From contig NZ_KB893722.1 of assembly GCF_000374165.1 (NCBI RefSeq), positions 1 to 64,000 on the forward strand: a stretch of DNA of 64,000 nt, given 5' to 3'. Position numbers and translations under genes: made by a program. The notes beneath the pieces are model-generated. The model was not told where the DNA came from, ran no database searches, and saw only the letters and a program-made list of their open reading frames with translations. The DNA comes from Parafrankia elaeagni. GTDB taxonomy: Bacteria > Actinomycetota > Actinomycetes > Frankiales > Frankiaceae. Below are positions 1 through 64,000 of this stretch, piece after piece (positions within the stretch are counted from its first letter, which is position 1; every line of letters begins with the position of its first letter).

Positions 1-569
1 GACGTGATCCCCGCGTCGATCCCGACCCGCCTCGACGACACCGGCAGGCCGGTGACGGTCTCCTCGACCAGGATCGAGACGTGGTACTGGCCGCGGGCGT
101 TGCGCGACACCGTCACCTGCGACGGCACGGCCCCCTCCGGCAGGGGACGCGACCAGACGATGTCCAACGGCTGGTCCTGCTTAGCCAGCCTTATCCGCCC
201 GTCGCGGAAGGTGAAGCAGTTACGAAAATAGGTCGCCGCGTCGAGCGTCCTGCCTTTCTTCTTGAACGACGGGAAACCGGCCCGTTTCTCCCAGAAGTTC
301 ACGAACGCCCTCTGCAGATGCCGCAACGCCGCCTACAACGGGCCCTTCGACGGCTCGGCGAGCCACGCCGTCCCGGGATCGCGTTTCCACCCGGTGAGCA
401 TCCTGTCCGTCTCGGCATGGGTGATCCGACGCCGTTCCCCCACCCACGCCCGGCGCCGTTCGGACAACGCCCGGTTGTACACGTAGCGCACACAACCAAA
501 CGTTTTCGCTAACTGTTCCACCTGATGGGGGGTCGGGTAGAACCGGTACCGGTACGCCCGCTTCACCAC
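1..569 (-). pseudogene. tnpB: TnpB transposon nuclease, N-terminal half with in-frame stop, runs off left edge
   Basis: This is the N-terminal half of an IS200/IS605-family TnpB (RNA-guided RuvC-type nuclease). The start is probably one of two adjacent GTG codons at 564-569, giving the classic opening with the YRYRFYPT motif, followed by the helix-turn-helix region. An amber codon (TAG, read from 335 to 333) interrupts the frame after K-G-P-L. The same frame then continues with typical TnpB sequence (LQRAFVNFWEKRAGFPSFKK and onward) and reaches the first RuvC aspartate in G-I-D-A-G-I at the left edge. The usual TnpB residue at the stop position is Gln, so one CAG-to-TAG transition explains it. 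An upstream ATG at 609-611 would add 14 untypical residues. The remaining RuvC motifs, the zinc finger and any omega-RNA lie outside the window. No TnpA is seen. Confidence 0.85.
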
Positions 570-660
570 CCGACTCCCCACGACCGGCAGAATACACCTA
601 TCCACCGCCACCCTGATATCGGAGTTGACGCGCTATCCCCGCTCTGAAGGACGGGGCCTG
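1..660 (-). mobile_element. IS200/IS605-like tnpB-only element, left part outside window
   Basis: The element carries tnpB on the minus strand, and its 5' end lies near 631-660. There a short sequence of the type CCCCGCTCTGAAGGACGGGG can fold on itself, as is usual at subterminal ends of this family. Coding sequence of an unrelated truncated membrane protein begins directly to the right, so the boundary is placed at about 660. The exact end and target site cannot be fixed without the other terminus. Confidence 0.55.
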
Positions 661-661
661 C

Positions 662-946
662 GCGCTACATTTCACGGTCAATCTGTCCCTGACGGTGCTG
701 ACAGCGCTCAAGGGAAAGCCCTGGCTGGCGCTGTTCAGCGTGTTCGCGACCGTCATCGGAGTCTGGGGCGTGACGCGGCTCGCCGCCCCGCGCAGCCCGT
801 GGGCCCGGCGCACCTATGACGAGCGGAAGCTGGCCCGTGCCGGAGAACGGGCCGCCCGCTGGAGCCGGCGGCGCGACCGCGTGTTCACCCTCATCGCCGG
901 AGCCGACAGCCCGGACCCGCCCGACTCTCGGGACTCCCCCACCTAG
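662..946 (+). pseudogene. 3' remnant of a small membrane-protein gene cut by the tnpB element
   Basis: The plus frame is open from 629 to the stop at 944-946. From about 668 it encodes a plausible protein end: a hydrophobic helix (WLALFSVFATVIGVWGV), then a basic tail with A-R-R-T-Y-D-E-R-K-L-A-R-A. The combination K-G-K, one transmembrane helix and a P-x-S-x-W-A-R-R-x-Y tail resembles the C-terminus of conserved small actinobacterial membrane proteins. The first helix or helices and a proper start are missing. A GTG at 695 could restart translation, but no convincing Shine-Dalgarno precedes it. The transposon end adjoins the break, so insertion is the simplest reason for the truncation. No function can be assigned. 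Confidence 0.5.
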
Positions 947-1077
947 GCGCGCGCAGGCCTGCGGAGGCACATCGGGGCACGCCTGAGGCGGCCGCCGGGC
1001 GGGCCCGGGCGCGTTACCCTGGCTAGGACGGCTGACGCTGGCCGGGCCGCGGAAGGAGGCGCGTCATCACCACGGAG

Positions 1078-1632
1078 ATGATCGCTCCCGCCTGGATGCA
1101 CCAGCAGATCACGGCGCAGCAGTACGACTCCTGGTCCGACGAGCAGTGCGCGGGCATCGAGATCGTCGACGGGATGGTCGTCGTGAGCCCGAGCGCGTCG
1201 AAGCGTCACAACCGGCTGGTCAAGTTTCTCGCGGTCGCCCTGGAGGCCGCCGCCGGGCCGGGCTGGAACGCCGACTTCGACTTCGACGTCCGCCTGCAGG
1301 ACGTCCCGCTGACGAACCGCCGCCCCGACGTGGTCGTCTACCGCGCCGACACCATCGACGTCACGCCGACCCGCCCCGAGCACATCCTGCTCGTCGCCGA
1401 GGTCGTCTCCCCCGGTTCGGAGACGACGGACCGCATCGTCAAGGCCGAGCAGTACGCGAAGGTCGGCATCTCCTACTACTGGCGGGTCGAGCAGCCCCCC
1501 GCCGGCGTCCCGGTCGTCCACACCCACGTGCTCGATCCGGCCACCAGGGCCTACCACCACGGTGAGGTCTTCACCGGTCTCGTCGACACGGTCGCCCCCT
1601 TCCCGGTCAGGATCGACCTCACCCGGCTGTAG
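1078..1632 (+). CDS. Uma2 family endonuclease (DUF820, PD-(D/E)XK fold)
   Basis: A 184-residue protein of the Uma2/DUF820 family, restriction-endonuclease-fold proteins common in cyanobacteria and actinomycetes. Visible motifs are Glu28 in G-I-E-I-V-D-G, Asp84 in R-R-P-D-V-V-V, Glu108 in V-A-E-V-V-S-P-G-S and Lys122/Lys128 in the following helix, the expected acidic and basic residues of the PD-(D/E)XK core. Length is normal for the family. The ATG at 1078 follows a GAAGGAGG-like Shine-Dalgarno at about 1052-1058; the spacing is rather long, so a near-upstream alternative start is possible. The cellular role of Uma2 proteins is not established; many sit near mobile DNA, as here. It precedes the nitrilase gene by 80 bases. 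Confidence 0.85.
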   Translation: MIAPAWMHQQITAQQYDSWSDEQCAGIEIVDGMVVVSPSASKRHNRLVKFLAVALEAAAGPGWNADFDFDVRLQDVPLTNRRPDVVVYRADTIDVTPTRPEHILLVAEVVSPGSETTDRIVKAEQYAKVGISYYWRVEQPPAGVPVVHTHVLDPATRAYHHGEVFTGLVDTVAPFPVRIDLTRL

Positions 1633-1712
1633 CGAACCGACGCCGGGCCCGCGTTCCCGGTGGAACAAGGCCGGCGGAACAGAGATGCCGCCCTGGGCGG
1701 AGTGAGGCGCTG

Positions 1713-2621
1713 ATGACGACCACACCGCAGGCACCTGTCCACGACCCCACCGCCCCGGTGCGGGTGACTCTGCTGCAGCTCGCCTGCCCCGACGACGAGG
1801 ACCACGACAGCAGGGTGGCCCGGGTCCTCGACCAGCTGCGCGCGCTCGACCGGCGGGAGACGGACCTCGTCGTCCTGCCCGAGCTGTGGGCCACCGGCTA
1901 CTTCAACTTCGACCGGTACGAGGAGCAGGCGCAGCCGCTGGACGGCCCGATGATCGGCGCGCTGCGCGAGGTGGCCGCCGAGCGCGGGCTGCACCTCGTC
2001 GCCGGCAGCTTCGTCGAACGCACGCCCGACGGCGCGCTGTGCAACACCACCGCCCTGCTGGGCCCCGACGGCGCGGTCCTCGGCACCTACCGGAAGATCC
2101 ACCTGTTCGGCTACGAGTCGGCGGAGGCGAAGCTGCTGACCGCCGGCGACGAGGTCCGCGTCGTGCCCACCGGGCTCGGCACCACCGGGCTCGGCGCCGT
2201 AGGCCTCGCCACCTGTTACGACCTGCGGTTCCCCGAGCTGTTCCGGCTCCTGGTCGACGGCGGCGCCCAGCTGGTCGTCGTGGTCTCCGCGTGGCCGCTG
2301 GCGCGGCTGGAGCACTGGGAGCTGCTGGTGCGGGCGCGGGCGGTGGAGAACCAGGTCTTTCTCGTCGCCTGCAACGTCGCGGGCAGCCAGGCTGGCACCG
2401 CCATGGCGGGCACGAGCATCGTGGTCGGCCCGTGGGGCGAGGTCCTCACCCGGGGCGGCACCGAGCCCGCGGTCCTGCGGGCCGCGCTCGACCCCGCCCG
2501 GCTGTCCGCCGTACGTGCCGAGTTCCCGGTGCTCACCCACCGCCGGCTCGGCACCGTCCCGGAACGCGAGGCAGACAGCATTGACCGCACTTCCCGAGGC
2601 GGCCTCCCGCCTGGGCCCTGA
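1713..2621 (+). CDS. carbon-nitrogen hydrolase (nitrilase superfamily amidase)
   Basis: A 302-residue cytosolic member of the nitrilase superfamily, which hydrolyses non-peptide C-N bonds through a Glu-Lys-Cys triad. All three residues are visible: Glu57 in V-L-P-E-L-W, Lys128 in Y-R-K-I-H-L-F and Cys168 in A-T-C-Y-D-L-R-F-P-E. The pattern is closest to omega-amidase/carbamoylputrescine-amidase-like branches rather than true nitrilases, so the substrate is probably an amide or N-carbamoyl compound; which one cannot be told. The ATG at 1713 follows a GGAGTGAGG Shine-Dalgarno. The gene may be co-transcribed with the Uma2 gene upstream and is followed by a strong hairpin at 2699-2724. Confidence 0.9.
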   Translation: MTTTPQAPVHDPTAPVRVTLLQLACPDDEDHDSRVARVLDQLRALDRRETDLVVLPELWATGYFNFDRYEEQAQPLDGPMIGALREVAAERGLHLVAGSFVERTPDGALCNTTALLGPDGAVLGTYRKIHLFGYESAEAKLLTAGDEVRVVPTGLGTTGLGAVGLATCYDLRFPELFRLLVDGGAQLVVVVSAWPLARLEHWELLVRARAVENQVFLVACNVAGSQAGTAMAGTSIVVGPWGEVLTRGGTEPAVLRAALDPARLSAVRAEFPVLTHRRLGTVPEREADSIDRTSRGGLPPGP

Positions 2622-2933
2622 GATTCTCCCACCGGCCGGCGCATCAGCGACGAGCTCGCCGCCGAGGGCGTCGCACCGCGCCCGGCCGCGGCACCGGCTG
2701 GTCGCTGGCCGAGGCCAGCGACCATGGCCTCCATCGGAGAGCGGGATCTGGCCTCGATCTTCAGTGGCGCCGTGCTGAAGACCGAGATCGACTTCGACGC
2801 CGTCCTCGTGAAGGCGGACGGCGGAAGCTGGACTGTCTCGAGCTCACCTGGCAGTTCGCGCCGGGCGCCGGCCCTCCACAGAAGTCGTGTGAAACTGTCT
2901 CCCACAGCAGCGGGAGATGAGACGAAAGATGTC
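2622..2933 (+). other. intergenic stretch with a 12-bp perfect inverted repeat
   Basis: These 312 bases lie between the nitrilase and the lipoprotein genes. A plus frame is open through the second half (from an ATG at 2724), but its residues look non-coding and the lipoprotein start at 2934 is better. The only clear structure is the hairpin described separately. Confidence 0.5.
2699..2724 (+). terminator. strong hairpin downstream of the nitrilase gene
   Basis: A perfect inverted repeat: 12-bp arms (TGGTCGCTGGCC and its complement) around a two-base GA loop, 78 bases after the nitrilase stop codon. There is no T-run, as is usual for high-GC actinobacterial terminators. It could also act as an RNA-stability element. 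Confidence 0.5.
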
Positions 2934-3266
2934 ATGCGCGCAGAATCGCGGCACCGGCGGAGGGGACAGGGCCTGCTGCCGTGGGCGGTCATCGCCTTCC
3001 TGGCGACCGGATGCGCGTTGACCTCGGCGGAGGAGCAGGGCGCCCTCGTGGGAGAAGTCTCAAGCCTCTCCGAGGAGCGCCTCTGCGTCGCCGCCGAGGA
3101 AGCGGCCGGCGACTGCTACGCGGCCGACCTGGTCGTTCTGAGGTCGCTGAGTGTCGGAGACTGCGTGGCCGTCGGCTGGGTCGAGCCCGCGGGCGTTGAT
3201 CCCGGGACCGGAAGGGAGCTTGACGTCAGGAAGCTGGCGAGGGAGGCGGGGGAACGGTGCGGCTAA
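2934..3266 (+). CDS. putative small lipoprotein
   Basis: A 110-residue protein with a typical lipoprotein leader: a basic start (R-H-R-R-R), a hydrophobic stretch (L-L-P-W-A-V-I-A-F) and a lipobox L-A-T-G-C that would place the lipidated Cys about 23 residues in. The mature part has further Cys residues (R-L-C, D-C-Y, D-C-V and a terminal C-G), suggesting disulfides outside the membrane. The ATG at 2934 is chosen because it places the leader correctly; a much earlier in-frame ATG at 2724 would bury it. No family is recognised. The gene is followed by the convergent QorB-like gene. Confidence 0.6.
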   Translation: MRAESRHRRRGQGLLPWAVIAFLATGCALTSAEEQGALVGEVSSLSEERLCVAAEEAAGDCYAADLVVLRSLSVGDCVAVGWVEPAGVDPGTGRELDVRKLAREAGERCG

Positions 3267-3393
3267 CCGGGCTGCCCACGGGGCGCCCACTCGGTGTCCG
3301 GCCGCCGCGGCTGCCGAGCTTCGATACTCGGAGATCGCAGGGTGCTCGCCGAGGAGTGGTCGCGTGCCGCCCCGACCGACCAGCCCGGCCCGG

Positions 3394-4284
3394 TTACCGG
3401 GCCGATACTCCTGCCGCACCGGGCGCGCTGGCGGCGGCCACCGCGACGGCGTCCGACAGTGAGGTGGTTGGACGGCCGGTGAGCCGGCTCAGGTCACCGG
3501 TGTCGATCAGGAGTCGTCCCGCGGCGATCGCCCGGTCCGTGTCGGCGAGGACATGCGCGACCGGCCCGGGCAGACCCGCGCCGGTCAGGACCGCCTCCAG
3601 CTCGGGCTGGGTGACGTCGCGGTACCCGACCGGCTGCCCGGTGTGCTTCGTGATCTGCTCGGCCAGCTCCGACAGGGTGAAGGAGGTGTCGCCACCCAGC
3701 TCGTACACGGCGCCCTCGTGCCCGTCACTGCTCAGGACGGCGGCGGCCGCCTCGGCGTAGTCGGACCGGGCGGCCCCGCTGACACGGCCCTCGCCGGCGG
3801 ATCCCACGACCGCGCCCACCTGGAGGTAGACCGGGAGCTGCTGGGTGTAGTTCTCGAAGTACCAGCCGTTGCGCAGAAAGGTGAACGGGACGTCGAGCGC
3901 CCGGATGCCCGCTTCGGTCGCCCGGTGGTCCTCGGCGAGCAGCAGGTCGGTGGTGTCGGCGTAGGGAGCGCTGGTGTAGGCGACGAGCGACGCACCGGCG
4001 TCACGCGCTGCCCGGGCCGCGCCGACGTGCTGCTCGACCCGACGGCCGAAGTCCGTCCCCGACACGATCAGCGCCTTCTCGGCTCCGGTGAACGCGGCCG
4101 CGAGCGAGTCCGGGTCGTCGAAGTCCAACCGGCGGACGTCGACACCCCGCTCGGCCAGCGACGACAGGGCGCCCACGTCGCGGGTGCCCGCGACGATCCG
4201 CCCCGCGGGGACGCCGCGGGCCAGCAGGTTCTCGACGACGAGCCGGCCGAGGTGACCGCCGGCTCCGGTGACGACGATGGACAT
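3394..4284 (-). CDS. NAD(P)H-binding NmrA-like protein, QorB-type quinone oxidoreductase
   Basis: A 296-residue atypical short-chain dehydrogenase of the NmrA/QorB type. The nucleotide-binding loop G-A-G-G-H-L-G is at residues 7-13, and the family features N-G-W-Y-F-E-N and the D-Y-A-E-A-A segment are present, with a C-terminal helical cap. Family members bind NADPH and reduce quinones or act as redox sensors in the cytosol. The gene diverges from an HxlR regulator, the same arrangement as qorB (ytfG) and ytfH in Escherichia coli and qor2/qorR in Corynebacterium, which supports a redox-regulated quinone reductase. The shared promoter region (4285-4393) holds an inverted repeat likely bound by that regulator. 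Confidence 0.85.
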   Translation of the reverse strand: MSIVVTGAGGHLGRLVVENLLARGVPAGRIVAGTRDVGALSSLAERGVDVRRLDFDDPDSLAAAFTGAEKALIVSGTDFGRRVEQHVGAARAARDAGASLVAYTSAPYADTTDLLLAEDHRATEAGIRALDVPFTFLRNGWYFENYTQQLPVYLQVGAVVGSAGEGRVSGAARSDYAEAAAAVLSSDGHEGAVYELGGDTSFTLSELAEQITKHTGQPVGYRDVTQPELEAVLTGAGLPGPVAHVLADTDRAIAAGRLLIDTGDLSRLTGRPTTSLSDAVAVAAASAPGAAGVSAR

Positions 4285-4362
4285 GGGTCCTCCGATGACA
4301 GGTGTGGTGAACAGCGCTGTCGGCGCCTGTCAGGACCTTCTCGCTAACACTTTCCTACGCCT

Positions 4363-4387
4363 AGTACCCACCTTCAGGTAAGGTACT
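4363..4387. promoter_or_regulatory. putative HxlR operator between divergent genes
   Basis: Arms AGTACC (4363-4368) and GGTACT (4382-4387) form a 6-bp inverted repeat around 13 bases. An inner repeat ACCTT (4370-4374) and AAGGT (4380-4384) lies inside it. The site ends 6 bases before the regulator's ATG, so binding would block that gene and possibly the divergent oxidoreductase. Repeats containing GTAC are known for QorR-type HxlR proteins; the assignment here is inference. Confidence 0.5.
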
Positions 4388-4393
4388 GTCTCC

Positions 4394-4804
4394 ATGGTTA
4401 GTGACCAGGGTGACGCCCAGCCCCTCGACCAGATCACCGAGCTGCGAGCCCTCTTCGCGGGCGGTTTCTTCCCCCGCGACTGCCCGACCCGCACGGTCCT
4501 CGACCACGTCACGAGCCGGTGGGGCATCCTCGTCCTGCTGACGCTGGCCGGGCGGACCCTGCGCTGGGGCGAGCTGCGCAGGGCCGTCGAGGGCGTGAGC
4601 GAGAAGATGCTCGCGCAGACGCTGCGGACCCTCGAGAAGGACGGGCTCGTGCACCGCGCGGCGTTCCCGGTCATCCCGCCGCACGTGGAGTACAGCCTGA
4701 CCGGCCTCGGGGGCGATCTGGTCACCCACCTGAGTCCTCTGGTGGCCTGGATCGCCCGGCACGCCGACGACATCGTCACCCGCCCGGCGCCGTCCGCAGC
4801 TTGA
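4394..4804 (+). CDS. HxlR family winged-helix transcriptional regulator
   Basis: A 136-residue MarR-like winged-helix repressor of the HxlR family. The family core is visible from the conserved C-P-T-R motif (Cys30) through W-G-I-L-V-L-L-T-L, the recognition helix around K-M-L-A-Q-T-L-R-T-L-E and the wing around V-E-Y-S-L-T. The single conserved Cys is the thiol used for redox sensing in QorR/HypR relatives. It is divergent from the QorB-like gene and probably represses both. The ATG at 4394 is the only good start. Its stop is 8 bases from the end of the convergent membrane-protein gene, with no obvious terminator between them. Confidence 0.88.
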   Translation: MVSDQGDAQPLDQITELRALFAGGFFPRDCPTRTVLDHVTSRWGILVLLTLAGRTLRWGELRRAVEGVSEKMLAQTLRTLEKDGLVHRAAFPVIPPHVEYSLTGLGGDLVTHLSPLVAWIARHADDIVTRPAPSAA

Positions 4805-4812
4805 ACTGAGGC

Positions 4813-5307
4813 TCAGGCTCCGGTGGTCGAGCCGGGGCGCACGATCATCAGCACCGTCACGGTGGCCCACAGCAGGTTGAACACACCAGTGGTCATGGCC
4901 AGCCGCGCGGGCAGCTTCCCGTCCAGCGGTTCGGCCCTGGTCGCCGCAGTGAGGATGTCGTCCTGGCGGGGCAGGATCACGACGGCGAGCAGGACCGCGG
5001 CCACCGCGGTGAGCACCGCGGAGACGATCAGCCAGGCGTCACCGAGTATCCCGAGGCTGGCTCCGGTCGCCACGCCGAAGGCCGGCACCGCGAGGCCGAT
5101 CGCCGCGTAGACCCGGCAGACGCGGTGCAGGGTGCGCAGCACGGTGACGTCGGGCGCCTCCCCGGGCGCGGCCAACGCCGGCGCCGGCGCGGCGAGCACC
5201 CGCCGGGTCACGGCGGGGAACATGCTCGCCGCCACGGTGACCGGGCCGATCGCCAGGATGACGGCAAGCACGTGAGCCGAAAGCAGCACCTTCGTCACGG
5301 TGCACAC
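4813..5307 (-). CDS. small integral membrane protein (four predicted helices)
   Basis: A 164-residue membrane protein with four hydrophobic segments: near the N-terminus (V-L-L-S-A-H-V-L-A-V-I-L), around residues 70-85, around 90-110 and at the C-terminus (F-N-L-L-W-A-T-V-T-V-L-M). The opening K-V-L-L-S-A-H-V-L with an early His resembles DUF2269-like membrane proteins, but this is not certain and no activity can be stated. It starts with GTG at 5307, or at GTG 5298, which overlaps the stop of a small upstream reading frame as GTGA. It is divergent from the GlxA-type regulator gene. Confidence 0.6.
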   Translation of the reverse strand: MCTVTKVLLSAHVLAVILAIGPVTVAASMFPAVTRRVLAAPAPALAAPGEAPDVTVLRTLHRVCRVYAAIGLAVPAFGVATGASLGILGDAWLIVSAVLTAVAAVLLAVVILPRQDDILTAATRAEPLDGKLPARLAMTTGVFNLLWATVTVLMIVRPGSTTGA

Positions 5308-5435
5308 ACCCGGGGGTGGCGGGCCGCGTGGAGGGCGGCGAGCACGTCGCGGGAGGCAGGGCCGTCCCAGGGGTTGAACGGGTTGAACGGGTCAGACCCG
5401 TCGGATCCGTGGAACAGCACGATGTGTGCGGGCAT
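5295..5435 (-). CDS. possible 46-residue protein coupled to the membrane protein
   Basis: A short frame with an ATG at 5433-5435 ends in TGA at 5295-5297, overlapping the possible GTG start of the membrane-protein gene by the GTGA arrangement typical of translational coupling. The product begins M-P-A-H-I-V-L-F-H-G and contains a repeated N-P-F-N-P-W stretch made by a 9-base direct repeat. The opening is reminiscent of dienelactone-hydrolase N-termini, but the rest does not follow. It may be a leader peptide, a decayed gene or chance. Confidence 0.3.
   Translation of the reverse strand: MPAHIVLFHGSDGSDPFNPFNPWDGPASRDVLAALHAARHPRVCAP
5374..5401. promoter_or_regulatory. direct and inverted repeats in the divergent promoter region
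   Basis: Between the membrane-protein gene and the GlxA-type regulator, two copies of a GGGTTGAAC-type repeat lead into a perfect inverted repeat ACGGGT-CAG-ACCCGT (5387-5401). This is a reasonable operator candidate for the divergent AraC-type regulator, though the same bases also lie in the possible 46-residue frame. Confidence 0.3.
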
Positions 5436-5538
5436 GGCCGCGACGCTAATCAGCGGGAGCGGCGTCCAGGAGTGGCTGGATCGCCAGGTTCCCACGGGTT
5501 CCGGCCAACCATCCGGCGCCGGTTCCTAGGCTCGTGCC

Positions 5539-6570
5539 ATGCACACCGTGGCCGTTCTCGCGCTGGACAGGGTCGTCGCGTTCGACCTCGCCACCCCGAT
5601 CGAGGTGTTCGGCCGCACCCGGCTGCCTGATGGCAGCGCGCCGTACCGCGTGCGGGTGTGCGGCGCCACCCCGACCGTGGAGACAGCCGCGTTCGCCCTC
5701 ACGCCGCACTGGGATCTGGCCGCGCTGGCGGCGGCGGACACGATCATCCTGCCCGGTCGGGAGGCTCCCCTGCCCACGCCCGGGGCGGTGCTCGACGCGC
5801 TGCGCCGCGCCGCGGCCGCCGGCACCCGCATCGCCACGATCTGCTCCGGCGCGTTCATCCTGGCCGAGACCGGGCTGCTGGACGGGCTGCGGGCGACCAC
5901 GCACTGGCTGGCCGCGGAGGCGCTCGCCGCCCTCCATCCCGCGGTCAAGGTGGATCCGGATGTCCTGTACGTGGACAACGGTCAGTTCCTCACGTCCGCG
6001 GGTGCCTCCGCGGGGCTGGACCTGTGCCTGCACATGATCCGCAACGACCATGGTTCCGCGGTGGCCGCGAGCGCCGCGCGGCTGTCGGTGATGGCGCTGG
6101 AACGCGAGGGCGGGCAGGCCCAGTTCATCGCGCACGACCGGGCGCCCACCCCCCGCGGGTCGGAGCTGGAGCCGCTGCTGCGGTGGCTGGACGAGAACTG
6201 CGCGAACGACCTGACCCTGCGGGACATCGCCGCGCGCGCCGGCATGAGCGTCCGCACGCTGAACCGGCGCTTCCGCGAGCAGGCCGGGACGACCCCGCTG
6301 CAGTGGCTGCTGCGGGCCCGTATCCGCCGGGCCCAGCACCTGCTGGAGGCCACCGGGCATCCGGTGGACCGCATCGCCGCGCAGGTCGGGTTCGGCTCAC
6401 CCACCGCCTTCCGCGAGCGGTTCCGGCGGGTGGTCGGAACCACGCCGCGGTCCTACCGCAACAGCTTCGCCAGCCCCGCGACCCACGGCAGGACCGCAGG
6501 ACCGCAGGACGACCTGAGCCAGGCCGGTTGGACACACTTTGTCGACGATGCGCGGGTCGGCAGGTTCTGA
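5539..6570 (+). CDS. GlxA family transcriptional regulator (DJ-1/PfpI plus AraC HTH)
   Basis: A 343-residue regulator with a DJ-1/PfpI-like N-terminal domain (residues 1-180) and a C-terminal AraC/XylS double helix-turn-helix (about 210-320). The nucleophile-elbow region reads A-T-I-C-S-G-A-F, so the DJ-1 Cys is kept. The second DNA-binding helix shows V-G-F-G-S-P-T-A-F-R-E-R-F-R-R, the AraC family signature. Such proteins act in the cytosol as activators or repressors whose N-terminal domain probably senses a small molecule; targets often lie beside the gene, here perhaps the divergent membrane protein. The ATG at 5539 matches the conserved start V-A-V-L-A-L-D. Confidence 0.9.
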   Translation: MHTVAVLALDRVVAFDLATPIEVFGRTRLPDGSAPYRVRVCGATPTVETAAFALTPHWDLAALAAADTIILPGREAPLPTPGAVLDALRRAAAAGTRIATICSGAFILAETGLLDGLRATTHWLAAEALAALHPAVKVDPDVLYVDNGQFLTSAGASAGLDLCLHMIRNDHGSAVAASAARLSVMALEREGGQAQFIAHDRAPTPRGSELEPLLRWLDENCANDLTLRDIAARAGMSVRTLNRRFREQAGTTPLQWLLRARIRRAQHLLEATGHPVDRIAAQVGFGSPTAFRERFRRVVGTTPRSYRNSFASPATHGRTAGPQDDLSQAGWTHFVDDARVGRF

Positions 6571-6640
6571 GTGTTCTGCCGCTGGTTTCTCCGCATTAGG
6601 CCGAGAGCGGTAGCCTCGGATCGCCCTAGTGTCGTGGAGG

Positions 6641-8601
<1,961 letters not shown>

Positions 8602-8620
<19 letters not shown>

Positions 8621-8647
8621 GGGTTCGCTGGTAGGGAGGTCCCTACC
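8602..8647 (+). terminator. direct repeats and 8-bp hairpin after the Hsp70 gene
   Basis: Two exact 14-base copies of GGTAGGGGTTCGCT (8602-8615 and 8616-8629) cover the Hsp70 stop codon. They run into a perfect hairpin GGTAGGGA-GG-TCCCTACC (8630-8647). The hairpin could end the Hsp70 transcript or be an operator for the ECF sigma gene that starts 77 bases later. Confidence 0.4.
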
Positions 8648-8723
8648 GGGGCCGTGGGGACCGCCCCGCAGGTCGGGGGCGCGCTCCCTGGGACGACGGG
8701 CGCCGTTCCGAAATCGTCGAAGC

Positions 8724-9467
8724 ATGTCGACGATCGCGGTACACGGCAGCGCGGCACGGCCCGTCGAGCACTATTTCGACCAGGTCGTGCAGGAGCACCG
8801 GCCGGCACTTCTCGCCTATGTCACCCGCCTCTGCGACGGCGACCGCGGGCGGGCCGAGGACGTCGTCCAGGAGACGTTCCTGCGGGCCTGGAACCACCTC
8901 GACCGCCTGGTGCCCGAGAAGGGCTCGGTGAACGGGTGGCTGCGCCGGGTCGCCCACAACATCGTCGTCGACGGCCACCGCATGCGCCGCGCCCGGCCGA
9001 TCGAACTCGAACTGACGCCGGAGCACGCCGACACGGCCACCCAGCCCGACCTCAGCGAGTCGCTGCTCGACACGATGATGCTCGCCACGCTGCTGGAGCG
9101 GATCGGTAAGGCGCACCGCGCCGCCCTCGTCGAGACCTACCTGCTGGGCCGCACCACCGGTCAGGCCGCCGCCATCCTGGGTGTGCCGGCGGGCACCGTG
9201 AAGAGCCGGGCCCACCACGGCCTGCGCGCGCTGCGGGCCGAGGCCTGCCGCCTCGGTCTGCACAGCTGCAGCCCGCTCGACAGCTGCCACCCGCTCGACA
9301 GCCGCAGCCCGCTCGGTGCCGGTTCCCGGACGACCTGTTCCGTCTCGCCCTCCGGCAGCCGCCACGCCGCCTCGGCCGCCGCGCGGCCGGCCGGCCCGGC
9401 CGCCTCATCTCGAGGCCGGGCCAGGGCCCACCACGGACGTCGATGCCAGGCTGATCGCCTCACGTAG
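8724..9467 (+). CDS. ECF-type RNA polymerase sigma factor
   Basis: A 247-residue sigma-70 family factor. Region 2 (about residues 15-90) has the R-A-E-D-V-V-Q-E-T-F-L-R-A-W core and W-L-R-R-V-A-H-N. Region 4 (about 120-175) has T-T-G-Q-A-A-A-I-L-G-V-P-A-G-T-V-K-S-R helix-turn-helix sequence. The family part ends near residue 178. The last 70 residues are low-complexity, built from 15-base repeats (S-P-L-D-S units) and then reading through sequence antisense to the neighbouring remnant gene, so the tail is probably an unconserved extension. No anti-sigma gene is adjacent; the membrane-tethered Hsp70 upstream is the nearest candidate sensor, which is inference. Confidence 0.85.
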   Translation: MSTIAVHGSAARPVEHYFDQVVQEHRPALLAYVTRLCDGDRGRAEDVVQETFLRAWNHLDRLVPEKGSVNGWLRRVAHNIVVDGHRMRRARPIELELTPEHADTATQPDLSESLLDTMMLATLLERIGKAHRAALVETYLLGRTTGQAAAILGVPAGTVKSRAHHGLRALRAEACRLGLHSCSPLDSCHPLDSRSPLGAGSRTTCSVSPSGSRHAASAAARPAGPAASSRGRARAHHGRRCQADRLT

Positions 9468-10102
9468 CGAGAGCGGGAGCCGGGTAGGCGGTGTCGGTGA
9501 GGCTGTCCCTCAGGAGCGCGGCGAGGATCCGGTGCGCGGCGACCTCGTCGAGCCGGCCGGGCATCCCGCCGCGCGCCGCGTGGTCGAGCAGGTCCGGGTC
9601 GGCGGCGGCCCGGCGCGCGACGTCCACCGCGACCGGCGGGGCCGGCGGGCCGGCGGGATCGAAGCGCGGCCGCCGCAACCGCCGCCGCATCGCTGCCACC
9701 GGCCACCGGGCCCGCATCGCTGCCGGTCAGGTCGAGCGGCAGGCAGCTCCAGCGATCTTCCGCGCAGGAGAAGCGCCAGGGCACGGGTCCCCGTTCGTCG
9801 CGTGGAAGCATCGCCACCATGGCGCTGAGATCGGCGTCGGCCCCGCGAAGGCCCCCGCGGACCGTCGACGCGAGCTCCGCGGGAATCGGCTCACCCGCCG
9901 CGACCAGTGCCACGGCGACCGCGCGCGCCATCTCCGCACACCGCCCGTCAGCCAGCCAGCGGCGGGCACGGCTGAGCAGGGGATCCGGCAGCACCCCGGC
10001 CAGGGCGAGCAGAGCTCGATGCCAGACCTCCGTGCTTTCGGACCCCTCCGACTCGCTGGTGTCCCCCGAAGTGGGCGCAGTCCCCTGCGGGATGACACTC
10101 AT
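9460..10102 (-). pseudogene. frameshifted remnant of a type VII locus protein (paralogue of the 44.3-kb gene)
   Basis: The frame from ATG 10102 (good GGAAGGA Shine-Dalgarno) encodes a product matching the N-terminus of the gene at 44345: W-H-R-A-L-L-A-L-A-G-V-L-P-D, then A-R-x-W-L-A-x-G-R and P-W-R-F, then L-P-L-D-L-T. Near 9720 this frame loses similarity. A different minus frame (9717-9460) carries the matching C-terminal piece P-D-L-L-x-H-A ... D-E-V-A-x-H-R-I-L-A. About 200 residues of the paralogue's middle are absent, so this is a deletion plus frameshift. The original frame otherwise runs on into sequence antisense to the sigma-factor gene (to 9161). It is the last gene of the leftward operon. 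Confidence 0.6.
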
Positions 10103-10274
10103 CCGGTTCCTTCCGCCGACCGGCCCGAGCCCCGGCGGACGCGGGCTGTCCGCCGGGGCCGGAGAGCGGCGGACGCCGCCCCACTGCCCAGGGACACGTA
10201 CGGAACGTCCCGACCGGTTCACCGTCCGCGTCCCGGGGTCATCCGGCGTGGTCGCCGGGGTCTGCGGCGCGTGC

Positions 10275-13200
10275 TCAGAAGCGGGCGGGTGACGCGGCGG
10301 TTGGCGGCGGCTGCACGTTCTGCTGCGGGAGCAGGTTCAACGCGCGCAGGGTCAGGTAGGTGCCCAGGGCTCGTTCAAACCCTCGTTCGATGAACGAAAT
10401 GATGATGTCGGAGAGCCCACCTCGGTGGAAGACCCGCCCGGAGCCGGCCGAGTGCAGCAGGGTCCGCGCCAGGCCGAACGCGAGGGCCACTCCGACGGCC
10501 CCGGCGCCGCCCCAGGCGCCGGCACGTGCCGCTCTGGCGCCGGAGAGCGGGATGAAGTCCTTGGGCAGGCCGAACGCGGCGGCATTCACCGTCGTGGCGA
10601 CGAAGGCGGCGACGAATCCCATGAGAAGGGTCGTCTGGAGGTAGTCGTAGCCGATCGTCCGCCACCGGGGCGGGTTCTCCGTGCCGGCCCACTCGTTGTC
10701 CCAGTGCTTGTCCTGGTTGTACGGGTTGCGGTTGTAGTCCTTCCCGCCGTCGACATTGGCGAGGCCGTCCTTGAAGCCCTTGAGCCCACCGCCCTGCCAG
10801 TCGTGGTAGGCGCTGTTCGCGGTCTTCAGGAAGCTGCCGATCGCCGCCCCGACCAGCGCTCGCAGGTAGTCGGGCTCGGTGAGCTTTCCCCGGTTGAACA
10901 TGGCGGCCACCATCACCTGCGCGGCGAAGTCGATGACGAGTTCCTGGGCGAAGTCCAGCGACGCCTTCTGCGCGATCTTCCGGACGGAGCCGACGAACTC
11001 GCCGACGAGCCCGTCGACCGCCTTGTACTGGAGCCGGTTCGTCTCCCGCCACATGCGGTTCTTGCCGCGGAGCTCGCTCATCCGGCCGCGGTACTCGAAC
11101 TCGCGGCCGACCAGGGTGAAGTTCGAGTGCTGGATGGACCAGCGGTTCAGCGGGCTGCGTTCCCACACGGTTCCGGACAGGGAGCGGTAACGCAGCAGCC
11201 GGCCGTCGACGTCGGTCTCCCGCCACTGCTTGTGGAAACTCTCGGACTCGCGGAAGACCCCGTCGCCCAGGTCCCTGCGCTGACGGAAGACGGCTCCGTA
11301 GTCGAACTCCTTCCAGGTGCCCCAGCCGACCGGCCGGTCCGGCGGACGCGGCGGGTCGTACTGACGCACGCGGCCGTGGGCAAGCTCGCGCAGGATGTTC
11401 CCGTCCCCGTCCCGGTCCTCCCAGCGTTGCGGGCGGACGCCTCGCGGCACGGTGGGCAGCCACTGTGCGTCCGGATGCAGCCAGAAGCGCCGGGCAGCGG
11501 AGCCCGGTACCGGAGAGCCCTCGGTGTCGCGGATCTCGGAGTGCCACGTCCCGTCGGACATCCGCTGCGCCGCGAGAGAACGGCCCTTGTCCAGCGACCG
11601 GAAGTCACGGATCCGCTCGACCGACCCGTCGTCCCCGGTCCGCAGATCGTGGAAGGAGTCGTCCCAGGCACCGGTCCAACGCTCGTTGCGCCCGCTGATC
11701 CGCGTGCCGCTCCCGCCGATGCTGTCGGTCCAGGACCACTCGCCGGTCTGTGGATCGCCGTGGGCCGAGACCTCGATCATGCCCGGCTGCACCGGGTTCG
11801 GCGCGGCGGGTGCCCACAGATCCGCGCGGCCGACGATCTGCCCCATGGTGTTGCGGGTGACGATCCTGATCACCCGCGGGTCGTACGGTTGCTCCGGTTC
11901 CGGCCGCGCATGGGGACGGTGCACGGTGATGACGTTCCCCTGCCGGTCGGCCCACCGGACAATCCTGAAGCCCCGCGGGACATATATCCTGTTCTCCCCG
12001 ATGTCGGAAACCGTGTCGACTATCCTGTTCTCCCCGATGTCGGAAACCGTGTCGACTATCCTGTTCTCCCCGATGTCGGAAACCGTGTCGACCCAGCGTT
12101 TCCCATCCGCGGCAAAGGTCCGCCGACCGGACCGGACCATCAATTTTTCCTTGTCCAGCTCGCGCCAGTCGAGGGTGCGCGCCCCCGGATTCGGTTCAGC
12201 GCCTTCGAGTGCGGCCCATCCACGGTCCGCCGCTCGGCCGATCTCGACGGTGTTGCCGTTTTCCAGCCTGATCATGCCGCGAACGAACAGGCCGCCACGG
12301 GTGAAGTCGGAGAAGGCACCGTCCGGGGTCACTGTTCGCACCCCGGTAGACACCTCGACACCATCGGCACCGGTCTCGGTCCATTTGAAGACCTGGAAGC
12401 GCGAGTCTCCCATAATCCATCCAGGATTGGGGAAGTCAACCGCTCCGAGGGAGCTCTCGAACAGCCAGCTGAACGGCCACAACCCGAACAGCCGCGCCGC
12501 TGTCCTGTCAAAAAAACCGGGAATGCTCTCCGGGGTTTTCCACAGCACGTCCGGGGGGCGTTGCTCGGCCCACCGCCTGGTCTTCAGCCGGTGCCCGTCC
12601 TCGATAACCTCGAGGCTGCCGACGTCCTTGAGCTGGGGCGAGAACTTCTGGTAGTTCTCGTCGAGGCGGTAGCCGCCGGACTCCTCGTCCAGGACGATCC
12701 TGTTCTCCTGGTAGTGCAGCGCCCTGGAGAGCAAGTTGAGTGCCGAGCTGTACCGGTGCGGCACCAGCCGGTCGCCGTCCGGGGTGACGAGGACGTCCTC
12801 CCAGTTCCGGTTCCACGTCTTCTCACGGACCCCTTCGTGCGTGAGAGTGCCGTGCCGGTTGAACCGGTACCAGCGCCAGGACTCGTCCGCGAGACGATCG
12901 GCGCGGATCAGGCCGCCGTCCGCTGTCTGCCGGTACTCCCGCACCTTGCCGAAGAGGCCCTGTTCGTCCCACCACAGCCTGCCCTCGGCCAGGTCGGAGT
13001 AGACCCGCGCACCTTCGCGAGCATGCCTGCCGAGGAGGCCGCCACCGTGCCCGTCCCACTCGATCCAGTGCCGTCTCCCATCGGCCCGCTGGAAGGTCTC
13101 GACGGTCCTGACCGGGTAGGTCCGGCTGTTCAACGGCTCGCGCGAGTAGACCGCGGCGCCGGCAGCGCCGAAAAGCCGTAGCGTGCCGTCCCACTCGACC

Positions 13201-16200
13201 ACCACGATGCCCCTTCCGCCGTACCTCCGCAACGGTGCGTCCGGTGCCGCCGCGGGCGCGGCCTCAGGCTGCCCGCCCCCCGGGCCGGGGCCGACAGCCA
13301 CCCGGACCCACGTGTCCGCCTCGTAGTCGACGACATACGCGTCGCCGAGCGGGGCGGAGTCGCGGGGTCCACCATCGACGATTCGAATTGACTCGGACCA
13401 GAGATCACCGGCGTGATCGATGATCTGGAAGTCTCCCCGGTGACCGCTGAAGCCCGTATCGGTGATCCGGAAGCCGACGCCCGGCTCCCGGGACACCTGC
13501 ACGTTCGGGACTTCCTCCAGATTGCCCGCGATCCAGTGAGTCAGGATGAGAACGTCGTTGCCGTCGTCGTCCCTACGGACGAAGAGGCTCCTCCGGAGAT
13601 TTCTGCCGGCCAGGTCCAGCAGGAAGATGTTCTCCTCCTGGAGAACGCCGTCGGCGGTGAATCGGTGCAGGCTCCCGTCCGGGCTGGTCAGACTTAGACT
13701 TTCGCCGTCAGTGACCTGCATATCCCATCTACGGTCGGGGCCGCCGAGGTCGGTGTGAAAGCCTCCGCGGGTGACGTGGTCGACCACCAGGTACCCGAAG
13801 TCATCACCATGTGCGTCCTGCGTGCCGAGTCGTTCGGCGATAAGCGCTCCGGAGTCGTCGAAGTCGCGCCAGGACCGGTCCAGCGGATCGGTGATCCGGT
13901 GACCGCCCTCCAACCGCCGGTAGGCGAACTCTTCGACGATGCCGTCCCTGGTCAGGATGGCCGTGCTGGCCGGTAGGTCGATCTCCAGGAATCCGGCGGG
14001 GGCACCGCCGCGGGTGTCGACGTCGAGACGCAGTCCGATCAGATCACCGCCCACGTCGAACCGGCGCCATGATCCGTCCAGCCGATCGGTGATCTGGTGA
14101 CCCCCACCCTCCAACGGCCGGTAGGCGAACTCTTCGACGATGCCGTCCCTGGTCAGGATGGCCGTGCTGGCCGGTAGGTCGATCTCCAGGAATCCGGCGG
14201 GGGCACCGCCGCGGGTGTCGACGTCGAGACGCAGTCCGATCAGATCACCGCCCACGTCGAACCGGCGCCATGATCCGTCCAGCCGATCGGTGATCTGGTG
14301 ACCCCCACCCTCCAACGGCCGGTAGGCGAACTCCTCGACGATGCCGTCCGGCCGGGTGAGGGTCGCCGTCCCGGCGGACACGTCGATCTCCAGGGCACCG
14401 AGCCGCACACCGTGCGGCCCCCGCACGGGCAGGCCTTCCTCGGTCTGATCTCCGGCGGTGACCGGGCCGGCCGCGCCGGGCTCGCGGGTGTCCGTCGGCC
14501 GGGCGCCGCCGGGCAGGCGCGGGCGTTCCAGCAGAGACAGCCGCAGCGCATTCTGATCCGCTGCCCGCAGCGCCTCGGCATCGAGACCGAGCCGGTCGAG
14601 GCCGTCCTGCGCCTCCCGCAGCCGGGCCGCCGCACCGTCCAGATCGAGACCGGCCTGGAGCTGGGCGGGCGTGGCGGGCGCCTTGCCCCCGCCGGCACCG
14701 GTCGCGGACGTTCCTTCTCCCCGGTCGCCCCGCGAGTCGGGATGCAGCTGGTGGTAGCGCGCCTGCGCCAGGGAGAAGTCCCGCTCGGCCACCCGGTAGG
14801 CGAGCCAGGCCGCGTCCGCGGCGGCGCCCGCGTTCAGGCCGACGAACAGCCCGTCGTCGTCGATCAGTGACGGGACCGCGGCGCCGCTCTCCTCCGTCCC
14901 GTCCGGGCGGATGACCACGAGGTCGTCGCGCGGGGCGGGGAGCGGGCCGCGCCCGCCGCTCGCGCTGTTGTTCACCGGGGACGGTTCGACGCCGCGGCCG
15001 ACCTGGATCACCGGCGCGCCGAACTCTGTAGCGAGCCGGCGTACGTCGTCCTGGAAGACCGCGTACCGTCCCTCGTCGGCCGGTGGTTGCGACCACAGCA
15101 CCACCGTCGCGATCTCGTCCGGCCTCTCCGCCTCGGACCGCTCGACGACCTCCGCCGGATCGAACGGGCGGGTGCCGCCGTCGCCGAGCCCCACCCCGAG
15201 CCGCCCGTCGTCGAGCACGGCGAGTTCGAGGCCGAGCGCGGACGACTCCGGGGCGTAGGGGCGGAAGAACGCCTCGGGACGGCCTCCCCGCCGCCGCACC
15301 ACCTCGGCGGACGGTGCCCCGAGGCCGCCCGGCCCCGCGCGCAGCCACATCACCTCACCCGGCGGCCACAGCCGCCCGGCCGCGTCCGTGCCCAGGGGTG
15401 GCTGCCGTCCCTCGGGCCCGGCGACCAGCTCCCAGCGGCCGGCGTCCCCGAAGGCACCGCGCAGCGCCGGATGGTCGGAGAGATCCACCTCGGTGGTGCC
15501 CGGCTCCGGCGCGAACACGGACATGTCCCCGTCGGCGCTGCCCGCCTCCGCCCACGCCCGCGCCTCCAGGACCGGGTCCCACTCCAGCGAGGAGTCACCG
15601 AACAGGAACCGGCGGGGGATCACCGCGATCGGCTGCCGGTTCCAGCCGTGGGCGCGCAGGAAGGCGGGCATCCGCTCCGGCGGCAGCACGTGCGGCGGCC
15701 CGTCCGGCCGGTCGACGACGAACTCCACGCCACCGTGGTCGTCGCCCCGCACCAGCAGGCCACCGACCTCGAAGACGTCATCCCTCCGGCGGCCGTCGCC
15801 CGCCCACTCGGAGCGCATGCGGTCAGGCTGCCGGCGGTCGACGGCATACAGACCCGAGCCGGTGACGAGGACGTCGGCCGCGGACGGAGCCGGCGTGATG
15901 GCGTCCGCGTCTAGGTCCATGAGGTCCGAGATGTCCGGGGACTCATAGGCGGGCTCCGGAGACAGCGGGGACGGTGTCCCGGCCGCCGGCCACGGCCACG
16001 TCCCCGCGGAGACACCGTCCAGGACGTCTCCGTCGATGTCCATGGCGTCCGGCGAGGACTCCGCGGACAGCGAGGTCGGTGTTCCGGCCGGGCCGCCCGC
16101 CGGCCACGTCCCCGCGGAGATACCGCTCAGGATGTCGAAGGCCCGCGACACGGTCTCGTCCGTCTCGTCGGCGGGCGGCCGCGGTTCGCCGGGAAGCGGC

Positions 16201-19200
16201 GCGGGGAACGGGGTTCCCCGGGGCCAGTGACCGAGGCCGCGCGACGGCCACAGCGCGAGGTGGCGGCCGACCACCGACTCCGGTCCGGCGTCGTGGACGG
16301 CGACGGTCGGGTCGCCGAGGCGGCCACTCGCGCTGACACTGTCCGACCCCAGCCAGAGCAGATGCAGCCTGAGTGCGTCGGCGATCGCCGCCCGGTCCGC
16401 CGTCAGCCGGTCGACGCCGGTGATGTCGAGCCCCGCCGGGGCGCGAGGGCCATCCAGAAAGAACCGCACCGCCGCGGCCACCGGGCCCGGCGCCTGGACC
16501 AGCAGCCCGTAGAGGTCCGCGGGGGCGGACCCGGGATGCTGCAGTGCCGCGCTGTGCAGCACCGCCGTGACCAGACCGTCCCCGTCGTAGGGAACCCACT
16601 GCGGGACAGGCATCACCCGCGCAGGACCGACGGGCCACGCGTCGATGACGCCGCCCGGGCCGGGATAGCGCGGCGCTGCGGGGCCGGCCGCGACCGCCAG
16701 GTAGGTCGGGGGCGGCGTAACGGGCTGGTCCGGGTAGGTGAACACCAGCTCGGCGGCGGCCGGACGCTCGGCCGGTTCCCGGCCCGAGGGCCCCAGTGCG
16801 CTGCCCGGCGCGAAGCGGGTCGCGAGCGGGTCGGTGTGCCGGCGGACATGGGCGACGGGGCGCCGCCACCTGTTGGCCAGTTCGGCGACGTGCGCGGTGA
16901 ACACCGCGTGGGCGTCCGCGTCCGCGGGGGGTACCGACCACAGCACCACCTCCGTGATCGTCCCCCGGGCGCGGCGGTGGGCGGCCGTCACGATCTCGTC
17001 GAGCGGGGCCTCCACGACCGTTCCGTCGCCCAGCGTGACTCCAAGCCGGCCGCCGGCGCGAACAGGAAGATCGAGCGCGAACACTCCCGCGCCGCTCGGG
17101 TAGCCGAGATCGTCGCTGGTGTACCGCGTCCAGTGTCGCGCCGCCATCGCGCCGGTGGGCGCGGCGAGGCCGTTGTCCGCCATCCGCAGCCAGGCGGCCT
17201 CCCGGGGCGGCCTCAGTCCTCCGACCGGGTCCGTCACCAGCGGGACGGCGAGCCTCCCGGGCGCGAACACCACCTTCCATCGCCCGGGGGCCGACCCGCC
17301 GTCGCCGGTCTCCACCCGGAGGGTCAGGGAGTCGACCTCGTGCGGCGAGCCGCCGTCGGCGGCCGGCGCGAACACGAACGCACCGGCCGCCGCGCCCACC
17401 TCCGCCCAGGCGCGCAGCTCCAGGTTCCGGTCCCGCACCTGGGCGGACTGGCCGAGCGGAGTCACCGCGAGCGGCACCTCGTGGTCCCGCCAGCCGTGTC
17501 GGTACAGCAGATCCGGCATCCGGTCGGGGGGGATGGTCCGGGTCGTGCCGTCGAAGGCGCTCACCTCGAACGCGGGCCTGCCGCCCTGGTCGGTCCGGAC
17601 CCGCGCTCCCCGCACCTCGAACACATCGTCACGCCGGACCGGCTGCCGGTGGCCGGGAGCGAACAACCCGGGTGCCTGGGCAGCGAAGGTAGACGGGTCG
17701 GTGAAGGTGACCCGCCCGGGCTGTTCGATCACGGCGTCGCCCGGCCGGGGCCGCACCGCCCCCTGGGCGTCGGAGACCCACCTGCTCAGACCCAGATCCG
17801 CCAGCGGCCCGAGCGCGCTCCAGCGGCCCGGCCGACCGGCCCTGTCACGTGCCCGGACCTGCCCGTCGGAGAGGACCCCGCCGTCCCCGCCGACGGCGAC
17901 CTCGCTGCCCGCCGCGAGAACGATCACCTCGACCCCGAGCCCGCGGGCGAGATCCGCCACCGTGGACCGTGAACGGCCTGGTCCGTCCGGCGTCCAGATC
18001 CTGACGTCCTGGCCCGGCCGCCAGCCGTGCGCGGAGAGGAACGCCTCGAGGTCCCTCTGGTCGGCAGGCGGCCGGGCCGAGGCCTGGCCCGAACTCCAGT
18101 CGGCTGGACTCCTGTCGGCTGGACTCCTGTCCGCCGCGGGCCCGGCCTCCGGGCTCACGACGCCCAGACCCCCCTGGCTTCGCGGCAGAAGCACGTCGAA
18201 CAGCCCGGTGTCAACCGCGGCGAGCTGGTGGAACGCCGGCCGCCAGCGCAGGAACTCGGGCAGCGTCACGGACGCCAGACCGCTGTGCCATCGCACCGGC
18301 GCACCGCCCCGGGCCGACACGAGCGTGCCGTCGGGCGCAGGGGCCAGCCACCTCGGCGCGACGACGGCACCACGCGGGATCCCCGCCGACAGCCCACCCG
18401 CCTGAGCGCGCGGAGCCACCACCTCCCAGGTGACGCCGCTGTCCGAGACGACCCGGAGACGACCGTCCGTCATCTCCTGGCGGCCGTTCCTCGCCGGCAG
18501 CCAGATCTCGGTGCCGAGGTGCTCGGCGAAGGCCCGCGCCTGCGCGCGCAGCGCGTCCCACCGCGTCCCGGCCTCCGCAGGCGATCCGGGCTGAGGCGGC
18601 GCCCAGAGCTGGACCGGACCGCCCTGCCAGCCGGCCGCACGCAGCAGCTGCGCGAACGCGTCGTCCGACAGCGGGGCCGGGCCCGCGGCTTCGGCGGGAC
18701 CGGCTGCGGCCAGCTCCCCGCCGGCAAGGCGCGGCCAGAGCACAGTGGTCACATTCGGGACCGGGTCCAGCTGGCCGGCGATCTCGGCGAGCTCGCCGGC
18801 GAAGACCACGCCGTGCCCGGGCGGCAGGCCGGGCGCAGAAGGCAGGCCGGGAACGGAAGGCAGGCCGGCAGCGGGGCCGGGAGCGGGAGCCGGGCCGGGA
18901 ACGGAAGGCAGGCGCGGCGACGGGCCGGAGGCCCGCGGCAGGTAGGGATCCCGGGGCGCCTCGGTTCGCCCGGGTGCACTGTCGGGTTCCGGCAGGGCAG
19001 CCGTGGCCGGCTGGCCGCCGACGAAGACCGGGTCCCCGCGCAGCGCCAGCCGGACGTCCCGCAGCGCGTCGCGGGTCCACCGCAGCGCCTCGGCCTCCTC
19101 CGGCAGCAGCTCGGCCCGCGCGAACGGGAGCGACCGGACCAGCGCGGTCGTCTCCTCGACGAACCGCGCGACCCGCTCCTCGTAGCCACCCGCCCGCGGG

Positions 19201-22200
19201 TCACCCGGAAGGAACCCGACGAGCGGGAACGTGACCACGTCCACGGTCCAGGTACCTGACAGCGCGGTCCCGGGCCGTGCCGCCTGACCGCCGGGGTGGC
19301 GCCTGTCCGCGTCCGCGGCCAGCGCGAGGACGATCTGGCGGGCCACGTCGTGGGGCGTCGCGGCGAGGGAGACGGCTGCGCCGTCCGAGAGGACGACCAG
19401 CCCCAGCCGGCCGTCCGGATGGCTCTCGACGACCACCGGCAGCCGGAAACGCGCGGCTGCCGCCTCGATCCGGCGGCGGGTGGCTTCGTCCACCACCAGG
19501 GAGGCCAGGTTCAGCCCTCCGCGTACGGCGGAGCCGGCCAGCACCTCCGGCACCCGCCACGCGCCGTCTCCGCCGGTGGACTCGGCCGCCAGTGTGGTGG
19601 CGAGCACCGGCACATCCGGCAGCTCGGCGCCCACCCGGACCGCGTAGTGAACCCCGTGGTACGGACCACCGTCGGCGTCCGACCGGGTCAGTACCAGCCG
19701 TACGTCCCCGAATGTCTCGCCCGAGCCGGCCCACAGGAAGTCGAGCATCGCCGCCAGCTGCTCGGCGGGCAGCGCGACCGGCCGGGCAGCCGGCCGATAC
19801 CCGACCGCGCCGGCGGGGCCGCCCTCCACCAGCACCGTGAACTGACCCGGCCGCCGCGGCGGTGACACCTCGGCGTGCCCCCCGGTCAGGTCGATCCCGT
19901 AGAGCCCCTCGCCGTCGACCAGCGGCCAGATCCGCAGGTCGGAGATCCTGGTGCCGGACGTGTACCAGCCGGCCGGATCCGCCTCCCGCGGGGCCACCGC
20001 GGCCGGCTCCGGCGGGTGGAGGGCGGGGGGACCGCCCTCGGCCGACCAGTGGCCGGCAATCGTCACCAGGTCGCGGTGCATCTCCTGGACGAACCACTCC
20101 AGGCGCCTGCCGTACTCGGCGGGTGGCGGCGTGCCCCCCTCGGGCACCGACGGTCGTACCACGATGAGCCACGGCGGGGTGGCCAGCGGGTCCCGCGCCC
20201 GTTCGGTCATCCCGCGCGCGATCGACCAGGCGACCACGTAGGGAGTCGCCGGACGGGGGCCGTCCGACGTGGTGAGCCCCAGCCTGCCGTCGGGATAGCT
20301 CTCGACGACCACCGGGAACCCGCCGCCGGCCAGCACCGCCTGGGCCCGCCCGGCCGCGGAGGCGTCCCACCTGTCGGCTCCGGCCAGGTCAAGACCGGGG
20401 CCACCCGAGGAGGTCAGGGACGCCGGTAGATCCCGCCGCAGAACGCGGGGCGCCGGCCGCCAGCTGGCGGTCGCCGACCCGTCGTCCGCACGTGCCCACA
20501 CCGGTGTGAACACCGGGAGCGGCAGAACGTCGCTGACCAGCGACGCGTGCTCGATCCCCCGGTAGGGCGGCCGTGGCGGACCGTCCGGGTCCACGACCAG
20601 GACGATGGCAATGGCGTCACTGTCACCCCACTGCTGCTCCACCAGCCTGGCGAGCAGCTCGGGGGCGAGGGGAACCTGCTGGAATACGCCCTGCTCGTCA
20701 GGGCGATAGCCGACGACGCCCTCAGGCCCACCATCGGCCAGCACCACGAACCAGCGGCCGTCCCGGGGGGGCGCGGGCATCCGCTCCTCCTCCGAGTCGC
20801 CCGTCCGCAGGTCGATCCCGTACCGCCCCCGGCCGTCGGCCAACACGGCCACCCGCAGGTCGCGGATCTCCACCCCGTCCGTGTACGACGTCGAAAGATC
20901 CAGTTCGGCGAACGCGGAACTGTCATCCGCCGCCCGCCCGGTCACGCTGTCCTCGACGAGCCCGGCTCCGGGCGGAAGACCCCACCGCAGGCCCACCGGA
21001 CCAGGCGCGCCGGGCGCGGGAGCGGGCTGCGCGGATGCGGGCTGCGCGGATGCGGGCTGCGCGGATGCGGGCTGCCCCGCGGGGCGGCTCTGAGCGGGCG
21101 GCATCGTCCGGAACCAGCGGTCGGTCTCCTCGACGAACCGCGCGAGCCGGACCGCGTAGTCGGCCGACCGCGGCCCGTGGTCGGCGAACTCCTCCGGCCC
21201 GACCACGACCAGCCACGGCTGCGTGGCGGCCGGGTCCACCCCCCGGCTCGCCAGCTGGAGGGAGATCTGTCGAGCGATGCCGTGGGGAGTCGACGCGACG
21301 GTGACGTCACCCGCCTCCAGGCCCAGCCTGCCGTCCGGGAGGCTACCGACGATCACCGGGAAGCCGCCCGCGGCCAGGACCGCCCACCGATGGTCGTCCG
21401 TGGCGCCGTCGGGTGCGCCAGCCGCGGCCAGGTTGATCCCCCCGTCTCCGGGCAGGGTGCTCACCTGGATGTCGTTCACGGTGCCCGCCGTGCGCACCTC
21501 TCCGCCGAGCTCGGCGGCCAGCCGCTCCTCGTAGGTGAGGCCACGCCGGCCCTCCTCCGTCACAAGTTCCGGATGGGCGATCAGCCGGACCGGCAGTCCT
21601 GCCGCGGCCGGCCGGGCACGGACCAGCGCGGCGAGCTGCTCGGGCGGGACGAAGACCGGAGTGCTCAGGCGCCCGCCCGAGGGGGTCGCCAGCCGGCCTC
21701 CCACCCAGCCGCCGAGGACGCCGTCCCAGCTGGCGCGCGCCGCGACGACGTACTCGCCCGGGATCCTCGGGGGCGGCGTCTCACCTCCCCCGGTCAGGTC
21801 GACGCCGTACTCCCCGGTGCCGTCCCGCAGCTCCCGGACGTCCAGGCCGGCAGGGCTCATCCCGGCCGCGTACCACTCCGACGGGTCGTGGCCGGGCAGC
21901 TCGAAGGGATGGCCGGCCGGTACCAGCTGCCTGGTCAGGCTGTCCCCGACGAACCCCACCGGCCCGCCGACCCGTCCGCCGGCGGGACCGCGGACCAGAA
22001 CCCACTCACTGGCGACGAAACCTCCGAGATCATGGTCGAACAGGACCCCGCGGGCGACGAACACCGGCTGGTTCTCGTTGAGCTCCGCGATCCGGGCGGC
22101 AAGCCCCAGGAACGCGGCCGCGGGCTCCCCGCCGCTCGCCGCGAACAGCCGGACCGGTGTGGCCGGCCGTCCCTCCGTCCGTGCCGCGCGCAGCCAGGAC

Positions 22201-25200
22201 ACCACCTGCTCCGCGCTCAACGGCACCAGCCGGTCCGGGCGCCAGGACGGTGCCCCGTCCACGGCGTGCACGCCCACCAGGGGAAGGCCGCTCGGATCAC
22301 GCGCCAGGGACGTCGCCATCCACTCGTCGACGGTCACCGGGGGCTGACCGCCGGCGTACCTCCCGAACAGCAGCGACCCGTACGAGTAGACCCCCACTCC
22401 CAGGCCCTCGGGATCGAGGTCGGGGTTGTCCCACCGCTGGACGAGCTGGCCGTCGCGCGCGATCTGGTACCCTGGCGGCCGCCCGCCCCGGCGCGCGGCG
22501 CTCTCGGTGGATGCCCCGGCCGGGTACGCGACGAGCAGATCCTCCGCGCGGGCCGGGGCCGTCCTGGGCGGGCCGCCCGTCCCGTCGTCGGACATGAGCG
22601 GGACCGCGCCTCGGCGCAGGTACATCACCGGCCGCCCGAGCACGTCGGCCAGCCGCTGGACGTCCTGCCGGAAGACGTCGTACGCGGACTCGTCCGCCGG
22701 CGGCCGCGACCAGAGCACCACCGTCCCGACCGCGTCCCGCGTGCCGAGATCCTCCCCCTCGACGACCTCCGCGACGGCGTCCCGCTCGGTGGTCTCCGCG
22801 GCGCCATCCAGGAAGTCCCGCACCCGCCGCGCCTCGATCTCCCGCGCGATCTCCGACCGGCGCGCGGCCTCGCGGATCCGGGCCGCCACCTCCTCCAGAT
22901 CCGCGCGCCGCTCGCTCCCGTCCCCCAGCCCGACAGCCAGTTCCCCGGCGGGGAGAACGGAAAGTTCCAGAGAGAAGGCCCCCGCCCCCGCCGGGTGGCC
23001 GGGATCGAAGGCTGTCAGCAGGCCGCCCCGGCCGGTGACGAGCCTCGCGGACGGGGCCGCGAGCCCGCCGCCCGCCGCCTCCAGCCAGGCCGGGCGGTCC
23101 GACCGCCACAGCCGGCCGGCGAGGTCGGTGGCCAGCGGAACCATCGGCTCCCCCGGCACGGTGTGCACCGTCTCCCACCGGCTGGGACGGCCGCCCGGTC
23201 CCGTCACGGTCGGCACACCGCGCAGGTCCACCGCCGCGGTGTCGGTGGATGGCAGGAACACCGGCACCCCCAGGGCCGCGCCCACCGCCCGCCACGCCGC
23301 ACGCTCGAGGGGCCAGTCGACCGCCTCCCCGGGAAAAGCCGCGGTCGACAGGGCACGAGGTGTCACCGCGAGGGCCCGGCGCTGCCAGGAACCCCCGACC
23401 CGCAGGCGTTCCGCCATCTGGTCGACGGAGAGTTCGCTCAAGGCACCATCGAGCAGGTCCACGACGAACTGCGGGGAGCCGGCGCCGGTGCGCCGGACCC
23501 GCACACCCACCATCTCGTAGACCTCGGGCTGGGTCTGGCGCCGGGTCAACAGGCCCGCCACCCCGGCGGCGTACCGCCGAGGATCCACCGCGTGCGTTCC
23601 CCAGCCGAACCTGGCGAACGCCGAGTCCGGCCGGAGCACGGACGCGCCGTCGACCGACATCCACCTGCTGGAGCCCGCGGCCGTCAGCGCGTCCCAGCGG
23701 CCGGCCCCGCCCTGCACGCCGACTGCCGTCACCCGGCCCTGGAACACCGGGCCGCCCGCGGTGGCGACGCTGCCCACCGCCGGCACCAGGATCTCGACGC
23801 CGGTGAGGCGGGAGTACTGGGTCAGGTGCCCGCGCCAGGGAGCAAGAACGTGCCCGTTCCCGAGGATCCGGATGTCCCGGATGTCCCGGCCCCCCCGGTA
23901 GCCGAGCCAGGTGAGGAACTCGGTGAAGCCCTCGACGAACTGGTCCGGGGGCACCTCGTCGGCCGGGATCGCGAAGATTCCGCCGGCGGGCCATGCGACA
24001 TCGACGAACTCGCGGCCGGCGGCGACGGACGCCGGTGACGGAGCCGGCGGGGGGAGGACGGGCACCGTGGGCGGCGCGGCTGACGCCGCGGCTCCCTCGT
24101 TCCGGGATGTCTGCCCCGGCCCGGTCGACGGCGCGGGGCCGGCGGCCGGCGGCAGCGGCGGGGCCGGCGGTCGAGGTCGAGGTGGAGAGACGTCCTCCCA
24201 CGTGCCCGGGCTGCCGTCGGCGAGGTGGACGGTTGGCCGGCCGCTCAGGGAGACGTCGTCGGCCCGCGCCTCCGGCAGGAACACCGCCACCCCCAGGATG
24301 CTGCTCACCTCCCGCCACGCCGCCACCTCGGTGTCCCGGTCCCACACCGGCGGCCGACCGGTCCGGCCGTAGAACCGACGGGGGATCACGACGATCGGCC
24401 GGTGCTGCCAGGCGGGCAGTGCCCGCAGCTGGCCGGCGAGCTGCGCCGGCGAGAAGGACGCCGCCGTCCCGTCGAGCCGATCGGACCGGAACTCCACGCG
24501 GCCGTCGGGAGCCCGAGCGGTCAGCAGGCCACCCGCTTCGAAGAAGGTCGGCTGCGGCGCGCCCCGCCGCTGCAACTCGACCACGCCGCGGACGTACCCG
24601 GCGGAGGAGAATCCCCACATTCCCGACGGCAGGACGGCCACCGTGTTCTGCTGCCGGGGCCGCACCACGCCGCCTTCCGGCTGCCATCTGCTGTGCTGGG
24701 CGGCCAACGGCCCGAGCACCGTCCAGTCGCCGCCATCCCCGTTGCGGGCAATGGCGCGGACCTCACCCGCAGGCGTCGCGGCATCGCCGCCGCCAGCTCT
24801 GAGGAACGGAACCGAGCTGCCCGCCGCCGGGATCACGATCTCTATGCTGAAGCGCTCGGCGAACTGGGTCAGGAGCGGTCGCCACTCGGCTATCCGGTCG
24901 CCGTCGAAGTGGATCCTGATGTCCTGGCCCTGTTGGTACCCGAATCCGTTCAGGATACGCTCGAACTTACCGACGAAACCCTGCACCGTCCCGGCGTTCG
25001 GCGGACGGGAGAAGATTCCCTGGACCGACGGCGCGACCTCGAAGAAGCCGGTGTCGGCCGCTGCCAGCCGACGCAGCCGCGGTCGCAGGTTCAGGTACGA
25101 CTGCAGGTCGGTTTCCAGCACACCACCGCGCCACCGGACAGGGCGGTACTGGTCGGCAACCGCCAGCGCCCCGTCGTCGTTCTCGTCGAGCCAGTGCGGC

Positions 25201-28200
25201 GTAACGACGGTGCCCGCCGGTGGCGGGAGGCTCACCGGTGGTCTGACGACCTCCCAGAGTCGGCCGCCGGCGGGTCGGGACGCTCCCGCGCCGGGCGTCA
25301 CCCGCAGCCGGCCGTCGCCCGTGACGTCCTGGCGAGCTCCCCGGGCGGGGAACCAGATCTCCGTCCCGAGCTCCGCCGCCATGGGCCGCAGCTGGTTCGC
25401 CAGCGCCTCCCACCGCCGGGCCTCCGAAGGACGGCCCTGCGCAGGCGCCCACACCACGAGCGGCCCACCTCGCCAGCCCCTCGCTGCCACCCGCTCGGTC
25501 AGCTCCTGGGCCGTCGGCGCGCGCGGCCCGCCGTCCTCACCCGGCACAGCACCCGGCACAGCCAGCTCACCGCTGTCCAGCCGCGGCAGGAACACCCCGG
25601 TCACCCCCGCCGGCAGGCGCACCCGGTCGGCCACCGCCTCCAGGTCGGCAGCCGGTTCGTTCCGCGCCTGGGAGGAGGATCCGCCGGCGGGTTGCTCGTC
25701 GGGTCGCGTGCCGCCCGGCAGCCCGGGCACGCGTCCGGTCAGCAGCAGGTGGGCGGTGCGCTCGACCAGCTGGCTGATCGTCCGCTGGGAGCCGCCGGGG
25801 GCCACGGCCTGGCCTTCGATCTCCTCCCGGATCCGCGCGTCGCCGAAGCCGGTGAACAGGTCCGGGTCCCCGAAATGCCGGAAATGGTTGCGCACATCCT
25901 GCAGCACCCCACGCCAGTCGGCGTCCGACAGCGAGCGGAGCCGCTCAGGCAGCACGGACGGCCCCGCGGCCAGCGACGCAGGCGCCTCGGCCGGCGACGC
26001 GACCGAAGGCCGGTCGAGACCGCCGGGCGGGCCGCCGCGCCGGGGCAGTCCCAACGTGCCCTGCGCATCGCGCGGCAGGACAACCGTGGTCACGTCCGGC
26101 GACGCCGAGCCGGAACCGTCCGCCTCCGTGGGTGGGTTACCGGCGTCCGGCTGGGGCGTCTCCGGGGCAGGCGGAGGAGCATCGCGGGTGAACTCCGCGT
26201 AGGCCGGCGGGTCCTGCCCCAGGGCATCGGCCGACACGGCCGCCGACGAGGTCACCGCGGGTGCGGGTTCCGGTGCGGGTTCCGGTTCCGCGTACGCCGG
26301 CGGAGCCTGCCCCAGGACGTCGGCCGACCCCACCGGCAGCATGGTGATCAGGGTGAGGGTCTCCTCGGCGAAACGCCGTTTGCGCGTCGCGTACGTTCCT
26401 GCCAGGGCGCCAGGCGCGGCCGCCCATCCGGGGACGATCAGTTCCACCGGGGTGACGGCCGGGTCGAGGCCGTGTGCCGCCATCGCCGCGGCGATCAGCC
26501 GGGCGAGGGCGTGCGGCGAGGTCGGCCGCGGACCGGTGGCCGTCGCCAGCGTCAGCCGGCCGTCCTGGTCGCTCCCGACGAGCACCGGGTATCTCCCCGC
26601 CCCCACCGCCTGGCGGACCTGCTCGCTGGTGTCGGGCTCCCACGCGGTCCCCTGTGTCAGGTCCAGCCCGGCGCCGAGCCCCTCGGGCAGTGTCCGCGCC
26701 CGGATCGCGGGTGCCTCCCGCCAGGTGACGGACGCCGCGTGCGGCTCGGGGTCGCTCGTGGCGAACACCGGCTGCCCGAGCTCGGCGCCGAGCAGCGCCG
26801 GATAGCCGGGGTCGAACAGGGCGCTGCCGGCCGGGCGCGTCAGCCCGCCCACGGCCAGATGGACCGGGTCGATCGCACCCACACCCACACCCGCAGCCGC
26901 GCCCGCTGGCCGGTGGGCGGCGATCACGGCCGCGAGCTGCTCGGCCGGGATCCGGATCGGCAGGCCACCACGGTGCCCGGAGACGACTCCGAGACCGCCG
27001 TCGGCCACCACCAGGAACGCACCCGGCCGCCGCAGGGGCACCGTCTCCCGTTCGGAGGGTGGCCGCAGGTCAAGGCCGTAGACGCCGTCGCCGTCGGCGA
27101 GCGGCCGCACCGACAGCTCGGAGACCTGTGCCCCCCGCACATACCATTCCCAGGCACTCGTCTCCGCCGGCTCGAACGGATGTCCCGTCGGCACCAGCTG
27201 CCCGGTCGCGCTGTCCCGCGTGTACTCCCCCGGCCGCCGCACAGCCGATGGGAGGAGGTGGGGAAGCCACCGCGCCGCGACGAAATCCGCGAGAACCGGA
27301 TCGAACCGGGCGCCACGGCCGAGGAAGACCGGCTGCTCCTCGTAGCCCCGCGACATCCACAGGGCGAACGTGTCGAGGGTGTTCTCTTCCGCCGGCTCCG
27401 CCGACGCGACCAGCCGGACCGGCGTGGCAGGCGCACGCCGGGTCCGCAGCGGTCTCAGCACCTCGTCCGCGGTGAGCGGCACGAGCCGGTCCGGACGCCA
27501 CGACGGATATCCCCGCACGGTGTGCACGGCCACCAGCGGAAGACGGCCGGGCCCGGCGCGCATCGTCCGCATGACACTGTCCAGGTGGGAAGGCAGCGTG
27601 CTTTCGCCCTGGTCACGTGCCCCGAACAGCAGGAGCCCGTCCCCGTAGACCCCCAGCTCGGGGCCGAGGTCGCGCCGGCGGACGAGCGCACCACCCGGAC
27701 CGATCCTCACCACGAGCGGCGGGGGATCGTCCGCCGTGCGGTCGGGATAGGCGAAAGCGAGGCCTGCCCGGGGCCCGGGCAGCGGCCCCAGCCCCGGTGA
27801 CGAATCGCTGTCGTGGACCGGAGACATACCGGCACCCCGGATGAGGTGGATCACCGGTGTGTCGAACTCGGTGGCCAGGGCGCCGACGTCGTTCAGGAAC
27901 CTGCCGTACTCCGCCGCGCCCGCGGGCGGCTGCGCCCAGAGCACGACCAGCTCGACACCGCGCGACGCGAGGAGCCGAGCCGCGCCGGCGACCTCCGCCG
28001 GGTCGAACGTTCGCGCGTCTCCGTTCCCGAGCCCCACCCCCAGGCGCCCGTCCGCCAGCACCGGAAGCTCGACTCCGAGGACACCTCCCAGGTAGGGGCG
28101 GGAGTAGGGCGACAGACTGCCGCCCCGGGCACGGACCAGCTCCGGGGTCGGAGCGCCGAGGCCGGTCGGGTTCGTCGACACCCAGGCGACGGCGCCCGCC

Positions 28201-31200
28201 GGCCAGCGCCGGCCCGCCGCGTCGGTGACCGGCGGAACCGGACCACCCGCCGGACCACCCGCCGGGTCGGCCGCGAAGCGGGCGTCGAACCGGCGGGGAG
28301 CCGAGCTCCCGCCAGCGGCGGCCCGCGCACCGCGGGCCCGCGCCAACCCGCCCCGCGGGCCCCGCCCGGCCTGGTCCAGCTGCCCCCCCGAGCCCCGCCC
28401 GCCCAGGTCCAGCCGCCCGAGCGGGCCCGTCACCTGCCAGGAGCCCACGGTGCCGTCCGGGCCGACCGGCCGCGGCTCACCGCTCCACGCCACGCCGCCG
28501 TCCGCCTCGACCGCGACAGTGTCCTCGGCCGGTACGACGATCTCGATGTTCTCTGCGCGGGCGAGGCGGTCCAGGAGCGGCTGCCAGTCGCCGATCCCGT
28601 GCCGCGTCCAGATCCGCAGGTCCTGGCCTGGCCGGTAGCCCACCCCCCGCAGCACCCGCCGGACGGCCTCCACCGAATCCGGCCGCATCCCGCCGAAGGG
28701 ACCGTCGCCCGCGCTGTCGACGATCTCGAAGAAGCCGGTGCGCGCCTCGCCCGGGCGGGAGGGGTGGGACCGCAGGTCGAGGTACTCCGGCAGCGTCATC
28801 CACGCGGCACCGCCCTGCCAGCGGACCGGCCGGCGGCCGGCGGCCGGCGCCAACACGCCCTCGGCGGCCGACTCAAGCCAGACCGGTGGACGGACGGCCC
28901 CGCCGGGAACCGGGCCCGGCAACGCGTGTGCGCCGAGAACGCGCCACCCCCGGCCGGCGCTGACCCGCATGCTGCCCGAGGCGAACTGCTGGCCGCTGCC
29001 GTGCTCCGGCAGCCAGATCTCGGTGTTCAGCGCCTCCCCGAAGATCTGCATCTGGGCCGCCAGCAGTGGCCAGCCCTGGCCGGGCCCCGACACGGGCGGG
29101 GCCCAGAGCTGGACCGGGCCGCCCCGCCAGCCCGCCTCCGCCAGCAGCTCCCGGAACACCGCGACCGACAGTCGGTCGGGCGCCCCGTCGACGGTGCCGC
29201 GCCGGGGCAGGCCCAGCTCGCCGCGGGCGTTGCGCGGCAGCACGACCGTGACCACACCAGGCGGCGAGACAACGGTGCCGGCGACCACGGCCGACTCCGG
29301 CGCCCCGGGGGCATGGACGACCCCACGCCGCGGATCCGCCTCGACGGTGTACCTGCCCCGCCACGCGCCGGCCGGCCCGGCCCCGACCGATCCGCCCGCG
29401 ACGGCGCTCCCGCCGCCGGCCTCGCCCGCGCTGTCGGCCGTGGTCAGCCGGCCGGAGATCTGCCGGGGGTTCCGCGACGCCGGCCGCGCCGAGGCGCGGA
29501 CCTCGATCTCCACGACCTCCACCGGCAGACCGACCTGGCTCCAGCCACGGCCGAGGAACGACCGCAGCTGAGACCGGACCAGATCGGCCAGCTCCGTCGC
29601 CGCGCTGTCCGGACCGGACTGGAACCACCCGCCGCCCTGGGCGATCTCCAGGATCACCCGCACCGGAGAACGACCGTCACGGAGGCGCGCCACCACCTCG
29701 TGGTGGACCTGGTCGGCGAACCGACCCAGCAGCAGGAACTCCGGATCCCGTCCGCCGAACGACCGCCTGCCCTCCGGCACGACCATCGTGAACCTGACGG
29801 CGTCAAGCCCGCCACGCGAAACGGACGGACCGGTCCGCACTGCGGAGGACGGTTCGCCCGTCGGTTCGTTCTGCCCCTGCGTGGATGATCCACCGGCGGG
29901 TTGCTCGCCGGGCCGCGCCCCGCCCGGCAGCCCCGGGGGGCGCCCGGTCGCGAGCACCCAGGCGGTCCGCTCGACGAGATGCCGTTCCGTCCTCTTGGCG
30001 CCGCCCGGCGCCGCGACCTGGCGCTGGTACTCCGCCCGGATCTGGTCGTCGGTGAAGCGGCCGAACAGATCCGGGTCCCCGAAGTGGTTCCGCACCGACC
30101 TCACGAGGTTGATCCAGTAGGCAGCGGTCGTCGGCTCCCCGCGGCCCGGCGCGTCGCCGCGCAGCATCGCCGTCATCTCAGGGGCGAGATCCTCGGGTGG
30201 GCGCGGCTCCAGTACCTCACCCTCCCTGGGGGCCATCGCCAGGACAGCGGTCCCGTCAGGTTCCGCGGCGGACGCTCCCAACGACGCCGGTGCCTCGATC
30301 GCCGGCGTGGCCCACTGCCCGAGCGGCTGCGGGCCGCTGGCGGACGGGCCGCTGGGAGCCGACGCCGCGGGGAGCGACGCCGCAGGTAGCGATGTCACGG
30401 GAGGCAACGTCACGGGAGGGGACGTCACGGGAGGGGACGCCGCTGGAAGCGAGGCCTGAAGACCCGCCGCCTGGGGAAGTGCGGGTGCGGAGGCGGTGAG
30501 CGGAACAACCGGTGCCAGCACGGGCGGGACGGGCGGGACGGGCGGGGTCGGCGTGGGCTGGCCTGCCAGCGGCGACGGTGTGGGCGTGGCGGCGGATGCA
30601 TCCGGGATCACGCCGTCCGGGCCGGCCGACTCGTTGACCGCCAGACTGCCCGCCGGGTCGACGGTGCCCGGGTGTCCCGGATCCGGGCCGGCCGGATCAC
30701 CCGGGAGAACCAGCCCGTCCCCACCGGCGCCAGCCACCGTGCCGGTCGGGGTTGAAGGCTCGATGGCGGCCCGGCCCTCGGGTGATGGTGCCCATCCCGT
30801 ACCTGGGTCGGGTGGGTCCGGCGGGTCACTGGGCGGGCCGGAGGGCAGGTCGCCGGCGGGCGGACCGGAAAGGGTGTTCGGATCGGGGGGCGGCACGCCG
30901 GCTCCCGCGTCCGGGTCCCCGGACGGCGGAAGTGGGGCAGGCGAACCCGGGTTGTCCGGGACCGGCCCCGGGCTGCCGTCGCGCCCGGTGTCGGGAACCA
31001 CCGCGACGAGACCTGCCCCGTCGGGTGGGGACGCGTCGCCGCGGACGCCGCTTCCCGCCTCCGGCCCGCCGACGGCAGGCCGGTCACCATCCGGCAGGAC
31101 GGACGGATCACCCGTCCCGCCTTTCAGCTCCGCGTTCCCGCCCGTCCCGGCCGGGAGCACCGCGGGATCCGGAACCTCGTCGCCGAACAGGCCGGTCACG

Positions 31201-32432
31201 CTCCGCGCAGCGGGATCCGACGTCACCGACCGCCCGTCGGGCTCCCCGATACTCGACGCATTCGCATCCGACGGAATCAACCCGTTCGGATCTGGAACCC
31301 CCGCTCGCTCCGGGCCCGGGGCTGGACCCGAAGCTGTTCCCGCAGATGGACCCGCAGATGGACCCGGGTCCGGGCCCACGGCTGGGCCCGGACCCGGATT
31401 GACGCCCAGCCCCGTACCGACACCGACACCGGCGCCGAGGCCCGTGCCGACGCCCGTGCCGAGGCCCGTGCCGACGCCCAGGCCGGCTCCTCCCGCCGAT
31501 GTGGGGTCCGCGGTGTTCGGGTTGACGTTCGGTCCGCCGAGCAGACCGCGCCCGGCCCGACCAGCCCGGTTGCCGAGGAACTCCCCGGCGGCCTCGGCGA
31601 CGGCCGACCACACGGCGGACACGTTGACCTGCCACTTGCCGTCCACCAGGCCGGAACCGAGGAACTCGGCGCTGGTCTCCTGAATGATCGACCACAGGCT
31701 GGCGTTGGTCAGGCCGGCCGCGAAGTTGTCGACGCCGCCGGCTACCCCCACTTTCTTGAGAAAATCGTCGAACGCTGTGGTCGCCTTCGACATGAACGGC
31801 AGGCTGACGAGCGTGGTCGCCGTTCCGACCAGCGCATGCAGGGTCATGCGGCCGAGTTCCTTGGTGTCCACCCCCTTCCGCCTGCCATCCACGATCTGGT
31901 CGATCATGGCGATGAGGGAGGAACCCGGCATGAAGAGCATCTGCATCAGCAGAACGCGGAGCTCCACCCGCGACGCGAGAAAGATCAGGACAGTGCGGAG
32001 GTACCACCGGTAGTACTCCGCGAGGGCGATCGCGATTCCGATGCCGAAGAATCCCTCGGCCAGTGCCTCCAGGATCTGGGCCATCATGAAGGCGAACATC
32101 GTGATGCCCTGCGTGCGCATGTAGTCCATTTCCAGCGCCGTGCTGTCCAGCCCTTTCGCGCCGGACTTGAGCAGGAGCCCGCCCTGCGGCAGCAGATGCG
32201 GGGGGTCGATGACGAACCTGGAGGTCTGGTCCACGAACTTCCGCCCCGGGCTGCCGCCGACGGACGCCTGCACCGAGCGGACGAGCTCCCTCAGGTCCTG
32301 GGAGAGACCGTTGATGACCTGGTCACCGTAGGCATCGAGAATCGAGGCCAGCGCCCACATCATCCTCGTGTCGGCCTGGGGCAGCCGCATGCCGGTGAAC
32401 GCGAGCACCGCGTTGTCCAACGAATCGGCCAC
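10275..32432 (-). CDS. giant (7,385-residue) type VII secretion-associated modular protein
   Basis: One uninterrupted 22,158-base frame. The GTG start at 32432 follows a GAGGGAGGGG Shine-Dalgarno. Residues 1-290 are helical with a hydrophobic core (about 110-200) and resemble the CpnT-like/WXG100-like N-terminal domain of actinobacterial type VII toxins. Residues 300-740 are Gly/Pro-rich. Residues 750-5850 are built from re-used 60-150-residue modules with V-V-L-W-S-x-P-P-A-D, I-W-L-P-A or D-G-R-L-G-L cores that look like alternating strands and helices. Residues 5900-7000 are strand-rich with exact tandem repeats and W-R-x-F / W-R-E-T motifs. The last 350 residues are hydrophobic and end in a Pro-rich tail. 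No Cys-His nuclease, deaminase or NAD-glycohydrolase signature was seen at the C-terminus. It is the penultimate gene of the eccD operon. It is likely exported or surface-bound; its activity is unknown. Confidence 0.85.
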   Translation of the reverse strand: MADSLDNAVLAFTGMRLPQADTRMMWALASILDAYGDQVINGLSQDLRELVRSVQASVGGSPGRKFVDQTSRFVIDPPHLLPQGGLLLKSGAKGLDSTALEMDYMRTQGITMFAFMMAQILEALAEGFFGIGIAIALAEYYRWYLRTVLIFLASRVELRVLLMQMLFMPGSSLIAMIDQIVDGRRKGVDTKELGRMTLHALVGTATTLVSLPFMSKATTAFDDFLKKVGVAGGVDNFAAGLTNASLWSIIQETSAEFLGSGLVDGKWQVNVSAVWSAVAEAAGEFLGNRAGRAGRGLLGGPNVNPNTADPTSAGGAGLGVGTGLGTGVGTGLGAGVGVGTGLGVNPGPGPAVGPDPGPSAGPSAGTASGPAPGPERAGVPDPNGLIPSDANASSIGEPDGRSVTSDPAARSVTGLFGDEVPDPAVLPAGTGGNAELKGGTGDPSVLPDGDRPAVGGPEAGSGVRGDASPPDGAGLVAVVPDTGRDGSPGPVPDNPGSPAPLPPSGDPDAGAGVPPPDPNTLSGPPAGDLPSGPPSDPPDPPDPGTGWAPSPEGRAAIEPSTPTGTVAGAGGDGLVLPGDPAGPDPGHPGTVDPAGSLAVNESAGPDGVIPDASAATPTPSPLAGQPTPTPPVPPVPPVLAPVVPLTASAPALPQAAGLQASLPAASPPVTSPPVTLPPVTSLPAASLPAASAPSGPSASGPQPLGQWATPAIEAPASLGASAAEPDGTAVLAMAPREGEVLEPRPPEDLAPEMTAMLRGDAPGRGEPTTAAYWINLVRSVRNHFGDPDLFGRFTDDQIRAEYQRQVAAPGGAKRTERHLVERTAWVLATGRPPGLPGGARPGEQPAGGSSTQGQNEPTGEPSSAVRTGPSVSRGGLDAVRFTMVVPEGRRSFGGRDPEFLLLGRFADQVHHEVVARLRDGRSPVRVILEIAQGGGWFQSGPDSAATELADLVRSQLRSFLGRGWSQVGLPVEVVEIEVRASARPASRNPRQISGRLTTADSAGEAGGGSAVAGGSVGAGPAGAWRGRYTVEADPRRGVVHAPGAPESAVVAGTVVSPPGVVTVVLPRNARGELGLPRRGTVDGAPDRLSVAVFRELLAEAGWRGGPVQLWAPPVSGPGQGWPLLAAQMQIFGEALNTEIWLPEHGSGQQFASGSMRVSAGRGWRVLGAHALPGPVPGGAVRPPVWLESAAEGVLAPAAGRRPVRWQGGAAWMTLPEYLDLRSHPSRPGEARTGFFEIVDSAGDGPFGGMRPDSVEAVRRVLRGVGYRPGQDLRIWTRHGIGDWQPLLDRLARAENIEIVVPAEDTVAVEADGGVAWSGEPRPVGPDGTVGSWQVTGPLGRLDLGGRGSGGQLDQAGRGPRGGLARARGARAAAGGSSAPRRFDARFAADPAGGPAGGPVPPVTDAAGRRWPAGAVAWVSTNPTGLGAPTPELVRARGGSLSPYSRPYLGGVLGVELPVLADGRLGVGLGNGDARTFDPAEVAGAARLLASRGVELVVLWAQPPAGAAEYGRFLNDVGALATEFDTPVIHLIRGAGMSPVHDSDSSPGLGPLPGPRAGLAFAYPDRTADDPPPLVVRIGPGGALVRRRDLGPELGVYGDGLLLFGARDQGESTLPSHLDSVMRTMRAGPGRLPLVAVHTVRGYPSWRPDRLVPLTADEVLRPLRTRRAPATPVRLVASAEPAEENTLDTFALWMSRGYEEQPVFLGRGARFDPVLADFVAARWLPHLLPSAVRRPGEYTRDSATGQLVPTGHPFEPAETSAWEWYVRGAQVSELSVRPLADGDGVYGLDLRPPSERETVPLRRPGAFLVVADGGLGVVSGHRGGLPIRIPAEQLAAVIAAHRPAGAAAGVGVGAIDPVHLAVGGLTRPAGSALFDPGYPALLGAELGQPVFATSDPEPHAASVTWREAPAIRARTLPEGLGAGLDLTQGTAWEPDTSEQVRQAVGAGRYPVLVGSDQDGRLTLATATGPRPTSPHALARLIAAAMAAHGLDPAVTPVELIVPGWAAAPGALAGTYATRKRRFAEETLTLITMLPVGSADVLGQAPPAYAEPEPAPEPAPAVTSSAAVSADALGQDPPAYAEFTRDAPPPAPETPQPDAGNPPTEADGSGSASPDVTTVVLPRDAQGTLGLPRRGGPPGGLDRPSVASPAEAPASLAAGPSVLPERLRSLSDADWRGVLQDVRNHFRHFGDPDLFTGFGDARIREEIEGQAVAPGGSQRTISQLVERTAHLLLTGRVPGLPGGTRPDEQPAGGSSSQARNEPAADLEAVADRVRLPAGVTGVFLPRLDSGELAVPGAVPGEDGGPRAPTAQELTERVAARGWRGGPLVVWAPAQGRPSEARRWEALANQLRPMAAELGTEIWFPARGARQDVTGDGRLRVTPGAGASRPAGGRLWEVVRPPVSLPPPAGTVVTPHWLDENDDGALAVADQYRPVRWRGGVLETDLQSYLNLRPRLRRLAAADTGFFEVAPSVQGIFSRPPNAGTVQGFVGKFERILNGFGYQQGQDIRIHFDGDRIAEWRPLLTQFAERFSIEIVIPAAGSSVPFLRAGGGDAATPAGEVRAIARNGDGGDWTVLGPLAAQHSRWQPEGGVVRPRQQNTVAVLPSGMWGFSSAGYVRGVVELQRRGAPQPTFFEAGGLLTARAPDGRVEFRSDRLDGTAASFSPAQLAGQLRALPAWQHRPIVVIPRRFYGRTGRPPVWDRDTEVAAWREVSSILGVAVFLPEARADDVSLSGRPTVHLADGSPGTWEDVSPPRPRPPAPPLPPAAGPAPSTGPGQTSRNEGAAASAAPPTVPVLPPPAPSPASVAAGREFVDVAWPAGGIFAIPADEVPPDQFVEGFTEFLTWLGYRGGRDIRDIRILGNGHVLAPWRGHLTQYSRLTGVEILVPAVGSVATAGGPVFQGRVTAVGVQGGAGRWDALTAAGSSRWMSVDGASVLRPDSAFARFGWGTHAVDPRRYAAGVAGLLTRRQTQPEVYEMVGVRVRRTGAGSPQFVVDLLDGALSELSVDQMAERLRVGGSWQRRALAVTPRALSTAAFPGEAVDWPLERAAWRAVGAALGVPVFLPSTDTAAVDLRGVPTVTGPGGRPSRWETVHTVPGEPMVPLATDLAGRLWRSDRPAWLEAAGGGLAAPSARLVTGRGGLLTAFDPGHPAGAGAFSLELSVLPAGELAVGLGDGSERRADLEEVAARIREAARRSEIAREIEARRVRDFLDGAAETTERDAVAEVVEGEDLGTRDAVGTVVLWSRPPADESAYDVFRQDVQRLADVLGRPVMYLRRGAVPLMSDDGTGGPPRTAPARAEDLLVAYPAGASTESAARRGGRPPGYQIARDGQLVQRWDNPDLDPEGLGVGVYSYGSLLFGRYAGGQPPVTVDEWMATSLARDPSGLPLVGVHAVDGAPSWRPDRLVPLSAEQVVSWLRAARTEGRPATPVRLFAASGGEPAAAFLGLAARIAELNENQPVFVARGVLFDHDLGGFVASEWVLVRGPAGGRVGGPVGFVGDSLTRQLVPAGHPFELPGHDPSEWYAAGMSPAGLDVRELRDGTGEYGVDLTGGGETPPPRIPGEYVVAARASWDGVLGGWVGGRLATPSGGRLSTPVFVPPEQLAALVRARPAAAGLPVRLIAHPELVTEEGRRGLTYEERLAAELGGEVRTAGTVNDIQVSTLPGDGGINLAAAGAPDGATDDHRWAVLAAGGFPVIVGSLPDGRLGLEAGDVTVASTPHGIARQISLQLASRGVDPAATQPWLVVVGPEEFADHGPRSADYAVRLARFVEETDRWFRTMPPAQSRPAGQPASAQPASAQPASAQPAPAPGAPGPVGLRWGLPPGAGLVEDSVTGRAADDSSAFAELDLSTSYTDGVEIRDLRVAVLADGRGRYGIDLRTGDSEEERMPAPPRDGRWFVVLADGGPEGVVGYRPDEQGVFQQVPLAPELLARLVEQQWGDSDAIAIVLVVDPDGPPRPPYRGIEHASLVSDVLPLPVFTPVWARADDGSATASWRPAPRVLRRDLPASLTSSGGPGLDLAGADRWDASAAGRAQAVLAGGGFPVVVESYPDGRLGLTTSDGPRPATPYVVAWSIARGMTERARDPLATPPWLIVVRPSVPEGGTPPPAEYGRRLEWFVQEMHRDLVTIAGHWSAEGGPPALHPPEPAAVAPREADPAGWYTSGTRISDLRIWPLVDGEGLYGIDLTGGHAEVSPPRRPGQFTVLVEGGPAGAVGYRPAARPVALPAEQLAAMLDFLWAGSGETFGDVRLVLTRSDADGGPYHGVHYAVRVGAELPDVPVLATTLAAESTGGDGAWRVPEVLAGSAVRGGLNLASLVVDEATRRRIEAAAARFRLPVVVESHPDGRLGLVVLSDGAAVSLAATPHDVARQIVLALAADADRRHPGGQAARPGTALSGTWTVDVVTFPLVGFLPGDPRAGGYEERVARFVEETTALVRSLPFARAELLPEEAEALRWTRDALRDVRLALRGDPVFVGGQPATAALPEPDSAPGRTEAPRDPYLPRASGPSPRLPSVPGPAPAPGPAAGLPSVPGLPSAPGLPPGHGVVFAGELAEIAGQLDPVPNVTTVLWPRLAGGELAAAGPAEAAGPAPLSDDAFAQLLRAAGWQGGPVQLWAPPQPGSPAEAGTRWDALRAQARAFAEHLGTEIWLPARNGRQEMTDGRLRVVSDSGVTWEVVAPRAQAGGLSAGIPRGAVVAPRWLAPAPDGTLVSARGGAPVRWHSGLASVTLPEFLRWRPAFHQLAAVDTGLFDVLLPRSQGGLGVVSPEAGPAADRSPADRSPADWSSGQASARPPADQRDLEAFLSAHGWRPGQDVRIWTPDGPGRSRSTVADLARGLGVEVIVLAAGSEVAVGGDGGVLSDGQVRARDRAGRPGRWSALGPLADLGLSRWVSDAQGAVRPRPGDAVIEQPGRVTFTDPSTFAAQAPGLFAPGHRQPVRRDDVFEVRGARVRTDQGGRPAFEVSAFDGTTRTIPPDRMPDLLYRHGWRDHEVPLAVTPLGQSAQVRDRNLELRAWAEVGAAAGAFVFAPAADGGSPHEVDSLTLRVETGDGGSAPGRWKVVFAPGRLAVPLVTDPVGGLRPPREAAWLRMADNGLAAPTGAMAARHWTRYTSDDLGYPSGAGVFALDLPVRAGGRLGVTLGDGTVVEAPLDEIVTAAHRRARGTITEVVLWSVPPADADAHAVFTAHVAELANRWRRPVAHVRRHTDPLATRFAPGSALGPSGREPAERPAAAELVFTYPDQPVTPPPTYLAVAAGPAAPRYPGPGGVIDAWPVGPARVMPVPQWVPYDGDGLVTAVLHSAALQHPGSAPADLYGLLVQAPGPVAAAVRFFLDGPRAPAGLDITGVDRLTADRAAIADALRLHLLWLGSDSVSASGRLGDPTVAVHDAGPESVVGRHLALWPSRGLGHWPRGTPFPAPLPGEPRPPADETDETVSRAFDILSGISAGTWPAGGPAGTPTSLSAESSPDAMDIDGDVLDGVSAGTWPWPAAGTPSPLSPEPAYESPDISDLMDLDADAITPAPSAADVLVTGSGLYAVDRRQPDRMRSEWAGDGRRRDDVFEVGGLLVRGDDHGGVEFVVDRPDGPPHVLPPERMPAFLRAHGWNRQPIAVIPRRFLFGDSSLEWDPVLEARAWAEAGSADGDMSVFAPEPGTTEVDLSDHPALRGAFGDAGRWELVAGPEGRQPPLGTDAAGRLWPPGEVMWLRAGPGGLGAPSAEVVRRRGGRPEAFFRPYAPESSALGLELAVLDDGRLGVGLGDGGTRPFDPAEVVERSEAERPDEIATVVLWSQPPADEGRYAVFQDDVRRLATEFGAPVIQVGRGVEPSPVNNSASGGRGPLPAPRDDLVVIRPDGTEESGAAVPSLIDDDGLFVGLNAGAAADAAWLAYRVAERDFSLAQARYHQLHPDSRGDRGEGTSATGAGGGKAPATPAQLQAGLDLDGAAARLREAQDGLDRLGLDAEALRAADQNALRLSLLERPRLPGGARPTDTREPGAAGPVTAGDQTEEGLPVRGPHGVRLGALEIDVSAGTATLTRPDGIVEEFAYRPLEGGGHQITDRLDGSWRRFDVGGDLIGLRLDVDTRGGAPAGFLEIDLPASTAILTRDGIVEEFAYRPLEGGGHQITDRLDGSWRRFDVGGDLIGLRLDVDTRGGAPAGFLEIDLPASTAILTRDGIVEEFAYRRLEGGHRITDPLDRSWRDFDDSGALIAERLGTQDAHGDDFGYLVVDHVTRGGFHTDLGGPDRRWDMQVTDGESLSLTSPDGSLHRFTADGVLQEENIFLLDLAGRNLRRSLFVRRDDDGNDVLILTHWIAGNLEEVPNVQVSREPGVGFRITDTGFSGHRGDFQIIDHAGDLWSESIRIVDGGPRDSAPLGDAYVVDYEADTWVRVAVGPGPGGGQPEAAPAAAPDAPLRRYGGRGIVVVEWDGTLRLFGAAGAAVYSREPLNSRTYPVRTVETFQRADGRRHWIEWDGHGGGLLGRHAREGARVYSDLAEGRLWWDEQGLFGKVREYRQTADGGLIRADRLADESWRWYRFNRHGTLTHEGVREKTWNRNWEDVLVTPDGDRLVPHRYSSALNLLSRALHYQENRIVLDEESGGYRLDENYQKFSPQLKDVGSLEVIEDGHRLKTRRWAEQRPPDVLWKTPESIPGFFDRTAARLFGLWPFSWLFESSLGAVDFPNPGWIMGDSRFQVFKWTETGADGVEVSTGVRTVTPDGAFSDFTRGGLFVRGMIRLENGNTVEIGRAADRGWAALEGAEPNPGARTLDWRELDKEKLMVRSGRRTFAADGKRWVDTVSDIGENRIVDTVSDIGENRIVDTVSDIGENRIYVPRGFRIVRWADRQGNVITVHRPHARPEPEQPYDPRVIRIVTRNTMGQIVGRADLWAPAAPNPVQPGMIEVSAHGDPQTGEWSWTDSIGGSGTRISGRNERWTGAWDDSFHDLRTGDDGSVERIRDFRSLDKGRSLAAQRMSDGTWHSEIRDTEGSPVPGSAARRFWLHPDAQWLPTVPRGVRPQRWEDRDGDGNILRELAHGRVRQYDPPRPPDRPVGWGTWKEFDYGAVFRQRRDLGDGVFRESESFHKQWRETDVDGRLLRYRSLSGTVWERSPLNRWSIQHSNFTLVGREFEYRGRMSELRGKNRMWRETNRLQYKAVDGLVGEFVGSVRKIAQKASLDFAQELVIDFAAQVMVAAMFNRGKLTEPDYLRALVGAAIGSFLKTANSAYHDWQGGGLKGFKDGLANVDGGKDYNRNPYNQDKHWDNEWAGTENPPRWRTIGYDYLQTTLLMGFVAAFVATTVNAAAFGLPKDFIPLSGARAARAGAWGGAGAVGVALAFGLARTLLHSAGSGRVFHRGGLSDIIISFIERGFERALGTYLTLRALNLLPQQNVQPPPTAASPARF
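11985..12092 (-). repeat. three exact tandem copies of a 36-bp unit inside the giant gene
   Basis: Copies at 11985-12020, 12021-12056 and 12057-12092 are identical. Each encodes 12 residues (V-D-T-V-S-D-I-G-E-N-R-I) at about residues 6780-6816 of the giant protein. Identity without silent changes points to very recent expansion by slippage. Confidence 0.95.
13921..14322 (-). repeat. perfect 201-bp tandem duplication inside the giant gene
   Basis: Bases 13921-14121 and 14122-14322 are identical over 201 positions (67 codons, reading frame kept). A third, diverged copy follows to the right from 14323. The protein repeat contains E-F-A-Y-R-P-L-E-G-G-G-H and W-R-R-F-D. It lies at about residues 6037-6170. 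Confidence 0.95.
21024..21075 (-). repeat. 15-bp tandem repeat coding A-Q-P-A-S in the giant gene
   Basis: Three nearly exact copies of a GGGCTGCGCGGATGC-type unit encode A-Q-P-A-S repeats in a Pro-rich linker between modules of the giant protein. Confidence 0.8.
25655..25905 (-). repeat. second copy of an internal segmental duplication in the giant gene
   Basis: This segment encodes V-R-N-H-F ... D-P-D-L-F ... A-P-G-G ... L-V-E-R-T-A ... L-P-G-G-x-R-P ... E-Q-P-A-G-G-S-S. The same series of motifs occurs at 29880-30100, 4.2 kb away, so the two blocks arose by duplication of a module series. Confidence 0.8.
29880..30100 (-). repeat. first copy of the internal segmental duplication in the giant gene
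   Basis: Partner of the 25655-25905 segment, with the same residue pattern starting V-R-N-H-F-G-D-P-D-L-F and ending in the linker E-Q-P-A-G-G-S-S. Each copy introduces a new run of modules in the giant protein. Confidence 0.8.
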
Positions 32433-32515
32433 CCGCTGCCCCTCCCTCCGTCACCCGTGGGCACCGCCTCCCCGGGGCGCGGCCCAGCCTGACCAACGCC
32501 CCGGGTAGTGGGACC

Positions 32516-32860
32516 TCAGCCGCGGGACCCGCCGCCGGACCCGCCCCAGCTGCCGCCGAGCGCCGTCGCGTCGCCCTCGGTCTGCTCACCGATGGCACGC
32601 ACGACCTGCAGCCGGTCGCCCTGAAGACCGACCGCCTCGCCGAGCGCACCGAAGATCTTCTCGAACGAGTCGATCAGCCTTTTGAAGGTCTTCCCCGCGG
32701 TTTCCGACATCTCGTCCTCCACACCCGCGGCGAACGGGTGCTCGGCGAGCGTCTCCGTGAGCTTCAGTCCGAAGAGGACGAGGGCGCTCTGGAAGGAGAA
32801 CAGCGCCGGTACCTTCTCCCCGATCGCGTCGCCGTCGTGCCACAGCGGCTCGCCGCTCAC
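32516..32860 (-). CDS. small type VII locus protein, unknown function
   Basis: A 114-residue protein with an almost wholly helical middle (L-V-L-F-G-L-K-L-T-E-T-L and F-K-R-L-I-D-S-F-E-K-I-F) and a Gly/Ser-rich C-terminus ending near G-S-W-G-G. Size and helix content resemble ESX-associated small proteins, but the W-x-G turn is at the far end rather than between two helices, so it is not a canonical WXG100 protein. It starts with GTG at 32860, overlapping the stop of the YbaB-type gene as GTGA, and precedes the giant gene by 83 bases. A partner or chaperone for the giant protein is a reasonable guess only. Confidence 0.6.
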   Translation of the reverse strand: MSGEPLWHDGDAIGEKVPALFSFQSALVLFGLKLTETLAEHPFAAGVEDEMSETAGKTFKRLIDSFEKIFGALGEAVGLQGDRLQVVRAIGEQTEGDATALGGSWGGSGGGSRG

Positions 32861-33309
32861 GTCCAGTTTCCCTTCCTGTCGGGAACACCCGGCCCGTCCG
32901 GCCGGCCTGCGGCGTCCGGAACGTTCCTCGTGAACATGTCGAAGAGTTCCGACATGAACTCGTCGGCGGTCTCGGGCCGCGGGAGGTCACGCCCGACGAC
33001 CGGCACGTCGCTCAGGAGGTCCCGGACCATGGCCACCGCCCGGTCCCGCGCCTTCTGACGGGCCCGCTCGATGGTCTTCACCAGAATGTCGGCGAGTTCG
33101 GCCGGCGGCAGATCCCGGTACCCGTCACCACGGAAAGAGATATTCTTGAGGGTGCCGTGACCGCCCACTGTGACGGTCACCATCTTGTTCTTGTCGCTGG
33201 CGCGCGAGGTGACATCGTCACCTTCCCGCATCATGCGCTGCGCGACCTCGCCGGTGCGGGCCAGGCTGGTGAGCGCGGTCTCCATCATGTCGTCGTCGAT
33301 CTGACTCAT
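32857..33309 (-). CDS. YbaB/EbfC-family protein in the type VII operon
   Basis: A 150-residue protein of the YbaB/EbfC nucleoid-associated fold. The strand-turn region reads V-T-V-T-V-G-G-H-G-T-L-K-N-I-S-F, followed by the P-P-A-E-L-A-D-I-L helix and a long basic helix rich in Arg, then an acidic and Pro-rich tail. Housekeeping YbaB proteins bind DNA as dimers, but actinobacterial ESX loci often encode divergent YbaB members of the same size as EspL-type proteins, which stabilise secreted substrates. Position between the Gly-rich protein and the giant gene fits that second role. The ATG at 33309 has a good AGGAG Shine-Dalgarno. Confidence 0.75.
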   Translation of the reverse strand: MSQIDDDMMETALTSLARTGEVAQRMMREGDDVTSRASDKNKMVTVTVGGHGTLKNISFRGDGYRDLPPAELADILVKTIERARQKARDRAVAMVRDLLSDVPVVGRDLPRPETADEFMSELFDMFTRNVPDAAGRPDGPGVPDRKGNWT

Positions 33310-33354
33310 CGGGTCTTCTCCTGTGTCGTCCGGATCGCAGGCCGGCCGGGCTGG

Positions 33355-35835
33355 TCAGCGCCGACGGACCCGGCCGCCCCGGCCGGGTGCCGGGGTGGGC
33401 AGAGCCGGGTCGCGGTACGGGGAGTCGTCCTGCGTCGGGGTGTCCTCGCGGCCGACGACGGCCGGGCCGCACACGGGATCGGTGCCCCAGACCTCCTCGT
33501 CCTCGGTCAGCCAGGTGTTGCGCTGGCGTTCCCGTGACTGGCCCCCGCCCCCCATCGGTGCCCCGCCGCCCATGCCCATCGGCATGGGCATGAATGGCAT
33601 CCCGCCCGCCTGGCCGGCGGCCGCGGCGCCGGTTCCGCCCGCGGCCGGTCCCGTGCCCACACCGGGGATGATGAGGCCCTCCGTGCCGGGCAGGTTGACG
33701 CCGGCCGTGCCGAACCCACCGCCGGCGCTGCCGACGGACCGGGCCATCGGCTGGCGGATGTCCCCGACCGCCGTCCCCGAGCCTGCGCCGCCGGGCGACA
33801 CCGGAGTCACGTCCAGACCGTCGATCCTGGTGGGGAACTGCGTGCTCGGCGTGGGTCCGGGCAGCCCGCCCAGGCCTCCGCCACCGAACCGCGGAACCTC
33901 CGGTCCTCCGCCCAGCCCTGAGGTGCCCGGGGGGAGCAGGCCCGCGTCACGAAGGGCCTCCAGATCCGCGCCGCCGAGCGGGAGGCCGTCCAGCAGGCCG
34001 GCCCGTTGCAGGGTCCCGAGCTGCTCGGGGGTGAGGTCGCCGAGATTGCGCAGGCCGTCGGTGTCGAAGCCAGCCTCGCGCAGCGCCTCGGCCTGGGCGG
34101 GGGTCAGCGGGTGGGAGTCGAGCAGCCCCGCGTCCGCCAGCTCGCCGAGCTGGGCCGGGGTCAGGTCACCCAGACTGCTCGGCCTCCCCAGGGACCCACC
34201 GCCCAGGCCACCGAAACCAGTGCCAGTTCCCGACTGGCCGCCGGTGCCGCCGCCGAGGCCGCCAAGCCCACCGACGCCACCGCCGCCGAGGACGGGCCCG
34301 AGAGCACCACCGACACCACCGCCCCCGAGACCACCCTCCAGACCCCCGAGGCCGCCGCCACCCCCGAGACCACCCTCCAGACCACCGAGGCCACCACCAC
34401 CCCCGAGACCACCAAGGCCACCACCCGCGCCGAGGCCGCCGAGGCTTCCGAAGCCATCCCCCAGGTTGTCGTTCAGACCGCCGAGACCCTTGCCGATCCC
34501 GCTTGCGAGGTCGCCCAGCCCCAAACCCATGTTCTCATTGAGGCCCTTGAAACCGGCACCCATGTTCTCGTTCAGATCCTCGAGGAAGTCGCCGAGGTCA
34601 CCGGAGCCCGGTGCACCGCTTCCCGGCGGGCCGGCCGGCCGGCTGGGGGGCATCGCCGGCAGCCTGATGAGGGACGCCGTCCGGGCGAACTCGGCCCGCA
34701 TTTTCTTCGCTTTTTCCAATGTCGGCGCGAAGCTGTTCTGCACCCGGTTCGCCCAGTTCGTCCGGACAGCCTGGTCGATGGCCACCCACGACGGCTCGCG
34801 CAGCACCGGAAAATCTCCGACGACACCGCTCCACTCCGGGAAGCGGATGTACATCTCGCCCCAGATATCATCAAAGCCAACATTGCCCTCGTGCAGACCC
34901 CGCGCGCCGCGGATGTGTTTGGCCTCCCACAGGCCACCGGAGGCGTTCCGGTTGGTGGGGTCGTAGGTGTCGAACACATTGGCACCGTTGAACATCGCGG
35001 CGAGCAGGAGGTAGGGCTGGACCCAGACCCCTTTCGGCTCGCCGGCCGGCAGCGGCCGCGCGTCGACCTGCTCGCCCTGCCAGTAGCGGAGGTCGAGGTC
35101 GAGCTGGGTCAGGAACGCCCGTGCGGAGGCGAGCGAGTCCTGGAGCGGAAGCTCCCACTTCTTGATCTCACGCGCCAGGTCGACAACGCCACGGCGGGCC
35201 TCCCACACCCGGTTCCGGAAGGCCTGCGCGGCGGAACCGGAGAACTCCACCGACTTCGTATCGATGCCGGTGATGTCGACGCTCAGGCCGTCATAGACGG
35301 TCTGAGCGAAAGCGGCGATACCCTGGAGCGCGAGGCTGACGCCCTCCAGGGTCCGCACGTCGAACACGGATTCCGGACCACCACCGGCCAGCGCCTGCAG
35401 CATGACCCGGAGGTTCTCCCAGGCGCTGCCGATCTTCTGGAGCGGGTTGGTTCCGTCGGCCTGCGGCGGGTTCGATGAACTCCCTGTGGACCCGCCGTCC
35501 TTCGCGCCGAACCACACCCGGACCCATTCGATGTTCGAGGACCAGTCATTGGTCATCCACCGCCAGAAGACGATCGAGTTCTCGATGAGGGCCGGCTTGC
35601 TGCTGCCGCTGACCTTGTATTCCTCGTCGTGTGGCTCGGCGATCAGCCAGGGCGGACCCGCCGACCGGATGGTGTCCGGGCGCAGCTGAGTGTCGAGAAC
35701 GCCACCCGGGCCCGCCTGCTGGCCCCCACCGCCGGGCGTAGCCGCGCCCTGGCCGCCCGTGCTTCCCGCACCGAGGGTGTGACCGAAGACCTCCCTGACG
35801 ACGTCCTCGATCTTCCCCTCGTCACCGACCGCCAT
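33355..35835 (-). CDS. large Gly-rich type VII secretion-associated protein (AAWKG-like)
   Basis: An 826-residue protein. Residues 1-420 form a helical domain with many Trp residues (W-R-W-M-T-N-D-W, W-E-N-L-R, W-Q-G-E, W-A-N-R-V-Q), like the large WXG100/PPE-type substrates of actinobacterial ESX loci. Residues 430-570 are a Gly-Leu repeat. Residues 580-660 hold three T-P-x-Q-L-x-x-L-x-x-A-G-L-L units, and the C-terminus contains the N-T-W-L-T-E-D-E-E-V-W-G motif often seen at the end of such proteins. It starts 3 bases after the upstream stop (TGACGATG), so translation is coupled. It is likely a secreted or surface component; the family name AAWKG is tentative. Confidence 0.65.
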   Translation of the reverse strand: MAVGDEGKIEDVVREVFGHTLGAGSTGGQGAATPGGGGQQAGPGGVLDTQLRPDTIRSAGPPWLIAEPHDEEYKVSGSSKPALIENSIVFWRWMTNDWSSNIEWVRVWFGAKDGGSTGSSSNPPQADGTNPLQKIGSAWENLRVMLQALAGGGPESVFDVRTLEGVSLALQGIAAFAQTVYDGLSVDITGIDTKSVEFSGSAAQAFRNRVWEARRGVVDLAREIKKWELPLQDSLASARAFLTQLDLDLRYWQGEQVDARPLPAGEPKGVWVQPYLLLAAMFNGANVFDTYDPTNRNASGGLWEAKHIRGARGLHEGNVGFDDIWGEMYIRFPEWSGVVGDFPVLREPSWVAIDQAVRTNWANRVQNSFAPTLEKAKKMRAEFARTASLIRLPAMPPSRPAGPPGSGAPGSGDLGDFLEDLNENMGAGFKGLNENMGLGLGDLASGIGKGLGGLNDNLGDGFGSLGGLGAGGGLGGLGGGGGLGGLEGGLGGGGGLGGLEGGLGGGGVGGALGPVLGGGGVGGLGGLGGGTGGQSGTGTGFGGLGGGSLGRPSSLGDLTPAQLGELADAGLLDSHPLTPAQAEALREAGFDTDGLRNLGDLTPEQLGTLQRAGLLDGLPLGGADLEALRDAGLLPPGTSGLGGGPEVPRFGGGGLGGLPGPTPSTQFPTRIDGLDVTPVSPGGAGSGTAVGDIRQPMARSVGSAGGGFGTAGVNLPGTEGLIIPGVGTGPAAGGTGAAAAGQAGGMPFMPMPMGMGGGAPMGGGGQSRERQRNTWLTEDEEVWGTDPVCGPAVVGREDTPTQDDSPYRDPALPTPAPGRGGRVRRR

Positions 35836-35837
35836 CG

Positions 35838-36323
35838 TCAGGCGCCCGTTCCCGCTCCGGGCGGTGTGCCCGCGCCGGAACCACCTCCCGGAGCGGGAAG
35901 GCCGCCACCGCCCGCACCACCGCCGACGCCACCGCCCCCGCCGCCGGAGCCGCCGCCGGAGCCGCCGCCTGTGGGGAAGTACGAGCCGAACTCGCTGGCG
36001 GTCATGGCGTTCCGCTCCTCCACCGAGTCCGTCTCCTCGAGGAGGTACTGCGTGCCCCAGGTGATGCCATACGCACCGGAATGGACGACACCCATCCGTT
36101 CGACGATCTTCTGCCGGGTGGTGTCCAGCGCCTTCAGGAGGGCCACGCCCTGCACGAAACCGCCACTGCCGATCTTCAGCGGGAAGGGCTCACCCAGGGA
36201 GAGGAAGGCCCGCTCGTGGGGATCCCACTGGTAGCCGACCGACCGGGTGTCGATCTCGGCCACCATATCGCCGTACTTTTTGTTCCAGGCTGTGAGCCTC
36301 TGGTCGCTGAATTCCAGCTGCAT
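35838..36323 (-). CDS. type VII locus protein with YxxxE motif and Gly-rich tail
   Basis: A 161-residue protein. A folded N-terminal part of about 115 residues contains W-N-K-K-Y-G-D, G-Y-Q-W-D-P-H-E-R-A-F and a helix ending Y-L-L-E-E, which matches the Y-x-x-x-D/E export motif. A Gly/Pro/Ser-rich tail of about 45 residues follows. No named family is recognised. It is separated by 148 bases from the WXG100 pair upstream and is translationally coupled to the Gly-rich protein downstream. Export with that protein, as partners of one substrate pair, is a plausible inference. Confidence 0.6.
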   Translation of the reverse strand: MQLEFSDQRLTAWNKKYGDMVAEIDTRSVGYQWDPHERAFLSLGEPFPLKIGSGGFVQGVALLKALDTTRQKIVERMGVVHSGAYGITWGTQYLLEETDSVEERNAMTASEFGSYFPTGGGSGGGSGGGGGGVGGGAGGGGLPAPGGGSGAGTPPGAGTGA

Positions 36324-36418
36324 GTCGGCGCCTACCGTCTGTTTCGGTCACTGGGCGAGAGAGTTGCCCGGTCGGGCCCGCGGTCGGGAGGGGTGCGCGG
36401 GCCCGCCGGGCGGTCCGT

Positions 36419-36441
36419 GCACGGCGGCGGAACAGCCGTGC
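36419..36441 (-). terminator. hairpin after the WXG100 pair, possible attenuator
   Basis: A 7-bp perfect stem (GCACGGC at 36419-36425 with GCCGTGC at 36435-36441) with a 9-base loop. It sits about 30 bases downstream of the second WXG100 gene, within the 148-base gap of the operon. It could reduce read-through and let the WXG100 pair be made in excess. Confidence 0.35.
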
Positions 36442-36471
36442 GAGAAGCAGCCGTATACGGTCGGCCGGCTG

Positions 36472-36774
36472 TCAGATGGAGATGCCGTCGCCGAAGGCGA
36501 CAGCTCCCTTGAGGTCACCGAGCAGGTAGTTGTCGTGGATCCAGCCCAGGCGTTTCGTGCCGTCGGCGATCGAGGCGCTCATCTGCGCCTGGCCCTCGTT
36601 CCAGAGGCTCTGCGCCTGCAGGTAGACCTCCGGTGCCTTTCCTTCGTTGGCGGTCAGGAAGGTGGCGATCTTCACCTCCAGGTCGTCCAGCGAGGCCATC
36701 AGCAGGGTGTGGACCTTGGCGAGCTCGTCGGCGGTGTCGAGAGCACCGTTCGGGTTGAAGTTGTACGTGGCCAT
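36472..36774 (-). CDS. WXG100-family protein with YxxxD export signal
   Basis: A 100-residue two-helix protein. Helix one covers about residues 11-42, the turn carries a W58-N-E variant of the W-x-G motif, and helix two ends with Y83-L-L-G-D87, an exact Y-x-x-x-D/E type VII export signal. It probably forms an antiparallel heterodimer with the product of the gene immediately upstream, whose stop is only 7 bases away. The ATG at 36774 gives the normal family length of about 100 residues; longer in-frame extensions upstream overlap the partner gene and are not credible. It is the likely EsxB-like, signal-bearing partner. Confidence 0.8.
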   Translation of the reverse strand: MATYNFNPNGALDTADELAKVHTLLMASLDDLEVKIATFLTANEGKAPEVYLQAQSLWNEGQAQMSASIADGTKRLGWIHDNYLLGDLKGAVAFGDGISI

Positions 36775-36781
36775 GACCGCG

Positions 36782-37141
36782 TCACCGACCCGTGGTGAAC
36801 GTGGTCGCGCCGACCCTCGGCTGGCCGGCCACCGGCGGGAGAGCCCAGCCGGAGCCGGCCTGCAGCGCCTCGTCGTCGGCGATGTCAGTGATCTTGGCGT
36901 ATTCGGCCATCGACGCGTTGAGCATGTTGAGCCCCTGCTGCACCTTGGTGAAACCGTCCATCCAGTTCCGCATGGCATTGCGGTACTCGTTCGCCGCCAC
37001 ACCGCCCCAGTGGATGCCGATCTCGACCTCCGCGGTGGCGACCGTCTGGGCGATGACGGCACACTCGTCCTGGCATTTGTCGAACGCGACGATCATCGCG
37101 TTGGTGGTTACCTCGTCTTTGACGAGAATGGGCACCGCCAT
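36782..37141 (-). CDS. WXG100-family protein (EsxA-like partner)
   Basis: A 119-residue helical-hairpin protein with the classic turn W45-G-G between two amphipathic helices (about residues 10-43 and 50-85), then a flexible C-terminal tail of about 30 residues. No exact Y-x-x-x-D/E signal follows helix two, so it would depend on the neighbouring protein for recognition by EccC, as in EsxA/EsxB pairs. A strong AGGAGG Shine-Dalgarno precedes the ATG at 37141, consistent with high expression. It is the first substrate gene downstream of eccB in the leftward operon. Confidence 0.85.
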   Translation of the reverse strand: MAVPILVKDEVTTNAMIVAFDKCQDECAVIAQTVATAEVEIGIHWGGVAANEYRNAMRNWMDGFTKVQQGLNMLNASMAEYAKITDIADDEALQAGSGWALPPVAGQPRVGATTFTTGR

Positions 37142-37218
37142 GCGTCAGCCTCCTGTTTCCGTCCGGTGGTCTCCGGCACCGTTCTGCGCCGGGGAGGAAG
37201 GTGAGTGCCCGGGGAACA

Positions 37219-38691
37219 TCACCGCGCCTGGATCAGGCCGAGTGTGGGTCCCCTGGGCAGGAGCAGCGGCAGCTGGCGGGGGACGGCCACCGCCTGCTCG
37301 ATCCGGTAGCCGAGTGCCTCGACGGCGTCGGGGGCGAGCGGGAAGGCCGTCCCACTGCCGTCGATCAGCAGGCTCTGCTGGTCCTCGGCGGGCACGTCCG
37401 CGTCGGGGACGAGCAGAGCACCCCGCCCGGCGCGTACCTGGACGGCGGCCGGCACCCGGCCGGCACCGGCACCGGCACCGTCCGGGCCCGCCGCGCCGGC
37501 TGCCGCGGGCGGCGGCGCCAGTACGAGGTCCAGCACGGTGTCGTCCGTGGCGGCGGACGGCGGGAGACCGCCGGCGCCCGCCTCCGGCGTCTCGCCCCCG
37601 CCGGAGCCCCGCGCGGGTGCCGCACCGGCCCCGGTGCCCGCGCGGGGCTCCGGCGGGACGGCCCGCACACCGGGGGACTCGGCGCACGCCGCCTCGCCGG
37701 CGAGCGGCTCGACGAGGGCGGGCGGACGCGCCGGCAGCAGACGCTGTGCCTCGGGCAGCTCGACGAGCGGGACGGACACCAGGTCCGCGGCCGTGGCGGG
37801 TCGGGTGGCGGAGCTGCCCGCCTCCGCCTGGGCGAGCCGGAGCTGGATGGTGGTGAGCGGCGCGAGGCCGTCCGCGAGCAGGATGTAGTACGCCGTGCTC
37901 TCCTCGGAGCCGAAGATCGAGAAGATCTCGCCGACGGGGACCTCGCGGCCGCCGACGACGCGACCGGGCGATCCTCGCCCCTCGACCGCGACCGGCGCGA
38001 GGTCGGGCCCGGCCGCGAGCAGCTCCAGCCAGGCCGCGGGCACCTCGATCGGAGTGGCGGCGCCGTAGCCCAGCACGTCGGCGACCCACGGGCGGGTCAT
38101 GGCCAGCCGCTGGCCGCGCCACAGCAGGTACTCCCGGCCTTCGGAGGAGACGAACAGGCTCTCGTCGGGCCCGATCCCGGCCGGCGCCCGCGGGCCGCCG
38201 ATGTCGACGACGATCGGAGCACCCGTGCCGTCGCCGGCGCAGGCCCGCCACACGCCCGTGTTCAGCGCGTCGGCCGGGGGGAGCACCTCCGGGCCGTCCG
38301 GTATCCCGATCGGAGCCCCGCGGGGCACGCCGGCCAGCCGGGACCCGGCCACGACCACGGGGCTGACGGCCCCGTCGACGAACAGGCGCGCCGACGCGGC
38401 GTTGCGCACCGGACGCAGCACACCGCCGACGAACAGGTACTGGGCTCCGCTCGATTTGTCGACGACGAGGGAGCCGGGCTCTCGCCAGGCCGTCGACCCG
38501 CCGGGAGACAGGTACGCCCAGCCGGCCACGCCGGCGAGCATCAGGGCGGCCAGCACGAGGCCGCCGAGCAGACCGCGGGTGTCACGCCGGGTCGGCGACT
38601 CGAGCGCGTCGGGATCGGCGCGGACGAGCGCGCTGGTGAGACGGGCCGTCAGGCAGCTCTGCGCGTCGACCTGGTCACGGCGGGACTGCAT
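37219..38691 (-). CDS. eccB: type VII secretion protein EccB
   Basis: A 490-residue EccB, an inner-membrane subunit of the ESX core with a large extracytoplasmic domain. The opening S-R-R-D-Q-V-D-A-Q-S is the diagnostic EccB start; one transmembrane helix spans residues 41-61. The outer domain shows the repeated family blocks, including V-V-D-K-S-S-G-A-Q-Y-L and the L-P-A/L-P-P-A-D-A-L-N region. A low-complexity Ala/Pro/Gly insert at about residues 350-420 is unusual for mycobacterial EccB. The gene starts one base after the eccD stop and is therefore coupled to it. EccB from other systems is about 480-510 residues, so this is full length. Confidence 0.93.
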   Translation of the reverse strand: MQSRRDQVDAQSCLTARLTSALVRADPDALESPTRRDTRGLLGGLVLAALMLAGVAGWAYLSPGGSTAWREPGSLVVDKSSGAQYLFVGGVLRPVRNAASARLFVDGAVSPVVVAGSRLAGVPRGAPIGIPDGPEVLPPADALNTGVWRACAGDGTGAPIVVDIGGPRAPAGIGPDESLFVSSEGREYLLWRGQRLAMTRPWVADVLGYGAATPIEVPAAWLELLAAGPDLAPVAVEGRGSPGRVVGGREVPVGEIFSIFGSEESTAYYILLADGLAPLTTIQLRLAQAEAGSSATRPATAADLVSVPLVELPEAQRLLPARPPALVEPLAGEAACAESPGVRAVPPEPRAGTGAGAAPARGSGGGETPEAGAGGLPPSAATDDTVLDLVLAPPPAAAGAAGPDGAGAGAGRVPAAVQVRAGRGALLVPDADVPAEDQQSLLIDGSGTAFPLAPDAVEALGYRIEQAVAVPRQLPLLLPRGPTLGLIQAR

Positions 38692-38692
38692 G

Positions 38693-40114
38693 TCAGGTCA
38701 CCACCGAGCGCACCAGCGTGATGCCGCCGAGGATGGACACGACCAGCGGCACGGCCAGCACCAGGGCGCCGGTGTGCGCCCAGTCGCCGAGCCGGCCCCA
38801 GATCGGCGTGAGCCGGCGCCGGCCGAGAACGTGGGTGACGCCGGCACAGACCAGGGCCAGGGCCAGCGTCAGCCAGAGGGCCACCTGGTCACCGGTCCGT
38901 CCCGGCCCCAGCGCCAGCGAGGCGAGCACGGCGAGCAGCCCGGCCCCGGCCGGGACTCCCAGCGCCACCCGGTGCCAGACGCTGATCATCGGGCGCAGGA
39001 CCAGCAGCTGCGCGAGCGCGGCGAGGACGACGAGCGTGGCCGGCACCCAGCCGGGTGAGAACGCGAGCCGGACCAGCGCGGCGCCCGACAGCGCCCCGCA
39101 GGCCGCGTGCAGGGCGGTCATGTACCGGTCGGCCAGCGCGGTGCGGGCCAGCACCTCCTCGCCGGGCTCCGGGTCCAGGTCGTCCTGCAGCTCGTCCGGC
39201 TCGACGGGCAGCGGTGGCAGCTCCATCCCGGCGAGCTTGAACCCGGCCATCGGCACCATCGGCCGCGCCGCGGCGGCGACGACCAGCCACAGCGCCGCCG
39301 AGCGGGTCCACGACAGGTCCACCGCCGATCTGAGCCAGCCGGCCAGGACCGCGGCGAGGGCCAGGAGGAACACCGCGACGCCGACCTGCAGCAGGGCTTC
39401 CAGCCCGGAGGCCGCGATCAGCAGGCACAGTGCGACGAGGCCGCCGACGAGCGCGGCGGTCATGACCGTGCCCGCCGTCGACGGGGGGTCGACACGTGGC
39501 CCGGCGTCGGCCAGGGCCAGGACGGCCGCCTCGACCGCGGCGGCGACGGCCGCGCAGCCGACGATGGCGGCCATCGCCCCGTCCCGCAGCACCCGGCCGG
39601 CCACCACCGTCCCGGCGAAGAGCACCGCGGCCACGACCGCCAGAGCGGCGCTCCGGCCCGCGCCCGCGACGCCGACCCCCGCGGGCCCGCCGAGCAGCGG
39701 GACGGCGAGCACCGTCGCCAGCAGTGTGGCGAGGGTCGCCAGCGAGGCGACCCTGGTGGCACCGGGCCGCCACCGGCCGGAACGGGTGCGCATCCCGGTG
39801 GCGACACCGTCGATCAGGTCGTCGAAGTCGAGCGGCGGCAGCTGGTCGGAGCGGGGCCGGAGGAACACCATGTCGCCGTCGAGCAGGCCGAGGTCGGAGA
39901 CGGTGAGGTCATCGTCGAGCGGGGCCTCGCCGAGCCGCTGGACGACCCAGCCGCTGTGTTCCAGCCCGCGGTCGGCCAGGTCCTCGCCGAGGCTGCGCAG
40001 CAGCGCCGGCGCCAGGTCGGAGAGCGGGATGTGCGCGGGCACGGACAGGTCGACCTGGCTGGTCGGGCCGACGACGAGGAGGCGGCACACCTCCGTCGTG
40101 CTGGTCTGTCCCAT
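38693..40114 (-). CDS. eccD: type VII secretion integral membrane protein EccD
   Basis: A 473-residue EccD. The N-terminal 90 residues are ubiquitin-like (C-R-L-L-V-V-G-P-T-S-Q-V-D-L-S-V and the L-x-D-G-D-M-V-F-L end of the fold). A linker follows, then about eleven hydrophobic segments to the C-terminus that form the translocation channel. The start at ATG 40114 gives the standard opening; a longer version from 40168 would run through the CRP-like palindrome in the shared promoter and is less likely. The gene heads the leftward operon and is divergent from eccC, 98 bases away. Confidence 0.92.
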   Translation of the reverse strand: MGQTSTTEVCRLLVVGPTSQVDLSVPAHIPLSDLAPALLRSLGEDLADRGLEHSGWVVQRLGEAPLDDDLTVSDLGLLDGDMVFLRPRSDQLPPLDFDDLIDGVATGMRTRSGRWRPGATRVASLATLATLLATVLAVPLLGGPAGVGVAGAGRSAALAVVAAVLFAGTVVAGRVLRDGAMAAIVGCAAVAAAVEAAVLALADAGPRVDPPSTAGTVMTAALVGGLVALCLLIAASGLEALLQVGVAVFLLALAAVLAGWLRSAVDLSWTRSAALWLVVAAAARPMVPMAGFKLAGMELPPLPVEPDELQDDLDPEPGEEVLARTALADRYMTALHAACGALSGAALVRLAFSPGWVPATLVVLAALAQLLVLRPMISVWHRVALGVPAGAGLLAVLASLALGPGRTGDQVALWLTLALALVCAGVTHVLGRRRLTPIWGRLGDWAHTGALVLAVPLVVSILGGITLVRSVVT

Positions 40115-40153
40115 GCTCTCCGCACGGCCACCGCGGCGAGGCCGGTTCAAATA

Positions 40154-40169
40154 TGTGATGCGCATCACT
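40154..40169. promoter_or_regulatory. CRP/GlxR-like palindrome between eccD and eccC
   Basis: The sequence TGTGATGCGCATCACT matches the CRP/GlxR consensus TGTGA-N6-TCACA at all but the last position. The central 14 bases (40155-40168) are a perfect palindrome. It lies midway between the two divergent start codons, 40 bases from eccD and 44 from eccC, so one cAMP-responsive regulator could control both arms of the locus. Confidence 0.6.
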
Positions 40170-40171
40170 CA

Positions 40172-40186
40172 CACGGCAGCGCCGTG
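40172..40186. promoter_or_regulatory. short inverted repeat in the eccC leader
   Basis: CACGGC and GCCGTG flank a 3-base centre immediately next to the CRP-like site. It could be a second operator or a small hairpin in the eccC leader. The eccC Shine-Dalgarno (TAGGAGGT) follows at about 40205-40212. Confidence 0.3.
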
Positions 40187-40212
40187 AGACGTGGGGCAGC
40201 CGTGTAGGAGGT

Positions 40213-43200
40213 ATGTCCACGGTTGCCTTCCGCCGGCCCACCCGCCGCACCGGGCCGGAGATGCCGCACGGGGAGATCGCGCTCCAGGAGCCGCCGGCCG
40301 TTCCGGAGGTGCAGACCGGCGGCATGCGCATGCTCATCATGATCGTTCCGATGGCGCTGATGTCGGGCGCCATGATGTTCATGTTCATGGGCCGGGCGCT
40401 GTCGGGCCCCATGGGCATGGCGATGATGGGCGTGATGGTCCTCGGCATGGCCGGCATGGGGGCCGGCCAGTTCGTGATGCAGTCCGGCGACCGCCGGCAG
40501 AAGATCGGCGGCGAGCGCCGGGACTACCTGCGCTACCTCTCCCGGACCCGGCGGCAGGTCCGCGGCCACGCGGAGAAGCAGCGCCAGGCGCTCGCCTGGC
40601 GCCACCCGGAGCCGGAGTCGCTGTGGTCGGTGGCGATGACCAGCCGGCTGTGGGAACGCCGGCCGGCGCACCCCGACTTCTGCGAGGTGCGCCTCGGCAC
40701 CGGCGACCAGCGCCTCGCCGTCGCGATCGCGCCGTTGCAGACCAGCCCGGTGGAGGATCTCGAACCGGTGGCGGCGAAGGCGCTGCGCCGGTTCACCCGG
40801 GCGTACACGATGGTGCCGCGCCAACCGGTCGCCCTCTACATCCGCGGCTTCGCGCGGATCCGGATGGACGGGGAGCGCGCGGCCGCCCTCGGTCTCGCCC
40901 GCGCCGTGCTCGCCCAGCTCGCCGCCTTCCACGCCCCCGACGAGCTGCAGATCGCCGTCTCCGCCTCGGCGGAGCACACCGACGAGTGGAGCTGGGTCAA
41001 ATGGCTCCCGCACGCCCAGCACCCGTCCGACCACGACGCCGCCGGCCCGGTCAGGCTGTTCGGCACCTCGCTGGAGGACGTCGAGCGTCTCCTCGGCCAG
41101 CCCTTCGGTGAACGGGACCGCTACGACGCGGGCGCCACGCCGTCGTCGACGGAGCCGTTCGTGGTCGTGGTCAGCGACGGGGGACGGATCTCACCCGGCT
41201 CCCGGTTCCTCGTCTCCGGCTACCGCAACGCGATCCTGGTGGACTTCGACGGACTGCCCCCCGGTGACAACAGCCGCCGTCTGCTCCACCTGGACGTCAC
41301 CGCCGAGGACGTCCACACCGTCGAACGCGACCGGGTGGGCCGCGAGGTGCGCCGGCGGCTCGCGGCGCCGGACCGCCTCTCCCGCACCAGGATGACGACG
41401 CTCGCCCGGCTGATGGCCCGGCACGGCGCGGGCGAGAACGCCGAGCCGACCAGCGACGGGCTGACCCGCGACCTCGACCTGCCGGATCTGCTCGGTCTCG
41501 GCGACCTGGAGCGGTTCGACCCCAAGACCCGCTGGCGGGCCGCCCAGGGCGCCGCCCGCCTGCGGGTGCCGATCGGAGTGGCGGCCGACGGCTCCCCGAT
41601 CGAGCTGGACATCAAGGAGTCCGCCGAGAACGGCATGGGGCCGCACGGGATGCTGATCGGCGCCACCGGCTCGGGCAAGAGCGAGCTGCTGCGCACCCTC
41701 GTGCTCGCGCTGGCCGTCACCCACTCGTCCGAGACGCTGAACTTCGTGCTCGTCGACTTCAAGGGCGGCGCGACCTTCGCCGGGCTGGACCGGCTGCCGC
41801 ACGTGTCGGCGACCATCACCAACCTGGCGGACGAGGCCGCGATGGTCGACCGGATGCGGGCCGCGGTGCACGGCGAGCTCGTCCGCCGGCAGGAGCTGCT
41901 GCGCGCCGCCGGCAACTTCAGCTCGGTGCGCGACTACGAGCAGGCCCGTGCCCAGGGCCGGCCGCTGGCGCCACTGGCGACGCTGTTCGTCGTCATCGAC
42001 GAGTTCAGCGAGCTGATCGCGGCGCACCCGGACTTCGTCGAGCTCTTCGTCATGATCGGCCGGCTCGGGCGGTCGCTGGCCGTCCACCTGCTGCTCGCCT
42101 CGCAGCGGCTGGAGGAGGGCCGGATCCACCAGGTCGAAGGCCACCTCTCCTACCGCGTGGTGCTGCGGACGTTCTCGGCGATGGAGTCGCGGGCGGTGGT
42201 CGGCGTGCCCGACGCCTACGAGCTGCCGCCCGCCCCGGGCAACGGCTACCTGCGCTCCGACGTCGCGACGATCACCCGGTTCAAGGCCGCCTACGTCTCG
42301 GGCCCCTACCGGCTGCGCTCCACCCGTGTCCGCCAGGACGTCATCGAGAGCCAGGTGCTGCGCTACGACACCCGGCACGCGCCGGTCGTCGTCCGCGAGT
42401 CGACGCCCGACGAGCCCGAGCCGGCCGCCGGCGCCAGCACGGTGATGGAGGTGCTGGTCGACCGGCTGGTCGGCCAGGGCCCGCCGGCGCACCCGGTGTG
42501 GCTGCCGCCGCTGGAACAGCCGCCGACGCTGGACCAGGTGCTCCCCCCGCTGCTGCCCGACCCCGAGCACGGACTGCGACCGGTCGCCACTACCGAACGG
42601 CTGAAGGTACCCATCGGGATGATCGACAAGCCGTTCGAGCAGATCCGGGACCTGCTGGTGATCGACCTCGGCGGGGTCGGCGGGCATCTCGGCATCGCGG
42701 GCGGCCCGCAGAGCGGCAAGAGCACCCTGCTGCGGTCGCTGGTCTGCTGCCTGGCGCTCACCCACTCCCCCGCCGAGGTCCAGTTCTTCTGCCTGGACTT
42801 CGGCGGGGGCGCCCTCGCCGGCCTCGCCGACCTGCCGCACGTCGGCAGCGTCACCGGCCGGCACGACCCCGACCGGGTCAACCGGACGGTGGCCGAGGCC
42901 GTCGCCGTGCTCACCGACCGGGAACGCCGGTTCGCCGCGCTCGGCATCTCCGGCATGCCCGCCTACCGGGAGGCGGTGGCCGCCGGCCGGGTGCCCGAGG
43001 AGGAGTTCGGCGACCTGTTCCTCGTCGTCGACGGCTGGTTCACCCTGCGGCAGGAGTTCGAGCAGGCGGAGGAGGCCGTCCGCGACCTCGCCGGCCGCGG
43101 GCTGAACTACGGCGTGCACCTCGTGCTCACGGCGGGCCGCTGGTCGGAGGTCCACCACGGGATGCGGGACAAGATCGGTTCCCGGCTGGAGCTGCGGCTC

Positions 43201-52300: not shown

Positions 52301-52877
52301 GCAGATGGTCGAGGTCGCCCGGGCGGACCTGGTCGGCCAGTACGTCGGCCACACCGCGGTGAAGACGACGGAGGCGTTCAACCGGGCCCGCGGCGGGGTG
52401 CTGTTCATCGACGAGGCGTACGCGCTGTCCTCCGGCGGGGAGGGCAACGACTTCGGGCGCGAGGCGATCGACACCCTGGTGAAACTGATGGAGGACCACC
52501 GGGACGAGATCGTCGTGATCGCGGCCGGCTACACCGGCGACATGCGGCGCTTCCTGGCCAGCAACGCGGGCCTGGCCTCCCGCTTCAGCCACCGGATCCG
52601 TTTCCCGTCCTACTCGGCGGACGAGCTGGTGGCGATCTTCGAGGAGCTCGCCCGCGGCGGTGGCTACGAGGTCGACGGCACCTCGATGCAGGTGCTGCGC
52701 AGGCATTTCGACGGCATCGACCGCGGCGAGACGTTCGGCAACGGCCGCTACGCGCGCCAGCTGCTGGAGCGGTCCATCACCCGGCAGGCGAGCCGGCTGC
52801 GCGGGCTTTCCGACCTGACGACGGACGACCTGCGCCAGCTGCTGGCGCTCGACATCACGGCCGCTCTCGGCCGATGA
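49335..52877 (+). CDS. right-handed beta-helix protein fused to two CbbX/EccA-type AAA+ ATPases
   Basis: A 1,180-residue fusion. Residues 1-530 form a right-handed parallel beta-helix of the pectate-lyase/NosD type, with many 22-25-residue turns of the form L-x-x-C-x-V-x-G-x-G-x-x-G-V. A Pro/Gly/Asp linker with P-A-G-S-D-L repeats follows. Two AAA+ domains come next, with Walker A G-P-P-G-T-G-K666-T and G-P-P-G-T-G-K969-T, Walker B L-F-V-D-E-A-Y and L-F-I-D-E-A-Y, and the R-F-S sensor segments; both appear complete. The AAA+ sequences are of the CbbX/EccA class that acts on ESX substrates in the cytosol. With no other eccA in the window, this protein is the best candidate for that role. The ATG at 49335 follows GGAGG. 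Confidence 0.85.
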
Positions 52878-52913
52878 GACCAGGCTCGATGAGACCAGGC
52901 CGATGAGACCAGG
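52872..52913 (+). repeat. three copies of a 13-bp repeat at a gene junction
   Basis: Copies of CGATGAGACCAGG at 52872-52884, 52887-52899 and 52901-52913. The first contains the stop codon of the AAA+ gene, and each holds an ATGA start/stop overlap. The last runs into the AGGAGG Shine-Dalgarno of the DUF4132 gene. Confidence 0.85.
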
Positions 52914-52923
52914 AGGAACGGCG

Positions 52924-55900
52924 TTGGAAGCGGTGCGGGAACCCACCCGGGAGGCCGACGAGCGCAGCCCTGCGGACGAGCTCGGGCTCGTCGTCCCGGC
53001 GCCGTGGCGAAAGGTGCTGCATCCGCGCCGCGGCGGCACGCCCGTCCCGGTGGAGTTCGCCGCGGCGCAGGTCGCGGCCGCGGTCCAGGAGTGCCTCGCG
53101 GCCCACGACTGGCCGCTCCGCGAGATCATCGGCAATCCGGTCAGCGAGCCGAGCCTGGCCGTGGCCGCACTGCCCTGGCTGGACAGCGCGCGGCGGCGGG
53201 ACTGGATCCGCCTCGGCGACGAGATCACCCCGGCCGGGGCCGCGGCGGTGGTCACGGCCGTGTGTCATCTGCTCGGCGACCGCCGGCGGCTGGACGCCCG
53301 GACGGTGGCGTTCGCCGACCTGTGGGTGGCGGTGCACGGCCTCGGGTTCGCCGCGTGCGCGGCCGCCGAGCTCTTCTCCATGGACGTCGGTTTCCGCGGT
53401 GACCAGCCGCACTGGTACCCGCTCGTCCGGCTGGGGCCCAACACGCAGGCGGCACCGCGGTTCCTGCCCTGGCTGCTGGTCGCCCGGCGGGTACGGGCCC
53501 ACCTCGCGGCCGCGGGTGACGACGAGTACGCGCGCGTCACCACGCTGCTGGCCTCCTACCGGGAACATGGTCCGGGCCCGCGGGCGATGACGTCCTACCT
53601 GCTGCCCACCCAGGCCGACTGGGTGGCTGACGACTGCCACGCCGCCGCGGCGGCATCGGCCGAGACAACGGCCCTGCTGCTGCTGATGGCGGTCGGGTCG
53701 ACAGCCCAGGTCGACCAGATCGGCCACCTGGTCCTGGCCCAGCGCGCGTTCGACCTCAGCGGCGTCATCGAGTCCCTGGTGGAGGGCGTCGGCCCAGGTG
53801 TGTCGACGTTCCTCGACCGCTGGATCGACGGCCCGCTGGACACGGACCAGCGCCGGCGGCTGCTGTCCGTCCTCGCCACGCTGCCGACCGACGACGCGTT
53901 CACCGGGCTGCTCCGCCGCCTTGAAGACAAGCAGACCCAGCCCGCGGTGCTCGCCGCGATGAAACGCTTCCCGGTGCGTGCCCTGCGGCTGCTGCCGGCC
54001 GCCGCCGGCGGCAGCGGCCCGGCCGCCCGCCTCGCCGACGAGCTGCTGCGCACCCATCTCAGCGCGAACGCGGAGCTGGTCGCCGCCGCGCTGCCGCTGC
54101 TGCCACCCGCCGCCGCCGCGCGCGTCGCCGCGAGGACCGCCGAACCGCCGGGCACCGCGGCGCCGGACGCCGCACCCGGGATGCTGCCGAAGGTCCTGGT
54201 CACCCCACCGTGGACGGGGCCGCGGCGCCGACCGAAGCAGGTACCGAAGCAGGTGGTGACCGACGGCCTGACGGTGCCGGCCGAGGTGGCCATCGTCTGG
54301 CGGCCCGGCGAGCGGGAGGCGTGGTTCGCCGCCACCGAGCGTTACACGATCGCCTGGGGGAACGCCGGCGACTGGTCCTGGCCCCGGCGGCTGCAGGCGC
54401 TGCGCGACGGCACACTGCACGGGTACCAGCAGCTGGCGGTCTTCACCGAGGGCCCCGAGGATCTCGTCCGGCCCGAGCTGCGCCGGTGGCGGCCGGCTGA
54501 CAGGGGGGTCGAGGCTCGCCTCGCCTGGCTGATCGCCAGGTTCGGGCTGGACGCGCTGCCGCTGGCGCTGCACCTCGGCGCGCAGCGGCCGGCGGCGAAC
54601 GCGGCCCGGCTGCTGCCCTACGCCGCCGCCGAGGTCGCCGCCATGATGGCGGACTGGCTGCTACGGCTGCGGTCGGTGCGCGCGGACGCCCTCGCCTGGT
54701 TCGCCCGTCACCCGGCCACGGCCGCGGCCGCGCTGGTCCCGGCCGCCCTCGGCCCGGCCGGCGCCCGGCGGCGGGCGGCGGAGAACGCCCTGCGCGCCAT
54801 CGCCCGCGGCGGCCACGCCGCCGAGGTCGCCACCGCCGCCCGCCGCCACGGCGGCGAGGTGGCCGAGGCGATCGAGGCACTGCTGTCCGCGGACCCGCTC
54901 GACCTGCTGCCGAGCCGCATCCCGGTGGTACCGGACTGGGCGGACCCCGTGCTCCTCCCCCAGGTGATGCTGCGCGACCGCATCCACGCGCTGCCCGCGA
55001 CCGCCGTCCGGCACCTGTGCACGATGCTCGCGCTGTCGAAGCCGGGCGAGCCGTACGCCGGGATCACGGCGGTGCGCGAGGCGGCCGACCCGGAGTCGCT
55101 GGCGGCGTTCGGCTGGGCGCTGTTCGAACGCTGGCGATCGGTCGGCGCACCGGCGAAGGACGCCTGGGCCCTCGACGCGCTCGGCTGTGTCGGCGACGAC
55201 GGGACCGTGCGCCGGCTGGCCCCGCTCGTCCGCGCCTGGCCGGGCGAGGGCGGGCACACCCGGGCCACGCGGGCGCTGGACGTCTTCACCGGCATCGGCA
55301 CCGAGGTGGCGCTGACGCACCTGCACGGCATCTCGCAGCGGGCGGCGTTCCGGGCCCTGCGCGCACGCGCCGCCGAGAAGATCGCACAGCTCGCCGCCGA
55401 TCTGGACCTGAGCACGGAGCAGCTCGCCGACCGCCTCGTCCCCGACCTGGGGCTGGACGCGGCGGGCGGCATGACCTTCGACTACGGGCGGCGCCGGTTC
55501 ACCGTCGGTTTCGACGAGCGCCTGCGCCCCCATGTCGACGACGACGACGGCGTGCGCCGCCGGGATCTCCCGAAACCCGGCCGGCGGGACGACGCGGAAC
55601 AGGCCCTGGCCGCCTACAAGCGGTTCGCCACGCTGAAGAAGGACGCCCGGACGCTCGGTGCCGCCCAGCTCCGCCGCCTCGAGGACGCCCTCGTCGCCCA
55701 GCGCCGGTGGACGGTGGACGAGTTCAGAACCCTGTTCGTGGCGCACCCGCTGCTCGGGCACCTGGCCCGCCGCCTGGTCTGGCTCGTGGACACGCCGCAC
55801 GACCCGGATGCCTCGGGTACCTCGGGTACCTCGGGTACCTCGGACGGCGGCCCGGGGCGGGCGTTCCGGATCGCCGGAGACGGCACCTGCACCGACGTCG

Positions 55901-56466
55901 AGGACAACCCCTTCTCCCTGCCGGCCCCGCCCGGGACCCGCGCCGCCGGCGTCATCCGCCTCGCGCACCCGCTGCATCTCGGTGAGACGGTGGCCGCCTG
56001 GTCCGCCCTGTTCGCCGGTCTCCGGATCCTGCAGCCGTTCCCACAGCTGAGCCGCGAGGTCTTCACGCTCACCGACGCCGAGCGCGACGCGACCGCACTG
56101 CTGCGGCTCGACGGGCTGCCCGTCCCGACACTGGACCTGCTACGGCTGGAGCACCGCGGCTGGCGGCGGGGCGTGCCGATCGAGGGCGGCGTCCAGGGCT
56201 GGCTGGAGCGCGATCTGCCCGGGGGCCGCTCCGCCCTCCTCCACCTCGACCCGGGAATCGTCGTCGGCAACCTGCAGGAGTTTCCCCTCCAGCAGGTGGA
56301 GGAGATCCGGCTGAGCAACGCGCCGACCGGTGGCTGGCCGACCAGCGCCGAGATCAGGTTCGGCGTGCTCGACCCGGTCGTCGCTTCGGAGATCCTGCGC
56401 GACCTGCACGACCTGCCCACCCTGGCGCCCCTACCGCCCCCGCCCCAGGAAGGACAGGGCCGGTGA
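52924..56466 (+). CDS. DUF4132 domain-containing protein
   Basis: A large cytosolic protein of about 1,180 residues. The C-terminal 350 residues carry the DUF4132 signature (Y-K-R-F-A-T-L-K-K-D-A-R-T-L, then R-R-W-T-V-D-E-F-R, H-P-L-x-G-H-L-A-R-R-L-V-W and I-R-L-A-H-P-L-H-L). The rest is Ala/Leu-rich helical repeat sequence like other MolR/DUF4132 proteins. The function of the family is unknown; members often lie next to AAA+ ATPase genes of the MoxR or CbbX kind, as here. I prefer TTG 52924, with AGGAGG 7 bases upstream; an in-frame ATG at 52903 would add 7 residues and has a weak site. A triple T-S-G repeat lies near residue 970. Its stop overlaps a possible GTG start of the kinase gene. 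Confidence 0.82.
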   Translation: MEAVREPTREADERSPADELGLVVPAPWRKVLHPRRGGTPVPVEFAAAQVAAAVQECLAAHDWPLREIIGNPVSEPSLAVAALPWLDSARRRDWIRLGDEITPAGAAAVVTAVCHLLGDRRRLDARTVAFADLWVAVHGLGFAACAAAELFSMDVGFRGDQPHWYPLVRLGPNTQAAPRFLPWLLVARRVRAHLAAAGDDEYARVTTLLASYREHGPGPRAMTSYLLPTQADWVADDCHAAAAASAETTALLLLMAVGSTAQVDQIGHLVLAQRAFDLSGVIESLVEGVGPGVSTFLDRWIDGPLDTDQRRRLLSVLATLPTDDAFTGLLRRLEDKQTQPAVLAAMKRFPVRALRLLPAAAGGSGPAARLADELLRTHLSANAELVAAALPLLPPAAAARVAARTAEPPGTAAPDAAPGMLPKVLVTPPWTGPRRRPKQVPKQVVTDGLTVPAEVAIVWRPGEREAWFAATERYTIAWGNAGDWSWPRRLQALRDGTLHGYQQLAVFTEGPEDLVRPELRRWRPADRGVEARLAWLIARFGLDALPLALHLGAQRPAANAARLLPYAAAEVAAMMADWLLRLRSVRADALAWFARHPATAAAALVPAALGPAGARRRAAENALRAIARGGHAAEVATAARRHGGEVAEAIEALLSADPLDLLPSRIPVVPDWADPVLLPQVMLRDRIHALPATAVRHLCTMLALSKPGEPYAGITAVREAADPESLAAFGWALFERWRSVGAPAKDAWALDALGCVGDDGTVRRLAPLVRAWPGEGGHTRATRALDVFTGIGTEVALTHLHGISQRAAFRALRARAAEKIAQLAADLDLSTEQLADRLVPDLGLDAAGGMTFDYGRRRFTVGFDERLRPHVDDDDGVRRRDLPKPGRRDDAEQALAAYKRFATLKKDARTLGAAQLRRLEDALVAQRRWTVDEFRTLFVAHPLLGHLARRLVWLVDTPHDPDASGTSGTSGTSDGGPGRAFRIAGDGTCTDVEDNPFSLPAPPGTRAAGVIRLAHPLHLGETVAAWSALFAGLRILQPFPQLSREVFTLTDAERDATALLRLDGLPVPTLDLLRLEHRGWRRGVPIEGGVQGWLERDLPGGRSALLHLDPGIVVGNLQEFPLQQVEEIRLSNAPTGGWPTSAEIRFGVLDPVVASEILRDLHDLPTLAPLPPPPQEGQGR

Positions 56467-56552
56467 GGGACGTCCGCGGGTCACGACACGCGGCGCTAGA
56501 GTCGGCAGCGCCGGCGACCCGGGGCCGTCCCGCCCGTCGGAGGGGAGGGCGC

Positions 56553-57758
56553 GTGCCGGAGCCAGCCGGTCCTCCGCCGGCCACCGCCCCTTCAGCCACA
56601 GATCCTTCCTGCGTGGATCCCTCTCCTTCCTGCGTGGGTCCCTCCTCCGCGGACCCTTCCGTCGCGGACCTGCCGGCCCAGGTGCTGGCGCTGGCGGCGG
56701 CGACGCCGCCGGGCACCAGATCCGGAGGCGACGCCCTGAGCCGGATCACGGCCCTGGTCGGACAGGCGTCACAGGCCCGCCAGGTGATCATCCGTCGGAT
56801 CGGCACGACGGACCCGGCGACGGGTCCGTCGGAGTACGTCTGGTCCGCGCCCGACGCCGGGGCTCCGCAGCCGGACGGCACCCCGGCCGCGAACCCGCCC
56901 GGGGACGGGGCCGGGCCGGCGTCCGCGGTGCGCGTGAGCCGGGTCGTCCGCCACCGCGGTGCGCAGCTGGCCGAGCTGTCGGTCGAACTCCCCGCCGGTA
57001 TGCCCGACCAGATTGCGCGCACGGCGGCGTCCGTCGAGGCGGTGGCGGCCGTGCTGGGCGGAGTGCTCGCGGCGGAGGCGCTGGCCACCGAACTCAGAGC
57101 CGCCCGGAACCGGAGTCGCGCGGCGTCCGAGCGGATCGCGGACGAGCGGCACCGGGCGGCGTCCCAGCTGGAGCAGCAGCGCCAGGATCTCGAACGCGAC
57201 CTGCACGACGGCGCGCAGCTGCACCTGGTCTCGCTGCAGATGGCCTGCGCCGTGCTCGACCACCAGGTGGCGACCGGCACGGCCGACCCGCGGTCCCGGG
57301 CAGAGGCCGTCGCCGACCTCGGCACCCGGCTGCGGCACACCCGGCGGCTCCTCGCCGAGACGGCGGCCGGCGTCGCGCCCGCGCCGCTACGCACGGCCGG
57401 CCTCGCCGCCGCCCTGGCCGCCGGGCTGCGCGGGACACGGGACGTCACCCTGGACGTCGCCGCGGCCGTACAGGCCCGCCGCTACCCGCACGAGGTCGAG
57501 AACGCCCTCTACCTCGCCTGCATGGAGGCGGTGAGCAACGCGCAGAAGCACGCGCCGGGGACACCGGTCCGGGTCGAGGTGCGGGACACCTACCACGGAC
57601 TGTCGTTCATCGTGGCGGACGAGGGCCCCGGCGTGGGCGGCTCCGCCGGCGCCACGCTCGGCGCCCTGCGCTCCCGGCTGGCCTCGGTCGGGGGGACGCT
57701 GACGGTGCGGTCCGAGCCCGGCCGCGGCACCGCCGTCACCGGCACGGTGCCGATCTGA
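56553..57758 (+). CDS. NarL-type sensor histidine kinase
   Basis: A 401-residue kinase starting at GTG 56553, which has a strong GGAGGGGAGG Shine-Dalgarno; an earlier in-frame GTG at 56463 overlaps the DUF4132 stop. A Pro/Ser-rich N-terminus with S-C-V-D-P repeats precedes a GAF-like region. Then come the HisKA_3 box R-D-L-H218-D-G-A-Q, the N-box M-E-A-V-S-N-A-Q-K-H-A, the G1 box D-E-G-P-G and G2 G-R-G-T-A-V. All catalytic elements are present. No transmembrane helix is seen, so it senses a cytosolic cue or works with a membrane partner. Its likely partner regulator is encoded convergently at 59094-59750, together with a degenerate second kinase. Confidence 0.85.
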   Translation: MPEPAGPPPATAPSATDPSCVDPSPSCVGPSSADPSVADLPAQVLALAAATPPGTRSGGDALSRITALVGQASQARQVIIRRIGTTDPATGPSEYVWSAPDAGAPQPDGTPAANPPGDGAGPASAVRVSRVVRHRGAQLAELSVELPAGMPDQIARTAASVEAVAAVLGGVLAAEALATELRAARNRSRAASERIADERHRAASQLEQQRQDLERDLHDGAQLHLVSLQMACAVLDHQVATGTADPRSRAEAVADLGTRLRHTRRLLAETAAGVAPAPLRTAGLAAALAAGLRGTRDVTLDVAAAVQARRYPHEVENALYLACMEAVSNAQKHAPGTPVRVEVRDTYHGLSFIVADEGPGVGGSAGATLGALRSRLASVGGTLTVRSEPGRGTAVTGTVPI

Positions 57759-59068
57759 TGCCCGGCCACGGCCGGGACGTCCAGCTCGGGGACGAGCTTC
57801 TCCGGCAGCCAGATCTCGACGACGCCGGCCCCGTCGGCGCCGGTCTCGTGGCGCAGCCCGCCGCCCAGCGCCACCAGCCGTCGCGCGTCCTCGGCCAGAC
57901 CCACCCAGATCCGGTCCGGTGGGCCGGGGGTGGGATCCGTCAGCCGGACGACGAGCCGGCCCCCGGCCCGCGCGAACGACAGCACGAGATCGGCCGGCCC
58001 GTCCGACGGGCTGTCGGGTGCCGCCAGCACGGTGAGCGCCGCCGCGGCCGCGTGGTAGATCCCGGCCTCGATCTCCCATCCGACGCGCCGGCCGAGGTCA
58101 CCGACGATCCGCACCCTCCTCGGCAGCTGGCCGGCGAGTTCGGCCAGCGCCGCCACCGGCCCCTGGGCGCGCAGGGTCCGCGGCGCCACCGCCCGCACGA
58201 CCAGCCGGAAGTCGTCGACGAGCTGGTCGAGCGCGGACCTCATCCGGCGCAGCGCCGTGAGCGTGCCGGTAGGCGCTGCACCGACGGGCGATGCCCCGGC
58301 GGGCGCCGGGCCAGCGGGCACCGGGCTGGGCGAGACGTCCCGCGGCGGTGCCGGGACGAGGTCGTCCGCGCGGGTGGCCGCCACGAGCTCCTGCCAGCGC
58401 AGCCGCACCTCGGTGAGCTCGTCGGCCGGCCCGGCGAGGATCGCCGCCGCGAGCCGGCGGCGCTCCGCCTCCACCACCCGGGCGAGCTCACCGCCCAGGA
58501 ACGCGAGCCTGGCCTCGAGCCGCTCGGCCCTGGCCAGCTCGGACCGCACCGCCTGCTCCAGCCGCAGCTCGCGCAGCACCAGGACGAGGCAGTCCCCGGT
58601 GGCGGACAGCAGCGCGGGGCCGACGGCCCCAGGGCCACCGCCGCCGTGCGGGTCGCCGCCGTGCGGATCGCCGCCGTGCAGAGTGACGGCCGCGAGCGTC
58701 TCGGTGCCGTCCGTGAGCTGGAGGAGCAGCCGGCTGCCCGGTACCGCGGCGGGGTCGGGCGCCGCCGTCCCCTCCCACGGGCCGGTGGCGTTCCACCCGG
58801 TCGGCCCTCCCTGGCAGTGCAGGAGGCAGACCCAGCCGCCTCCATCGCCTCCGGCCTGTGTGGCGGCAGGCGGCGAGCAGGTGACGAGCGGCGAGCGGCC
58901 CGGCACCCACAGCGCCAGCTCGCCGGTGCCCGCCGCACAGCCCAGGTTCGCGAGCAGGGGTCGCAGCCTCCGGGCCGGTGGGGTGCCGGGCGGCAGCGGC
59001 GAGACCTCCGCGGCGAGCACGCGCCACGGTTCCCGGGTGCGCCGTATGCCGGGGTGGTGCCCGGTCAC
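57590..59068 (-). CDS. histidine-kinase-like protein lacking the phospho-acceptor His
   Basis: A 492-residue protein laid out like a NarL-type kinase: a GAF-like N-terminal region, a coiled-coil (A-E-R-L-E-A-R-L-A-F-L-G-G-E-L) and a dimerisation box A-E-R-R-R-L-A-A-A-I-L211-A-G-P. The usual R-D-L-H-D-G is changed, so the His is Leu and the following Asp is Ala. The ATPase region is also weak: the N-box Asn is missing and G1 reads D-P-T-P-G. It is probably a regulatory pseudokinase. A direct repeat gives H-G-G-D-P-H-G-G-D-P near residue 135. The last 56 codons run antisense into the 3' end of the convergent kinase gene. It follows the response-regulator gene by 25 bases. Confidence 0.75.
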   Translation of the reverse strand: MTGHHPGIRRTREPWRVLAAEVSPLPPGTPPARRLRPLLANLGCAAGTGELALWVPGRSPLVTCSPPAATQAGGDGGGWVCLLHCQGGPTGWNATGPWEGTAAPDPAAVPGSRLLLQLTDGTETLAAVTLHGGDPHGGDPHGGGGPGAVGPALLSATGDCLVLVLRELRLEQAVRSELARAERLEARLAFLGGELARVVEAERRRLAAAILAGPADELTEVRLRWQELVAATRADDLVPAPPRDVSPSPVPAGPAPAGASPVGAAPTGTLTALRRMRSALDQLVDDFRLVVRAVAPRTLRAQGPVAALAELAGQLPRRVRIVGDLGRRVGWEIEAGIYHAAAAALTVLAAPDSPSDGPADLVLSFARAGGRLVVRLTDPTPGPPDRIWVGLAEDARRLVALGGGLRHETGADGAGVVEIWLPEKLVPELDVPAVAGHQIGTVPVTAVPRPGSDRTVSVPPTEASRERRAPSVAPAEPPTPGPSSATMNDSPW

Positions 59069-59093
59069 GGGGCACCACCCGTCCTGTCCGCGG

Positions 59094-59750
59094 TCACGGT
59101 GTGCCGACGCCGAGATAGGTCAGTACGGCGAGGACGCGTCGATGATGCGCGGTGGAATCCTGCGGAAGGCCGAGTTTCAGGAAGATGTTCGCGATGTGCT
59201 TTTCCACTGCTTTACCGGACAGAACAAGCGCGGCGGCGATTCCGGTGTTGGAACGGCCTTCTGCCATGAGGCGGAGAACGTCCAGTTCCCGTTCGGTCAG
59301 AGCGGCGAGCGGGCGGGCGCGCGGGGTCTGCCGGTCGACCAGCTGCCGGGCCAGGACCGGCTCGAGCACCAGCTCACCAGCGGCGATTCTGGTGATCGTG
59401 TCGGTCAGCACCTGCACGCCGGCGATGCGGTCCTTCAGCCGGTACCCGACGCGCTCGGTGCCCACCGTCAGCAGGCGGGTCAGGTAGTGGCTCTCGGCGT
59501 AGTGGGAAAGCAGGAGCAGCCCGACCTCGGGGTACGACTGCCTGATCCGGCGGGCGGTGGTCAGCCCGCCCTCGCTTCCCGGCGGCATCCGGATGTCGAG
59601 GATCGCCACGTCGACCGTCTCCGCCGCGAGCAGCGCCAGCAGACCGTCGCCGTCCACGGCGCAGCCGACCACCTCGTGGCCGGCGGTGGTCAGCAGCAGC
59701 ACGAGGCCCTCGCGGAAGAGGGCGGCGTCCTCCGCGACAGCTACCCGCAC
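59094..59750 (-). CDS. NarL/FixJ-family response regulator
   Basis: A 218-residue two-component regulator. The receiver domain (residues 1-120) has acidic residues E7-D8, the phospho-acceptor D52 in A-I-L-D-I-R-M-P-P, and S-H-Y in the switch region. The LuxR-type helix-turn-helix (about 150-215) shows L-T-E-R-E-L-D-V-L-R-L-M-A-E-G-R-S-N-T-G-I-A. It starts with GTG at 59750, overlapping the end of the upstream gene by 10 bases, and is followed by the degenerate kinase, so the three form one operon. Phosphorylation by the intact kinase at 56553 is a likely but unproven link; nearby targets could include the type VII genes. Confidence 0.9.
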   Translation of the reverse strand: MRVAVAEDAALFREGLVLLLTTAGHEVVGCAVDGDGLLALLAAETVDVAILDIRMPPGSEGGLTTARRIRQSYPEVGLLLLSHYAESHYLTRLLTVGTERVGYRLKDRIAGVQVLTDTITRIAAGELVLEPVLARQLVDRQTPRARPLAALTERELDVLRLMAEGRSNTGIAAALVLSGKAVEKHIANIFLKLGLPQDSTAHHRRVLAVLTYLGVGTP

Positions 59751-60772
59751 GGACCGTGGGGGGCCGGGCTGACGAGACGCATCCGGCCGGAGGCCGTCAC
59801 CGCGAGCGCCGTGCCCGGCGCGGCGGTACGACCGGCCGTGGCGTCCGCACCGCCGTTCGCGGCGTCACCGCCGTTCGCGTCCGCACCGCCGTTCGCGGCG
59901 TCGTCCACGCCGCGGGGGACGCCGCGGGAGACGTCCGGCACCGGGAGACGGATGTGCTGAGGTGCCGGCACCGCCCACCGGACGCGCTGTGCCTCGGCCG
60001 GCCCGGTGCCCGGCGGCAGGACCACCCGCAGCCGGCGGCGGGCCGGGCCGGGGAGCGCGTCGGCGAGACGGCCGAGGGCGGCGAGCACCCCGTCCGGCAA
60101 CCCGCCGGGCGGGTGATCGACGGCGAGATCGAGGCGGGCGGGGTGGAAGGGCGCGGCGTCCAGCACGGTGTCCGGCGGCTCCCCTTCGCGGCGGAGCACG
60201 AACCCGGCGGGCACCAGGCGGACGAACCAGCCGTCCGCCACCCGGTAGTCGCCCGCGCCGAGCGCGGCGAAACCCGGTGCCGGCTCGGACCACCGGGTCA
60301 CGGTGGGGCCGGTACCCGGCACATGCAGGCAGTGCCGGACGAGTGGGCGCCACGCCGGCTCGGCCGTCCCGTCGAACGCGACCACGTGAGCGGCACCGGA
60401 CGCGTCACCGCCGGGGCCGGGCAGCAGCAGCCCGTGCTGGGCGAGCACCGGCCGGCCGATCAGGTCCGCCACCTGGCCGGGCAGGCCCGGCGTGCCGGCC
60501 GGCGCGTCCGTCGGCTCGCAGCCGTGGACCGCGACGACCACGTCATCCTGGTGGGCGACAGGCAGCGCGAGCAGCAGCGCGGCGACGGTGGAGGCGGACG
60601 GCAGCGCGCCGCCGGACGCGCCGGCGATCACTGTCACCGCGCCGTCCGGGTCCGGCAGCGCGGCGAAGGCCGGGTCCGCCGGGTCGGCGGGGCCGCTTCC
60701 CGCCGGTCTCATCCACCAGCCGGCCGGGACCGCCGTGATGTCGGGCTGCGCCGCGGCTGCGGGCCTGGTCAT
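59741..60772 (-). CDS. type VII locus-type modular protein, unknown function
   Basis: A 343-residue protein starting at ATG 60772. The N-terminal half is Rossmann-like: an Ala/Leu-rich helix, D-D-V-V-V-A-V-H-G, then I-G-R-P-V-L-A-Q-H-G and a Gly/Pro loop. This order resembles modules in the giant protein (V-V-L-W-S-x-P-P-A ... G-R-P-V-x-x-x-R-x-G). The C-terminal third includes L-D-L-A-V-D-H-P-P-G-G and a repeat A-N-G-G-A-D. No named family is recognised. It leads the operon with the response regulator and the degenerate kinase, so it may be a target or sensor partner of that system, or a stray member of the secretion locus. Confidence 0.55.
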   Translation of the reverse strand: MTRPAAAAQPDITAVPAGWWMRPAGSGPADPADPAFAALPDPDGAVTVIAGASGGALPSASTVAALLLALPVAHQDDVVVAVHGCEPTDAPAGTPGLPGQVADLIGRPVLAQHGLLLPGPGGDASGAAHVVAFDGTAEPAWRPLVRHCLHVPGTGPTVTRWSEPAPGFAALGAGDYRVADGWFVRLVPAGFVLRREGEPPDTVLDAAPFHPARLDLAVDHPPGGLPDGVLAALGRLADALPGPARRRLRVVLPPGTGPAEAQRVRWAVPAPQHIRLPVPDVSRGVPRGVDDAANGGADANGGDAANGGADATAGRTAAPGTALAVTASGRMRLVSPAPHGPCG

Positions 60773-60853
60773 GGTCGGCTCGCCGTCAATGCGGCACCCG
60801 GTCGGCGAACCGGCGAGTACGGGACGTGTCTGGTGTGAGAACACGCGGATCTC

Positions 60854-60890
60854 GTTGCGTTTTCATCCGGCAACCGGACGAGAACGCAAC
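60854..60890. promoter_or_regulatory. 17-bp stem inverted repeat in the divergent intergenic region
   Basis: Left arm 60854-60870 (GTTGCGTTTTCATCCGG) and right arm 60874-60890 pair over 17 positions with one wobble and one mismatch around a CAA triloop. It lies between the divergent genes starting at 60772 and 61014, so it is more likely an operator or leader hairpin than a terminator. Confidence 0.5.
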
Positions 60891-60948
60891 CGTCTTTGCA
60901 CTCTGTTTGCCACACGTTAACCCGTCTCCAAAGAGCCGCCGAATAGCA

Positions 60949-60977
60949 TCAGACCGTATCAATCGGAACAATATAAG
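60949..60977 (+). promoter_or_regulatory. AT-rich promoter candidate for the lectin gene
   Basis: The stretch 60890-60985 is markedly less GC-rich than its surroundings. TATAAG at 60972-60977 is a fair -10 element; the -35 (CAGACC near 60950) is weak, with a 16-base spacer. It lies about 40 bases from the gene start. Confidence 0.35.
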
Positions 60978-61013
60978 ATTCTCGGGACCGCCCGGCGACG
61001 GACGAGGAGACGC

Positions 61014-62039
61014 GTGATGCCCGCCCTGGGACACGGCAGAGGTCTTCGGGGCCGAGACCTTCGGGGGCAAGGCCGTCAGAGACAGGACCGTCAGAGACAG
61101 GGCCTTCGGCGCTGGCAGCTGGCGGCGTTGTTCGCGTGCGTGCTCGCCGGCACGTCGGTTCTGGTCGGCACGATCGCGGCCCACAGCGCGCAGTCCTACT
61201 ACTCCTGGGACGGCCCGCCACGGCTCGTCTCCCAGACCTCACCGACCTCGCCGAACGGGCCCGGACGCGGCTCGACACCGCTGGACTCCTGGCCGGACGG
61301 CATCGTCATCGCGCCGCTCACTCCGGGGCCCGCCGGCTCCGCGGCCGAGGGGCAGCTCCCGCCGGCCCCGGGCGACCCGATCGCCGGCGGCACCTTCGGC
61401 ACCGAGTCGACCGGGCGGACAGGAAACACCGCGGTGCCCGCCCCACCCGCTGCGCCCGGCGGGTCGGGCACGCTCCCCCGAGGCGCCACCGGTGCTCCGG
61501 CGGGCAGCGGGGCACGGCCGGCCAGCGCCGCGCCGCGCGCCGCGAACACACCCGCGCCCGCGCCGGCCACGACCTCCGCGCCCCGGGCCGCACCGGCACC
61601 CGCACCGGCACCCGCACCCGCCCCGGCACCGGCTCCCGCGCAGACGCGGGCCCCGGCCGCCGCGCCCGCACCGAGCCGCTTCACCTTCGTCAACCAGTCC
61701 GACGGCCGGTGCCTGGACAGCGACGCACAGTACAACGCGTTCTCGCACAGCTGCAGCAACGGCCCCGACCAGCAGTGGACCCTGTACCTGGGCACCACCA
61801 CCTGGGTGGTCAACAGGGCCACCGGGATGTGCCTGGACAGCAACAACGCCGGCCACGTGTACGTCCTGCCCTGTTCGAGCAGCCGGGCCTACCAGAACTG
61901 GCGCCTGGTCGATCTCGGCGGTGGCCTGTTCAGCTTCGTCAACCAGCCGACCGGCTGGTGCCTGGGGGCCGACGCGGGCTACCCCTACACCCGTGCCTGC
62001 GTGTCCGTCCCCCAGATGAAGTGGAAGCGGGTCGCCTGA
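61014..62039 (+). CDS. membrane-anchored ricin-B-type lectin domain protein
   Basis: A 341-residue protein: a basic cytosolic N-terminus with repeated G-R-Q-R-Q-D, one transmembrane helix (about residues 36-56), a 160-residue Pro/Ala/Thr linker with a P-A-P-A run, and a C-terminal beta-trefoil of about 120 residues. Ricin-B features are visible as three repeats with G-R-C-L-D, G-M-C-L-D and G-W-C-L-G, and Q-x-W-type positions (Q-Q-W-T, Q-N-W-R, M-K-W-K). The lectin would lie outside the membrane and bind sugars of the cell wall or a surface partner. GTG 61014 and ATG 61017 are adjacent starts; the ATG has the better AGGAG spacing. The stop lies in a hairpin shared with the next gene. Confidence 0.85.
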   Translation: MMPALGHGRGLRGRDLRGQGRQRQDRQRQGLRRWQLAALFACVLAGTSVLVGTIAAHSAQSYYSWDGPPRLVSQTSPTSPNGPGRGSTPLDSWPDGIVIAPLTPGPAGSAAEGQLPPAPGDPIAGGTFGTESTGRTGNTAVPAPPAAPGGSGTLPRGATGAPAGSGARPASAAPRAANTPAPAPATTSAPRAAPAPAPAPAPAPAPAPAQTRAPAAAPAPSRFTFVNQSDGRCLDSDAQYNAFSHSCSNGPDQQWTLYLGTTTWVVNRATGMCLDSNNAGHVYVLPCSSSRAYQNWRLVDLGGGLFSFVNQPTGWCLGADAGYPYTRACVSVPQMKWKRVA

Positions 62040-62052
62040 CGCCGTCAGGCGA
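62032..62052. terminator. bidirectional hairpin overlapping both convergent stop codons
   Basis: Perfect 9-bp arms (TCGCCTGAC and GTCAGGCGA) around a GCC loop. The lectin gene's TGA (62037-62039) lies in one arm and the hydrolase gene's TGA (62047-62045) in the other, so the terminator is built into the coding ends. Confidence 0.7.
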
Positions 62053-62908
62053 GTGCCTCCCGGGACCACTTCAGCAGCACGGGGGCGAGCAGCGGCCACC
62101 GCGCGAACAGGCCCTCCTTCGCCGCCTCGGGGGTGTGCCGGTCCGCCCACTCCGTGTCCGGCCACGGTGGCTCGCGCAGCACCGCGTTCGGCAGCAGCGC
62201 GGCGAGCGTCTCGGACGTCTCGCGCCGGTGGTGGATGTCGCTCGCCCCGCTGCGCAGCACCAGCGCGGGCACCGCCAGCTCGCGGGCCACCGCGTCCGGC
62301 AGCCCCGGGACGAGCTCGCCCTCCCGCGGGCAGTACACGGCCATCCAGCGCTCCATGGTGGCCAGGAACCCGCCCCGGTCCTGGGCGAGGATGCGCCCGC
62401 GGTTGCCCGGGTTGCGCTCGATCGACTCCCGCCACTCGGGCAGCTCCGCCACCGCGGCCATGCCGTCCTTCCAGGCAGCCTGGAACGACCCGCTGGCATA
62501 GTGGACGCCGATGCTCATCATCCCGTAGACCCCGCCGCTGACCCACCAGACGGCCAGGCCGGCCGCGACCCGCGGGTGCCGGGCGGCGGTGAGCAGCGAG
62601 ACCCGGGAGCCGCCCGACCCGCCGGCGATGACCGCGGGGGCCATGCCCAGGTGTTCGAGCAGGCCGGCGAGGGCGTCGGCCTGCAGCTCCGACTCCGACA
62701 CACCATCGAAGGACACATCCGACGCGCCCGTGTTCGGCCGGTCCCAGATGAGTACCTGCTCACCTTCGCCCGCCAGCGCCACCGCGAGCTCACGTATGCC
62801 GGCGGCATCCTTGCCATACCTGCCACCTGGCGTGATCACCCAGGGCCGGCCCCGCGCGCCAATGATCTCATAGGAGATCGACAGCCCGTTCACCGTTGCA
62901 GTCGCCAT
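62045..62908 (-). CDS. alpha/beta hydrolase
   Basis: A 287-residue alpha/beta-hydrolase-fold enzyme. The oxyanion region reads V-I-T-P-G-G-R. The nucleophile elbow is A-G-G-S98-G-G-S, a variant of G-x-S-x-G that keeps the Ser. The acid lies in L-R-S-G-A-S-D-I-H-H-R-R, and the His is probably in the following helix region. W-D-R-P-N-T-G-A-S-D is the usual strand-4 motif of the lactonase/esterase-like branch. The substrate cannot be predicted. The ATG at 62908 gives the normal length; an upstream in-frame extension to 63076 overlaps the divergent dehydrogenase gene. It is convergent with the lectin gene through a shared hairpin. Confidence 0.82.
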   Translation of the reverse strand: MATATVNGLSISYEIIGARGRPWVITPGGRYGKDAAGIRELAVALAGEGEQVLIWDRPNTGASDVSFDGVSESELQADALAGLLEHLGMAPAVIAGGSGGSRVSLLTAARHPRVAAGLAVWWVSGGVYGMMSIGVHYASGSFQAAWKDGMAAVAELPEWRESIERNPGNRGRILAQDRGGFLATMERWMAVYCPREGELVPGLPDAVARELAVPALVLRSGASDIHHRRETSETLAALLPNAVLREPPWPDTEWADRHTPEAAKEGLFARWPLLAPVLLKWSREALA

Positions 62909-62933
62909 GTCATCGCACGCTAGCACCGCCACC

Positions 62934-62962
62934 AGGACAAAGTAGGTGCTCACTTCTATACT
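62934..62962 (+). promoter_or_regulatory. sigma-70-like promoter for the dehydrogenase gene
   Basis: AGGACA (62934-62939) and TATACT (62957-62962) are separated by 17 bases, close to the housekeeping consensus. They lie 46 bases upstream of the dehydrogenase start, in the gap divergent from the hydrolase gene. Confidence 0.5.
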
Positions 62963-63007
62963 GAGGCGCAACCTAGACCGAGAACCTCCAGGCGGGAGCA
63001 GGACGGC

Positions 63008-64000
63008 GTGAGGACGATCGGACACTGGATCGACGGCAGGGCCGTCAACGAGCCCGGCCGCACGGGGCCCGTCCATGACCCGGCGCGCGGCGAGCGGACC
63101 GCACAGGTCTCACTCGCCTCCGCGGCCGTGGTCGACAGCGCGGTCAAGGCAGCGGTGACGGCGGCCGGCACCTGGTCGCAGTCATCGCTGAGCCGGCGCG
63201 CCACACTGCTGTTCGGGCTGCGCGAGCTGCTGCACACCCATCGCGACGACCTCGCCGCCGCTGTCAGCCGTGAACACGGCAAGGTCCACGAGGACGCCCT
63301 CGGCGAGGTCGCTCGGGGCCTGGAGTGCGTCGAGTTCGCCTGCGGCATCCCGCAGCTGCTGAAGGGGTCGCACAGCGCCGAGGTCTCCCGGGGGGTGGAT
63401 GTCCACACCGTGCTGCGCCCGGTGGGGGTCGTCGCCGGCATCACCCCGTTCAACTTCCCGGTGATGGTGCCGCTGTGGATGATGGCGAACGCCATCGCCT
63501 GCGGCAACACGTTCGTGCTCAAGCCGTCGGAGAAGGACCCGTCCGCCTCGCTGCTGCTGGCCGAGCTGGTGCACCGGGCCGGCTTCCCCGACGGCGTGGT
63601 CAACGTGGTCCAGGGCGACGCCGAGGCGGTCAACACCCTGCTGACGCACCCGGACATCGCCGCCGTCTCCTTCGTCGGCAGCACTCCGGTGGCCCGGCAC
63701 GTGTACGAGACCGGCACCGCCGCGGGCAAGCGTGTGCAGGCGCTCGGCGGCGCGAAGAACCACATGGTCGTCCTCCCCGACGCCGACGTCGAGGCGGCTG
63801 CCGACGCCGCGATCTCGGCCGGGTACGGGTCGGCCGGCGAGCGCTGCATGGCGATCTCGGTCGTGGTGGCCGTCGGCCCGGTCGCGGATCCACTGGTCGA
63901 CGCCATCGCCGCCCGTATCCCGGGCATCGTCGTCGGCCCGGCCGCCGAGGCGTCCTCGATGATGGGTCCGCTGATCAGCAGCGCGCACCGCGACCGGGTC
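63008..64000 (+). CDS. mmsA: methylmalonate-semialdehyde dehydrogenase, 5' part
   Basis: The first 331 residues of a CoA-acylating aldehyde dehydrogenase, cut by the window edge; family members have about 490-500. The start is GTG 63008. Visible family motifs are I-T-P-F-N-F-P-V-M-V-P, K-P-S-E-K-D-P, F-V-G-S-T-P-V-A and G-A-K-N-H, with the catalytic Cys280 in G-E-R-C-M-A-I-S. The missing general-base Glu in the G-A-K-N-H strand (other aldehyde dehydrogenases have Glu there) is the feature that separates the CoA-dependent mmsA group. It converts methylmalonate or malonate semialdehyde to propionyl- or acetyl-CoA in valine, inositol or beta-alanine breakdown. Confidence 0.88.
   Translation, partial: MRTIGHWIDGRAVNEPGRTGPVHDPARGERTAQVSLASAAVVDSAVKAAVTAAGTWSQSSLSRRATLLFGLRELLHTHRDDLAAAVSREHGKVHEDALGEVARGLECVEFACGIPQLLKGSHSAEVSRGVDVHTVLRPVGVVAGITPFNFPVMVPLWMMANAIACGNTFVLKPSEKDPSASLLLAELVHRAGFPDGVVNVVQGDAEAVNTLLTHPDIAAVSFVGSTPVARHVYETGTAAGKRVQALGGAKNHMVVLPDADVEAAADAAISAGYGSAGERCMAISVVVAVGPVADPLVDAIAARIPGIVVGPAAEASSMMGPLISSAHRDRV

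Follow-up and report, generated by a model that had tools for sequence, protein, structure and literature searches.

A 7385-residue protein encoded by Parafrankia elaeagni (frame 10275..32432 on the minus strand, GTG start, no internal stop) is best explained as cargo for the type VII secretion system encoded next to it, with the build of a polymorphic toxin carrier, non-catalytic module arrays in its middle and a working tail at its end. We put the probability of this reading slightly above one half (about 55 per cent). All coordinates refer to the window, i.e. the whole stretch of 64,000 nucleotides that was analysed (positions 1 to 64,000 of contig NZ_KB893722.1).

In the envisaged mechanism, modelled on ESX systems, a WXG100_2-type head would pair with a 113-aa partner and be delivered to EccC, and the chain would be exported through the neighbouring system. 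Hydrophobic segments near both ends may retain it at the envelope. The arrays stem from a single A-B-C-D-E-F cassette, pieces of which were duplicated or lost, and their probable role is that of an extended spacer or of units for binding, rather than that of cysteine proteases. The tail would be a constant working end, common to proteins linked to type VII secretion (T7SS), which might conceivably act on, or insert into, membrane or wall. On the best reading, any activity of the giant resides in this tail. Seen in this way, a 22-kb unknown becomes legible as head, partner, cassette arrays and tail, each of which is separately clonable.

The type VII secretion locus

The giant is the last gene of an operon containing ecc and WXG100 genes, which on the minus strand runs in the order EccD, EccB, WXG100-like protein, proteins of about 100, 161 and 826 aa, YbaB-like protein, 113-aa partner, giant. 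The genes surrounding the giant are the following:

9469..10183, minus: second copy of a ~400-aa gene, in fragments lacking the middle, directly downstream of the giant
32519..32860, minus: gene of the 113-aa partner, immediately 5' of the giant
32857..33309, minus: YbaB/EbfC-family protein
33355..35835, minus: 826-aa operon protein, no Pfam match
35838..36323, minus: 161-aa operon protein, no Pfam match
36472..36774, minus: putative ESAT-6-like protein of 100 aa, so named from size and position only
36785..37141, minus: WXG100-like protein (Pfam WXG100, E 1.9e-5, 25.3 bits with a cut-off of 27.3)
37219..38691, minus: EccB
38693..40168, minus: EccD
40213..44175, plus: EccC-type FtsK/SpoIIIE ATPase, divergent from the operon
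44417..45625, plus: full-length copy of the ~400-aa gene beside EccC, no Pfam match, matched stretch without stops

The presence of EccB, EccD, an EccC-type ATPase and a WXG100-like gene near the giant agrees with its assignment to a type VII operon in an earlier reading of the sequence alone (hereafter the sequence-only reading). The same reading had placed the giant between ESX genes; those of its own strand do lie transcriptionally upstream, but none lies downstream, where gene fragments are followed by Hsp70-like and AraC/DJ-1 genes on the opposite strand.

A homologue of the 113-aa gene was found directly upstream of the giant in all 12 other distinct genomes checked, including Micromonospora rubida (36-53% identity; 14 matches, two of which are duplicate records of one genome). 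The ~400-aa gene follows the giant, or a carrier of its tail, in all seven relatives with an examined downstream end (G002, G005, G006, G010, G031, G032 and the tail-bearing frame of G025), and G010 likewise has two copies. Relatives' loci contain genes of 851-1045 aa whose N-terminus, judged by eye, resembles that of the 826-aa protein. Beyond EccC the window encodes a beta-helix/AAA protein (49335-52877) and a DUF4132 protein (52903-56466), both of which possibly belong to the giant's system.

Head, module arrays and tail of the giant

The giant can be divided as follows (all on the minus strand):

31533..32432, minus: export-type N-terminal domain (head), residues 1-300, distant WXG100_2 relative
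30153..31532, minus: Gly/Pro/Ala-rich linker, residues ~301-760, delimited from the sequence
29853..30149, minus: repeat H, copy 1, residues 762-860, 56% identical to copy 2
26328..29276, minus: module array 1, A-B-D-E-F, residues 1053-2035
25644..25949, minus: repeat H, copy 2, residues 2162-2263
19116..25625, minus: module array 2, A-B-C and B-C-D-E-F-F-F, residues 2270-4439, D copy split by an insertion
16836..18773, minus: module array 3, A-B-C-D, residues 4554-5199 (residues 4538-5225 modelled, pLDDT 76.6)
14991..15785, minus: module array 4, C-D, residues 5550-5814
13788..14411, minus: 67-aa repeat, about three copies, residues 6008-6215, from a 201-bp DNA repeat
10275..13862, minus: C-terminal module (tail), residues 6191-7385, common to other large proteins

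The head contains two hydrophobic segments (residues 120-138 and 148-166). Pfam WXG100_2 (PF25547), a family that we take to be linked to CpnT, gave no match to the window giant directly up to E 1. When the head profile was compared with a profile of five other giant heads, hhalign returned a probability of 98.8% (E 9.4e-17, 180 columns). The second set was drawn from matches of the first, and the two of its members that were scanned, G377 and G125, both found by the head profile, match PF25547. The giant does not itself match PF25547, but is homologous to giants matching PF25547 and has ESX machinery next to it, and through this link the CpnT-like N-terminus proposed by the sequence-only reading was borne out. 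The first 300 residues find a match in 14 of 59 relatives (own genome counted), with 39-48% identity where the match is full-length, and a six-sequence head profile recognizes 22 of 394 genomes of the class (own counted), distributed over 7 of 137 genera. Twenty-one of its 27 matches lie in frames of 2157-19630 codons; five of the remaining six run off the contig, as judged from coordinates, and one is in a broken frame of a draft. Searches for the head in phages and plasmids (up to E 0.01) and for the N-terminal profile in PDB sequences (up to E 1) gave no match.

Self-BLAST of overlapping pieces of the giant and counting with module profiles identified 21 copies of six module types (three of A, four each of B, C, D and F, and two of E) between residues 1053 and 5814, arranged as A-B-D-E-F, A-B-C, B-C-D-E-F-F-F, A-B-C-D and C-D. 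The complete order A-B-C-D-E-F is present in four relatives (G010, G025, G005 and G001) and in part in G006 and G035, whereas the profiles detected no A-F modules in the G002 and G032 giants. Taking together the repeated module orders of the window and the order shared with relatives, the giant seems to grow by duplication and loss of parts of one cassette of about 1000 residues. Downstream of the arrays, the 201-bp repeat (13866-14349) is present in 2.4 copies that are 96% alike, and its copy number may differ among assemblies.

Profile comparisons related modules A, B and C to each other with probabilities of 97-99.9% and A to D with 92% (95% on repeat). No link was obtained for C and D (18%, on repeat 3%), for B and D (0.6%, on repeat 4%) or for E or F with other modules (27% at most). 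Against a family for which we coined the label LLSC in this analysis, and which we take to be caspase-like, modules A, C, D and F scored 79, 87, 87 and 89%, respectively; 30 column shuffles of each gave at most 3.8% and reversed profiles at most 0.3%. Repeating the comparison for module D without the joined seed again gave 87%, with shuffles at or below 0.9%. A further name of the family, 'lonely Cys domain', occurred in no paper of the literature searched, and its putative caspase label is backed by a weak fold match. This fold match came from VIA-align with the predicted A-D fold: rows 2-11 were cysteine-protease domains from clostridial toxins and MARTX (the entry in row 11 is a complete toxin, with the alignment covering residues 578-783), and CHAT caspases appeared at rows 12, 16, 19 and 34, with weak Z. 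The matches chiefly involve module A. Run directly on the window, the LLSC profile matched weakly (E 2.3e-4 for the best domain, with one sequence searched); PDB searches gave no match up to E 1 with the module profiles and three weak, unrelated matches, none a caspase, with the LLSC profile; and Pfam found in one LLSC unit only DUF6538 and Ntox37, each below its cut-off. From the predicted fold and the profile matches, several of the module types probably represent protease folds of the caspase-like kind that have diverged.

The tail consists of a Trp-rich region, a strongly conserved charged block and hydrophobic stretches, as seen in ten aligned rows; one segment (residues 7269-7287) exceeds the hydropathy cut-off. 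The consensus of the highly conserved charged block is KDGLANVDGGKDYNRNPYNHDKHWDNEW. Nine sequences from eight genomes are 40-53% identical to the window over about 1200 aa. At 11985-12092 a 36-bp unit is repeated three times, perfectly and in frame, encoding the 12-aa repeat VDTVSDIGENRI; this was absent from nine aligned relatives, and is probably a recent expansion within the conserved tail.

Matches to residues ~6191-7385 were obtained in 14 of the 59 relatives, and a profile made from the final 600 residues picked up 19 of the 394 class genomes (own genome counted in both): 14 Frankiaceae, four of a genus (g24) and one of a family (f17) that, judging by genome features and named matches, are probably Streptomyces and Micromonosporaceae, respectively. 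In phage and plasmid searches the last 600 residues matched four plasmid records (three of Streptomyces clavuligerus, one of Embleya; 26-29% identity). The tail is joined to a window-type head in G031 (L033) and G032. In most other carriers it ends a protein of ~2,500-3,900 aa starting D-W-S-x-L-x-L-x-x-D-P-T-P-G-D-P, and in G001 and G250 this DPTPGDP start and the tail are in separate frames. By eye, a recurring cluster was noted (L112-L116, L081-L094) of an EccC-like ATPase, a gene of ~300-450 codons, the DPTPGDP-headed protein and a beta-helix/AAA-like gene; the ATPase and beta-helix/AAA neighbours resemble those of the window.

The sequence-only reading had stated that no recognised toxin or enzyme domain follows the head. 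As to catalysis this holds, since Pfam and NCBIfam, run on three overlapping pieces of the giant, returned nothing meaningful and no catalytic domain. As to domains in general it does not hold: what follows are repeated protease-like modules of probable caspase-like kinship and a tail found in many large proteins.

Absence of cysteine, competing readings and known systems

The giant contains no cysteine in 7385 residues, and therefore lacks the catalytic Cys of caspase-like (clan CD) proteases. Twelve other genes of the window encode 46 cysteines in 7461 residues, so that about 46 would be expected in the giant. Other giants examined have 0 to 6. In G002 and G006 the sole Cys past the start is located in a G-D-G-x-C-[FL]-F motif, which is followed by a C-terminal N-H-Y motif. 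This ~235-residue domain had nine PDB matches (best E 8.7e-5 over 21 positions), of which three are OTU by name, four are viral polymerase entries, presumably also OTU domains, and two are unrelated. The OTU assignment is based on the motif and this profile search; in the pieces scanned with Pfam, including the OTU-like piece of G010, no OTU domain was called. A profile built from the seven Cys-bearing copies themselves detected 25 OTU-like copies (E <= 1e-10) in the giants of seven relatives. Cysteine is kept in those seven (two of 14 copies in G005, both copies of G010, and the single copies of G002, G006 and G035) and is missing from all five copies of G001 and the one of G025; 17 of the 18 copies without it are in G001 and G005. 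The G005 giant locus (L022/L023/L069), with its 14 OTU-like copies, is in two frames of 2157 and 9743 codons. The window giant had no match to the profile at E below 1, and G032 is likewise without a copy.

It is possible, though rather unlikely, that the protein is an active toxin, its tail damaging rivals or host as a pore former or as an enzyme not yet recognised, and its arrays being a delivery stalk. The length over which the tail is conserved, its charged block and its hydrophobic stretches would fit such a function, and in G377 and G125 the head precedes ADP-ribosyltransferase, RelA/SpoT (below cut-off) and Gln-amidase domains (NCBIfam was uninformative on the G125 giant). However, the tail is the constant rather than the variable end of many proteins, no immunity gene was recognised, and the tail found no Pfam, NCBIfam or PDB match. 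Pfam was blank up to E 1 for the C-terminal 1541 aa of the giant and blank also for the L081 and L112 proteins, PDB gave nothing up to E 1, and the structure model from a two-row alignment was unusable (pLDDT 33.7).

It is unlikely as well that the giant is a non-toxic structural fibre or adhesin of the surface, its modules forming a long stalk. Twenty-one repeated units, hydrophobic segments near both ends and the lack of both cysteine and a catalytic domain are what such a fibre might have, but the equivalent head and modules also occur in the G006, G010 and G005 giants together with Cys-bearing OTU-like domains, and this combination points to effectors rather than to a fibre. The ends of relatives differ, being OTU-like in G002 and G006 and the common tail in the window, G031 and G032. 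Of the fibre and the toxin carrier suggested by the sequence-only reading, the toxin carrier would, by analogy, be the closer.

A more speculative reading, which we consider doubtful, is that these are non-enzymatic T7SS effectors, i.e. exported arrays of pseudo-proteases that act by binding and are anchored by the conserved tail. Their targets could, for example, be peptides or ubiquitin-like proteins belonging to a rival or host plant, with the arrays acting as substrate traps or decoys; the tail anchor would then serve an entire T7SS branch, and the novelty would be a wholly cysteine-free effector. On this reading two protease folds, in caspase-like and in OTU-like arrays, may have taken one path in these giants.

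Decay of an effector, with loss of an active protease domain that an ancestor possessed and with the next gene downstream already disrupted, is improbable. The downstream ~400-aa gene is indeed in fragments, and the giant lacks any Cys or OTU match, where one or more OTU-like copies with Cys persist in G002, G005, G006, G010 and G035. Against this, 22 kb have stayed open with coding GC3 throughout, the tail is complete, a full-length ~400-aa copy survives at 44417-45625, and further giants, such as both G241 frames (see below), also have no Cys.

The preferred reading, an exported carrier with non-catalytic arrays and a working tail, can be compared with known systems. In 2012 Zhang et al. (PMC3482391) reported giant actinobacterial proteins that resemble polymorphic toxins and whose caspase arrays are in part inactive, and for this reason the giant is not the new class that the sequence-only reading had considered. 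The examples of that paper carry several recognised toxin domains (PMC3482391). The window giant has none; it differs further in its lack of cysteine, its defined A-F cassette and its shared C-terminal module. The best fold matches were to toxin protease domains of the C80/caspase-like (clan CD) type and to CHAT, from which the giant differs by the missing catalytic Cys, the weak Z and the many copies per chain. With the DPTPGDP-headed proteins of Frankiaceae and other actinomycetes (a label coined here) it has the C-terminal module in common but not the head, and BLAST matches above 70 bits between them cover the tail region only.

Pfam, which presumably includes a TNT model, detected no TNT in the C-terminal 1541 aa of the giant up to E 1. 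CpnT ends in the TNT toxin, which has an immunity factor, IFT (PMC7810871). In mycobacteria CpnT depends on EsxE and EsxF, a small pair whose genes (esxF-esxE) precede cpnT (PMC7810871). The giant resembles CpnT in having a head of the WXG100_2 kind and a small partner gene upstream. For the 113-aa partner, EsxE-EsxF would by analogy be the closest model; one partner directly precedes the giant instead of two. The word Frankia is absent from the accessible text of a survey of huge proteins (PMC11573180), the corresponding parts of PMC12691689 and PMC12419801 hold nothing further on the giant family, and no title or abstract in the literature searched treats this Frankiaceae family.

The giant illustrates how non-mycobacterial actinomycetes may assemble enormous type VII cargoes by cassette duplication and without cysteine, and raises the question of what role exported dead proteases have. 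Should the arrays prove to bind targets, a large class of T7SS effectors is overlooked by searches for enzymes. Many Frankia are plant symbionts, so a host-directed role is of interest too.

Integrity and length of the frame

The window is GC-rich and long frames are frequent in it (a further one has 1468 aa). When the window was simulated 20 times with an order-2 Markov model, the longest frame had 953 codons, thus the length of the giant is not an effect of base composition. GC3 is 0.83-0.92 throughout the gene. The good ribosome site noticed in the sequence-only reading is present as the purine-rich GGAGGGAGGGG just 5' of the GTG, and the start is supported by homologous heads, which begin at the equivalent position. 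That reading had also proposed a search for giants beside eccD in other actinomycetes; at the equivalent place in other genomes there are homologous frames whose lengths are 4100, 4328, 5402 and 7094 codons, and one more of at least 6225 codons that continues past the end of its contig. Homologous giants occur in Frankiaceae, to which the nearest genomes belong, and in Micromonospora. Together with the GC3 values and the simulations, these frames confirm that the unbroken 22-kb frame is real.

Fusion of separate genes by an assembly artefact is very improbable and already largely refuted: the genome is a draft of 135 contigs, and the perfect 36-bp and near-perfect 201-bp repeats could be mis-assembled, but the 7094-codon homologue sits in a single-contig genome, the module order is common to relatives, and G032 carries the equivalent head and tail within one frame.

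The giant had been expected to rank among the largest type VII cargoes. With 7385 aa it is large, yet head-bearing frames of 8442 and 19630 codons exist elsewhere, the head match of the latter being marginal (E 8e-4). This 19,630-codon frame, in G150 (L057-L060), has two cysteines only. In G241 (L064-L066) two neighbouring giant frames of 3638 and 4756 codons, both without Cys, are identical in their first 50 residues and differ at their ends; they are probable tandem paralogues.
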